Shown: positions 1 to 64,000 of the stretch, one piece after another
How positions within the stretch are numbered: the stretch's first letter is position 1
Layout of the letters: the number at the start of each line of letters is the position of its first letter
Assembly: GCA_033439265.1 (NCBI GenBank)
Contig: JAVTVX010000001.1
Coordinates: 18,494,608 to 18,558,607 of the forward strand
Source of the DNA: Dillenia suffruticosa
Taxonomy: Eukaryota; Streptophyta; Magnoliopsida; Dilleniales; Dilleniaceae
Length of the DNA stretch: 64,000 nt
Reading direction: 5' to 3'
Notes under the pieces: generated by a model
Databases searched by the model: none
What the model saw: only the letters and a program-made list of their open reading frames with translations
What the model was told of the DNA's origin: nothing
Position numbers and translations under genes: made by a program

Positions 1-609
1 AGTTGATTTTTTAATTAAAATAAACTCTATGTTTCTTATTAACTTTTTTTTTTTTACTTTAGTAAGAAAAATAAAGTAAATAAAATAAAATAGAGTTGAA
101 TTGAGTCAGATGGAGAGAATTACTAATATATTAATAAAAATTAATATACACTATGACGGACATGGAAGAAAAAGTTGTCATGTCCCTAGAAGAACACATG
201 AAAACTACTATTACCAAAAATATGAACTTTGTATCCATTATCTTAAATTAAATTTCTCTCTTTTTTTTCTCCATTAAAAAAGATATTGTTCTTGATCCCT
301 TTATTTTTTTTTTCTTTTTGTGAATTATGGTCCACTATAAAAATTGTATATATCGCCCCTACGGTGACACGCACTAGTTGAGGGCCATGGAAAAATCTAG
401 AGAATCATAATTTCATTATGTCTATGTTGAATCCAAGAACATGATGTGGGTGTCCTCTTTCTATCCCCATTTTAGGAAAATTAGGGCATCAAGATTCTTT
501 CACAAAATTGAATCTGAAATTGGATTTCAAAATGGAGGGCACCCTCAATTTCCAAGATCCCATTTAAACGTGTCATGCTTCATACCCTACATAATTCAGG
601 ATTCTTTTG

Positions 610-770
610 TCAAATGATTAGAAGAGAGATTTTTTTTTTTATTTAATTTTTAGTATTCGGTAATCACGTTAAGCAGTTAAGAAATAAAACTCTCTCAATA
701 TTTATTTTTACTGTATAAAAAACTCGAATTCAAAATTTATTTAAAAAATACGAGTGCCTAACTATTGAAC
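610..770 (-). mobile_element. SINE copy, diverged, antisense
   Basis: Blocks TTTTAGTATTCGGTAATCAC, AAAACTCGAATTCAAAATTT and TACGAGTGCCTAACTATTG keep the family order. Further weak copies or fragments of the family lie near 2105-2270 (-), 14230-14345 (+), 15660-15770 (+), 25345-25495 (-) and 31315-31430 (+). Confidence 0.5.
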
Positions 771-3314
771 TAATTTTGCATTACTTGAAAAACTTTTTTG
801 GTTCGATCATTTCATTCTAGTGTTGTTAGAACCATACCATGCTGTGGTCGGACTACGGTTAGATTTTCGTCTCAATGAAAAAAATGTTGGTTTGAATAAA
901 GTATCGCCTAAGTAATTGAATCGTGGATCAACATGATTCAATCGTGATTTTTTAGTAAGCAGTTTGAATAACGATATTGTAATGAATAAGATGATTTTAC
1001 TTTTAGTCGTCAAATATAAAAAAAATCCACAAAAATTTAATTCATTAAATTTTAAATAAAAAACTATTTAAATCTTTTAGAATATAAAACATTAAAAAAA
1101 TTTTACAGATCAAAATTTTTAAAAATCTTTAAAAATCTATCGATTGCTCGTCTCTTTCCTTATCGCTTCCCTATACTCTTTCGATCACTGAATTTATTAT
1201 TTAATATAAATTTTAATAGTAATTATTGATTTTAAATTTATTAAAATTTTTAAAAAATTTTATATAAAAATATAAAATTAATATATATTTATTTAAAAAA
1301 AATTTTATACATTTTTTTAATTATTATTAAAAATTAACAGCTCACAGTTGAGTTAGTTGTTTTTTCCGCCCTATTCACTTCTTTATAGGAATGTAGCGAG
1401 CTTCTATTATTGTTGTATGATGAGCTTTAAATAGCTAAAATCCATAATTAGGAGCCAAAGCAGCCACAGCCGCAGCCGAAGATAGTGACGAGTCAATATC
1501 ATAAACTAGTCAACCTATTTTTTCTGGGGGCAATGAGGGAGAACCATAGGAATTATTTGTGAATGGTATCTTACTGAACATCATAATTGTCTTTTTGAAT
1601 AATATTTGATACATATCAGGGGGTATATTAAATATTAATTGCTTTTAATCTTGAATATTTTCACTTTTACTTACCCAAAACAGCCATTGCCACCACTTTC
1701 AAGGGCAGCCATCGATGTCCATTTTCTAAGCTACCCCACCAAACTCGAATAGTCTTACAATAAGTTAATCTAAGTGTATTTATCACACTTTTTGTCATTT
1801 TTAATTCTTTGTTTTTGAGTAGAGATAACCCCTTTAAAGTCATAAACTCATCTTATTTCTTATCTAACATTGATGAATAGAATTTTTGTTTGGAATATAC
1901 AATTATTTAAAACTTCTAAAAGTTTTTTTTTTAAGATTTTAAATATCGTTTTTATGAATATGTTAGTATAGTATACAGATTGATTTTTTATTTTTGATTT
2001 CAAGCCGTAGTTACGTTCGGTTTTTGCTTATTAGTAATAATCACTAGTTTAGTAGAAATACCATTTTTTTTCTCCTCAAACCCTTTCTTTTTTTTTTTTA
2101 ATTTTATTTTTTGGTATAAATCAACTGATATTCGAAATAATATTCTAACTAATCTGATTTGAATATTGTCTACTCTAATTTAAAGAGAATTCTCCCAACG
2201 TAGTTTGTTTCACTTTCAAATTTTGAATTCCAAAATTAATTAGTTAAAAAATTTAATATCCGTCCGTCGGTTGATCTCCTCAAACCCTTTTGGATATCAA
2301 GTTTGCATACCATGCTGAGATATTTGGAAAAATATTCAAGGGCTTGTTTGGATATACGAAAACACAAAAATTGACTTCCTCCGAAGCTCCTCCGGTCCTT
2401 GATGAGGAGGGATAGCAATTTTTGTTTCCCTAGTGGTTTATGAAAGAGAGGTGCATCCAAATACCTCCTTTTCGTTATGTCTTTATTTGAATATCAAATA
2501 TATCGATTCCCCTCTAGATGCCACTTCCATGGAAGCCCATAGCATCAGAGTTGTCAAAAGAGAGGAGGGGAAATCAATGAATATTTCAAAATGTAGGGCC
2601 CCTTCTTCTTTTGCACTTTAGATATTCATTTACTATATAAACATGGCCCATTCCTTCTTTAGTTATTGATTAAATCCATCACTTTAAGGGTATCTTTGTA
2701 TTATTTCAATGGTCACTTTTTTCTATTTATTGCCCCAAAATGATTCCCCAAGACCCACATAAGAAGTCTCAAGATTTTTTATTCTAGAATTCATACATGA
2801 GATGAGAGAAAAAAGCCCTTCACCTACATGTCATGGGTGTTATCATTTATATGCTGATTAGATACCCTTTACTTGGAGCAATTTGGAAGTCCACTCATTT
2901 AATAAATGCAGAGAAAAAGAAAGACTATATAATATAAATTCCTCAAAATTTATAAAACCTAAGAATTAAGGGGGCCAAATTAGAAAATTCTTATTACAGG
3001 ACGAAATATTATATGTAAAAAGAGGGACCAAAAGGAAAGAAGTATATAATTTTAGAAACAAAAAACGTTTAAATATTTTATTGATATTTTAAAGATTTTT
3101 AGAGATATTTTTTAAAATTTTAATAATATTTTAAATCATTTAACAAATTTACTAAAATCCCATTAAAATATATCTATTATTTTTTTTTTATTTCAAAAAC
3201 CCATTGTGGCTTTGCCAATTTAGTCTTTTGCAAAAGATCTAATTTAAGGTATAATTAGGGTATAAAAATTTACTTTGTTACTAATAGTCAAGACTAAAAT
3301 GCAAGATCAATGAA

Positions 3315-3480
3315 TAGTTGGGTTAGTGAGATATGATATTAGATATTTTAATCAAATTTCAGATTTGAAATATAGAAATAGAAAAAACTATGTTGAAAGA
3401 GCCGTTTCCTAAATAATACATCATAAATATTCGAATCAGATTAATTAAAATATAATTTCAGATATCGATAATTGAAAAAA
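3315..3480 (+). mobile_element. SINE copy, diverged
   Basis: Ordered blocks AAAAACTATGTTGAAAGAGC, CGAATCAGATTAATTAAAAT and TTTCAGATATCGATAATTG, then an A run. Ends approximate. Confidence 0.55.
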
Positions 3481-4923
3481 TAATTTAAAATGCAAGATAA
3501 TAATGCACTACTTAGGTCATTTTTGTGAGGATTTAAATTTGTAGGATGCAGATAATTTAGGGTTATTGGGGTTTTTCTTTTCCATTTTGACAACAGGGTT
3601 AAGGATATGACCTTTGAGAGAAGGCCCCCTTAATGATCTCATTTGGGACCCAAATGGGTGAAACCGAGTTAGTGGATGGTACACTGAGTTAGTGGAAATT
3701 AATGAAGTTTGTTAAGGATTTCCAACTGATGAAGAAAGAATTGGGTGCATGGGACCTAACTAGGCCACATTGCGCCGTCACCTCAATAAATTTGGTACAA
3801 ATGTTTCATATAAAAATGTGGTCTAATCAATTGCTAATGACCTTAAATTAGGACTGCACTGATGACAAGTTCAAAAAAGGGTGGGCCATCCACAAAGAGA
3901 CGTATGCTAGTTAAGACTAGTCAACTGAACATGCTATTTATAACTTGAACCCACATCTCTCCCCCCCCTCCTTCTCTCTCTCCAATTCTCTCTCTTCAAA
4001 CAAGGGAGCAAGGGCGCCGCCCCCCGAATGTCATGGACGGCGACAATGAACAAAATCTGTGTAGTGATTCCTAGTTGGGTACTTCTCAATGTTTCATAGC
4101 TGAAAACCAATGCATTTTAAGTTTTGTCAAGAGGAGAAAATGAGAGATTCTATGCTCAAGATATAGACAAATCAATATGCGAAAAAAAACAATCTCAAAT
4201 CGTTGGGTATGGTAGCTAGGTTCTCTTGTTCTATGCCTACTAAAGGAGAAGGCAATGCCAAGAAAGGAAGCCCACATAGACACTGCCCTCCATTGGGACA
4301 CACCCCTAAATTTGGGCAGCTGCCCTTGTTTTCTGGACACAAGAATAAGCCCCCAGTCAAAAGCGGGTCACGATTTGCTTAGCTAAACAAAAAACTGCGC
4401 TCCATGCCTTACCATCTCCTATTATAATATTGAGAAAAAATCATTCACATTGCTCAAAAAATACATGTATAAAAAGGAAATATAATAATAAAAATTTAAC
4501 TAAACACAGTATACATTACTCTTTTTTTTTTTTTTGTAGAAAAGAACAGTAAAAAAATGGTCTGTTGCTGCTTTTTTAAGACTATACTTCGTTAATTTAT
4601 AAACATGAATATTAAACATGCAAAATATTAATTTTAGGCCTCCCTTCACAAATGATTAGTTTTGTGTTTTGACAAAGATAACAGTGAAAAACTCAAAATC
4701 AAAAGCATAGTAATAAAAATAAAAAACATTTTTGTATGTAATTTGATTTGATTGAGGGGTAAGGGAGGGCAAGGTGCAAGTTCAACTATTCCGTCAAAAT
4801 TCTATTTCTTTTTTTAAAGGAAAAACCCAATATGGGCAGGCACCAGAAGAATCTCCATCACTTGACCAAACACTATTCCCTGCTGCCTCCTCATCCCCTA
4901 TTTGGTACCACATCCCAAGAAAA

Positions 4924-4958
<35 letters not shown>

Positions 4959-4965
4959 CCCCGTT
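4924..4965. repeat. (CT)n microsatellite
   Basis: A dinucleotide CT tract of about 36 nt that ends in a short C run, upstream of the 5-phosphatase leader. Confidence 0.9.
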
Positions 4966-5279
4966 GCAAACCACCAATGGAAGAAAAAGCAAACAAGGGA
5001 AGCAGAATGGGAAACAAAACATATTGTCCGTACCCTTTGACACATTCTCTTTACCTCTTTTTCTCCTCTTACGACTCCTTTTGCTTTAAATAGAAGACCA
5101 AGCTAAAATATTTGAATAAATAATTTTTCATTTTGTCAAATAAATAAAACATAATGTAACAATTTTGTTAAAATTAAGAATTTATCATGCGTTTCATATA
5201 ATTAATAAAATCAAGGCTTGCGGTTTGGATAACACTAATTATAAATTTGAAGAGAGATTTTACTATGCTGTAGGTGGGA

Positions 5280-5357
5280 AGGAGAGGTTTCTCGTGCTTG
5301 GAAATTAAAGTAAAACGACATACCCGGCTGCTACAGCATGTTGGGTCGTTCTCGGAT

Positions 5358-5391
<34 letters not shown>

Positions 5392-5968
5392 CTTTGAGTG
5401 TGAGTGGGCACTTTATTCTGTTCAAATTCGATACTTTGCTGTTACCAAGACCGAGGTCTTTGTTTCAAGAGAAGACGCGGGGGAGGGGGGGCGGGCTTCT
5501 TTCTCTCTCTATATTTCTTCTTTCTCTCGTTATGTCTGCTGCATTTTCTTGTGCTTCTACTCTTAGAATCTCCTCTCAGTTCCGCAAGTTAAAGTCTTAA
5601 TCTTTATGTCTCTCTCTCCCTCCCTCCCTCTTTCTCTCTCTCTCTAGGCGTCGGGAGTTCTGAATCTTTTGATTGTTCATGCAATTACGTTTGTTAAAAC
5701 CTCTGTTTTTCAGTGTTTGTGAAACTGAAATTAGAACCTTAAATGTCAGTCTTTTGTTGTTTTCGCATTTATTTGTGAAAATATAGAAAACCCATTTCAG
5801 TTTTTGGTCTATTCCGTAAAACCCGCTTCATTTTTTTAGCTAATTTCACTGTGCTAATTTGGTTTTGGGAAAATTTCTCGTTTTGAGAGAAAACCCAGTG
5901 ATTATCTTTTTTAAGGAGGTTAAGGAGGGAAAAATTGAAGAAGAGCTGCATGAAGTAGTAGTGAAACA
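5280..5968 (+). promoter_or_regulatory. Probable 5' leader of the 5-phosphatase gene
   Basis: The stretch before the ATG carries a (GA)n tract at 5358-5389, CT-rich runs near 5500-5650, and short upstream ATGs including one at about 5274. Purine/pyrimidine-rich leaders are common in plant genes. The transcription start and any leader intron cannot be fixed from sequence alone, so the bounds are approximate. Confidence 0.4.
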
Positions 5969-8830
5969 ATGAGAGATGGGAACACCAAGAAGAGCAAGGT
6001 CTTAATGCTTTATTTATTTATATTTTTAATTTTTTTCCAACCGCAGATGATGAAAATGTTGAATTTTATTTCCACGTAGAGTTTATTGAGATTTCTGATT
6101 TTCTGTATGTTTTTGCAGCTCTCATGGTCTAAAAGCTTGGTGAGGAAGTGGTTCAATATCAGGAGCAAAAATGAGGAATTTCAAGCAGATGAGGTTGTTT
6201 ATGGAGGTGAGTCCTTTCTCCACTTTCTGGGTCCCTTTTTTCTTGGGGGTGTTCGTGAAATTAGGGGTTTATTCTTGAATAATGTTAAAATTGTTGTATA
6301 TTGATGCATTATTGTGCTTGTTTTAGGCGAGGAAGTGCAATGGAGAAATAGTTTCTCAGAGAGGGAACCATGCACAATAAAGAAAAGCAAAACAGGTACA
6401 ATATCAAACCCACCCCCAATATTTTCTCCATATGCTAATTCTGTAGCTCAACTCCTAAATTTGATTGACAGAAAAATTAAGTAGGGGCAGTGATCGCAGT
6501 CGGCGAAGTAGAATAGAAGTCGAAGCCCCTCAAGTTATTGATGTTCAAAACTACAGGTATCTTCATTTTCTTAGAATTTATATTTTCTTCATAAGGAATT
6601 GTTTCTTTTATGCTATTTGGGACTTATTTCTTTTAATTCCATTATGATGCAGTATCTTTGTAGCTACATGGAATGTAGGAGGCAAATCCCCGCCTAGTAA
6701 TATGAATTTGGATGACTGGCTTCATGCCTCGCCACCGGCAGACATTTATGTGCTAGGGTATGATTTTACTAGATTGAAACTGTTCACTTCATTTGCAAAA
6801 ATCTGGAATTGAGTGAAGCTTATGTGGGTGTTTTGTGTTTTCGATTGTTTTCAGGTTTCAGGAAATAGTTCCTTTGAATGCTGGCAATGTTTTGGGTGCA
6901 GAAGACAATGGTCCAGCTAGAAAATGGCTTGCTCTAATTAGAAAGACCCTAAATAACCTTCCAGGAACCAGCGGAGGAAGTGGCTGTTACACACCTTCCC
7001 CAATCCCCGACCCAATAGTCGAGTCAAATGCTGATTTTGAGGGATCAACAAGGCAGAAGAACTCATCTTTCTTCCATAGGCGATCATTTCAGACTACTCG
7101 TAGCTGGAGAATGGATAATGACCCTTATGGTCACCAACCGCGACTTGATCGAAGATTCAGTGTCTGTGATCGGGTTATTTTTGGGCACAGACCTAGTGAC
7201 TATGATCCAAATTTCAGATGGGGTCACAGACCTAGTGACTACTCCAGGTGGGGTTCGTCAGATGATGATAATGGCCCAGGGGATTCACCGAGCACGGTGA
7301 TTTACTCCCCGATGTCTTTTGGTGGATCCACTTCCTTGGAAGATGGCTACAGATTGCCCGGGCATTCTAGATACTGCTTGGTTGCAAGCAAGCAAATGGT
7401 TGGCATTTTTCTCACAATATGGGTAAGAAGTGATTTAAGGGATGATGTTAAGAATATGAAAGTCTCTTGTGTTGGCAGAGGATTGATGGGCTACCTTGGC
7501 AATAAGGTATTTCATTGTCAAATTCATAATGGGTTATTTTATTTTCCAAATTGTTGGAACATCTGTTGAAGAAATTTATAGTTCTCTAAAATTCTTTTAG
7601 GGATCCATATCAGTTAGCATGGTCTTCCATCAGACAACCTTTTGCTTTGTATGTACTCATCTGACCTCTGGACAAAAGGAGGGCGATGAGCTGCGTAGGA
7701 ACTCTGATGTAATAGAGATTCTTAGAAAGACGAGGTTTCCACGTGTTAATGGCTCTGGTGAGGAGAAGTCTCCAGAAACGATCCTCGAGCATGAGTAAGC
7801 TCTCTTGCCCTTCCTCTGTCTTACTATTTCCTTTTGTCTTGAACTTATTCTTCCTAAAAGCAGGAAAACAATATTTGAAAATTATGTCATTAGTCTGTAA
7901 GTGCAAAATTTAGTCCAGCTGTGAACATATTTGGACTTCAATCGGGTTCAATCAGCAATTTTGTTTTCTGCATGAGGACAGATGACATTCTTGTTTGAAA
8001 GATTAAAAGTGAAAATGGAAGCTGTAGTAGCACAATTTCCCTTCCCTCATCTCTGGTTATATTTGCTCTTTATGTTCTTATCATAGATTTCTACTAATGC
8101 AGTCGGGTAATATGGCTTGGGGATTTGAATTACCGGATTGCCTTGTCCTACCGTACTGTTAAGGCACTAGTTGAGATGCAAAACTGGAGGACGCTCTTGG
8201 AGAATGACCAGGTATGGATATTTGCTAACAAGTTCAGTTTTTTCTGTTCCTTCTAAGCTGTGTGAGGTAGTCAGTCTTTAAAATTGATCACTTTATTGGC
8301 AGCTTCGAATAGAACAAAGGCGTGGGCGTGTTTTTGTGGGCTGGAATGAAGGGAATATTTATTTCCCACCCACATACAAGTATTCATTCAATTCTGATAG
8401 ATATGCAGGAGATGATATGCACCCAAAGGAAAAACGGCGCACTCCAGCATGGTAAGAACATTATCCTGAAATGCTCACAGACTGATGACTTATTGATTTT
8501 GAGGGTTGAGATCCAAGGATCTATGTAACATCCTTATTTTGAATGGCACTAAATTAGCCTAAAACTGTATTGTTAAGGTGCGATCGAATCTTGTGGTATG
8601 GAGGGGGCCTTCATCAATTGTCTTATGTTCGAGGAGAGTCCAGATTTTCAGATCATAGGCCTGTTTCTAGCATATTTTGGGCAGAGGTTGAGTCAATTCA
8701 TAGCCCACTTAGGAGAAGCATGAGTTGTTCGAGTTCTAGGGTGGAGGCAGAGGATCTATATCCCTACTCAAATGGATACACCGAGTGGTTGCCGTATTCA
8801 CACGGGTATGCAGAACTTAGCTTCTTTTGA
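5969..8830 (+). CDS. Type I inositol polyphosphate 5-phosphatase, 10 exons, complete
   Basis: Exons: 5969-5998, 6119-6206, 6327-6395, 6472-6556, 6653-6757, 6855-7506, 7601-7794, 8103-8211, 8303-8451, 8578-8830. All junctions are GT-AG, phases agree, and the sum is 1704 nt (567 aa). The enzyme removes the 5-phosphate from inositol phosphates or phosphoinositides. Visible motifs: ATWNVGG (residues 85-91), FQE (117-119), the two family signatures WLGDLNYR (402-409) and PAWCDRIL (482-489), and SDHRP (508-512). A Ser/Asp-rich insert (about residues 140-245) sits between FQE and the next conserved block, as in plant type I enzymes. There is no signal peptide or WD40 region, so it is the short class that includes CVP2, CVL1 and BST1; I cannot pick one orthologue. 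The start is the ATG opening the conserved [10 protein letters not shown]-terminus. No lesions seen. Confidence 0.93.
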
Positions 8831-11149
8831 AGGATGAGTGTATTCAAAGAAAACTCATACACAAGTATGTTCTCTCTTTCTTTTTATTTATTTCTTTATT
8901 TTCTATATTCTGTTCCACCTTTATGATCCTAATCACTGTGAAGAACTCAACAGAGAAATTTGGGGATGCGTGTGCAGAGTCAGCCTAACTTTTTTGGCAC
9001 ATAAATGGTAAGCTGCCACCGTCAATGAAAACTGAAATTTCAACACTGTTTCTCTTGATATTCACTTGGTACAAACTGGTTTAAGTAGACTTCTAGCTCA
9101 AACTTTTTAGAATACTCACTCCGTTTTGAGGATTTTGTACATTAGTGTGTTTATATGCACACAGGAATGCACACAAGTTAACATATATACAGGAACATAC
9201 ACAAGTTATGCAGCCTTCTAGTTTTACCATGAACCATCCGTTGCTCCTTGTATTAACCACAAAAAAACAACTATGACTGCTTTCCTCCATCAATCAGTTG
9301 ATTGCTTTGTGAACCTTTGTTGACTTAAGAACCAATATCGACCCATGGGGATATCTGATGTACCATGTTGCTTGGAATAGAATGATTGCTCTTTTGCTGT
9401 TTTGGATTCTGATTTGAACCAAGAGAGAAGAACCCTTTGAAACAGAATTTACACTTCTTATCATGACTGCCATTTTCATTCTATCGAAAGTGTTTTTTAG
9501 CAGGTGTTTTTGCTTGTCTCTTTCTCTCATCTATAATTTGGTCCCCCAATTGCAGGGAGGAATCTCTGAAGGAACTCCTTCATGAGGTCCGATGGAGACA
9601 ACCCAATGCCCATAAATCGAAAAAGGTTAGTTCTTCTCTTTTCTTTGCTTGTCATGGTCTTGCTGTCGTTAAACACTTTATCCAGTCTCATTCTCTGGGA
9701 TCCCTGTTCTTATTTTGTTCCTCTCATTGTAATTATCTTCTTTTCCCTTCTGAAAACAGGTGTATAGTTTGTGTTCTTGACAAACTTACTTTGACCCGAC
9801 TCTAACTCACAAGTTTTGGTGACCATTTCACAAATGACCAGCTTGACTTACATTATCTCCATTCTTATGTACTTGCATCCTAACTAATAATCAGGTACTA
9901 ATTCAAATTGAATCATTTTTATTTCTCTGTATAAATTTAAAGCGCGTTTTCTCGTTATGAGACATGTATAATTCCATTTTTATTCATGTATTTGTTTATT
10001 TTTATTTGTAGAATGAAGTGACGAAACAAAACCTATGAGTTGGAGTTGGTAATTGAGGATTGTTTGATTCATGATTCTTCTTAGTTAGGAAAGAAAAGAT
10101 TTAGTATTAGTTGAAAGGAAATGAAAGATGGTCAAAATAATCTTTTAGGTTTTTTGTTTTGTAACCTTTTTGTATTTATTACAAAAGATGATAGAAAAAA
10201 GTGCTCATGTATACTCATTGTCAAAGTGATAGAAAGAAAATATAAATATTAGATCTCGTGATGCAGATCTGTGACTTGAGTTGTTCTCTGGTGTTCTTCC
10301 TAATGATTTTGTACTGGAAAAGGTTGTTTTTCTTGATTACTTCCCCATCTCCAGTGCTTATTGCTTTTTCTTTTTCTAACGACAGAATTCTAAAGCATAT
10401 GTCACAGGCTTACAGATTTAGCAGGTTCACATTGGGAAGTCATTATAATTTGTATCTTCTCTTGCTCTCTTCTTTTGCAAAGAATGTTATCTTCACTTTG
10501 TCTTTGGCTGTTTACAGTCATCAGCTTTTGTCTCTCTCACAAGGAGAGGACCACCTCAAGTTAATAGTGGAAGAAGTATTAATGAGGCTTCTGTTTTTAG
10601 TGGGTGAAAACCCTTCTTTCGAGGGCTCGAAAGTGGGACAATCTGTGAAGAAGAAAGCAGGAGTATTTCTATTAAAACAGCCTTCTTGTTTAGGTGGTGT
10701 TTCAGAAAATGCAGGGCATGAGTGACAGTACCCGGGTTTTGCAGATGGTTAATGAATGCTTTCAAATCATATTTTCAATTTTAAAAAAGCATGGTTTCTT
10801 CACAGATGGTCAGAAAACTTTATTCCATGCCTTGTTATACTCACCACCTTGCCCTTTGTTAGGTAAAGTCGCAACATTTGTGGACTTCGAATCCTAATTT
10901 GACTTGGAAACCGGTTTCTGCACAAGGGAATATGTAACTGGTACTAGTTTCATTTGGGTAGCAAAAAGGCACATGCATGGTACACCAAAATTAGAAATTT
11001 GTCAATAGGTTAGAATAATTCACAAATCACGTGTATAGCATACAAAAATTTGTAAGTATATTGGCCGGCTCGAAGGCGTTCGATTCTTGGTAGAGTCCGA
11101 GAGAGTATAATGATTCATAAATCACCATTGGACAGTCAGCCTACATATA
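8831..11149. other. 3' flank of the 5-phosphatase gene; no confident gene
   Basis: No recognisable protein. A possible spliced 3'-UTR exon lies at about 9557-9626: it has a good acceptor (GCAG) and donor (AAG then GTTAGT), paired with a GTATGT donor near 8864. An open frame of 155 codons at 10258-10725 has a hydrophobic first half, no family signature and no clear splice context; I treat it as unassigned and probably non-coding. The rest is AT-rich. Confidence 0.35.
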
Positions 11150-11305
11150 TATGGGGTGTTAATTCTTTTGACTAAGTTTTATATTCGAAACTTAGTAATA
11201 AAAAAGTTACGTTGAAAGAATCTCCTCTTAAAAAGAGTCCCGTAGACGTTCAAAGTGAAATAGTTGAATATGATTCCGAATTCTGATAGTAGGTACAAAA
11301 AAAAA
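11150..11305 (+). mobile_element. SINE copy, diverged
   Basis: Ordered blocks TTACGTTGAAAGAATCTCCT, TTAAAAAGAGTCCCGTAG and GAATATGATTCCGAATTCTG, then an A9 run. Confidence 0.55.
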
Positions 11306-11669
11306 ATTTATAATTCATAAACACAGATTAATAATAAATTATATACGAGCTTCCTCAGAAAAAGGGCTTGAATCCATGGCTCGAATCCATGGTAGAGTTG
11401 GAAGGAGACCCTAAAAAATAACCTTATACTGCTATGTATCTCTTAAACTAAATCTATCGATTCTTCTTCAGGTGAGCAAAATGCAAGTAGAGACCTGCAT
11501 TTAAGCTTAAAATTTATTCACTCGGCAATCAAGGAATAATTACACTCGGCCAACAATTTCTTTGATTATGAACCTACAACTTTGATGTATGGTGTCAAAA
11601 TTTATTCACGTCGGGTGTGCAAGGGAAATATTAATACAGGATAGGATCTATTGATGTGAGTCACAATTT

Positions 11670-11860
11670 AATTCGATATTTTTTTTATTTTGATTTTTAT
11701 TATCGATATTTTACCTGATTAATCTGGTTTGTATAATATGAGACCTATTTTGGGTTAGTTCTTTTAAATTATTTTTCATCATTGTTAACGTTTTAATTCA
11801 AAACCTTTGATTAAGAAAATAAAATATCCGATCATTCAATTCAAAAGAGTTTGGTTTGAC
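11670..11860 (-). mobile_element. SINE copy, diverged, antisense
   Basis: Recognised by the ordered blocks TATCGATATTTTACCTGATT, GAGACCTATTTTGGG and CAAAACCTTTGATTAAG. Ends are approximate. Confidence 0.6.
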
Positions 11861-12183
11861 ACTTTTCTCTAATCGTATATCTAAATTTTATCTAACGATC
11901 AGAAATTAAATCGTTAGAAATTAGATTAGATTTTTTTGATACTATTTATTTTATTTTCTCTTTTCTCTCTCTTTCTTTACGTAACCTTTCTTATTTATTA
12001 TTTTTCATATACCATCTCTTCTTTTTTTTTTTTTTTTTTGCCACTCCACTCTTCTCTCTACCCTGGTTCACTGAACTTCTATTTTTTTTTTCTTTCATTG
12101 AACCTCTGTGGTCCCCATGACTCCTCCCTTGTAATATATGTTACACTTACTGATGACAATACACTATCACTACTTTTTTATTT

Positions 12184-12720
12184 TTTCTCTCTCTAAACTA
12201 GTACCCAAAACAATGGGTCGATTTCTCTATTTATAGGTGAAGAAAAACAATTTAGAATTTAAAAATTTTACTAGCTATCTTTTGATTTTCATAACTGGTA
12301 TCTGAGTTTTATTTGACTAATCGACTTCGAACACTATAAGACCCATTTTAGGGATTGACTCTCTCAAATTTTTTTTATCATTTTTATGAATCGAATTTGA
12401 GATCTCTAGTTAAGGAAATAGAGTGTTTGACCATTTAATCCAAAAGAATTTGATAAATTTTACTAGGTTTATATCCTGGATGGACAAGTACAGGTGAAGA
12501 AAAAGGAGAACTTATTTTTAAACCAAAATATGGTGTCACGTACCTAGGGTCAAAATTACAAAATTCATCCCTTAACTGCAGACAACCTTAATATATTAGA
12601 CCTAAAAATGGGTCATTAGCAAGGCCTAAAAGTGGGTCTAGCTCTCCTTTTTACAAATGTTAAGGGAGGTTTTATAACTATTACAAGGCCCAATAAAAAT
12701 ACGGTAATTAGATTTTTTTC
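12184..12720 (-). pseudogene. Decayed duplicate of the FLZ promoter region
   Basis: 12190-12275 and 12455-12720 align with about 15185-15560, the upstream region of the FLZ gene: the CTAGTAC...CAATGGGT / CAAAGGGT block, a CTATTTATAG TATA region, TTTTACTAGGTTTA, and the ATATTAGACCT...GGGTC block. A SINE splits the copy at 12275-12454. No FLZ coding sequence is recognisable on the downstream side (below 12180), only pyrimidine-rich DNA, so this is a promoter fragment without a gene. Confidence 0.6.
12275..12454 (-). mobile_element. SINE with target-site duplication
   Basis: An antisense copy of the window's SINE family, with the tail towards the left. It is flanked by the 12-bp direct repeat AAATTTTACTAG (12263-12274 and 12455-12466). 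The paralogous FLZ promoter at about 15270 has the same site empty (GAATTTTACTAGGTTTA), which confirms the insertion. Confidence 0.85.
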
Positions 12721-12885
12721 AAAATTTTTTTTATTATCAATATCTAAAAACATGATTAATCTGGTTCGAATAGTTATGAAATCTAATTTAAAGGTTAGCT
12801 CTCCCGATACTTATTTTTTCATTCCGAAGAGTCGAATTCGAGATTTTGACCAAATGAATTTTGTATTTTATCACTAAATTCATAA
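12715..12885 (-). mobile_element. SINE copy, diverged, antisense
   Basis: Ordered blocks TATCAATATCTAAAAACATG, GATTAATCTGGTTCGAATAG, GGTTAGCTCTCCCGATA and GAGTCGAATTCGAGATT. Ends approximate; no flanking repeat identified. Confidence 0.6.
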
Positions 12886-13611
12886 CTCATTCATCATTAA
12901 TTAGATATTTCTCAAAATAAAACTTTTTTTTCTAAGTTATTAAAATTAAGAGTAGCTATAAATTTAGGTCAAATTGCATATGGTATTGCAGTTAATTATA
13001 AATTTAAAATGTTTGGAATTATAAGTCCCAAGAATTTTTTTTTAAAAAAAATAAAAATTGTATTAAACTAATAAAATGGTTACCTAGGTTGTTTGCCATC
13101 TGACACTTGTCAAGGCCCCATTTGAGAAAGTTGGGGTATGATTTTTTAATATAAAAAATGTAAATAAAATAGCAATTTAAATCCTTTTACTTGAAAAAGA
13201 TCAACATTTGCAATTAAAAATTTTTTCTTTGATTAAAAATGAATAATGAGATTAAAAATAAAGTTAAATTGAGACAAGTTCGGTTCACTGCTCAACTGGT
13301 GAGATATTGAAAAAGCAACTAACTCTTTTTATTTGGAAAATATATACATATATATAAGAAGACAAAATAGAGTTTAGTTGACACAAGTTGAGTTTATTTG
13401 AATTTTACAAATTGTGAGCTATTAAAAATATAATTCAAACTACGTATTTTTAAACTATAAGGAGTTCTTATAGCGGCCTCTCTGGGTCTGGGTTATTTAC
13501 TATAAAAAAAATATATTAATATAATAATGATTTATAATTTTATAAAAAATTTTGATTTTTACTTAAAAAATTTTGATTTTATTATTTTGATTTTTTATTT
13601 TAGTTAAAAAG

Positions 13612-13674
<63 letters not shown>
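13612..13674. repeat. (TA)n microsatellite
   Basis: About 60 nt of uninterrupted TA dinucleotide. A similar tract is at 20732-20789. Confidence 0.95.
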
Positions 13675-13679
<5 letters not shown>

Positions 13680-13806
13680 AAGCTAAACAAAAATAACTTA
13701 ACAGCAGATTTAGTGCCCATTTGGTAGAGCTTTTTTTAGAGGAGAAGACTCGCCAAACATGATTTTTTAAAAGCTCTTAAAAAAAAAAATTTGAAAAATA
13801 GTTTTT

Positions 13807-13837
13807 AAGTAAAAGCTCCTGGGAGGAGCTTTTACTT
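13807..13837. repeat. Perfect inverted repeat (14-bp arms, GGG loop)
   Basis: Left arm AAGTAAAAGCTCCT (13807-13820), loop GGG, right arm AGGAGCTTTTACTT (13824-13837). Probably the middle of a MITE rather than a terminator. Confidence 0.8.
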
Positions 13838-14524
13838 CTCCATTTTTTTAATACTCCAGCTTTTCTGAAAATTTATATATATTTTTTTCATTTATATCTT
13901 CACATAATTATTTTTATTCTATTAATATCCTCATTTAAATGATACAAAATTTCAAATATATCCATTAATTTTTAATTTTTAACTTTACTTCAAAAGTAAA
14001 AAAGTAAAAAAAAATTAACTAATTTATTTCAAAAGTAAAACAATCAAGCAACTTTTAACTTTTTTAAAAAAGCAATTAATTTTTATTTCTCCTTGAAAAG
14101 AGAAAATAAGCTGAAAAAAAATTCTGTCAAAGAAGCACTTTAGAAGTATGAAAAAGAAAAAGAAATCTTTTCTTTCCCTATTCAAAGGGAGTGAAAATGA
14201 ATTACAAAGATTTGCTAATTTCTCTAAACTAGTATGAGGGTCCTATGATACGCTAAGAGAGTCATCCTTAAATGGAATACTCACAAACGTTCAAATCAGA
14301 TTATTTAGAATATAATTTTAGAAACCAAATTTAGAGCCAACTTAAGGGTTGTCAAATGAACTATAAATTTATTAATGAAGAAATTTCAAGGCGTCCAAGG
14401 ATTATCATGTTTAAGGAAAGGAGAAGTAGAAAAAGAAACATATGAAGAACGTCCTAGGTAAGCTAACTGAAGTAAAACTGAACGCCCAAAACCTAGAACT
14501 ATGAATTCTAAAAATTTTTGGGAG

Positions 14525-14799
14525 TTAATGGCGAGCCATAAGTCTTTGTTTGGCTAGATTTTTTGATACCTTCATTCCTGAAAGGTCTGTGCGAACTGGG
14601 GAAGGGCTTCTGTCCTTCTCCTCCAAAGTCATCTGCTTCTCTCTGCATTCAAGCGAGCAAAATGCGCGTAGATACCTGCACTCATCAAGAGTTTTAATAA
14701 GCTAAATATGCATTGGTTTGTGATTAAAGAGCATTTATCAACTAGGAAAAAGAAACAGCATTTGCCATTGATTTTTATATTTTTGACAATATAGTAGAT

Positions 14800-14845
<46 letters not shown>

Positions 14846-15139
14846 ATATTCTTACCCGTACATAAAGAGATCATCCTTCTCACCAAACTGTTTCTTGCAC
14901 TGAAAGCAAGATTGAAGAAACAGCTCACAATCTTCATTAGTAATCCCTTGATCACTCCTGGCAATGGAGGAAACAGGCGAACCCGGAGTGAACACCGGTC
15001 TCCCAACAGGCTTCGGTTTCTGAACAGTGGTGGGACATGGTTTCTTTTTCTGTTGAAGAGTAAAAGATGGTTTTCTCAATGCTCCAACACTAATCTCTCC
15101 TGCACTTGAAATTCTCAAAAGGCGACCGTATCTCGACAT
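14525..15139 (-). CDS. FCS-like zinc finger (FLZ/DUF581) protein, 2 exons
   Basis: Exon 1 is 15139 down to 14856 and exon 2 is 14675 down to 14525 (284 + 151 nt = 435 nt, 144 aa), joined by a GT-AG intron of 180 nt in phase 2. The FLZ domain spans the junction: cysteines 78 and 81 (FLQSCFQC) and 101 and 105 (FCSLEC followed by REKQ), giving C-x2-C-x19-C-x3-C. FLZ proteins are plant-specific adaptors, several of which bind SnRK1 kinase. The usual MYRGD before FCS reads MYGYLRA here, a variation at a normally conserved spot. I chose MSRYGRLL as the start; an in-frame upstream ATG lies in a CT-rich leader and reads as low complexity. The gene has a clear TATA box and no lesions. Confidence 0.88.
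14804..14842. repeat. (GA)n microsatellite in the FLZ intron
   Basis: A dinucleotide tract of about 39 nt, just inside the intron next to the donor side of the minus-strand gene (donor at 14855-14854). Confidence 0.9.
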
Positions 15140-15179
15140 GCTTCTCTCTCTTTCTCTCTCTTTCTCACTCTTTCTCTTT

Positions 15180-15240
15180 CTATAAACTAGTACATAAAAC
15201 AAAGGGTTGATTCTTCTCTATTTATAGATGAAAGATAACA
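15180..15240 (-). promoter_or_regulatory. FLZ core promoter with TATA box
   Basis: On the minus strand a CTATAAATAG box lies at about 15219-15228, roughly 85 nt before the ATG. A pyrimidine/purine-rich leader (15140-15185) follows. The same block recurs near 12190-12240. Confidence 0.6.
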
Positions 15241-16299
15241 GTTGTAGAGTAATCAGGACTTAAGAATTTTACTAGGTTTAAATCCTTGATGGAGTAGTCA
15301 CCTTTAATAAACTAGGAAATATGGTGATAAATTAAGAAATGGGAGATAAGTAAAATTTTAATTTTTAAACCAAAAAGATTGTGCCACATACACATATTTA
15401 AGGTCAAAACTTACAAAGTTCATCCATAGATAAACCCTAATATACTAGACCTGAGAATGGGTCTGTGGCATTGCCCAATAAGTCTATCTTGCCTTTTTAC
15501 AAGTGATGACGAGTTTCACCACTCTTAGAAGACCCAATAAGATTAAATTAGTTGAGATCTTCCTTAAAATAATTTATGTTTACGATTGTTAACAAGTTGA
15601 TAAAATTAAGATTACCTATAAATTTAATTCATAATTATGGTATTATAGTTTATATAAATTACAAATGTTTAGTGTGAATCGAGAAAATAAATATCAAAAG
15701 AGATTTGTCCCCTTAAAAATCTAACTCCATTCAAATCGAATTTAATCAGATCAAAAGTAACTAACTTTTATTAGAATTCATAAGTTGTATTACAGAATAG
15801 AAACAAACATTTTTTTTGTTGAAAAATATATATAATAAGATAAAATAAAGTTAAATTGACATAAGTTGAATTTAATATAAATTTTACAAATAGTAATTTA
15901 TTTAAATTATAGTTCAAACTATATATTTTTAAATCAGGAGGCGTTTTTATAGGTCTCGTTTGGGACAATTATGGTTATTTAATGCAAAAATTATTAATAT
16001 AGTAATAAATTTAAATTTTTTTTTTGAAAAAACTTTACTTTTACTTTAAAAGCTTATATTTTTTATTAATGTTTTCATTCCTGAAAAAAAAGCTATATAT
16101 ATAATAAAGCGAAACAAAATAACTTAATTAAAATCGGTTGAGAATTTCAAGAGGAAAAAAATAAAAAATAAAATGTATAAATAGAAAATATGTTGCTTTC
16201 ACCGGGAAAAAAAAAAATAAACCAAAAAATGGAGAAAAGGAAAAGAAAGAAAAGAGACCAAATGGGCGTTCTGCCAAACAATTCAGTATCCAAACAATC
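15240..16299. other. Spacer between the FLZ gene and the vicilin pseudogene
   Basis: AT-rich. About 15240-15560 is the upstream region shared with 12455-12720, and a SINE-like fragment lies at about 15660-15770. No coding region recognised. Confidence 0.5.
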
Positions 16300-16531
16300 A
16301 ACATCACTTGGTCCCTTGCTCGTTTCTCATGTTTCGTCCCTTTTCTTGGTCCGAGTCAACGCCACGTAGACACTAGAAGAAAAGTCCCCTCATGCCTTTG
16401 CCACGTCAGCACTGCATATTTCACCCTCGTCACCCTGCATGTTAATCAACAAACCCAAATGTACCGTCCGTTCATACCATAAGAATCACGGCATTTTCTT
16501 TACATCTCAACCATCCCTATATTCAATTTAT

Positions 16532-16560
<29 letters not shown>
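16300..16560 (+). promoter_or_regulatory. Vicilin-type promoter of the decayed copy
   Basis: Shares ordered blocks with the promoter of the intact vicilin: CAACGCCACGTAG (ACGT core), GTCCCCTCATGCC, and CTCGTCACCCTGCATGTTAATC, which contains the RY element TGCATG (16436-16441). A CT microsatellite (16531-16557) precedes the start region. RY and ACGT elements are typical of seed-storage promoters. Confidence 0.65.
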
Positions 16561-16562
<2 letters not shown>

Positions 16563-16578
16563 GAAACAACAATTGAGT

Positions 16579-19452
16579 ATGACAAAGCTTCCCCTGTTTT
16601 TCTTCCTCTCTGGTTTTCTACCTTCAACCACTCTCTGGTTTGGTCTCAAAAACTCAGAATCGGGTGACGGAGAGAGTGAACTCCGAGAATGTTACAGTCA
16701 ATGCGAGACTATTCCGCCATCATGGTTTTGTGTCGGAGAGTGCATACAAAGCTCCGGAGATATATACCCAATAGAGACATGCCACCAAGGAGAAATTAGA
16801 GAGTGCTAGGCGTGGTGTGACGAGAGCACAGTGAAAAGCAAGAGCAAGAACAAGAGGGAGATAGAAAAGACAGAGAAGAAGAAGAAGAGAGGAACAATCC
16901 TTTCTATATTAGCCGTGGAACCTATGAGTCTTTCTCTAGATATGAAGAAGGCTGGCTTGTCTTCTTCCTAGATTCACAGAGATATCAGAGCTTTTTCGCC
17001 ACCTCGAAAGCCATCAGTTTCAGGTCTGCGAGGCGAACACACGCTTCTTTGTCATTCCCCATCATTTCGATGTTGAAACAATCCTCTTTGTTTCTCAAGG
17101 TAATTCTTTCTATCAAGTAGCGGGTCCCGTCCAAGAGGACCGCTTCACACTTTAGAAGGCACCAAGCACATTCGAACAGCGAACATATTAAGCTTATATT
17201 GCAAGAAGAGGAACAGTGACATTGGTGAAGAAAAACCAGAGAGAATAATACAAGATGGAGAAAAGGAGATGTGATGAAAGTTGATGCAGGGACTACTGTG
17301 TACACATTCAGTCATGACGACAATGAAAAGCTTCAGATGGTGAAGCTTGTTCAATCGTGGAATGCACCAGGAGACAATGAGGTGAAAATAATCCCCCCCC
17401 CCCCCAAAACAAAATCTTCAAAATTGCCTTTTTTTGTCCCCAACAATGTAAGTATATATGTTTTTATGGACTCGCGCAGACATATTTTGGTGCTGGAGGT
17501 GAAAATCCTAAGTCCTACGGAGTCTTCAGTGATGAAATCCTTGAAGCTGCTTTCAATGTGATCAAAGTTTTTATAACTCCCATGATTTTTTTTTCCAGAC
17601 ATTTTCAATTCTTAATCCGCTTTCAGCTACAAGATTTAGTTTAGAAGATAATTTTAAATAGAAATGAGTAGTATAGGAGAATACAAATTAGTTAAATCAC
17701 CTTTCTTATTATTTTAAATTTTTATGGATGTGTTATTTTTATTTCTCTTTTTTTTTTCTTTATTTTTACTTTTATTTTATGTTTTTTATTCTTTCCTATT
17801 TTTGTTGACCGATGCAAAATTTGAGATTAAAATTTAGATTGTTGTTATTATAGAGATTTTCGGTTCCATTGATTTATTTTGGTAAAATCAGAATTTGGAT
17901 CAATGGATAATATTTTGAGCCTATAAAATACTCAAAGAAAGACTCAAGAGACCATTGTCATGAAAATTCAAATTAATAATTTGTAATTATCTGTTATGAT
18001 GTGTATCGAATATTGGACATTTTAAAAATATATATATTTTTTGTTATTGAAAATAATTGCAAAATATTACTCCACCAAACAAATGGAGCCCAAAGTCCCA
18101 TTTATTTGATCTAAGGTGCTCTCTCTCTCTTTCTCTCTCTTTGAAAATAGACCCCAAGAGACAGATTACAGAAGGTATTCGAGCAACAAACCAGAGGTGC
18201 AGTAGTGGAAGCATCAGAAGAACAAATAAAGGCATTGACCCAACATGCTCAATCTTCGAAGGGAAGCAAAGCAGAGAGCAAAGGACCTTTCAATTTGTTG
18301 CAGAGTCCTGCGATTCACTCTCACAAGTTTGTTCAATTGTTTGAAGTCACTCCCAATGACTTCAAGGATCTTCAAGACTTGGATTCCTCAGTTTCCTTTA
18401 TCGAACTCAAACAAGTAAAATTCAATCCAAATTATTCAAACAGTTACTATGATGCTATGTTGTTTTTGGGTATTAGGTGTTAAAGGTTCGGGATTCTGCG
18501 TCCTAGTTTCTAAGAAAAAGGGAAAAAGACTCCGCCTGAGCAGCTTAACAATTATCTACATTTATGTGCAAACTTTGCAGGGAGGAATGATGGCACCATT
18601 TTTCAACTCAAAAGCAACAGAGATAGTGTATGTTGTGGAGGGACATGGTTCTCTTGAGTTAGTAAGCCCTCAAAGACACGGGTGTCGCCATCAATCTCGT
18701 GGAGGAGTGACAGAGGCCGTCCATTATGAGAAGTTCAATGGCCGTCTCCTTCCTGGCGTCACAGTTGTTGTTCTGGCAAGGTCATCCTATCACCTTCATT
18801 GCTTAGGAGAACCTTCAATTGGTTGCCTTTGGTGTCAATGCACAAAACAATGAAAGGCATTTCCTCGCAGGCATCAATTTAATTATCTAATTTTTATTAT
18901 TATTTTTTTCTACGTAATACTTAAGGAGGCTCAAAGTTGAGAACTCCAAGGAGAAGAGAATGGTGTTAGCCAGGTATAATTCATTGGCGATATCATTCTT
19001 AGATACTTGACTTGTTTTATGTTATCACTAGATTTTTCCTTAAATGGTCACTCAAAAAACTTAAAAATCTTTACTTGGAGTAAAGGAGACAAAGTGTAGA
19101 GGTTATGAGTTGTAATGTTGTTGTCATTGTTATTATTTAAATATTGTTTATTTAGATATTGAAATCTCTTATGTAATTTTTTATTTATTTTTCACAAAAA
19201 AATAAGATTTATTAAGATATTTAAATTTCTATCTTTTTTCTTTCCCCTTTACCATTATTCATTTTGAATAATGGGTTGCTCTTGGTAAGCTCTTTGTGAT
19301 ATGTTTGGGTGTTTGCAAGGCAAGAGAGTGTACTGAACCAATTGGAAAGAGAGGCTATGGAGTTGTCATTCAACACAAGAGCAGAGGAAGTGAAGCAGAT
19401 ATTAAAGAATCAAAAGGACTCTTACTTTGTGGCTGCTCCCCTAGGAGTTTGA
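16579..19452 (+). pseudogene. Vicilin (7S globulin) pseudogene
   Basis: All six exons of the intact gene at 25.8 kb can be recognised: about 16579-17099, 17204-17381, 17480-17557, 18151-18414, 18581-18870 and 19319-19452. Exon 1 keeps a signal-peptide-like start (MTKLPLFFFL) but meets a TAG at 16807-16809 and is shifted afterwards. Exon 2's acceptor region reads GCAAG. Exon 4 is fully open (88 codons, the same length as in the intact gene). Exon 5 has one extra A near 18778 that shifts the frame, and its donor reads GC instead of GT. Exon 6 is open until a TGA at 19450-19452, caused by a shift relative to the intact copy. Lesions in exons 1, 5 and 6 make a working protein very unlikely. Confidence 0.88.
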
Positions 19453-19811
19453 GGAGAGAGAAGGGAAAGGCAACGGGGAGTTTGAAACTCTTACCAAGTA
19501 GAGGCTTTTGTGTGTAATCTGAGTGATTTATGTAACCTTAAAAATTTGTCAAATCGAAAAAAGAAAAGATCAAATAACAAAAATGTCATATAATCAAATA
19601 GTAGGTTTAAGTGAGTATTGAGATCATCCCTAAGAATTATGAGCAAAATGCAAATAATCACGGATGAGAAAAGAAGGGAGCAAAGCCGAATGACCAACAA
19701 AACTTAATCAGGCAAATGATTTTACTACACGGGGATTTGGAATATCTCTACTTGGTGCTTGTATAACGCGAAGTTAACCACCAGGCATATTGCGAATTTA
19801 CGTATAATTCT

Positions 19812-19995
19812 TTTCTTGGATTTTTGATTGATATTTAAAATCATATTTTAATAAATCTGACTCGAATTATTATCAGACCTTCTATTAAAAAAATTAAAAT
19901 TCTCCCAACATAATTAAAATAAAAAAATTAAAATTCTTCCAATATAATTTTTTTAATTGCTAATATTCGAATCTGGCTTTTGATTAACCACAGAT
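19812..19995 (-). mobile_element. SINE copy, diverged, antisense
   Basis: Ordered blocks GATTGATATTTAAAATCATA, AAATCTGACTCGAATTATTA and ATATTCGAATCTGGC, with an internal repeat of the AAAATTCTYCCAAYATAAT segment. Ends approximate. Confidence 0.55.
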
Positions 19996-20204
19996 GTCAA
20001 GGGTCCTTCAGGATTGTTATCTACCCCACCTAAGACCACTGTGTTTGAAAAGATTACGTGACGCTAGCTAAAGAATGGTGACTTGTTACGGAGAATTTAT
20101 CGATTTTTATTCTTTTAATAAAACTTTATTGTTTATTTAGATATTTAAATTTTTATCCTACTTTATTTTTTAATTAAAATAAGATTTTAAACCAAAGTAT
20201 CATA

Positions 20205-20480
20205 TAGTCATTCAACACGAGAGGAGAGGAAGTGTAGGATGGAAAAAACTAAGTTGGGAGAGTAGATCCCTTAAATAGGTTACGATAAGTCCCGAATCGT
20301 ATTAGTCAAAGTATGACTCTAAATATCGATATAGTACAAAAAAAAAAAAAAACACAAGAGGAGAGGAAGTGTAGTTTGGGGAGAGAGAGAGAGAGAGTAA
20401 CTCTTAGGGAGCAGAGGCTTTTGTTTGTAATCTATGAGCTTGAGCTTGAGATTTTCTTCTATAGATACAATAAACCAAAG
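20205..20480 (+). pseudogene. Third vicilin remnant (exon 6 tail and 3' UTR)
   Basis: 20205-20237 and 20351-20400 match vicilin exon 6 (GTCATTCAACACGAGAG block). About 20400-20480 matches the vicilin 3' UTR (AGAGGCTTTTGT, then a GAGCTTGAG block and an ATAGATACAATAAA signal). The exon is split by a SINE at 20238-20350. The rest of this copy is gone, so the cluster once held more vicilin units. Confidence 0.7.
20238..20350 (+). mobile_element. 5'-truncated SINE inside a vicilin exon-6 remnant
   Basis: Only the 3' two-thirds of the SINE is present, ending in about 15 A. It is flanked by a long direct repeat, CACRAGAGGAGAGGAAGTG plus TAG (20214-20237 and 20351-20374, one mismatch), which is itself vicilin exon-6 sequence. 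Confidence 0.85.
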
Positions 20481-20729
20481 TGTCTTTTAACATTTTGTTC
20501 AAGATGCATTAGGGACACGTCCTGATTTGGTCGGTCAGTGTAAAATAACTATCATAATTTTTTTTTTCTTTTTAACTGTGACATTCATGGCTCTATGCGG
20601 TTCTATTTTACATCTTTTATTTTTCTTTTTTATGATTTTGTTTTCCATAACTATCATATTTCGGAAAATTCGGGAATGGTATCAATGTCAATATATTCGT
20701 TTTATATAATCAAAAATTGACATTGCAAT

Positions 20730-20731
<2 letters not shown>

Positions 20732-20789
<58 letters not shown>
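20732..20789. repeat. (TA)n microsatellite
   Basis: About 58 nt of TA dinucleotide next to a decayed SINE. Confidence 0.95.
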
Positions 20790-20794
<5 letters not shown>

Positions 20795-20796
20795 AA

Positions 20797-20945
20797 CACC
20801 GATATCTAATATCTAGTAATCATGTTGATTTCGATTAAATTCGAATAAACTCAAATTGAACTCTTAATAGATAAAACTCTCCTTATCTATTTTTTTCATA
20901 TACAAAATTCAAATTTAAAATCTTGTTTAAGGGGTATGGTTATAA
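20797..20945 (-). mobile_element. SINE copy, diverged, antisense
   Basis: Blocks ACACCGATATCTAATATCT, AACTCTCCTTATCTA and AAATCTTGTTTAAGGGGT follow the family order. It abuts a (TA)n tract. Confidence 0.5.
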
Positions 20946-21084
20946 TGGACATACTTACATATACTATATAATTCCTTTGAATTAAGTAAAAAATCTTTAT
21001 AATTATCTAAAACACTCAATATTTATATATAGGATTAAGATCTAACTTTATTACAACAATTAATTATATTAAAAAAAACCAGCG

Positions 21085-21262
21085 GTCAGTTGGTGTTATG
21101 AGATGTGACGCTATATCTCTTAACCAAGTTTCCGAGTTCAACTTGCAACTTAGACACGGAGTAGACTAAGTTGAAAGGGTAACCCCCTTAAATGGGCCAC
21201 TGTAAGTCTCGGACTAGATTAGTAAGAACATGGATTCGGATATCGGTTGGTGTAATAAAAAA
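21085..21262 (+). mobile_element. SINE copy with poly(A) tail
   Basis: Full-length-looking family member. The head has CGAGTTCAACTT (box-B-like); the body has GGGTAACCCCCTTAAATGGG, GACTAGATTAGTAAGAACAT and GGATATCGGTTGGTGTAAT, then an A run. Confidence 0.78.
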
Positions 21263-21699
21263 AAAAATCAGTAAAAAAAAAGAAGAAAAAACTGTGGATT
21301 TTAGCCCAACTATCCAACGCGGCCCGTGAAGCCCACACCAACCGCATGGGCTAGCATGGGCCCAAACACCCGGCTGCAGCTGTAACTGTATCCCAATGGC
21401 TGCTCGAGAGAGGGTAGAGAGACTGTCCTTTTGTTCTTCTTTCGAGTCAACTCAAGGAAAAGAAACAACTCAGTAGAATCACCTCTTCTTTATTTCGAAC
21501 TTCTATTATCATTTGGTGGAGATTGCACAGGCAAGATAACTCTCATTCAATCAGTTATTTTGATGATTCCTGTCTACACCAATGTAGACAATCTGGATCT
21601 CAAGGGAATTATATAGCAAGCTAGACAGGATTAAGAGGCAGTTCCTATAGGTATCTCGGATGAAGGCAGAAGAGTCTGAAAAAGAAGCTTTGAGGTTGA

Positions 21700-23200
21700 G
21701 GAAAACGAGGGAGAGTAATATAGCTATGCCGGCCAAACTAGGCCGGAAGTTGGAGAAGGGAGACAAAAACTTTTTGGTGTGAGGTTTTGAGAAGCAAGTA
21801 TCTGAAAGGAAGCAGCTTTCTAGAGTATGATAAGAAAGTAGGAAGTTCTACCTTGTGGAGGGGAATTCTAAGGAGCAAGGACTGCGTAAAGAAGGGGTTT
21901 GAAATGGAGAATAGGGGATGGCAATGACAAAAGGTTCGGAGAGACAGGTGGATGGGAAGTAACTGATTGGTTGAGTATGCCACAAACCTGCAGCTCTTAG
22001 GCTGTTTGAATGCGAGAGCAAGACATTTTCTATTTGTAGAAGGGAGGTGGAAAGTGAATGAGCTTAATACGTTGTTGCAAAGAAAGGAGATATAGAAGAT
22101 CAAAGGAATTATGGTGCCTAGGAGTGAGAGAGCAACATATCCTATTTTTTGGAAGGAGACTAGTGATGGCTCCTTCTCAGTGACTTTTGCTTATAGGATA
22201 ATGGAGAAAAAATTTGACCAATTCCAGATAAGGCAGGAAGACAAGGATTGGAACTGGGTCTAGAAGGCCAAATACTTGGAGAGGATCATAATCTTCTTTT
22301 GATTGGCAAGGATGGAAAAGATTATGATCAGTGTGGAGAGGAAGAAGAGGAGATTATGCGAAAAAGCTAACTGTCCCTGCAACAACACAGAAGAGACTGT
22401 GGTCCCTTGTTCTTCGAGATTGCATTAGAGCTAGGCAGACTTAGCAGTTGGTATGTCCAGAGCAAGAGAAAGAGGAAGGTTTCTAGAAAGATACTCTCTT
22501 AAAGTGGCTGGAACCAAGGATCGGCAAGAAGGACAAGCTGGAACGCCTTCATATAAGCTGCCTATTCATATCTACTATTTGGACAATCTAGAAGTGCAGA
22601 TACAAGGTGGTGCTTTAGAATGTCCAGATGTCTCTGCAGGATGTAGCCACAATTGCTCTGAGATTATCTAAAGAGGCTTCTCTTGCATGGGAGGACAAAC
22701 GAGGTGGAAAGGGCGAGGAGGAAAGGAGGATTAAATGGCAACATCCACAGGAAGGGATGATGAAGCTAAACACTGATGGTGCATGGTGCAGTGCCTCAAA
22801 GCACGGGACAAGCAAGTGCTGGGCGTATTGTCAAGAACTGTGTAGGAGATTGGGTTGCAGTTTCGTGCTGAATATAGGAAAAGCGCATGCTCTGATGGCA
22901 GAGTTATGGGCTCTGAGAGAAGGACTTAAGATGTCCAAAAGGAAATGGAATTGTAATCTTGAAGTAGAGACAAACACGGCTGTTCTGGTGAGATTACTGG
23001 AGGAGACTCTCGTTGATGACCACCCGTTATGCCACATCCTTCAGGAGGACAAAGAGACAATGGAATTACTGAACGTAAGGTTGGTTAAACACAGCTATAG
23101 AGAAAGCCAACTTTTTCGCCGATCATCTAGCTTCGTTGGATCAAGCAGGCGCTGCAGTGGTGACTAAATTAGGTAAGCCTTCCCCATCTATTCTTCAAGT
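21700..23200 (+). mobile_element. L1-type LINE remnant: RT tail, zf-RVT, RNase H
   Basis: Fragments in shifting frames follow the order seen at the 3' end of plant LINE ORF2. Region 21770-22000 has a late-RT stretch (SSTLWRGILRSK, KGFEWRIGDGN). A zinc-binding stretch CPC...EET...PC lies at 22371-22412. An RNase H domain lies at 22740-23170, with KLNTDGAW, then AELWALREGLK, LEVETNTAVLV and, after a frame change, ANFFADHLASL. Many stops and frameshifts are present; the element is 5'-truncated and dead. Base composition is less AT-rich than the flanks. Confidence 0.8.
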
Positions 23201-24534
23201 CGCCTGGTGGACCTAACATGAGACCGGATTGGACTGGGCTTTGCTAACCATTTTTCAACTCGCCTGGATTGAACCAAAATTTATAGAGAGAGGCTTAAAA
23301 CTCGATCCCGACTCCATAAACATTTTTGGTCAGCCCAAGTTTTAAAAACATGCCCAAAATGCCAAGCCGGGCAGGCAGCTCATGCACAAGTAGATATATA
23401 AATTTAAATTTGTTAGATGGATGTACGTATGTACGTATATGTACATATATCTAATGATCAGAATAAGTGATATTTTATTTTTGTGAGAATAGCTCTTTTT
23501 TTTTTTTTAAAAAAAATAGAATATAAAACTTCTTCTGAGTGCTCAAACTCAAGCCCAATTAACATATAGAAATGCAACTTTATTTGAATAAAAAATATAT
23601 TTTATTTGAGTTTAATTTATCTTAATTTTTTGTAATATATTAATCTTTTCTTTTTTTGTTTTCACCACCGGTATCCGAATTTTATTCGACTAATCCGATT
23701 GAGTACTGTGGGACCCATTTTAGGTGTTGGCTTTTCGAAATCCTTTTTCATCATTCTCAAGGGTCGAACTCGAGATCTTCGGTTAAGGAAGTAGAGTGTT
23801 CGACTATGCGACCCAAAGGATTTTGGTTATATTAATCTTTTCAACGTAAAAAACCAAGGGCGAAATGTTGATGATTTTTCTCATAAAATAATAAGTTTTG
23901 TTTTATGGATAAATCAAAATAATAGATATAAATTGATTTAAAATTGCTTTGAAACATTAAAGTAAGCATCAAAGTTAAGTTGGTCAAATTATTGAATTAG
24001 GGTATTAACTCATTAATATGAAAATTATTTATATAATGATAATTTTAATTTACTTTATTAAAATATTTTAAATATACTTGGAAAGTAGTATCTTATGTCC
24101 AGTCCTAATGATTTGATTAATTTCTAATTAATAAACATTTTTAAACTAAAATTAACAATAGATGGAAATCCTTATATTGATAAAATGAATTAAGGATAAT
24201 ATGATAAAATGACTCAAATAAATTTTACGTGACAATTCTTTACTCTTTTTTATTGATTTGAAAGATATATTATTCAGTTTTAAATTATTTAAATTTAAAA
24301 ATTTTTAATTTTTCTTAATATAAACAGATATATATAATTTAGTCTATTTAGTTTTTATGATTTTTATTTTTATTTTTATGATGCTTACAGGTTTGCAATA
24401 AAATAAAATTTAATAATAACCATTTTTATAAAATAAAATAATAAAAATTTGAGATGAGAAAATAATTAAGGATAACAACAAACAATACTTCATAAATATA
24501 ATATTATTCATCAAATAGAAAAAAAAAATAAAAA
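23200..24534. other. Spacer between the LINE remnant and the orphan vicilin promoter
   Basis: GC-normal at first (23200-23390, possibly LINE 3' flank), then AT-rich with the SINE at 23651-23827. No gene seen. Confidence 0.5.
23651..23827 (-). mobile_element. SINE, best-preserved antisense copy, with target-site duplication
   Basis: Flanked by the perfect 15-bp repeat TATATTAATCTTTTC (23636-23650 and 23828-23842). Read on the minus strand it has a tRNA-like head with a GAGTTCGACCC box-B-like motif, a body containing AAAATGGGTCCCAC and GGATTAGTCGAATA, then GGATACCGGTGG and an A-rich tail. Length is about 177 bp and there is no coding capacity, as expected of a Pol III SINE. I cannot assign a published family name. 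Confidence 0.85.
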
Positions 24535-24830
24535 TTCGTGATTTCTGTGGGATGTGAAGTCGAGAACTTATCAGTTTTGTCCATATGTTTACAAAGAAAA
24601 CATCCAAGAACGACCGTCTCTCTTCCTCGGGTTTCGTCCGTACTGAGTATCGACATGGTCGCCACGTCTGTACTCGGAGAAAAGTTCGTGCATGCGACTG
24701 TGACTGCCAGCCCGTCATCTTCCACTCGTCACCCTGCATGTTAATGTTAATCCAGATAGACAAATGCCATTGCCATGTCTTCTTCTACCTCGGAACACAA
24801 CCCTTCCCCACGTCCTAAGGGCATAAGGGC
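24535..24830 (+). pseudogene. Orphan vicilin promoter fragment
   Basis: Matches the intact vicilin promoter block for block: GGGTTTCGTCCGTACT, CGCCACGT, GTACTCGGAGAA, CTCGTCACCCTGCATG (RY element at 24735-24740) and a TGCCATGTCTTCTTCTACCTC leader-like end. No vicilin exon follows before the next promoter at 25.57 kb, so this is a promoter left without its gene. Confidence 0.65.
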
Positions 24831-25569
24831 TAAAGGGGATCGATCCCATACAATTGAAGAGACTAGCGATGTGGGATTGTAGTAAAATATCAAATTAATG
24901 CCTAATATTCAAGTTGGGAATTGCTCGTAGTTCAATTTGTTCTGGTAATATCAAATTAATGCCTATTGAGTTCATCCTCCATTAGAGATATTACGCTGCA
25001 CGTGTATAAAAAATAACTAATTTATATAGAGAGATATTAAATTTTATATCCACGGTGTATGAGAACTATCAACTTAATATTTAGCTTTTAAGATGATAAT
25101 ATTGTTCTTTCTTAAAATAATATCATAATGATATTAAAATAAAAATCTATTCCGTCGAACTCAATATGAGGAGCATGAATATTTATAATAAAAAAAAACC
25201 AATATTAAATTTAAACAATTCCATAAAAATTTTAGTGATTCAGAAATTTTTTAATAAATGAGTATTTTCTAATTAATATTTATAATTTATGAAAATCCTA
25301 TGTCCTGGAAATGGATACATTAGTCCCCCACACTTTTTGATTATTTTTTATTAAATTAATCGATATTTAAAATTATAATATGATTAATTTGATTTGAATT
25401 GTTATTGAATATTTTTTAGAGAAAAGTTTTTTAAATGTAATTTTTTTTTATTTTTAATATTTGAATCCGGTTTTTAAAAGATTTAATATTTGATTTTTTC
25501 TTTCTTTTTTCGGCACGTACCTGAGAAAGAAAATACATAAAATAGAAGTAAAAAACAAAAATAAGTATG

Positions 25570-25834
25570 TCTCGTACTTTCCGTCCGTTTGCTTAGTAAT
25601 GGAAACATCCGTCGCTTCGTCGGGTTTCGTCCGTACTAGGTGTCCACGTGAACGCCACGTTGGTACTCGGAGAAGTCCCCTCAACCGTTTATCTTCACAC
25701 TCGTCAGTCTGCATGTTAATCTATTGAGTATAAACAGCCCAAATGCAGAGCCTTCTTCCATCTCTCAATCTCTATAAATTGAACACATTTCTTCAGTTCT
25801 CAACCATCCACCTCTCTCCGTAATTACGACAACA
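25570..25834 (+). promoter_or_regulatory. Promoter and 5' UTR of the intact vicilin gene
   Basis: Contains a G-box CACGTG (25645-25650), a second ACGT core (GCCACGTT, about 25654-25661), an RY element TGCATG (25710-25715) and a TATA box (CTATAAAT, about 25772-25779), in the order typical of embryo-specific storage protein promoters bound by bZIP and B3 factors. The ATG is about 60 nt beyond the TATA box. Confidence 0.75.
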
Positions 25835-28000
25835 ATGGCAATCAAAAAACTTCCCTTGTTTTTCTTCCTCTTCGTTTTTCTTCTTTCAACCACCCTCTGT
25901 TTGGGTTATGAACGAGACCCACAAAGAGAGCTCGAAGAATGTCGGCTACAATGCCAGCAACAAGCCCAGAGCAGAGAAGGGCAGAGAGAATGCGAGCAAC
26001 GTTGTCAGAAACGGTATGACGAACAGCAGAAACGACAAGAAGAAGAGAAGGGCAGCAGAGGAAACCCGCAAGAAGACCCGCGTGTCGAATTGGAGAAATG
26101 TCGTCGACAATGCCAGCAGAGCAGAGGAGAGCAGAGAGAATGCGAGCAACGTTGTCAACAAAAGTACGTGGAACGGCAAGAGGGTCGTGGAAGTAGACAA
26201 GAAGAAGAAAGGGACAATCCTTACTATTTCAGCGGCCAAAGTTTCCAGACTAAGCAAGATCAAGAAGGCCAAGTTCATTCCCTTCCTAAATTTACAAAGA
26301 AATCTGATCTTCTCCGCCACATAGAAAGATATCGATTGGAGGTTTTCGAGGCAAAACCTCATGCCTTTGTCATTCCTCACCATTCGGACACTGAAACAAT
26401 TTTCTTTGTCGTTCAAGGTGACCAAAATTTTAGGTCTGGAGTCCCAAGCTTATTTTATAAGTCAACTCTACCTACCAGTAATCGAGTCAAATTTCTTACT
26501 TCTGTTTCAGGAAGAGGAACTCTTACAAAGGTGAAGCAGAACAAGAGAGAATCATATAACATTGAGCGAGGGGATGTCATGAAGGTTGATGCAGGGACTA
26601 CTATTTATGTAATCAATCATGACAATAATGAAAGGCTTCGCGTTGTGAAGCTTGCTCAATCACAGAACGTACCCGGAGACTCCCAGGTAACCTTTTTTCC
26701 CCAAATAATATCTTCTTTGAATCTTCAATTTTCTATAAGCAAACAGAAATTTTGTTGTTTAATTTTTGTGGGTTTGTTCAGGAATTCTTTGGAGCTGGAG
26801 GTGAGAACCCAGAGACTTTTTACAAGGCTTTCAGCGATGAAGTCCTTGAAGCTGCTTTCAATGTAATCAAAATTTCATTTTCATTAAGTTTATTTAATGA
26901 GAGAGGTTAATTCTCTAAGAAAAATAATTGATCTTTTTTTTTTTTTTTAATAATTAGACCCCTAGTGACAGACTTCAGAAACTATTTGGGCATCAAAGCC
27001 AAGGAGCAGCAGTAAAAGCAACAGCAGAGCAGATAAAGGCATTGACTGAACACGCCCAATCTTCAAAGGGTGGCAAATCCAAGGGCAAAGGACCCTTCAA
27101 TTTGTTGCAGAGTCGTCCTGTGCACTCCAACAAGTTTGGTCAGTTGTTTGAAGTGACTCCCAATGATTGCAAGGATCTCCAAGACTTGGATTCCTCTGTC
27201 TCCTTCGTCAAAATCAACCAAGTAAATTCAATTCCTCACTTGGATTTTCTGTGTCTCATTCGTCAAAATCAACCAAGACACAAACAAGCACGCACCCATT
27301 AAGGATTTTACAAGTTCATATATGAATTTTGCAGGGAGGAATGATGGCACCATTTTTCAACTCAAAATCAACCAAGATAGCGTATGTTGTAGAGGGCAAT
27401 GGCCGCTTTGAGATTGCTTGTCCTCACGTCGCGAGCCAAAGCCAAGGACCTCAAACTCGTGAAGGAGTGTCAGAGAGTACCAGCTACAAGAGGCTTTCTG
27501 CTCATCTCTCTCGTGGTGATGCATTGGTCATCCCGGCAGGTCATCCTGTCATCTTCATTGCCGGCGAGAGTCAGAACCTTCAACTGGCTTGCTTCGGTGT
27601 CAATGCCCACAGCAATGAAAGACACTTCCTTGCGGGTACAAGGATTTTGATCATCTTTTATCATAAGAAAAAACAAGGAAAATAATTTGAAAAAATGCTA
27701 TACTTTTTAAGTTTTATTTTTTATAATGAAATGTTCTGTAGTTACAGTAACAGGTCAGCGTTCATAGTTTTTGCTCAATTGATCACGGGGCTTTTTGTAG
27801 GGCAAGAAAATGTGATGAACCAACTGGAGAAAGAAGCTAAGGAGTTGTCGTTCAACACGAGAGCAGAGGAAGTAGAGGAGATATTCAAAAACCAAAAGGA
27901 CTCTTACTTTGTGGCTGGTCCAAAGGAGTTCGAGGAAAGAGAGGAGAAAGGAGGTAGAGGCCAACGCTTGGCTTCAATTTTGGAGTTTGGCGGCTTCTAA
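25835..28000 (+). CDS. Vicilin-like 7S globulin with CxxxC N-terminal motifs, 6 exons
   Basis: Exons: 25835-26417, 26511-26686, 26782-26862, 26958-27221, 27335-27635, 27801-28000; all GT-AG with matching phases; 1605 nt, 534 aa. A signal peptide (MAIKKLPLFFFLFVFLL..., cut near residue 24) is followed by a Glu/Gln/Arg-rich segment with four C-x3-C motifs (C36/C40, C53/C57, C89/C93, C103/C107). Two cupin domains follow (about 145-290 and 365-500), with landmarks HAFVIPHH, GDVMKVDAGTT, GGMMAPFFNS, GDALVIPAGHPV and FNTRAEEVE; the end SILEFGGF is typical of vicilins. It is a seed storage protein of protein vacuoles. CxxxC vicilin N-termini are released as small antimicrobial peptides in some species (macadamia MiAMP2 family); whether that happens here is inference. 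Confidence 0.95.
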
Positions 28001-28132
28001 GCTGAGTTTGATTGTAAAAGATGAATCTAGAATGTGTCGAGATGTGTGTGTTTAGCTAATGCTATGTATATGAGTTGTCTAATGCTTCACACAAGAGGCT
28101 TTGTATGTACTCTCAGAGCTCGAGATCTCGAC

Positions 28133-28150
28133 CATAGATAAATAAAAGGA
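28133..28150 (+). terminator. Poly(A) signal of the vicilin gene
   Basis: AATAAA at about 28139-28144, roughly 140 nt after the stop codon. Confidence 0.6.
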
Positions 28151-30067
28151 GAAATGCGTTTTCCCTTTTGGTATTTTATCTATTCTATGTATTCTTTTGC
28201 TGATTTTTGTATGTATTTTAGTATGAATTCTTAGATGCATCTAACACCTTCCGGAGCTCGACCGTCACATCGGCTGAATAATTCTTACCTTCGGGAGCTC
28301 CACTCTCACATCGACCGCATGGCCTCTGCCACGGCGGAGGACGTTCAAAAGGGACATACCAAGAGAGAAGTGAAAAAATCAAGAGGATTGAGGTTTTAGA
28401 TATGAGAGGTGTTATCACTGTATAAAACATTCAGTATGCACTACCCACCCCTGAGATGAGTTGAATGAAAATTCAACTTTTTTTAATTAAACTTTTTTTC
28501 CCTAAAATAGTAAAGGGTAATTTAAAAAAAAAAATTAAACTTTTTTTTTTTAATATGGAGCAAGTGAACGCAACCAAACACCACATAACCATTTCTTTTT
28601 TTTTTTTGTTTTTTTAATTTTATTTTTCTTCGATGACCTCTCCGTTCTCTCCCCCTCTCTCTCGCCCATTCGTCTAGATTCTCTATGTATTCTAACATAG
28701 GTATATACTCTCTCTCTATTCCTTATTTCTTTTTCCTTATTTTTAATTAGTTCACTTGGTTTTCTGCTTGGTAGACTCCCTCAAATTTCCTTCTTTTCCG
28801 ATAAAATTTGATTTCAATTTTTCTTTTTTTACAAAAAAATTCTAAACTTTTTCCCCCTTTTTTTGTTAATTAACGATCTGAAAATCAGAGTAATTCGATT
28901 TGAGCAATTATAGGACTTAATTTAGAGGTTAGTTCTCTTGATATCTATTTTTTCATTACCAAGATTAGAATTTAAAATCTTGATCAACGGAGTTGAGTAC
29001 CCTGTCACTAAATTTACAAGTCGTTCATTTAATTTTTCTTCTTTAATTGATAGGTTATTGGATTAACCGTTAAAAGAGATAAAATTTCCTATTCACAAAT
29101 AGCTGTCTTATTTATTTTTTCATTATTGTTTCATGAATCTGAGTAATATAGGAGATTAAGTTTTTGAATTCAGATTTTTATAAAAGTTTACATATTTGGA
29201 AAGGAATTATTTTTTTTTTAAAATTCACTCATATGATGAGATAATAAGTATTATGCATATCTCAAAACAGATGTTTATGCACATAATATTTCTCTTGATA
29301 TTCATTTCATAGGGAGTGCAAAAAAAAAAAAAAATTACATTGTTAAGTATAGGCTTAAACTTGTTCAGATGTGTTCATTTTAATTTAGAAAAAAAAATTA
29401 AAATTTTTTCTAAAATTAAAATTATTAATTTTCTCTTTAAAAAAAACCTATTTAATAAACATTTCTATATATATTCATTGATTTTAAGTTTCTCTTACTA
29501 GAAAGAAAAAAATAAAAAAATCAAATTTATTTTTTTCTTTCATTTTGGGAGGGGTAATGCTTTTAACAAATCCAAAACTTGATATGAAATTCTTATTTTG
29601 ATTAATTTACAAATATGCAGTATTTTTAAGTTCTAATATTTTTTAATTGAATAATAAATAGTAATTAAGTTAATAGCGACATCTTGAAATGAATTTCATT
29701 CTTTTTTTTTTTGGGTTATTTCAAGCATACCAAGTTAATTGAATCCTTAATTATGTTCCTTGGTTCCAAGCACACAATTTCCTCTACAAATAACCCTTTA
29801 GTCGAATTCATTTTAAATAAATTGAACTTATCTTTTATTTCGTTCTAAGAAAGAAAGAAATATTCACAAGTATTATCGGATCCATCACCGATGGATGAAT
29901 CTATAACAAATCCCGACCATCCAAAATTTTTATGACTATTGAATATTTTTAATCAAATCTTAATAATTCAAAATATTTTCTAAAGTCAAAGATTCTTTGC
30001 GATACAAATTTAGTTCTAATCCATCTAATAGCTACAAGGGATTAATCTAGAGTATCCAAGCCAAGAG
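28151..30067. other. Spacer between the vicilin cluster and the cysteine-rich array
   Basis: AT-rich, with long T and A runs and a SINE at about 28860-29035. A small GC-richer patch (28240-28350) has no recognised product. At about 29795-29830 a block (CTTTAGTCGAATTCATTTT) recurs upstream of genes C and C' (about 44400 and 55518), marking shared 5' flank of the cysteine-rich genes. Confidence 0.5.
28860..29035 (-). mobile_element. SINE copy, diverged, antisense
   Basis: Ordered blocks AGAGTAATTCGATTTGAGC, GGACTTAATTTAGAGGTTAG and CTTGATCAACGGAGTTGAGT. Lies downstream of the intact vicilin gene. Confidence 0.55.
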
Positions 30068-30079
30068 AAGATCAATCTC

Positions 30080-30251
30080 ACTAACGGGGGTGCTAGGTCC
30101 CTCAATCAAGTTTTCGAATTCGACTATCGACTTGGGCATAAAAACAACTATGTTGGGAGGGTAACCCCCTTAAATGGGTCACTGTAAATTCTGAACTGGA
30201 TTAATTGGAACATAATTTTAGATACCGATTGATATAGTAAAAAAAAAAGAA
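30080..30251 (+). mobile_element. SINE with target-site duplication
   Basis: Flanked by AAGATCAATCTC at 30068-30079 and 30252-30263. It carries the family blocks GGGTAACCCCCTTAAATGGG, CTGGATTAATTGGAACAT and GATACCGATTGATATAG, then an A tail. It lies just upstream of the TATA box of cysteine-rich gene A. Confidence 0.87.
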
Positions 30252-30268
30252 AAGATCAATCTCTCTCT

Positions 30269-30277
30269 ATATATATA
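30269..30277 (+). promoter_or_regulatory. TATA box of gene A
   Basis: TATATATATAG followed by AAGTGCTGAGAAC, parallel to TATATATAGAAGAGCTAAGAAC upstream of genes C and C'. Confidence 0.65.
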
Positions 30278-30337
30278 GAAGTGCTGAGAACATCTAAAAG
30301 GCAGAATCACCTCTAACTTGACCAATCAAAACTAAAC

Positions 30338-31106
30338 ATGGCCAAGTCCTTTGCTGCCTCCGTGTTCTACCTTCTCATTCTCCTTCCCCTCACAACAGGT
30401 TTGTTCTTCTACTAGTTATCAGTTAGATTATCACAGGGTTGGGTTGGTTATATGGATTTCTCTCTTGGACTCTTATTTTGTTTTTGTTTTTCTAATTAAA
30501 CATATTATTTTTAGTCATACGGCTCTATTTTGCTCCGTATACATAAAAAAGTTGCTATTTTTTTTTAAAAAAAATCGATAAGTATTTAGAATTATATTTC
30601 GACTAATTCAATTCGAATGTTGTTGGGTCAAATTTAGCGGGAGGTCTCTTAATGTAGTTTTTTTATTCCTAACTTTCGAACTTAATAATTGATTAGAAGA
30701 ATTAATATTTTTTTTATATTAAATCGATTGTCCATTCATTTTAAAGGTCGATAATTAGACTACATTTTGTGAAAATTTTATGATATATGATGAAAATTTT
30801 CTTTATTGTACAGTGAAATGCAGGGAGCTTACAAGTCCTGCAACTGGAATGGAGGCAAAGCGAGACTATGACTGCGAATTGGTGGTGAATGGAGGAGGGT
30901 GTCCCAGTGAGTTTCTATGTGAGAAGACATGTGCTCCTTGTTACCAAGGGGTGGGAAAAGTGCGGTCATACTGTGAAAATAGACTTCCTGTCTTTGGTTG
31001 CCATTGTCTCTTTGGTGAAGGTGCACCTTGCCCTCCACTTCCCTTTTGTCCTGGAGCCCATTCTAACCATTCCAATGTCACCATCATCAACTACCATACT
31101 CAGTAA
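30338..31106 (+). CDS. Secreted cysteine-rich (defensin-like) peptide, gene A
   Basis: Exon 1 30338-30398, exon 2 30814-31106, GT-AG, phase 1; 354 nt, 117 aa. The signal peptide is MAKSFAASVFYLLILLPLTT. The mature part keeps the array's core spacing C-x8-C-x5-C-x3-C-x2-C-x10-C-x8-C-x-C-x7-C and the GAPCPPLP turn, but it has one extra cysteine near the N-terminus, a longer linker before the core (about 18 residues) and an Asn/His-rich end instead of the PCPKP tail. The intron lies in the signal peptide, as in plant defensin genes. TATATATATAG lies about 60 nt upstream of the ATG. It is the most diverged member. Family placement rests on cysteine spacing only. Confidence 0.75.
30565..30725 (-). 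mobile_element. SINE copy in the intron of cysteine-rich gene A
   Basis: Ordered blocks AAATCGATAAGTATTTAGAA, GACTAATTCAATTCGAATG and GCGGGAGGTCTCTTAATG. Diverged; ends approximate. Confidence 0.55.
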
Positions 31107-32700
31107 AATTCATCACATTTTGGATGATGTAATGACGTTTCTAGAAGAGAAAAACAAAGTACCGGCATTCCTTTCCTTATCGATATGTATTTCTTTCGTT
31201 TTAGTAAATGAGAAACGTTTAAAGTATCTCATCACTTGTATCATGACTCATTGAGTCATTATCATTTGTATTTTTTCAACCATCGATTCCTTTTAAATAA
31301 AATCTTATAAAATAAATAAATATCAAAAGAATGTCGAGAGTTTTGCTCTTTAAAACCTAAATTCGACTCAAATAAGATTTAATCGAATTTAATATGATTA
31401 CTGGATAACGGTTACTTATCCCAAAAAAGAATTATTCTCTCTATCTTTCAATATTTTTTGTCACTTAAAAAATTTTTCCAAAAATTTTATACACTTACTT
31501 TGAAAATAGAAACATAAATATTTTTTTAAAAAAAAAGTTAAATGATTGCAATTTATTAATATGATTGCTCTTTGGCCAGACACTCACCATTGTAATGTTA
31601 CTGCTTCTAATTTCCATTTTTTTTTTGTCACCATAGGTGGGTAAATCATAAGAGTGATTGCATTACCCCTTTCCAAACAAGCTTTCTTGGTAGAATTGTG
31701 AAATTAATATTCTCGTCCAAATATTTATGGAATTTTCAGTATAAACCCTTTGAAAAAATTTATATATTTTTTATTTTTAATATTATTTCCTAAATATATA
31801 ATAATATTAATTTTGTTCATCCTCCCTCAATTATAAATAAATTCTTACCCTCATTAATTTCATATTTTTTGTTACTGTAATTTTGCTAAAACATTATTCA
31901 TACTATATTTAGGTAATATGTGTTATTATGATAACATAATATTTATTGTATTGGTAGAATTATCACCGCTGGAATTAAAGATTGGTTGTACGTAAATAAA
32001 ACTTATTGTATACCGTTTATAACAAATTGAATAATATATAATATTTTTTTTTAATTTCTCATTTTTCTTTTCATTTTTTAAACAAAATTATAATTCTAAT
32101 AAAATATCTATTTATCAGACTCACCTTTTATGCTTCTCACAGCATACATAATTTTGAATTTTTATTACTCTTATCACTTATTCACTTTCTCCTTTCATTT
32201 TTTTTTTTTTTTTTTTTAAGAAAGGCATTCAATCGAGTAAAATGAAAAATTCTAAAACCAAAGCATCTATCGAATGAAATCGATTTAACATAGATGTTTC
32301 AAGCTTTCCCCCTCCCCCCCCCCCAAAAAATCTGAATTCATATATTTATATTTACTATACTTTTAATTTATATAATATATATATTCATATATTTATAAAT
32401 CTATATCTATATTTTGTCCCATGAAATCAAATATTAACTGTGGCACTTTGGATAGGCACAGTGTTATTTTTTGCCATAGTGTAATATTAATATACAAAGT
32501 TTCTGTACACAAAATTATACTCAGTTTTACTTGTATACAAAGTTGAAAATTTCAAAATATTTATGTTAAAAGATAATTTTGAACGTATCTCAGATATCAT
32601 ATTAAAGATATATAGACTTATACCATGTTAGAGATATCAAATTTAATATAATAATAATATAAATCTTAATACTCCATTGTCTTAATTAAAGCATTATAGT
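31107..32700. other. Spacer after gene A
   Basis: Very AT-rich. It has a weak SINE at about 31315-31430 and a C-run/A-run near 32310-32330. No gene seen. Confidence 0.5.
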
Positions 32701-34140
32701 AGGTTGGGTTTATATAAAAAAAAAACTTATTTTCACAAATATGGAAATATAATATTATAAATACAATTAAATATTCTCAAATTAGATAATGTATTTCTTG
32801 ACATTCACTCTAAAAATTAATGTGTTATAATGAAAATTATTTGAATTTGAAAGAGAATCTAAATAAAAAACTTAAAATTCTAAGGGTGTTTTATAACTCT
32901 GGCCCTAGCTTTAGAATCTGGCTCTGGACTTTGGCTCTTGACTTTTGCTTTTAGCTCTAGATCTAAATCTGACCCTAGCTTCAGGCTATGGCTTCTCACT
33001 CTGGGCAAAGGATCTTGCTCTTTTGAAGGCTCATGTGCGTGCATGAATAACCCTTTTTACAAAAGGAGTTCTGATGCTATGTTAAAAGATAATTTGAATA
33101 TAATTATGATATTATATTAAAAAGATATGAATATGATTCTGATATTATATTAGAGATATTGGAGGTAATATAATAATAATATAAATTCTAATAATCTATT
33201 ATTTGAATTAAAGTATAATTTATATAAAAAACTCATTTATACAAATATAAAAATATAATATTATAAATAAGGTTAAATATTTTCAAAATCAAATCAATAA
33301 TTGATTTGATTTTTATATATAATATATTTTCTAATAATTTAAATTTCATATTATTGAAAATGTTAACAACAATATTGTTCCCAATTTTTATTTATCTACC
33401 GCATAATTGAAAACATGTATAATAGCCAGCCGCCCGTTTATGATGTTGAGTCGAATAGTGCCAAGTTTCCAATGGATACGATTAAGATGAAAATAAATTT
33501 TGTACTAAAAAATTGCAATCATCTAAAATCTTCATATTATTTATTTTTGTGTTTTTATGTCTTAACTTTTTAGTAAATACCCCAAAAATTTGACAAATTT
33601 TTTTAAATCAAGAAGAAAAGAAATATCGAAAGATGAAGAGGGTAATAAGAGCGGCTGTTATCGATAAATGACAACAATTTAGTAGATCGTCAAAGAGGTT
33701 CAGTTTAAATGGCATCTTTCTCCTCCTCTCATGTAATATACTCAATTTTGAGCCCCCATGTACGCACCAAAAAAAAAAAAAAAAAAAAAAAAAACAATTT
33801 AGTAGATTGTGATATAGATGATTTGTATGTTAAAACTACCAAATATTTTCTCATAAAATTGAGGCATATATGGGAAACTCCAATTCAATGTGGTGGAGGG
33901 ATTGTCAATACTTGTGATTTTTGTTATTATTTGAGTATCGACGTTTTTGAGGTTGATAGCCATTGGATCCATCTGAATTAAATACATTCCCTTCAAAAGT
34001 TTTCTAAAATTGTAAATTACAAGCTATAAAAATTTAATTCTGATTCATCTAACATTCATCGACTTTGTAGATATTAATTCTCATATATTAAAATAACCTT
34101 GACTCTTATTAAAATAACATTCATCTAATTCATCTAACAT
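32700..34140 (+). repeat. 5' flank of broken gene B, paralogous to that of gene C
   Basis: Ordered matches to about 44530-45640: CTTATTTTCACAAATATGG, TTCTAAGGGTGTTTTATAAC, a GGCTCT/TTTGGCTC run, ACCGCATAATTGAAAACATG, GATGTTGAGTCGAATAG and TTGCAATCATCTAAAAT. It diverges where the gene C TATA box and 5' UTR should be: the promoter end, leader and start codon are deleted (junction near 34150). Confidence 0.7.
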
Positions 34141-35240
34141 TCATCGACTTTTGCTGCTTCTAGGTTCAACTTTCTCCTGCTTCTCGTTTTCACTCACAAC
34201 AGGTTTGTTCCTTGGACTCTTATTTTGTTTTTTGTTTTTACTTTTCTAATTAAACATAAATAGATTGCCATATTAGATATACATCTACTTAGTTATTTGA
34301 TATTAATGATTTATAAAAAAAATATTAGTCGTACATTGATAATTTGCTATGTTCACATGAAGGGGTTTCTTCTACCTGAAAGAACACATCTAATGTCAAA
34401 ATTTGTTTGGATAATAATTATTTTACACATGTAGGTATAATTTTTTTTGGGTGATTTTATCAAAAAATTTACGTTTACACCAAAAATTTATTCTTCATAA
34501 TTAAAAATTTAACATTACTCATTCCCAGTTTTTATCTCTGATGCATGAAATGTGTTTAATATTTATATATTTATATATTTAATGAATTATTTGTTTATTT
34601 AATTATAATTTTTATTTTTATGTTATTTTTCTTATAATTAACGATTGCGTATTTAATTATTTTAGATTTTTATTATAAAATATTACTATTCCACTATGTT
34701 GATTGTCCCCCCCCCCATTATACAGGTGCAAAAATGCATTTATGGATTTTTCATTTTTTGTCCAAAAATAATTTAATAAATTATTGGCACGTGCCTTTAC
34801 GCATATGAATTTTACTTTGTATCTAACTCTCTTTATAGAGTCATATGCACTTGCATTAAAATCTGTATTCGAGATCAAATATTCAATTTTTAGTAACTAA
34901 ACTTTTCGTCCGGTGGTATCCTGGGTGCAATTAGTAACAACTGAATTTTAGATCTTATATTCCCTATCAGTTATATTAGAATATGTATATATTATTTGTA
35001 ATTCGTGACTAATACTTGAATTATATTTTTCGTTTGTTGCTGCTCTCATTTTGGTGCAAAATGTGGATGCTGAATGCAGCTATTTATCAATCACCGGAGG
35101 AGGATGCCCTGATGAGAGGAAGTGTGCAGAGACATGCAGGCCATGCTACCGGGGCATAGGAATTGTTACCTCATATTGCTATCCAAATTAAGGGATATAT
35201 ACTGCTTGGGAATGTCGCTGTGACTTGTCGGAGGGTGCAA

Positions 35241-35285
35241 TGTTGGAATATGTCCATTGAGGGGTATTTGGGTAATTTAGGAATG
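35241..35285 (+). repeat. Stub of the 5' LTR
   Basis: The first 45 bp match the 3' LTR with two differences; homology stops abruptly after TTTAGGAATG. The sequence that follows is not LTR-like, so most of the 5' LTR is missing or replaced. Confidence 0.7.
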
Positions 35286-35519
35286 TCGCTTGCATCTAAA
35301 TCTACAATTTCATGTCTTTTATTGTGAGTTTTGGATGTTGGAAACCTGGATTTCCGAATGGCCGCAGAGGGCCGCGACTGGGGTAGTTGGTTTTCGCTAT
35401 TTTTGGGTATGAATCCTCCTAAAATCGAGTGTAGGATGTTTGGAGGATGTCCATTAATTTTTTCTAGTCGAAAAATGTGAGAAAAAACAGTCAGAATCGA
35501 GTTTTCCGACAACCGGGTT

Positions 35520-35975
35520 GAAAAACCCGTTACAGGACACGTCGGGCGAAGAAGAAAGGCCCTGATCCACGGGTATGTGAGACGCACGCGCCCTAAGGCG
35601 CGTCCAGCAGGTGCGTGTACTTCACTCGCCACACAGGCGCGTGAAGCGGGGGGAGTCCCGGTTCGGGTCGGACCCTGACCCGGTCCGACCCGCAACAGAC
35701 ACGATCGGGGTGGGATACCGTTGACCCGACCCCGTTGACCGACCCAGTATGACCCGGTTCAACGCGTGAAGGGCGTGAGCCGCGCGCCGCGATTGGGCAC
35801 GTGTGAGCCGAGCTGCGCCAGGCACGTGGCGGCGCATGTGAGGCGCGGTGCGGGTCTGGCGCATGCGCCAGGCTACTGCCAGCGCGTGGAGGCACGTGGC
35901 AACGCGTGGAGCGCACCGCCGGCTGGCGGCGGAGCGTGTGGGCCCCGGGCGGCGCGTGAGATCGCTTAAAATTGA
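35520..35975. other. GC-rich island inside the copia leader region
   Basis: About 450 bp far richer in G and C than the rest of the window, with repeated GCACGTGGC, GCGCGTGAG and GACCCGGTYCGACC-type words. Several short frames open on both strands because stops are rare in GC-rich DNA; none resembles a protein. It is probably retroelement leader or captured sequence. Confidence 0.6.
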
Positions 35976-38900
35976 ATTTTTTCAATTTTTTTGGGGTCCT
36001 ATATCCATAAATGTGATTTTTTATGGATTTTTGTGTGCCGAATCAAAGTCCAAATGGTAAGATGCGATTCCGAGTTGTGGTGTATGGTGTCCGTTGACTC
36101 ATACGCTCGCTTTGGGGTCTGTACTCAAGTCATTTTGGTCTTGATGATTCGTAAGGCGTACAAAAATGTGATAATAAGCATCTCCAAATCACAAATGTCT
36201 CTCTTAATAAGTTGAGAACTGTTGTATTAAATTTTTGTAAGAAGAGTAAACTGAATGATGTGATTTACGAGATTTCACATCAGTAGATTCAGTTTATTCT
36301 CTAGAGATAAAATCTAACGGGAATCTAAGGCACGAGATGATGGGCCCTAGGGTGGGCATCGCGTCTCAGAATATACGAGATAAAGAGATCTATCGTGCAT
36401 GGTAGAAAAGAATTGTCAAGTTAGGGCAATCCTTATCAGTGGCATGCACGATGACTTAATCTCGTTCTACGAGTCATGTCCTATAGACATGTCGGTTCGA
36501 CTCACCTTATAAGAGCATTGTGTTGCTCTCTTCCGCTCCTAATGTGAGGATGCAGAAAAAAAGGGTTGATCATACAATGATGCAAATGTCGAGTATGATT
36601 ACCGAGTTAAGAAATACGGACGAGCAAATTTCGGATGAAATTTAGATATTGGATGTGATCCAATTTTTACCTGATTCATGAGAAACCGTTAAAACATATC
36701 TCATACTTGACGAAAGTATTTGTACTTTTGTTGACATGAATACGTAATGTGAGTTCGATGAGGAGCACCTATAGGCGAGTAGGCCACACTCGAGTCATGC
36801 TAATTTAGAGGAGTCAAGTAAGGACTTTCCTGACGCTAAACCAATAGCATAAGCATGTGAACGAGACTTGAGATCCAGATAATAAAAATCATCCGAGAAA
36901 ACCGACAACGAGGTACAAGAATGCAAGAAGAAGGAATTGATTAGACCAATGTAAATTGCTACGTTTGAGGTAGATTTGGTCATTTCGCTCGTTAGTGTGA
37001 CGAGTAGAAATTAATATCTTTTTTCTTTACGCGATTTGAGATTTGTCTCATTCACAATAATGTTCGTTGATTTCTCTCTTTTGTAATCAGGAGCAACCGA
37101 CTACGTAACTCGAGACAGGAGTGCGTAAATATAGTTCCGTCAAGTGAATCCTTAAGCTTGGAGGATTTTCGTTAAGAACAGAATATTTGTCGTTGTTAGA
37201 GGGAACGACACTTGTCATGACGTTCTTAATACTGTTGGCATTCGACGGATTTTCAATTTAGTACCTTGTCTAAGATTGACTAGGATATGCGTGAAATTAT
37301 TCTTTTTTTTTTAATAATATGACAATTCTATGAATTGTTCTGATTATAATCCATGATGGATTATATGCACTAGATGCTGCTTCTTTTAATGGTTCCTTAT
37401 TGTTCTACTATTGACTTTACATCTGATTGCGTAGATGATGATGTAAATGAATAACATAGTAAACTTAGACACATGGGGTAAGAGATGATGAATCGGTTAG
37501 TAGTGAGAGATTTATTAGATCCACTGACCAGATTCGAGTTACCCGTATGTGAGTTTTGCCTAACTGGCAAAATGACGAAAGAAACATTTGGCAATGCAAT
37601 GAGAGCTGAGACTCCATTGCAGTTAGACCATTGTGCCTTCCTTTTTTCTTGTAGTCTTATGAGCATGAAAGCCGAAAATGGAGTTGTATAGATAATTATA
37701 GATGCTTACGTGTGTTTTGATTCATCTATCTGATCTCGCATAAGTCTGAGGCATTAGACTGCTTCAGGAGATTCATAAGTGAGATTAGGAATCAGTTAGA
37801 TTTGAGAGAAGAGACTATCAAAACTGATCGAGAACGCAAACATTCATCTAAACTACACATGGAGCTTTGTTTCGAAAAGAGTATTACGAGATTACTGACT
37901 ATTAGTCAGTTCCCCATTTGAACTTTGGACAGGGAGGCAGCCTGACCTTAGCCACTTGAGGTTATGAGATTGTGCCGCGATTTCTCGCATTCACACTATG
38001 AGTTAGGCCCGCGAGAATATACTGTTCCTAGGCGAACACAGACAGCGCTATAATCGAAATTGAGTCTCGTAATAACACATTACTTGAGAATGATTTCCCT
38101 AAAAGAGGTGAAATCACTTTGGACCTTACCCTTTATGCGATGGATGAGTCTAGTTGCTCAGGGAGCCCAGTGGCGGGATACAAGAATCCATTAAGGATTT
38201 TGATCTCAATGGGAGTGATCCATCAAGAGGTAAAGATTTTTCTCTCCTCATAAGAGCATCGAGAATGCGTATTTAAACGTTGTTTCTCGATTGATGGCGA
38301 GACCCTTGTTGCGACTATAGAGGATGATGAGAAATTTAAAACGGTTCTAGAGACTCTCTCGGGTTCTGCAAAAGATGAAAAAGACCGTTTATTGAAGGCC
38401 ATAAATGAAGAGAAGAAGTTGATGAGAATCAACGGGGTCTGGGACCTAGTTGATTTGCCTGAGAGCGGAAGGACTATTGGGAACAAAAAGGTTCTCAAAG
38501 TTAAGATAAAGGTCAACGGATTGATGAAGAAGTAAATAACCCGTCTAGTAACAAAGGGTTACACTTAGACTGAGGAGTGGACTATCGAGGAGTCATAATC
38601 CAATTTATCTCGATCCGTTTATCTTTTAGTGATTGTCATGAACATGGATCTAAAGTTACATCACAAGGACGTAAAGACCGTTTTCGTAGTGGAAGTTTAG
38701 ATGGGGCGATCTACATGGAGCATCCCTCTGAGTTCGTTCTAGTAGATCAGGTGGATAAGGTTTGTTGATTTTAAAAATCAAAATACGACCTTAAACCATC
38801 ATCCAGACAGCGGCGCGTGAGATTTCACGAGAATGTGATATCTTATGGTTTTGTAATGATCGAGTAAGATCATTGTATGTATCTGAAACGTCCCGATGGC

Positions 38901-40973
38901 TTCTTTATGAGCACGTTCTCATATGTAAGTGACATTCTGTTGACCGGGAACAACAGAGAGTATCCAATGACCATTGTAACATGGTTATGAGATTTTAGTT
39001 CATTCTCGAATTTTGGATCCATAAGGATCGCTTGAGAATGGTGTTAACTCTTTAATAAGAGTTTTACATCAGGTAGATTTTTGAGTATTTCGAGATGATC
39101 GATGATGACCTGGTATATACTCTATCGCTAAAGATAAAAACCTGATTCTTGACACGTATCCTAAAATTTATCAAGAAATAAGGGAAATGAGCAGAATCCC
39201 TTATTGCAGTGCAATGTATATTTTAGTGTAAGCGATGAGGTATACACATGTGATATACAGTTTAATGTATGCGATGAGGCATACATGGCCAGACGTTTAT
39301 TTTAAATCCTGGAATGGATCACTGTAGAGTAGTGAAAAAGGATTCTGAAATATCTTATTTGAACAATGACCTCTCTCCATGTGTTACGGATGAGGTGATT
39401 TGCGTTTTTCGTTGGGATTCAGATACTGACTGAGAGTAGCGATCTGAATAAACGCAAACTAATATTAGGTTTTATCTTCTTAGAGCAGTAAGAAGAGAAC
39501 CTGTATATCTTTAACGATAGAGACTGAGTTTATAGTATACTCAATTGTAGTTCATGAGAATTGTTGGCTTCAGAAATTTCTGAATGACTTAGGGTCGTGA
39601 CAGATAGTGGGAGGTTAGTGATAATTATTGTGATAATCAGATCGACACTGTCAACAAATGAGACCCTAAGTGTTATAGTAAAGCCAAACACATTGATACC
39701 GAAAACCACTTTGTGAGAGATATTACCGAGAAGGGTATTGTGACAGCTAAGTACACCTTGACATATAGTATGATAGCTGATCTCTTCAAAAAATCCCGTT
39801 GTGAAAGATTCCTTTATGAGATAAGGAATCATTGGGTTTAATATATTTTAACATTTCTCATTATGTATTGTTAATACTTATTGAAATATATAACATGCAT
39901 GCATTATTGTGTCACATATTTATTTCATGCATTATTTATTGTCATATATTGTGATCTTGTGATAAAAGATGTGTCAGGCAGGTGTGGTCAACTCTCTCAC
40001 ACGAGTAAGCACCTCCGACTCTGAGTGAGCGGAGAAGAGACGGTTTCTAGTCGTAAGAGGCTTTGAGAGTGACCCTACTAGAATATAAGTCGCCCTGATA
40101 TGTGTTCAGGATGAGATCATATGCGATATGACCGATATGGAAATACCCACATCCATGTTGCCTGTAAGTAGCCAGATTTGAGATCTCAGATATCACCTGT
40201 AATTTGTGATATTGTCTCTGAGATGCTCTTTCTGAGATTTCTGGATAAAGTCTTATGTGTAAACTGAGTCTCGTACTTGTACAGTGTTAAAGAAATCTGA
40301 CATATGCCATTTGAGAGATAGGGGAATAATACTGTGGCACGTATTTTATACCACGTGTGATGAGATGACCATGGGATAGTGGGAGCTATTATTTGAGATG
40401 ATAGTTTGATTTTGATCCCCGTTCCCACTGTGTGAGACCTGAGATCCATTGGGTGGGATCTTTTATACCCTTATTACTTTCGGCTGTCTCTAGAAGTTTT
40501 GGTTCTGTATTGCTACTTTAGTCTGTTTACCTTTGGCCCGGAAGATAAATTGAGGTCTAAGGGAAAGCAGCTGAATTGAAACTGATAGATTCGAGTTTGG
40601 GAAAAGGAAGACCAATAGACATTATATCATTGTCATGTATTCATAGGTCGACCTATTATGTTAATCCATGTTGGGATTCAAACATAATAATGAATACATA
40701 GTCGAGCAAATTGATTGGGGATCACTTTCGATGAGGAAAGTAGCTCGATGGATATAAATGCATTGAGTTTGGAGTATAGCGAGTAATTTTTATACTAACG
40801 GTGACTTCTCGATCATCCTAACAGGAGTATCGAGAAATCTTTGCTTGCAAGTGTACTCGCCGGTCGCACGACGTCCAATCCTGTATGAAAGTCTAGAAGG
40901 GTGATGTGATAGATCGCATGGATGTGATCTTGTGATTGACGGACATAAAATGTCCTCATGTGCAAGTGGGAGA

Positions 40974-41431
40974 TGTTGAAATATGTCCATTGAGGGATAT
41001 TTGGGTAATTTAGGAATGAGGTAACTCCCATCATTAACCACTCAATTAAGGGGTAACTCCCCGATTAAGCCCAAAAGATGCCCATGTGAGTAAGGGTCTT
41101 CTTTCTTCATGCGTGAACAGTAATCATGAGAAGAAAAATAAGGGAGAAAATGGCTAGGATTGCACAATTCTCTAGAGAGAGAAAATACCGTGAGGGTTAG
41201 AGATTTTCCCATAGGAAAATCTCCCATCGTCAAACGATTTACCGGACATGAAGATTGATGCGTCGTGGATTTGCGGTGGTGGTTCGATTGAGTGATCACC
41301 ATCCGACTGTGCAATCCGTTCGAGAGAAATCGCTATACGATCGATTTTGGAGACCGTTATATCAATGTATTTATCCCAAAAAATTTCAAACTATTTATTT
41401 TATGCTTCCGCATGTGCGATTAAATCCAACA
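40974..41431 (+). repeat. 3' LTR of the copia element
   Basis: 458 bp, TGTTGAAATATG... to ...AAATCCAACA, with a 6-bp terminal inverted repeat-like pair and the polypurine tract directly before it. Confidence 0.8.
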
Positions 41432-42031
41432 TACACCTTATCCTCCCCCTCCGGGTCCAGTTCCCTGTCCCAAACCCAATTGACGTTAATGGAATCAAAC
41501 CCAGGTTCCTATGTAAACTCTCCCCTTTTTACACCCTTTTTTTAGTTGGATTTTTTACCCCCTTTCGTTTCACAATAAAGTGCTAAAAGCAATTAAGATT
41601 TGCACATTCTAGTTTTTTATTCTCTTCTTCAATAGTAATGCCTTTATTTTGTCTTTTTTCTTAATTTAACTTCGAATGAATGAATTATGGAGCGAGTTTT
41701 AGTTTGATGGTAAGAAAATTATGTATTTTATGCATGGTTTCTAGTCTCAAACAGCCCTTTTTTTTTTTGAATAAACGAATATGTGACATGAATGGAACTT
41801 AAAGGAAAAAGAAAATGAGAAAAAGACTAAACTGCGGTGTTGGATTGACCCAGAACGCTCGAGGGTTGGATTATCTATAAAAATTGCAGTTACAGAGTAT
41901 AATCACAATATGAAAACACTCAATACAACACAAGGGCCTAGAAAGACGGTGAATAATGTCCGAAAGGCTTTAGAAGTTAATTCGAGGCCTTCTGACGTTT
42001 TTCTCTCTAGCCCACGTTAGATCACGCGCCA
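41432..42031 (+). repeat. 3' flank of gene B, paralogous to the gene C 3' flank
   Basis: The block matches about 46986-47455, with extra sequence in the middle (about 41640-41740). It contains an AATAAA signal (TTTCACAATAAAGTGC). The match is interrupted by the CACTA element at 42032 and resumes at 43320 for a few tens of bases (CCACAAGAGAACATCC). Confidence 0.7.
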
Positions 42032-43319
42032 CACTATTAAAAAATACGATTTTAACGATGAAAAATTATCGATGAAAAATTATCCATCGGTAATAACGAC
42101 GAATTAACTCGGAATCAATATCAAGAGATGAGCGATGGAAATATTTCCGTCGCTAATCCGTTACTGTAGTGGTTCATAGAAAAAAAATTTATAAAACGCA
42201 TCGGCGACGGATTATCAACGAACTTTTTAGCGACATAAAATTTCTGTCGTTAATCCATTAGTATAACAATGGTGGGTAAAAAAAATAAAAAATATATATA
42301 TAATTATTAGTGACGGATTAGCGACGAAAAAATTAGCAACGGATTAGCGACAGAACTTTTAGCGACGGATTATCGACGAAAAATTTAGTGATAGATTACC
42401 GACGGATTTTTTAATTTTTTAATTTTTTTAATTTTTTAATTTTTTTAATTTTTTTAATTTTTTTAATTTTTTTAATTTTTTTAATTTTTTTAATTTTTTT
42501 AATTTTTTTAATTTTTTTAATTTTTTTTAATTTTTTTAATTTTTTTAATTTTTTTAATTTTTTTAATTTTTTTAATTTTTTTAATTTTTTTAATTTTTTT
42601 AATTTTTTTAATTTTTTTAATTTTTTTAATTTTTTTAATTTTTTAATTTTTATTTAATAATTCCTTTTCCTTTTCTTTTTATTTTATTTTATTTGTGAAA
42701 AAATAATATTATTTCATTTTTCAAAATTTTGTAATATTTTATTTTAAATTATTATTTTATTATTATTATTTTATAATAAACATCATTTTATTATTTCGTT
42801 TTTGTAATATTTTATTATTATTTTATAATAAAATATTATTTTAAATTATTTTATTATTACTAAATAGAGTGTGATGAAGAGAACAAATAAAAAAAAGGAT
42901 AAGACAAGAGAGTTTAACGTGGTGCAGTGGATGTGGTGTCTTTGTGTTTCTGTTTGTGGACCGATGAAAGAGGAATTTTATGCATAATAAAGCAAGTCAT
43001 CACATGGGCAGGTGTGTGGGCTGGGCGAGGGGTGCCACATGGCTGAGTGCGTGGAGTCTGTTGAGAGCTTAAAAAAATCAGCGATGGAATTTTTCCGTCG
43101 CTGATTTATTTTCAAATTATTTTATTTTTTTTTAGCGATAGATTTTTTTTCCGTTGCTAATCTGATACTGATATTTGAGATGGAAAAAAATTCGTCGCTG
43201 AAAATTAGCAAGGTCATTTTTTGCGACGGATAAAATTCGTCATTGATACCTTTCAGTGACGAAAAATAGACTTTCAACGACGGATTTTTTCGTTGCTAAA
43301 AGTACGTTTTCTAATAGTG
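42032..43319. mobile_element. Non-autonomous CACTA transposon, 1288 bp
   Basis: Begins CACTATTA and ends TAATAGTG, with longer imperfect terminal inverted repeats. A 3-bp target duplication CCA is at 42029-42031 and 43320-43322; the paralogous site downstream of gene C (GCGCCACGAGAGAAC, about 47446) is empty. Subterminal arrays of GCGACGGA/TCCGTCGC words, typical of CACTA (En/Spm-like) elements, fill both ends. There is no transposase frame. The middle is a T7A2 minisatellite and AT-rich DNA. Confidence 0.9.
42406..42650. repeat. Minisatellite, unit AATTTTTTT (9 bp)
   Basis: About 26 near-perfect tandem units inside the CACTA element; a few units have 6 or 8 T. Confidence 0.9.
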
Positions 43320-43322
43320 CCA

Positions 43323-44331
43323 CAAGAGAACATCCGTTACCATTCTTTAATAAAAAAAAAGAAAAAAGAAAAAAGTTCAAAGGTAATCGAGTCACATAAT
43401 TCGGTAGTTCTCTCTTATCCATGGCCACAAACTCTAGTATCTAAGGATTTGGTTATAAAATCTCTTATCAATTGTATTACTAATACAGGTATATATACAC
43501 ATACTAACCAAAGTTATCTAATAGTAGTCCCACAAATGGCATCAAGACATTGATATCAATTCTTATCTACACTTATGGTTGAAGAGTTTATGAGAAAGAA
43601 GATAACATCATGTCGGTCATTTTCGTTACACGATTTGGGATTATGTCGTTGTGATATGATGGTGATAACTCGTTCAGTATGGTTATTATCCTATCCGTGA
43701 GATTTTCAAGAAAAATATCGTGATTCCCAGATTATTTACGTTTATTCACCGAAATATACATGAAAAACTTAATCTTTTAATTATTCTGAAAAACCGTCAT
43801 TCCTCTGCATTGTATTATTGTAACAATTAAATCTAACATCTTCGTCAACTGGCACTCAAATAAAGCAGCTTTGCTACTAGGGTTACAAACTCCTATAAGG
43901 CCCACAGTGACCATTAGGCACATAACTACACATGGCATCGTAATAGAGGGATCTTTAAAGTTAAAAATGTTAAAAAAGGCGAGAACCTTCTTTTGATTAT
44001 TGTAAAAAGTATATATTAAAAAAAAGAAAAAAAAAAACTGTCTTCATCATCACCCGTGAGCCAAATCTGAGGCAATGGTTGCGCCCTTAATTAAAAAATA
44101 CAGGCAAGAGGGTTTTGGTTGGTCCATAAGAGCCCAACTTAAAAGTGTAAGTAACCGGACTAGGGTCACCAACTGATCTCCAAGATGTTACTTTCGTGTG
44201 AAATCCATTTTAGATACTATAACTTAAAACATAATACTTTAGGTTAGGCAGAAATTGTTGTAATAGTGCACCATAGAATAGCAATATCGTTGTACCTCAT
44301 CCAGCTTCTACTTGTTAAAAAAAAAAAAAAA
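43323..44331. other. Spacer before the duplicated block
   Basis: Short continuation of gene B's 3' flank, then unassigned AT-rich DNA. It ends in an A-rich run (about 44317-44338) that is the left edge of the 11.1-kb duplicated unit. No gene recognised. Confidence 0.5.
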
Positions 44332-44712
44332 GAAAAAAGTATGTTTGAACATAATGCACATACAACAATGGGACTAGCAAATATGTGGACCTGCATAAGT
44401 CTTTAGTCGAATTCATTTTAAATAAATTTGAATCCTTAATTATAAATGACAAGTGAAATGGAATAACTTATTTTACGTAAATTATAAGTGAAATAACTTC
44501 ATTCAAATGAAGTTAATTATAAGTTAATTCATTCAAATTAAGGAACTTTTTTCATAAATATGGAAATATAATATTATAAATAAAATCAAATATTCTCAAA
44601 CTAAATAATATATTTTCTGATATTCTCTTTTAAGATCAATGTATTATAATAAAAATTATTTAAATTTGAAAGAGAATCTAAATAAAGAATTTAAAATTCT
44701 AAGGGTGTTTTT

Positions 44713-44845
44713 ATAACTCTGGCCCTAACTTTGAAATCTGGCTCTAGGCTTTGGCTCAGCCTTTGGCTATTGACTTTGGCTCTTGGCTCTGGATCCAGGT
44801 CTGGCTCAAGCTTCGCGCTATGGCTCCTCGCTCTGGGCTCTCACT
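44713..44845. repeat. Imperfect GGCTCT-TTTGGCTC tandem repeat (unit 1)
   Basis: A C/T/G-rich patch built of variants of GGCTCTNGGCTTTGGCTC in otherwise AT-rich 5' flank. The same patch occurs at about 55833-55965 (unit 2) and, diverged, at about 32903-33010 upstream of gene B. Not obviously coding. Confidence 0.7.
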
Positions 44846-45647
44846 CAAGATCTTGCTTTTTTGAAAGCTCATGGGGGGTGCATGAATGACCCTTTTTGCA
44901 AAGGGGGGGGTTCTAATGCCATTTTAAAAGATAGTTTGAATATAATCTTGATATTATATTAAAAATATATGAATATGATTTTGATATTATGTTAGAGATA
45001 TAGGAAGTAATATAACAATAATATGAATCATAATACTCTATTATCTGAATTAAAGTACAATTTATATAAAAAAAACTTATTTTTACAAATATAGAAATAT
45101 AATATTACAAATAAGATTAAATATTTTTAAAATCAAATCAATTATTGATTTGATCTTGATATATAATATATTTCATAACAATTTAAATTTCATATTATTG
45201 AAAATGCTAACAACAATATTGTTCCCATTTTTTATTTATCTACCGCATAATTGAAAACATGTATAATAGCTAGCTGCTCGTCTATGATGTTGAGTCGAAT
45301 AGCGCCAAGTTTCCGATGGATCCGATTAAGACAAAAATAATTTTTGTACTAAAAAATTGCAATCATCTAAAATTTTCATATTATTTATTTTTGTGTTTTT
45401 ATGTCTTAATTTTTTAGTAAATACCCCAAAAATTTGGACAAAATTTTTAAAATTATGAAGAAAAGAATTTTTTAGTAAATTCCCTTCAAAAGTTTTCTAT
45501 AATTATAATTTATAAATGATAAGAATTGAATTCTAATTCATTTAACATTCATTGACTCTCTGGATATTAATTCTTATATAATAAAATAACCTTGATGAAA
45601 AAATATATATAATTAGTAAGTCCAACCTGGGCATGGCAAAATTTCTG

Positions 45648-45655
45648 TATATATA
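45648..45655 (+). promoter_or_regulatory. TATA box of gene C
   Basis: TATATATAGAAGAGC about 40 nt before the ATG; the same in C' at 56767-56774. Confidence 0.65.
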
Positions 45656-45692
45656 GAAGAGCTAAGAACCCCTCAAACTCAACAAATCAAAC

Positions 45693-47033
45693 ATGGCCAA
45701 GTTCTTTGCTGCTTCTAGGTTCAACTTTCTCCTGCTTCTCATTTCACTCACAACAGGTTTGTTCCTTGGACTCTTATTTTGTTTTTTGTTTTTACTTTTC
45801 TAATTAAACACAATAGATTGTCATATTAGTTATACATATACGTAGTTATTGGATATTAATGGTTTATATAAAAAAAATATATTAGTCGTACATCGATATT
45901 TTGCTCTGTGCACATGAAAGGCTTCTTCTACCTGAAAGACGAATACATTTAATGTCAAAATTTGTTCGGATAATAATTATTTTACACATGTAGGTATAAT
46001 TTTTTTTTTTCATGATTTTATCAAAAAATTTATGTTTACATGAAAAATTTATTCTTCATAATTAAAAATTTTATATTACTCATTCCCGGTTTTCATGTCT
46101 GATGCATGAAAACTTCTCAACACTAATATTTCTCAATTTTCAAAATGTCTTAATAGATTAATTTAATTAATATTTATATAAATATGTTTATATTTTTATA
46201 TTTAGTGAATTATTTACTTATTTAATTATAATTTTTATTTTTATGTTATTTTTCTTATGTTTAACAATTACGTGATTGATTATTTTAGATTTTTATTATA
46301 AAATATTACTATTCTATTATTTTCATAAAATATTTAATATTTACATATTTCCATACATTTTCATTTTATTATTCTGATAAAATACTGTTTCTGTGTTTTA
46401 TTTTGCATCTATTTTTATTTTCAATTTTCATTTCGTGTAACTTAGCTTTTCATTAGTTCCCTCAATAAATCCAAAATTTTCTCACCAAATTCTACACATT
46501 GAGCAACAAACAAAAATAGAATTTCATATCTTTTTATCATATCTAACCAAATCTCATTGAATCTCAATCGCCAAACTCGAACTAAAGACATCAAATGCTT
46601 GTCCATTTTTTGGAATCTCTATATTTTCTATTCACGTCATCTCTACATAAACTCGTACCACATTGAAGAACAAATTTGAAAACATCCTCTATTTTGTGTG
46701 AAAACATCCTCTATTATCATATTAGAATTTGTATATATTATTTGTAATTCGTGACTAATACTTGAATTATATTTTTCCTTTGTAGCAGCTCTCGTTTTGG
46801 TGCAAAATGTGGATGCCGAATGCAGCTACTTATCAATCATTGGAGGAGGATGCCCCGATGAGAGCAAGTGTGCAGAGACATGCTGGCCATGCGACCGGGG
46901 CATAGGAACTGTTACCGCATATTGCTATCTAAATTCAGGGATCTATCCTGCTTGGGAATGTCGCTGTGACTTCTCGGATGGTGCACCTTGTCCTCCCCCT
47001 CCGGGTCCAGTTCCCTGTCCCAAACCCAATTGA
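45693..47033 (+). CDS. Secreted cysteine-rich (defensin-like) peptide, gene C
   Basis: Exon 1 45693-45756, exon 2 46786-47033, GT-AG, phase 1; 312 nt, 103 aa. The signal peptide runs from MAKFFAASRFNFLLLL to LVQNVDA; cleavage before Glu-Cys fits the A-x-A-like end. The mature peptide (about 71 aa) has ten cysteines, C-x9-C-x5-C-x3-C-x2-C-x10-C-x11-C-x-C-x7-C-x8-C, matching plant defensin spacing (C-x3-C and C-x-C) plus an extra cysteine pair, and ends GAPCPPPPGPVPCPKPN. The 1029-bp intron carries a promoter-like region of gene-D type. AATAAA follows the stop by about 65 nt. Role unknown: a secreted antimicrobial or signalling peptide is inference from the family. Confidence 0.82.
46490..46722 (+). 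promoter_or_regulatory. Gene-D-type promoter fragment inside the intron of gene C
   Basis: Ordered matches to the regions upstream of D (about 50290-50520) and E (about 53150-53460): TTCTACACATTGAG, TCTAACCAAATCT, AATCTCAATCGCCAAACTC, CTTGTCCATTTTTTGGAAT, CATAAACTCGTACCACAT and AACATCCTCTA. No exon 1 follows it; the DNA passes straight to the last ~60 bp before exon 2. Confidence 0.7.
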
Positions 47034-48454
47034 CGCTAATAAATCAAACCCAAGTTCCTATGTAAACTCTCCCCTTTTTACCCCCTTTCCTTTCACAATA
47101 AAGTGCTATAAGCAATTAAGATATGCACATTCTAGTTCTTTATTCTTTTCTTCAATGCTGGTTTCTAGTCTCAAACAGCCCCTTTTTTTGAATAAACGAA
47201 TATGTGACGTGAATGGAACTTAAAGGAAAAAGAAAATGAGAAAAAGACTAAACTGTGGTGTTGGATTGACCTAGAATGCTCAAGTGTTGGATTATCTATA
47301 AAAATTGCAGTCACAGGGTATAATCACAATATGAAAACACTCAATACGACACAAGAGCCTAGAAAGATGGTGAATAATGTCCGAAAGGCTTTAGAAGTTA
47401 ATTAGAGGCCTTCTGACGTTTTTCTCTTTAGCCCACGTTAGATCATGCGCCACGAGAGAACATCCATCACCTGCCTGTGACTCAGCTGATGTTTGAAGCC
47501 TCTGGTGCATCTGTTTTTGTTCGGATCCGGTGTCGCCTTTTTGGGCCTCGTTTCTATCTTTGTGATTTTGGGTTGAGCCCATTATGGCCCGCTTGTTTTT
47601 ATTGGTTTTTTTTTTCTAAAAAAATAAACTATTAATATCCGGGGAGATCATGTTAGAGTTGATTAAATCTGATTTGAATCATTTTTTATCCATAAGAGAT
47701 AAATTTCTTCTTACACTTGTCTTTGTGATGTATAAAATTCAACTTCGCGGACCAACTATGGATTATTTTTTTTTTTTGGTTTTCACTATCAGTATCTGAG
47801 TTTTTTCCCATTAATTTAGTTCGAGCACTGTGGGGTCTATTTTAGGGGTTGGTTCTTTTTAATTTTTTTTTAATATTTTTAATACTCAAATTTAAAATTT
47901 TTAATTAAAAAATAGAATGTCTAATCAGACGAAAAAATTATGTAACCATGGATTATCGCTTGTTTTCATTATTGTCTTGGCCTAAAAAAAGGGGTAATAG
48001 AAAACTGTGGGCTCCCTGTCCTAGATCCAAATTCTAACGAGGGCATCGTTAAGAATTGTTGCTTCGACAACAAAGAGAGATTAAATAAAGTTTGACTAGG
48101 CAATCAACCCAAAACTGCAGATCCCTCAACTTTATTTAACCCTGATATGATTGTCCAAATTAGGTTTAAAGATTACCAAAAAGGAAAAATCTTTCTCGTT
48201 TTAACAAAACTATTCAAATATAATCATTTCTCGGACGGAACTAATCAAATATAGTCATTTCTCTGCAATATTTAAATTTACAAAAGATGACATTTTTAAT
48301 ATCTCGTTTAGTTTTAGTCCCTTTCTACGTGGGGTTAAGCACTTAGATGGCATTGCCATGTCACTCACTTGACACTAAATAATTTTAATTATCGCATTAA
48401 GATCAAATAATTCCACTATAACTCTAGATTTCTTGGTCTATACACTCTCTACCT
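47034..48454. other. Gene C 3' flank and spacer
   Basis: Holds the gene C poly(A) region (AATAAA near 47096), the empty CACTA site at about 47446, a GC-richer patch (47450-47590) of unknown nature and the SINE at 47767-47943. No gene seen. Confidence 0.5.
47767..47943 (-). mobile_element. SINE with target-site duplication (unit 1)
   Basis: Flanked by AACTATGGATTAT (47754-47766) and AACCATGGATTAT (47944-47956). Antisense family copy with a T-rich left end, the GTGGGGTCTATTTTAGGGG block, and a decayed head at right. Confidence 0.83.
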
Positions 48455-49310
48455 TCTTACTAGCCATCCACTGATCTGAGATCAACTGGAATTCAGATTG
48501 CAACTTCGATCTCTTTAAGCATAGCTTCTTGATTGCCAAAGCAAAAGGGTATTCTATTGCCGAAGTTTCTTGCTCAGATGCTAAGCTTTTTCACTACTCG
48601 AAAACAAACTGGGCTCTGATGAGCTAATCTTTGACAACATATCCTTGAGATCGTTCAAAAACTAAGGGTGATTGAACCAACTGTTAGGGTAACGAAAAGG
48701 GCAATGATCAGACCAACCCCTCGGCAACCCAAGTAGCTTATAAGATGGAAATTGCAAGCATTCTGTATTTGAAAAGGCCCTGTCAATCCTGCTCACAGAA
48801 CCCCCTCCAAACCAAGTGTCTCACTAACGGGCGAGTGTCAAAGAAAGACTGAGCTACGAGTGTTAATATGACCCATATTTGAATCACCCTTCTTTTACAA
48901 GAACTACCCAACCTCCTAAAATTCCATGGCAACATCTTCACTAGAAAAGATTAAAAACCCAAAACAAGTTACTAATTAGAGAGAACTACAGATTTGCAGT
49001 CCAATCCTCTTCCTCCTAGCTGATTCTGCAGAACCTCCAAGTCATTGCCAAGGCCTATGTTCAAAGCATAGCCCACCTTTAATGTTTTTCCTTCTTGTTG
49101 GATATTACACCAAGCTGTTGACTCCTCAAAGTCATCTTCAGGGAGCATGATCCTACAATTTCCAACCAGTATAAGAGAACCATTCGGCTGTCACTGTCCT
49201 CTCCATCCGTGTCTCCAATGCTTCGGTGATCAGTTAGGATCTTCGCCTTTCTACGCCTAAAAACCATGGGATAATTTTTCTTTTTGGTGCGCTCAGAAGG
49301 CAAAACATTT
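48455..49310 (-). mobile_element. L1-type LINE fragment: endonuclease region (unit 1)
   Basis: On the minus strand, in broken frames, it starts with a decayed ORF1-end-like stretch (49303-49000), then an endonuclease start (PWNFRRLGSSCKRRV, about 48935-48890), a gap, and the endonuclease end (DTWFGGGSVSRIDRAF and WSDHCPF, about 48830-48700). This is the APE endonuclease N-terminal part of plant L1 ORF2. The centre of the domain is deleted and no RT follows. Confidence 0.72.
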
Positions 49311-50249
49311 TCCCTAGGAAAGAACAGATTCTACCCGAATTTAGCCATTAATTAGCAGAATCACGAGATACACACTACTATCTTTTTGAAAGTTTATCAC
49401 TCAAACCAACCGAGATTAACTTGAAGAATCATAGAAGTGGGTTATAGATCTAACATAGAGTTAGAAGCCACACCGGCTTGTTTTGCTTAAAAATGTTGTT
49501 CAATATTAATACAACGATAGAAAATTTTAGTATTATGAAAAAACAAAGAGTTCGATTTAAATAAAATTTTATTATTTTATTTAATATACGTTTGATATTT
49601 TTTATTGTAGAATCTTATTTTGTTTTTGTTACATCCAGGGGAAAAATGCTAGTTCCGTCATTGCTCACACTGCTATTTTAAAAGGAAAAAAAAAAGACGA
49701 CTTACAAATAATATAGGAGTGATTTTTTATACATTGTGCTACAACAAGGTGGTCAAGCATACTGAACCACTTAGAAGTACAATAAAGTCATTTTCTATAC
49801 ATTCTAAACTGCAAGCAAATATGTCCGTTTGGGGACCCATCTTCTTTACTACCTGTTTTTTGCATCCCAAGCAATAACCTTAAATAACTCTTAGGGTATC
49901 CTGCCAAGTCTGGTAGCAGAAGGTAGAGTCCCTTATGATTGCGTTTGGGTCTCAGTGTGCAACAATAGGTGCCCCCTGTACCACGCTATGGCCAATTTGT
50001 CATCTTGACCGGACCAGGGAACAATGAGCCCAGCCTGCAGTTTTTGTAGGCTTGGTGGCTTTGGGCGTGGACTTAACTGAGTGCAGCTCAGGTGGGCTAT
50101 ACTATAGGATATTCTTGTTTGGGCATGCGTCTATTCAGTAAATTTTTAATAAAATTATTTAAAATTTCATTATTATGTAATTTTTATGTTAATCTCCAAT
50201 AAATCTCAATTAAGACTCGTTTAAACTTTCCAAAAAGGCCTAAGTGATG
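49311..50249. other. Spacer before gene D
   Basis: AT-rich, with a GC-richer stretch at about 49840-50110 that shows no recognised product. No gene seen. The same DNA is at 60429-61367. Confidence 0.45.
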
Positions 50250-50471
50250 GATACAATAAATCCAGATTTTCTCTCCAAGTTCTGCAGGTTGAAGAGAAAA
50301 TAGGGCTTGATTGAAAACATTGAAAAATGAACAAAAATTAAAAGTTCTTCACCTTTTTTATAGAATCTAACCAAATCTTACTAAATCTCAATTACCAGAA
50401 AACCACAAAGCAAAGGCACCAAACACTTGTCCGCAATTGAAATTCTTGGCTTTTGCAAATCATCTCAATTC

Positions 50472-50481
50472 TCTATATAAA
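50472..50481 (+). promoter_or_regulatory. TATA box of gene D
   Basis: TCTATATAAATCC about 55 nt before the ATG (unit 2: 61590-61599). The upstream 200 bp define the second promoter class of the array, different from that of A and C. Confidence 0.65.
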
Positions 50482-50533
50482 TCCATACCACATGGAAGAG
50501 CAAAATTCAAAACATAATCTACTTTGTGCAGAG

Positions 50534-50973
50534 ATGTCGAAGTTCTCTACTTCTTCCAATTTCACTCTTGTGTTATTCATCTTAGGTTTGTTCTTTGAAC
50601 AACATATTTTTTGTCGCATGTTTACGTTGATCTAATGTGTGATATAAACACTTAAGGACTAATATTAATGTTTTTTTTCTTTGTAGCTACTCTCATTTTG
50701 GTGCAAAATGCGGATGCTAAATGCAGCTATTTATCCACCATAACAGGAGGGTGCCCTGATAAGAGCAAGTGTTTAGACGCATGCAGGCCATGCTATGTGG
50801 GGATAGGACGTGTTACCGCATATTGCTATCAAAATACAGGGATCTATCCTGCTTGGGAATGTCGTTGTGACTTCTCAATGGGCGCACCTTGTCCTCCCCC
50901 TCCGGGTGCATTTCCCTGTCCAAAACCTTCTGCTGTTGTGGGTTACTCGAATCAAACCCAAGATCCTGTGTAA
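50534..50973 (+). CDS. Secreted cysteine-rich (defensin-like) peptide, gene D
   Basis: Exon 1 50534-50585, exon 2 50687-50973, a 101-bp GT-AG intron in phase 1; 339 nt, 112 aa. The signal peptide is MSKFSTSSNFTLVLFIL to LVQNADA. Mature ten-cysteine pattern as in gene C, with RPCYVGIG, YPAWECRC, GAPCPPPPG, and a longer tail ending NQTQDPV; NQT is a possible N-glycosylation site. It has a compact intron and its own promoter type. AATAAA occurs about 45 nt after the stop. Function not known. Confidence 0.83.
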
Positions 50974-51955
50974 ACTCCCCCTTTTATCCCCCCACCCCAC
51001 CCTTTTCCTTTCTCAATAAAGAGCAATAGTCAATGAAGATATGGCTTCCAGTTTTCTATTCTCTTCTTACGGCAAGCTTCATTTTTTTTTTAATTTCGAA
51101 CGAATAAATGTATTAAAATGTTTTTTTTTTTTAAAAAAAGTAAAAGAAGAAACACTCGATATGCACAACACAAGTCTCTCTCTAACCTCCCTTTTCTCTC
51201 TCTAGGAAGATAGTGATGTGTCAAGGTAGTGTCTATCTTTGCATCAAAACTATTATTTCTCATGCCTAACTAATCAAAATAATTAATTATTTTCTTAATC
51301 ATTAGGAGATAAATCACTATTTTTCTGAGATACTACAAAAATTTTTTCTCTCAATTCCAAATACCCCGATAAAATAAATACATAATAAGCACCAAAAACT
51401 TTTATAATTGAAATCTTCAATATTTATCACTTATGCATCACCAACAAACTATTTTAAACCCCTAAATCTTTAATAGTAGTATTAAGGTATAACAACAACA
51501 ATCAACTGAGTTTTAATTTTAAATTTTATAGTCGCCTATCTAAGAAACTAATATATGAGTGTGGAGAAAAAAAATAATATAAAATTAAATTTTAAAAACA
51601 ATAATAAAGAAGATAAAACTAAAAAATAAAAATAATGAAAAAGAAGTAAAAAATAATAGTATTAAGGTATTTAAATTATATTAAAAGTGATACTTTTGGT
51701 ATCGCAACTTAGTTTGAGTACCGTCAAAATTTGGTAGAGTCGAGCGTTTAGATCTCATTGTCATAATTTTAAAAAATAAATTGCTATACAATTATAAACA
51801 ATTTTAAAATTTCTATAATTTTTTAGAAAAAATCATTAACCATAATTAACCAATCTTCACTTAATCACAAAAAGTAACGAAATAAAAGGGGATATGGTGG
51901 TGCAATTGTGCTAGGGTTCCTCAAATAAGAGAGAGTACCGAGGTATGGGTGAACT

Positions 51956-51996
<41 letters not shown>

Positions 51997-52139
51997 GGAT
52001 CATGAAAATACACATGTCGCAAAATACATATACCCATGAAGGATTGAATACTAAATCACGGAGAAAACATTTAAATAAAAGTTTTTTTTCATTTAAATAT
52101 TTTTACAACAACGGTAAACTCTAGCATGAGAGGGATTGT
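50974..52139. other. Spacer after gene D
   Basis: AT-rich, with a (TA)n tract at about 51958-51990 and several A/T runs. No gene or clear transposon end seen. Repeated at 62092-63257. Confidence 0.5.
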
Positions 52140-52881
52140 ACAAAAAATTGAACAATCAACAAAAAAAAAAAAAAAAAAAAAAACTAAGTTTTCACCTTTT
52201 TATTAAATTCAACTAAATCTCAGTAAATCTCAATCACCAAACTCCAAGTAAATGCACCAAACCATATTTGTCTATTATTTGTCTTTTCTAATCATAACAT
52301 CTTTTGATAAAATAAATTCACACCCGTTTCAGCATTTGTGAGAATAAAAAAAATATGTAATCAAGAAAATCAATATAAAATTATAAAATAATAATAATAA
52401 TAAAATTTACATGATTTGACCAACATGTCTACATTCACGATGGGAAAAGAAATATTTGATCTCATTATATAGGAGGAGGAGAGGTACAAAATATATAGAT
52501 ATAACATTGAGAACATTCCCTAGCACCTCAAGGAATTCATGAGGAACCCACCAAACCCTACAATGGAAACCTAAAAGGGGAACTCCCAAAATTCAATAAA
52601 GAATCCCACCAAATGGAATCTTCCAAAGAGAAGCAACTAAACTTCGGGGGTATATCATCTTTGGGTAGCCATTGAATTATAATTCAATTAATATCGTTCG
52701 TTTTTTTCATTAAGATTTTGAGTATCAAGCTTTCTCTATGTATCAAAAAAAAAAAAAAATCATCTTCCAATGTAGTAGTCCAAGAGCAGAAACAAAATAG
52801 ACCTGATGAACATTATTAAAATTGTTAGAATTGAATCACCAAATTGATAAGAAAAATTCAAAATATCATCTACTTTGTTTA
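52140..52881 (+). pseudogene. Orphan D-type promoter remnant
   Basis: 52180-52300 repeats the D-type upstream order (TTTTCACCTTTTTATTAAAT, CAACTAAATCTCAGTAAATC, TCAATCACCAAACTCCAAG, AATGCACCAAACC). 52850-52881 repeats the stretch just before the D start (AAATTCAAAATATCATCTAC). About 500 bp of unrelated AT-rich DNA separate the two parts and no signal-peptide exon follows. Unit 2 repeats this at 63258-64000. Confidence 0.55.
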
Positions 52882-53149
52882 ATTTAAATTTCCTATTTCT
52901 TTTCCTCTATTAATTCAAATTATGGTAATTTGAGTTACTTACATAAAAGATTTGTCAATGCAATCCAAATTGTTCAAAGAATAATTCATGGAGATCTTTT
53001 TTCTACATAATTGATATTAAAAATTAAAAATTCTGATTTAGTTGTGACTAGCTTTATTTTTTCAAAAGGAATGATGTCAACGGCAAATCTAATAATAAAA
53101 CTCAAACCCTGACAATCTCTATTGTCCAATTCTACACTAAATCTCACTC

Positions 53150-53465
53150 ACCACCACCAAATCCTACACATTGAAGAGAAAATAGGCTTTGAACAATGAA
53201 CAAAAAGCATAAAGTCTTCACTTTTTTTTTTTTTTGGAAATTCAACAAAATCTTACTAAATCTCAGCTACCAAACAAGAAGTTGTTCATTGTTTGAATTT
53301 TTCCATATTTTTTAATTATTTGATCTCTCTATAAATCAGAGTTATTATTAAAACTCGAAACTGCTTTCTTAAACTTCTGGATGCACCCATGGCTTAATTA
53401 TATCTAACCATACCAAATTCATACCACAAGATCAAAATTGAGAGCATCCCCTACTTTGGGTGGAG
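53150..53465 (+). promoter_or_regulatory. Promoter and leader of gene E
   Basis: D-type blocks (TCCTACACATTGAAGAGAA, AAATCTTACTAAATCTCAGC, ACCACAAGATCAAAATTGAG, CTACTTTGGGTGGAG) plus a TATAAA at 53330-53335. Compared with D, about 70 bp are added between the TATA box and the ATG. Confidence 0.6.
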
Positions 53466-53861
53466 ATGTCCAAGTTCTTTGCCTGTTCTTCCAACTTCAC
53501 TCTTCTGCTATACTCCTTAGGTTTGCTCTTTAATTTGAACAACAACCTTTAATGGTATCCTTATGTTCTCCATGACGCATATGCTAAAATGCGTTTTCCT
53601 GCCAGCTAGTTTGTTATATGATTTCTTCTTTATAAAATTGGTTGATTTCTTCAAAATATTTAGTTTTAAAATTAAAAATTTTATTTTTAATCTTAAGAGT
53701 GCTTTTGAAAATGCATAAGGCAAAAGTTATTTTTCGTGGTAATTTAGGTAACAAAAAAAGAATTAAACCTAAGAAATTAGCACTAAAACAAATTTAGTGC
53801 TCAATTTTCAGTTTATCAGAAAGACCTCAAGGAAATATTCTAAGACCTTGAACCAAAAACA

Positions 53862-53910
<49 letters not shown>

Positions 53911-53943
53911 GTATGTATGTATATGTATGTATGTATGTATATA

Positions 53944-53979
<36 letters not shown>

Positions 53980-54549
53980 TGTATGTATGTGTATGTGTAT
54001 GTGTACCCATCAATGGACCGTCAGTCTAGTGGGTAAGGGTATTAAGTCTCTTAAACAATTCTCACATTTGATACTTGAAAATAGAAAAATCAAGTTGGAA
54101 GAGCTCTCTCTAAATTTGGTTTGATAATACTCGGATTAGTTGGAATATGAATTCGGGTACCGATTGTTTATATCACACACATATATATATACATGAGCGC
54201 GCGCACACACACACACCCATGTATATATGGTTGATATTAATTGATTGAATTGTTTTGGCAATGTGCAGCAACTCTAATTTTGGTGCAAAATGTGAATGCT
54301 GGTTGCAGCTATTTATCAACCTCAAGCGGAGGATGCCCAGATCTGAACGTGTGCTTGGAGACATGCAGACCTTGCTACTTAGGAATAGGGCAAATTAGGG
54401 CATATTGCTACAAGAATCCTGCATTGCCTTTTTATGAATGTAGGTGTGTATTCACAAAGGGTGCACCTTGTCCTCCCCCACCCGGTTCACCTAAATGTCC
54501 TAAACCTCCTGCGGTTTTGGCTCAGAACCAAATTCAAAGCCCTCAATGA
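53466..54549 (+). CDS. Secreted cysteine-rich (defensin-like) peptide, gene E
   Basis: Exon 1 53466-53520, exon 2 54269-54549, GT-AG, phase 1; 336 nt, 111 aa. The signal peptide is MSKFFACSSNFTLLLYSL to LVQNVNA. Core cysteines are conserved (GGCP, VC-x3-C-RPC, YLGIG, AYC, ECRC, GAPCPPPPG, KCPKPP), with a Gln-rich end. The region between the sixth and seventh cysteines differs from C and D (KNPALPFYE), consistent with divergence of an exposed loop. The 748-bp intron holds an ATGT/TA microsatellite and a SINE. Part of duplication unit 1; its unit 2 copy would be beyond the window. Confidence 0.82.
53862..54004. repeat. (TA)n / (ATGT)n compound microsatellite
   Basis: A TA tract passes into tandem ATGT units and then GTATGT variants, within the intron of gene E. 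Confidence 0.92.
54020..54172 (+). mobile_element. SINE copy in the intron of cysteine-rich gene E
   Basis: The head resembles a degenerate box A (GTCTAGTGGGTAAGGGT). The body reads CTCGGATTAGTTGGAATATG and GGGTACCGATTGTTTATATC. It follows an ATGT microsatellite. Confidence 0.7.
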
Positions 54550-55319
54550 AACACCCCCCCCAAAAAAAAAGGAAACTTTATTTCCTTTTCCCTTTACATC
54601 TACAATAAGGAAGAATGTCAAATGAATTTTAGTTTTTTTTCTTCTTCGATGCAGTGTTTTTATTACACCTCTTCGAATGAATAAATGAATAAATAAATTG
54701 GCAAACTTTGTCCTAATAATAAGGGTAGTGAAGCCTTTAATAAAGATAGAAAATGCAGCTTAGGCTTTGGGGATTGTGACTTCTGCCAACTTATGATGCA
54801 GGGCGTGGGAAATGGTTGCTTTTTCACAAGAAGAGAGATGTGATTAGTTTATGACTATTAACGCCAAATTGCAAGTGAAAACTTTTTTTTAACCAAGATA
54901 TGCTTATCCTCCCTTGAACGTGCTAAGCTTAGGCGTACTCGCGCCATTACTCAACAACATGGAAGTCCCACGAAATCACCTGCCAAAGTTAACTTTGGAC
55001 TAATTGGTTTGGGAGCACTATAGTTGCTGCATGGTATAAGCTATGATTATGGTCTTATGAGAAAGAGAGAGAGAGAGAGAGAAGGAGAACGCGAAATTGA
55101 TGCAAAACACCGTTCATGTAAAACACCATCAACAATAGTTGGTCTCTTTGCGACTTATATTTATTTCTCCTTTTGTATATGTATTGTCTGTCATTTGGTT
55201 TAACAGAAACAAGGTGGTGTTTGAAGGAAATCATTTCCCTGGGTAGCAAAGGAAATTTATGCAAAACCTTTCTTTCAAGAGTGTCCCACTTCAAAACGAA
55301 CCTCTCTAAAATGTTGGTG
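54550..55319. other. Gene E 3' flank
   Basis: Ordinary AT-rich flank with a (GA)n run at about 55062-55081. No gene seen. It ends at the CACTA fragment. Confidence 0.5.
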
Positions 55320-55450
55320 CACTATAAGAAAACACGTCATCAGTGATAACGGAAAATTACTGACGGAAAAAAATCTATCGGTAATAGTGATGGATTTGCG
55401 ACAGATTAATATCAGACCGAATACCGAGAGATTAGCGATGGATTAATGAC
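55320..55450. mobile_element. Truncated CACTA end at the duplication junction
   Basis: Begins CACTATAAGAAAACACGTCA, then GATAACGGAAAATTACTGAC, TCGGTAATAGTGATGG and GATTAGCGATGGATTAATGAC, the same subterminal style as the element at 42032. It stops after about 130 bp where unit 2 begins; there is no right end. Confidence 0.8.
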
Positions 55451-56811
55451 GAAAAAAGTATGTTTGAACATAATGCACATACAACAATGGGACTAGCAAA
55501 TATGTGGACCTGCATAAGTCTTTAGTCGAATTCATTTTAAATAAATCGAATCCTTAATTATAAATGACAAGTGAAATGGAATAACTTAATCTACGTAAAT
55601 TATAAGTGAAATAACTCCATTCAAATGAAGTTGATTATAAGTTAATTCATTCAAATTAAGGAACTTATTTTCATAAATATGGAAATATAATATTATAAAT
55701 AAAATCAAATATTCTCAAACTAAATAATATATTTTCTGATATTCTCTTTTAAGCTCAATGTGTTATAATAAAAATTATTTGAATTTGAAAGATAATCTAA
55801 ATAAAGAATTTAAAATTCTAAGGGTGTTTTTATAACTCTGGCCCTAACTTTGAAATCTGGCTCTAGGCTTTGGCTCAGCCTTTGGCTATTGACTTTGGCT
55901 CTTGGCTCTGGATCCAGGTCTGGCTCAAGCTTCGCGCTATGGCTCCTCGCTCTGGGCTCTCACTCAAGATCTTGCTTTTTTGAAAGCTCATGGGGGGTGC
56001 ATGAATGACCCTTTTTGCAAAGGGGGGGGTTCTAATGCCATTTTAAAAGATAGTTTGAATATAATCTTGATATTATATTAAAAATATATGAATATGATTT
56101 TGATATTATGTTAGAGATATAGGAAGTAATATAACAATAATATGAATCATAATACTCTATTATCTGAATTAAAGTACAATTTATATAAAAAAAACTTATT
56201 TTTACAAATATAGAAATATAATATTACAAATAAGATTAAATATTTTTAAAATCAAATCAATTATTGATTTGATCTTGATATATAATATATTTCATAACAA
56301 TTTAAATTTCATATTATTGAAAATGCTAACAACAATATTGTTCCCATTTTTTATTTATCTACCGCATAATTGAAAACATGTATAATAGCTAGCTGCTCGT
56401 CTATGATGTTGAGTCGAATAGCGCCAAGTTTCCGATGGATCCGATTAAGACAAAAATAATTTTTGTACTAAAAAATTGCAATCATCTAAAATTTTCATAT
56501 TATTTATTTTTGTGTTTTTATGTCTTAATTTTTTAGTAAATACCCCAAAAATTTGGACAAAATTTTTAAAATTATGAAGAAAAGAATTTTTTAGTAAATT
56601 CCCTTCAAAAGTTTTCTATAATTATAATTTATAAATGATAAGAATTGAATTCTAATTCATTTAACATTCATTGACTCTCTGGATATTAATTCTTATATAA
56701 TAAAATAACCTTGATGAAAAAATATATATAATTAGTAAGTCCAACCTGGGCATGGCAAAATTTCTGTATATATAGAAGAGCTAAGAACCCCTCAAACTCA
56801 ACAAATCAAAC

Positions 56812-58151
56812 ATGGCCAAGTTCTTTGCTGCTTCTAGGTTCAACTTTCTCCTGCTTCTCATTTCACTCACAACAGGTTTGTTCCTTGGACTCTTATTTTG
56901 TTTTTTGTTTTTACTTTTCTAATTAAACACAATAGATTGTCATATTAGTTATACATATACGTAGTTATTGGATATTAATGGTTTATATAAAAAAAATATA
57001 TTAGTCGTACATCGATATTTTGCTCTGTGCACATGAAAGGCTTCTTCTACCTGAAAGACGAATACATTTAATGTCAAAATTTGTTCGGATAATAATTATT
57101 TTACACATGTAGGTATAATTTTTTTTTTCATGATTTTATCAAAAAATTTATGTTTACATGAAAAATTTATTCTTCATAATTAAAAATTTTATATTACTCA
57201 TTCCCGGTTTTCATGTCTGATGCATGAAAACTTCTCAACACTAATATTTCTCAATTTTCAAAATGTCTTAATAGATTAATTTAATTAATATTTATATAAA
57301 TATGTTTATATTTTTATATTTAGTGAATTATTTACTTATTTAATTATAATTTTTATTTTTATGTTATTTTTCTTATGTTTAACAATTACGTGATTGATTA
57401 TTTTAGATTTTTATTATAAAATATTACTATTCTATTATTTTCATAAAATATTTAATATTTACATATTTCCATACATTTTCATTTTATTATTCTGATAAAA
57501 TACTGTTTCTGTGTTTTATTTTGCATCTATTTTTATTTTCAATTTTCATTTCGTGTAACTTAGCTTTTCATTAGTTCCCTCAATAAATCCAAAATTTTCT
57601 CACCAAATTCTACACATTGAGCAACAAACAAAAATAGAATTTCATATCTTTTTATCATATCTAACCAAATCTCATTGAATCTCAATCGCCAAACTCGAAC
57701 TAAAGACATCAAATGCTTGTCCATTTTTTGGAATCTCTATATTTTCTATTCACGTCATCTCTACATAAACTCGTACCACATTGAAGAACAAATTTGAAAA
57801 CATCCTCTATTTTGTGTGAAAACATCCTCTATTATCATATTAGAATTTGTATATATTATTTGTAATTCGTGACTAATACTTGAATTATATTTTTCCTTTG
57901 TAGCAGCTCTCGTTTTGGTGCAAAATGTGGATGCCGAATGCAGCTACTTATCAATCATTGGAGGAGGATGCCCCGATGAGAGCAAGTGTGCAGAGACATG
58001 CTGGCCATGCGACCGGGGCATAGGAACTGTTACCGCATATTGCTATCTAAATTCAGGGATCTATCCTGCTTGGGAATGTCGCTGTGACTTCTCGGATGGT
58101 GCACCTTGTCCTCCCCCTCCGGGTCCAGTTCCCTGTCCCAAACCCAATTGA
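56812..58151 (+). CDS. Secreted cysteine-rich (defensin-like) peptide, gene C' (duplicate of C)
   Basis: Exon 1 56812-56875, exon 2 57904-58151; 103 aa. Both coding exons are identical to gene C as far as I can compare, including the signal peptide, ten cysteines and GAPCPPPPGPVPCPKPN end; the intron again holds the D-type promoter-like region. The promoter is also the same from about -990 to the ATG. C and C' would be indistinguishable to most assays based on coding sequence. Confidence 0.82.
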
Positions 58152-58884
58152 CGCTAATAAATCAAACCCAAGTTCCTATGTAAACTCTCCCCTTTTTACC
58201 CCCTTTCCTTTCACAATAAAGTGCTATAAGCAATTAAGATATGCACATTCTAGTTCTTTATTCTTTTCTTCAATGCTGGTTTCTAGTCTCAAACAGCCCC
58301 TTTTTTTGAATAAACGAATATGTGACGTGAATGGAACTTAAAGGAAAAAGAAAATGAGAAAAAGACTAAACTGTGGTGTTGGATTGACCTAGAATGCTCA
58401 AGTGTTGGATTATCTATAAAAATTGCAGTCACAGGGTATAATCACAATATGAAAACACTCAATACGACACAAGAGCCTAGAAAGATGGTGAATAATGTCC
58501 GAAAGGCTTTAGAAGTTAATTAGAGGCCTTCTGACGTTTTTCTCTTTAGCCCACGTTAGATCATGCGCCACGAGAGAACATCCATCACCTGCCTGTGACT
58601 CAGCTGATGTTTGAAGCCTCTGGTGCATCTGTTTTTGTTCGGATCCGGTGTCGCCTTTTTGGGCCTCGTTTCTATCTTTGTGATTTTGGGTTGAGCCCAT
58701 TATGGCCCGCTTGTTTTTATTGGTTTTTTTTTTCTAAAAAAATAAACTATTAATATCCGGGGAGATCATGTTAGAGTTGATTAAATCTGATTTGAATCAT
58801 TTTTTATCCATAAGAGATAAATTTCTTCTTACACTTGTCTTTGTGATGTATAAAATTCAACTTCGCGGACCAACTATGGATTAT

Positions 58885-59061
58885 TTTTTTTTTTTGGTTT
58901 TCACTATCAGTATCTGAGTTTTTTCCCATTAATTTAGTTCGAGCACTGTGGGGTCTATTTTAGGGGTTGGTTCTTTTTAATTTTTTTTTAATATTTTTAA
59001 TACTCAAATTTAAAATTTTTAATTAAAAAATAGAATGTCTAATCAGACGAAAAAATTATGT
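58885..59061 (-). mobile_element. SINE with target-site duplication (unit 2 copy)
   Basis: The same insertion as at 47767-47943, carried in the second duplication unit. Flanking repeats lie at 58872-58884 and 59062-59074. It is shared by duplication, not by independent insertion. Confidence 0.83.
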
Positions 59062-59572
59062 AACCATGGATTATCGCTTGTTTTCATTATTGTCTTGGCC
59101 TAAAAAAAGGGGTAATAGAAAACTGTGGGCTCCCTGTCCTAGATCCAAATTCTAACGAGGGCATCGTTAAGAATTGTTGCTTCGACAACAAAGAGAGATT
59201 AAATAAAGTTTGACTAGGCAATCAACCCAAAACTGCAGATCCCTCAACTTTATTTAACCCTGATATGATTGTCCAAATTAGGTTTAAAGATTACCAAAAA
59301 GGAAAAATCTTTCTCGTTTTAACAAAACTATTCAAATATAATCATTTCTCGGACGGAACTAATCAAATATAGTCATTTCTCTGCAATATTTAAATTTACA
59401 AAAGATGACATTTTTAATATCTCGTTTAGTTTTAGTCCCTTTCTACGTGGGGTTAAGCACTTAGATGGCATTGCCATGTCACTCACTTGACACTAAATAA
59501 TTTTAATTATCGCATTAAGATCAAATAATTCCACTATAACTCTAGATTTCTTGGTCTATACACTCTCTACCT

Positions 59573-60428
59573 TCTTACTAGCCATCCACTGATCTGAGAT
59601 CAACTGGAATTCAGATTGCAACTTCGATCTCTTTAAGCATAGCTTCTTGATTGCCAAAGCAAAAGGGTATTCTATTGCCGAAGTTTCTTGCTCAGATGCT
59701 AAGCTTTTTCACTACTCGAAAACAAACTGGGCTCTGATGAGCTAATCTTTGACAACATATCCTTGAGATCGTTCAAAAACTAAGGGTGATTGAACCAACT
59801 GTTAGGGTAACGAAAAGGGCAATGATCAGACCAACCCCTCGGCAACCCAAGTAGCTTATAAGATGGAAATTGCAAGCATTCTGTATTTGAAAAGGCCCTG
59901 TCAATCCTGCTCACAGAACCCCCTCCAAACCAAGTGTCTCACTAACGGGCGAGTGTCAAAGAAAGACTGAGCTACGAGTGTTAATATGACCCATATTTGA
60001 ATCACCCTTCTTTTACAAGAACTACCCAACCTCCTAAAATTCCATGGCAACATCTTCACTAGAAAAGATTAAAAACCCAAAACAAGTTACTAATTAGAGA
60101 GAACTACAGATTTGCAGTCCAATCCTCTTCCTCCTAGCTGATTCTGCAGAACCTCCAAGTCATTGCCAAGGCCTATGTTCAAAGCATAGCCCACCTTTAA
60201 TGTTTTTCCTTCTTGTTGGATATTACACCAAGCTGTTGACTCCTCAAAGTCATCTTCAGGGAGCATGATCCTACAATTTCCAACCAGTATAAGAGAACCA
60301 TTCGGCTGTCACTGTCCTCTCCATCCGTGTCTCCAATGCTTCGGTGATCAGTTAGGATCTTCGCCTTTCTACGCCTAAAAACCATGGGATAATTTTTCTT
60401 TTTGGTGCGCTCAGAAGGCAAAACATTT
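59573..60428 (-). mobile_element. L1-type LINE fragment (unit 2 copy)
   Basis: Identical arrangement to 48455-49310, carried by the duplication. Confidence 0.72.
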
Positions 60429-61651
60429 TCCCTAGGAAAGAACAGATTCTACCCGAATTTAGCCATTAATTAGCAGAATCACGAGATACACACTACTATC
60501 TTTTTGAAAGTTTATCACTCAAACCAACCGAGATTAACTTGAAGAATCATAGAAGTGGGTTATAGATCTAACATAGAGTTAGAAGCCACACCGGCTTGTT
60601 TTGCTTAAAAATGTTGTTCAATATTAATACAACGATAGAAAATTTTAGTATTATGAAAAAACAAAGAGTTCGATTTAAATAAAATTTTATTATTTTATTT
60701 AATATACGTTTGATATTTTTTATTGTAGAATCTTATTTTGTTTTTGTTACATCCAGGGGAAAAATGCTAGTTCCGTCATTGCTCACACTGCTATTTTAAA
60801 AGGAAAAAAAAAAGACGACTTACAAATAATATAGGAGTGATTTTTTATACATTGTGCTACAACAAGGTGGTCAAGCATACTGAACCACTTAGAAGTACAA
60901 TAAAGTCATTTTCTATACATTCTAAACTGCAAGCAAATATGTCCGTTTGGGGACCCATCTTCTTTACTACCTGTTTTTTGCATCCCAAGCAATAACCTTA
61001 AATAACTCTTAGGGTATCCTGCCAAGTCTGGTAGCAGAAGGTAGAGTCCCTTATGATTGCGTTTGGGTCTCCGTGTGCAACAATAGGTGCCCCCTGTACC
61101 ACGCTATGGCCAATTTGTCATCTTGACCGGACCAGGGAACAATGAGCCCAGCCTGCAGTTTTTGTAGGCTTGGTGGCTTTGGGCGTGGACTTAACTGAGT
61201 GCAGCTCAGGTGGGCTATACTATAGGATATTCTTGTTTGGGCATGCGTCTATTCAGTAAATTTTTAATAAAATTATTTAAAATTTCATTATTATGTAATT
61301 TTTATGTTAATCTCCAATAAATCTCAATTAAGACTCGTTTAAACTTTCCAAAAAGGCCTAAGTGATGGATACAATAAATCCAGATTTTCTCTCCAAGTTC
61401 TGCAGGTTGAAGAGAAAATAGGGCTTGATTGAAAACATTGAAAAATGAACAAAAATTAAAAGTTCTTCACCTTTTTTATAGAATCTAACCAAATCTTACT
61501 AAATCTCAATTACCAGAAAACCACAAAGCAAAGGCACCAAACACTTGTCCGCAATTGAAATTCTTGGCTTTTGCAAATCATCTCAATTCTCTATATAAAT
61601 CCATACCACATGGAAGAGCAAAATTCAAAACATAATCTACTTTGTGCAGAG

Positions 61652-62091
61652 ATGTCGAAGTTCTCTACTTCTTCCAATTTCACTCTTGTGTTATTCATCT
61701 TAGGTTTGTTCTTTGAACAACATATTTTTTGTCGCATGTTTACGTTGATCTAATGTGTGATATAAACACTTAAGGACTAATATTAATGTTTTTTTTCTTT
61801 GTAGCTACTCTCATTTTGGTGCAAAATGCGGATGCTAAATGCAGCTATTTATCCACCATAACAGGAGGGTGCCCTGATAAGAGCAAGTGTTTAGACGCAT
61901 GCAGGCCATGCTATGTGGGGATAGGACGTGTTACCGCATATTGCTATCAAAATACAGGGATCTATCCTGCTTGGGAATGTCGTTGTGACTTCTCAATGGG
62001 CGCACCTTGTCCTCCCCCTCCGGGTGCATTTCCCTGTCCAAAACCTTCTGCTGTTGTGGGTTACTCGAATCAAACCCAAGATCCTGTGTAA
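61652..62091 (+). CDS. Secreted cysteine-rich (defensin-like) peptide, gene D' (duplicate of D)
   Basis: Exon 1 61652-61703, exon 2 61805-62091; 112 aa, identical to gene D in both exons as far as I can compare, with the same 101-bp intron, TATA box (61590-61599) and AATAAA region. Confidence 0.83.
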
Positions 62092-63073
62092 ACTCCCCCT
62101 TTTATCCCCCCACCCCACCCTTTTCCTTTCTCAATAAAGAGCAATAGTCAATGAAGATATGGCTTCCAGTTTTCTATTCTCTTCTTACGGCAAGCTTCAT
62201 TTTTTTTTTTAATTTCGAACGAATAAATGTATTAAAATGTTTTTTTTTTTTAAAAAAAGTAAAAGAAGAAACACTCGATATGCACAACACAAGTCTCTCT
62301 CTAACCTCCCTTTTCTCTCTCTAGGAAGATAGTGATGTGTCAAGGTAGTGTCTATCTTTGCATCAAAACTATTATTTCTCATGCCTAACTAATCAAAATA
62401 ATTAATTATTTTCTTAATCATTAGGAGATAAATCACTATTTTTCTGAGATACTACAAAAATTTTTCTCTCAATTCCAAATACCCCGATAAAATAAATACA
62501 TAATAAGCACCAAAAACTTTTATAATTGAAATCTTCAATATTTATCACTTATGCATCACCAACAAACTATTTTAAACCCCTAAATCTTTAATAGTAGTAT
62601 TAAGGTATAACAACAACAATCAACTGAGTTTTAATTTTAAATTTTATAGTCGCCTATCTAAGAAACTAATATATGAGTGTGGAGAAAAAAAATAATATAA
62701 AATTAAATTTTAAAAACAATAATAAAGAAGATAAAACTAAAAAATAAAAATAATGAAAAAGAAGTAAAAAATAATAGTATTAAGGTATTTAAATTATATT
62801 AAAAGTGATACTTTTGGTATCGCAACTTAGTTTGAGTACCGTCAAAATTTGGTAGAGTCGAGCGTTTAGATCTCATTGTCATAATTTTAAAAAATAAATT
62901 GCTATACAATTATAAACAATTTTAAAATTTCTATAATTTTTTAGAAAAAATCATTAACCATAATTAACCAATCTTCACTTAATCACAAAAAGTAACGAAA
63001 TAAAAGGGGATATGGTGGTGCAATTGTGCTAGGGTTCCTCAAATAAGAGAGAGTACCGAGGTATGGGTGAACT

Positions 63074-63114
<41 letters not shown>

Positions 63115-64000
63115 GGATCATGAAAATACACATGTCGCAAAATACATATACCCATGAAGGATTGAATACTAAATCACGGAGAAAACATTTAAATAAAAGT
63201 TTTTTTTCATTTAAATATTTTTACAACAACGGTAAACTCTAGCATGAGAGGGATTGTACAAAAAATTGAACAATCAACAAAAAAAAAAAAAAAAAAAAAA
63301 AAACTAAGTTTTCACCTTTTTATTAAATTCAACTAAATCTCAGTAAATCTCAATCACCAAACTCCAAGTAAATGCACCAAACCATATTTGTCTATTATTT
63401 GTCTTTTCTAATCATAACATCTTTTGATAAAATAAATTCACACCCGTTTCAGCATTTGTGAGAATAAAAAAAATATGTAATCAAGAAAATCAATATAAAA
63501 TTATAAAATAATAATAATAATAAAATTTACATGATTTGACCAACATGTCTACATTCACGATGGGAAAAGAAATATTTGATCTCATTATATAGGAGGAGGA
63601 GAGGTACAAAATATATAGATATAACATTGAGAACATTCCCTAGCACCTCAAGGAATTCATGAGGAACCCACCAAACCCTACAATGGAAACCTAAAAGGGG
63701 AACTCCCAAAATTCAATAAAGAATCCCACCAAATGGAATCTTCCAAAGAGAAGCAACTAAACTTCGGGGGTATATCATCTTTGGGTAGCCATTGAATTAT
63801 AATTCAATTAATATCGTTCGTTTTTTTCATTAAGATTTTGAGTATCAAGCTTTCTCTATGTATCAAAAAAAAAAAAAAAAATCATCTTCCAATGTAGTAG
63901 TCCAAGAGCAGAAACAAAATAGACCTGATGAACATTATTAAAATTGTTAGAATTGAATCACCAAATTGATAAGAAAAATTCAAAATATCATCTACTTTGT
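62092..64000. other. 3' flank of D' to the window edge
   Basis: A copy of 50974-52881, including the (TA)n tract (about 63077-63107), the A-run near 63280 and the orphan D-type promoter remnant. The window ends inside the remnant. Confidence 0.7.

Follow-up and report, generated by a model that had tools for sequence, protein, structure and literature searches.

Here we report an array of genes for putatively secreted cysteine-rich peptides in Dillenia suffruticosa (assembly GCA_033439265.1, contig JAVTVX010000001.1). The window, i.e. the whole stretch of DNA analysed, comprises 64,000 nucleotides. In the array at 30338-62091, six genes are intact, each with two exons (A, C, D, E, C', D'), and a seventh copy, B, is broken. 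A preliminary description, made from the sequence alone, had listed the same seven copies; their number is confirmed and their coordinates are exact. The features in window coordinates are as follows:

30338..30398, plus strand, gene A exon 1, leader, with a GT donor in phase 1
30814..31106, plus strand, gene A exon 2, mature ten-cysteine peptide with the tail GAPCPPLPFCPGA
34147..34194, plus strand, pseudogene B, remains of exon 1, start codon missing
35039..35239, plus strand, pseudogene B, first part of exon 2, with the acceptor AG gone and an in-frame TAA, then broken off
35240..41433, no strand assigned, degenerate insertion of about 6.2 kb in B
41434..41633, plus strand, pseudogene B, displaced tail end and 3' flank
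44332..55450, plus strand, tandem unit 1 (C-D-E), 11,119 bp
45693..45756, plus strand, gene C exon 1
46786..47033, plus strand, gene C exon 2 (mature peptide 46818-47030)
50534..50585, plus strand, gene D exon 1
50687..50973, plus strand, gene D exon 2 (mature peptide 50719-50970)
53466..53520, plus strand, gene E exon 1
54269..54549, plus strand, gene E exon 2 (mature peptide 54301-54546)
55451..64000, plus strand, tandem unit 2 (C'-D', with E' just beyond the window end)
56812..56875, plus strand, gene C' exon 1
57904..58151, plus strand, gene C' exon 2
61652..61703, plus strand, gene D' exon 1
61805..62091, plus strand, gene D' exon 2

The coding sequences of C and C' are identical, as are those of D and D', and a search of the window with D exon 2 recovered C (E 9.5e-31), B (5.5e-29), E (3.4e-26) and A (3.4e-12); the homology among the array copies is far beyond chance. 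The signal-peptide intron in phase 1 noted earlier was found in all six intact genes of the window, bounded by GT..AG and lying inside the leader. By inspection, C, D and E carry a hydrophobic leader, a putative signal peptide, with VDA, ADA or VNA directly before the first cysteine. Their mature peptides have 71-84 residues and ten cysteines, as does that of A if it is cleaved after its leader cysteine; at the exon junction the A precursor carries one more cysteine, its eleventh, which is probably part of the leader. The cysteine core C-x9-C-x5-C-x3-C-x2-C-x10-C-x11-C-x-C-x7-C-x8-C of the preliminary description is exact in C and D (9-5-3-2-10-11-1-7-8) but differs in E (9-5-3-2-10-10-1-7-8) and A (8-5-3-2-10-8-1-7-5). 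Likewise, the GAPCPPPPG motif ending in CPKP is exact only in types C, D and E, whereas A carries GAPCPPLPFCPGA instead. The ninth cysteine is followed by 13 residues in C and about 25 in D and E, one of them a cysteine.

The insertion in B is flanked by 46-bp direct repeats (35240-35285 and 40973-41018; 95.7% alike). Its resemblance to Ty1/copia is weak, with gag_pre-integrs at E 0.048 and RVT_2 at E 0.055, neither of which reaches the cut-off.

The array extends past the window, with E' from genome position C1:18559196 and a third C-D-E unit from the start of C'' at 18589891 to the stop of E'' at 18598755, so that C-D-E forms an 11.1-kb unit in three near-identical copies. Because of this near-identity, the copy number may partly reflect the assembly: units 1 and 2 differ by 4 substitutions in 9,819 aligned bases and units 2 and 3 by 1 in 9,827, and past the match of units 2 and 3 a further 18,946 bp are 100% identical, the whole repeating head to tail with a 38,472-bp period. 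An assembly artefact, as opposed to real tandem duplication, is a serious possibility as a partial source of the additional copies (C', D', E' and the third unit), although we lean against it. The 60 kb after the window are free of any N, and nine of the ten substitutions that separate unit 1 from unit 2 inside the window are clustered at 44429-44674, unlike a uniform haplotype difference. The older duplication of B and C, at about 85-94% over the larger matching pieces, must be real. This question is separate from that of the family's identity and is compatible with any of the readings considered below.

The genome of Dillenia suffruticosa contains 14 places of the family, arranged in two paralogous blocks next to vicilin genes; tandem expansion is seen on one chromosome. 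Among seven distinct paralogs, 24 of 75 alignment columns are shared, nine of the ten cysteines and GAPCPP included. A search of the same genome with the Gamma-thionin profile yielded five places at E 1, four of them over the cut-off and none in the array. The 14 family places are separate from these four, which supports the earlier suggestion of a distinct subfamily.

The array is likely to be defensin-like, and we consider it reasonably probable that it represents a ten-cysteine defensin-like (CS-alpha-beta) subfamily of secreted plant peptides. Eight of the ten cysteines align with C1-C8 of plant defensins, and the remaining two lie after C4 and C8; the extra cysteine pair and the proline-rich tail fall outside the classic defensin, as previously proposed. 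The agreement in intron position with plant defensin-like genes also holds, since the phase-1 leader intron of the array (6/6) is cleanly present in three of the four classical defensin genes of the same genome; in the fourth, the sole in-frame join seen uses a poor acceptor. With plant defensins and DEFL peptides the array shares this intron, the C-x5-C-x3-C ... C-x-C order and a predicted beta-alpha-beta-beta topology, but it differs in its ten cysteines, in a last loop one residue over the motif, in the absence of a gamma-core in place and of a Pfam match, and in its variable net charge. The classical motif, CX(4,25)CX(2,12)CX(3,4)CX(3,17)CX(4,32)CXCX(1,6)C (PMC7407236), is matched by none of the five peptide forms (two of A, and C, D and E), whose last loop has 7 residues where 1-6 are allowed; with a last loop of 7 permitted, all five fit. 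The gamma-core GXCX(3,9)C is not found in the beta2-beta3 place, and the pattern matches at C2-C4 only.

Sequence profiles gave no significant match to defensins. None of the seven paralogs matches Gamma-thionin (Pfam PF00304) up to E 10, and the profile-profile comparison with defensins gave E 0.020 over 18 columns only, a score reached by 17 of 200 column shuffles. In a global-alignment test, C (16/300) and G (12/300) performed about equally against hevein/snakin and against defensins, and C about equally against EPF (17/300) and defensins. Both AlphaFold2 models have a beta-alpha-beta-beta topology, but at low confidence (mean pLDDT 55 and 60). A plant defensin ranked first for one of the two models, with a weak Z, whereas the 50 entries listed for the D model were mostly ferredoxin-like or RRM-type by name and included no CS-alpha-beta protein, an absence from the list that does not amount to proof. 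Foldseek returned nothing at E <0.5 for either model.

Other searches gave no relatives. Four proteins matched no Pfam family, and hits below significance were confined to DUF326 (E 0.035) and the termicin Toxin_37 (E 0.51), each in one of five members, and to termicin (E 0.4) in one of seven. Solved structures gave no match by sequence, apart from two at chance level (E 0.65 and 0.85) in a further search; Rfam gave none at the gathering threshold, and no relative was found among viral contigs, GTDB genomes and plasmids. The strings GAPCPPPP, APCPPPPG and GAPCPPPPG were not found in the literature text available. For GAPCPP, GCPDESKC, GCPDKSKC and ECRCDFSDGAPC, the sole match in the same text was a fern study with one GAPCPP. 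The family may still have been described elsewhere in print.

An unrelated ten-cysteine fold with defensin spacing by chance would account for the lack of a significant sequence or fold match, but is unlikely, as the spacing, the intron and the topology predicted in each model are in line with CS-alpha-beta. Slightly less probable again are reproductive peptides of the PCP-B/ESF1/MEG type, i.e. eight-cysteine CS-alpha-beta signals of the pollen coat or central cell, with an extra pair. PCP-B/ESF1 peptides are described as a secreted, polymorphic family (PMC5215366), and their fold class is the one predicted here; compared by description only, they are set apart from the array by their cysteine count (eight versus ten), and the array has no Pfam match.

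Peptides of the EPF/EPFL type (epidermal patterning factor, stomagen), hormones that bind ERECTA-family receptors, were considered because of the string YPAWECRC and are very improbable. The array stretch CxxxCxPCY...YPxxWECRC shares C-x3-C-x2-C and C-x-C with them locally, and hhalign aligns 31 columns over it, but at E 0.092, a score reached by 49 of 200 column shuffles. After C-x3-C-x2-C the spacing is 10 in the array, as against 2 in EPF1 and EPF2 and 3 in EPFL9 (4-2-3). The block C-x(2,3)-C-x2-C-x(2,3)-C, which describes EPF1 and EPF2 but leaves out EPFL9, occurs in none of the five array peptide forms, and the wider block C-x(3,4)-C-x2-C-x(2,3)-C of all three is equally absent, every form having 3-2-10. 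YP..W is patchy, present in C, D and F and missing from A, E, G and H. The EPF identity was dropped.

For the favoured defensin-like reading, we propose a chain that would fold as beta-alpha-beta-beta, in which cysteines 1, 2, 3, 4, 6, 7, 8 and 9 would form the four defensin bridges (1-9, 2-6, 3-7 and 4-8). A fifth bridge may connect cysteine 5, just after the helix, to cysteine 10 in the tail, so that this additional pair probably fastens the short proline-rich tail to the domain. The Petunia floral defensins PhD1 and PhD2 likewise have ten cysteines and five bridges, but with the extras between C1-C2 and C2-C3 (PMC7432377), unlike the array. FuCRP3 and FuCRP4 of Filipendula ulmaria are secreted ten-cysteine plant peptides, termed novel (PMC11050963); they are compared here by description only, with no kinship implied either way. 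Art v 1, Amb a 4 and Par h 1, which are defensin-polyproline-linked proteins, resemble the array in having a defensin-type head followed by a proline-rich tail. Such proteins have an eight-cysteine defensin domain and have so far been reported from Asteraceae pollen only (PMC5771466, PMC10281898); the region after the domain of Art v 1 shows partial order and makes contact with the domain (PMC10281898). The solved chain of Art v 1 has 108 residues, with the domain end near 53. The Art v 1 type combines eight cysteines with a long tail, whereas the array peptides have ten, one of them in a short tail.

The peptide would act outside the cell and, judging from its sequence, may be an extracellular ligand or a defence peptide. 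A role in binding or recognition (as a cell-cell ligand or in target-binding defence) seems somewhat likelier than that of a general cationic membrane-active antibiotic, because the gamma-core is missing and the net charge varies between about -4 (C) and +4 (E). The family probably represents a branch, so far little described, of a familiar group of peptides. Plant genomes carry hundreds of defensin-like genes, with 317 in Arabidopsis (PMC8838067). We suggest tentatively, as a little less than an even call, a lineage-specific CS-alpha-beta family whose head and proline-rich tail evolved apart from the Asteraceae allergens, with a disulfide clamp between cysteines 5 and 10 that would give a covalently fixed, possibly hydroxyproline-glycosylated binding face; it would be older than the block duplication and have expanded in C-D-E units next to the vicilin genes of one of the two blocks. 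Nothing is overturned by this, as tandemly amplified secreted cysteine-rich peptides are common in plants; the family adds to the DEFL catalogue a defined ten-cysteine pattern with a conserved GAPCPP block that no Pfam entry matches. Between paralogs, dN/dS is <1 (without significance test, and with dS near saturation in several pairs), and it is 1.14 over 39 codons between D and a piece of pseudogene B.

All seven copies that the preliminary description had placed in the array at 30338-62091 were present in the window, where exon boundaries were set by self-comparison, exon searches and splicing. Six are intact genes (A, C, D, E and the second copies C' and D'), each with a GT-AG intron in phase 1 within the leader, as had been claimed; intron lengths are 101 bp in D and D', 415 in A, 748 in E, 1029 in C and 1028 in C'. 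Their mature parts contain ten cysteines. The spacing proposed for the array (9-5-3-2-10-11-1-7-8) applies to C and D, but E (9-5-3-2-10-10-1-7-8) and A (8-5-3-2-10-8-1-7-5) depart from it, and the CPPPPG...CPKP tail is found in C, D, E and their copies but differs in A. The acceptor region of gene C (46773-46790) has two consecutive AGs (TAGCAG), either one in frame, and may give rise to two leader forms; the intron of gene E includes a long TA/TATG microsatellite (53860-54010).

The genome (596 Mb, 37 contigs) was searched with the proteins of D, G and A, which concordantly located the family at 14 places on the contig of the window (C1, of which the window covers 18494608-18558607) and on a second contig (C11); two matches (E 0.139 and 3.24) and, in another search, one (E 2.53) were left out as chance. 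The GAPCPPPPG codon pattern had nine matches genome-wide, all inside the array, and its reversed control had none. The places and the insertion in the broken copy B are as follows.

C1: A, B and the paralog G, plus C, D and E in three copies apiece
C11: the paralogs F and H
C1:18306984-18307229, minus strand: G, intact, ten cysteines
C11:16756219-16759419 and C11:17117637-17120855: H and F, H with cysteine 2 lost and a long extra C-terminus
35240-41433: degenerate insertion interrupting B, with 46-bp short direct repeats near its ends

There are five distinct intact gene types (A, C, D, E and G). B is missing both its start codon and its splice acceptor and has a TAA in frame; its insertion carries weak copia-like traces under the Pfam cut-offs. 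Decay seems to be under way in both C11 copies: H lacks a conserved cysteine and carries its extra C-terminus, and F retains all ten cysteines with a broken leader frame, exon 1 as it stands joining out of frame.

The eight cysteines of plant defensins match eight of the ten here, with cysteines 5 and 10 omitted, a placement that arose unaided when D and a single classical defensin from the same genome, the one pair inspected, were aligned globally by the ordinary method. In global alignments against nine defensins, none of 300 shuffles scored as high as D or F, and 7-18 of 300 did for the other five peptides. For the control families, the corresponding values were 17-138 (EPF) and 12-179 (hevein/snakin), which leaves little contrast for C and G. 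The Gamma-thionin cut-off was passed at four places elsewhere in the genome; three have a clean phase-1 leader intron like that of the family, and the only in-frame join seen at the fourth has a poor acceptor. None of the five peptide forms matched the classical defensin motif given in PMC7407236, solely because their last loop has seven residues and the motif allows at most six. With this loop relaxed, the motif was matched by 1.3-2.0% of shuffled peptides; a tighter pattern, drawn after the data were seen, was matched by 1-4 of 20,000 and failed by MsDef1, one of the five defensins compared with it. No gamma-core was found in its proper place in the peptide forms, and a Pfam search of the family proteins returned nothing above chance. 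The earlier interpretation was mostly right, on the eight defensin cysteines and the leader intron, but falls short of proof on the published motif, gamma-core and Pfam. We regard a ten-cysteine defensin-like (CS-alpha-beta) subfamily as the likely reading, with confidence slightly lowered because the control families aligned about as well for two of the seven peptides.

Conservation among the seven paralogs peaks at the cysteines, GG-P, P-C-x2-G-x-G and GAPCPP. Nine of the ten cysteines are invariant, the exception being cysteine 2 (missing in H alone); cysteine 5, which immediately follows the predicted helix, and the tail cysteine 10 occur in all seven. In the simplest pairing, the four defensin bridges would be kept and a fifth (5-10) would fasten the proline-rich tail to the domain. 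In the Asteraceae pollen allergen Art v 1, the post-domain region is partly ordered and in contact with the domain, according to PMC10281898. By analogy, the CPPPP run may be hydroxylated and arabinosylated. Mature charges are -4.2 (C), -1.9 (A), +1.8 (D) and +3.8 (E), and dN/dS point estimates were 0.14-0.60 in the 16 of 21 paralog pairs for which the ratio could be computed, several with dS >2, the other five being saturated. Conservation pattern, variable charges and dN/dS values slightly favour a putative role in binding rather than as a general cationic antibiotic.

The C-D-E unit spans 11,119 bp (44332-55450) and is repeated head-to-tail from 55451, with E' just beyond the window end and a third unit beginning at window-scale 95221. 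From 45630 on, substitutions number 4 in 9,819 aligned bases between units 1 and 2, 6 in 9,820 between 1 and 3, and 1 in 9,827 between 2 and 3; in the within-window part of units 1 and 2, nine of ten are concentrated at 44429-44674. The 18,946 comparable bases after unit 3 are 100% identical to those after unit 2, and C1:18558608-18618607 shows a head-to-tail repeat with a 38,472-bp period. The near-identical units reflect either a very recent duplication or a stretch duplicated in the assembly.

Since vicilin matches adjoin both the array on C1 and F on C11, these regions were taken as paralogous blocks. Together with the dS values (G-H 0.32; F versus C 0.42, D 0.50 and E 0.68), this indicates that the family is probably older than the C1/C11 block duplication, with array growth on C1. 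The window contains two tandem vicilin (7S globulin) loci, at about 16483-19517 (a weaker, partly interrupted match) and 25778-28000, the latter with N-terminal CxxxC hairpin repeats (Cupin_1 E 7.5e-18; Vicilin_N E 9.4e-06, slightly short of the cut-off). Open frames at 14852-15214 (minus), 6817-7566 (plus) and 22619-23164 (plus) encode zf-FLZ, Exo_endo_phos2 and RVT_3 (reverse-transcriptase-like/RNase H-type) domains.
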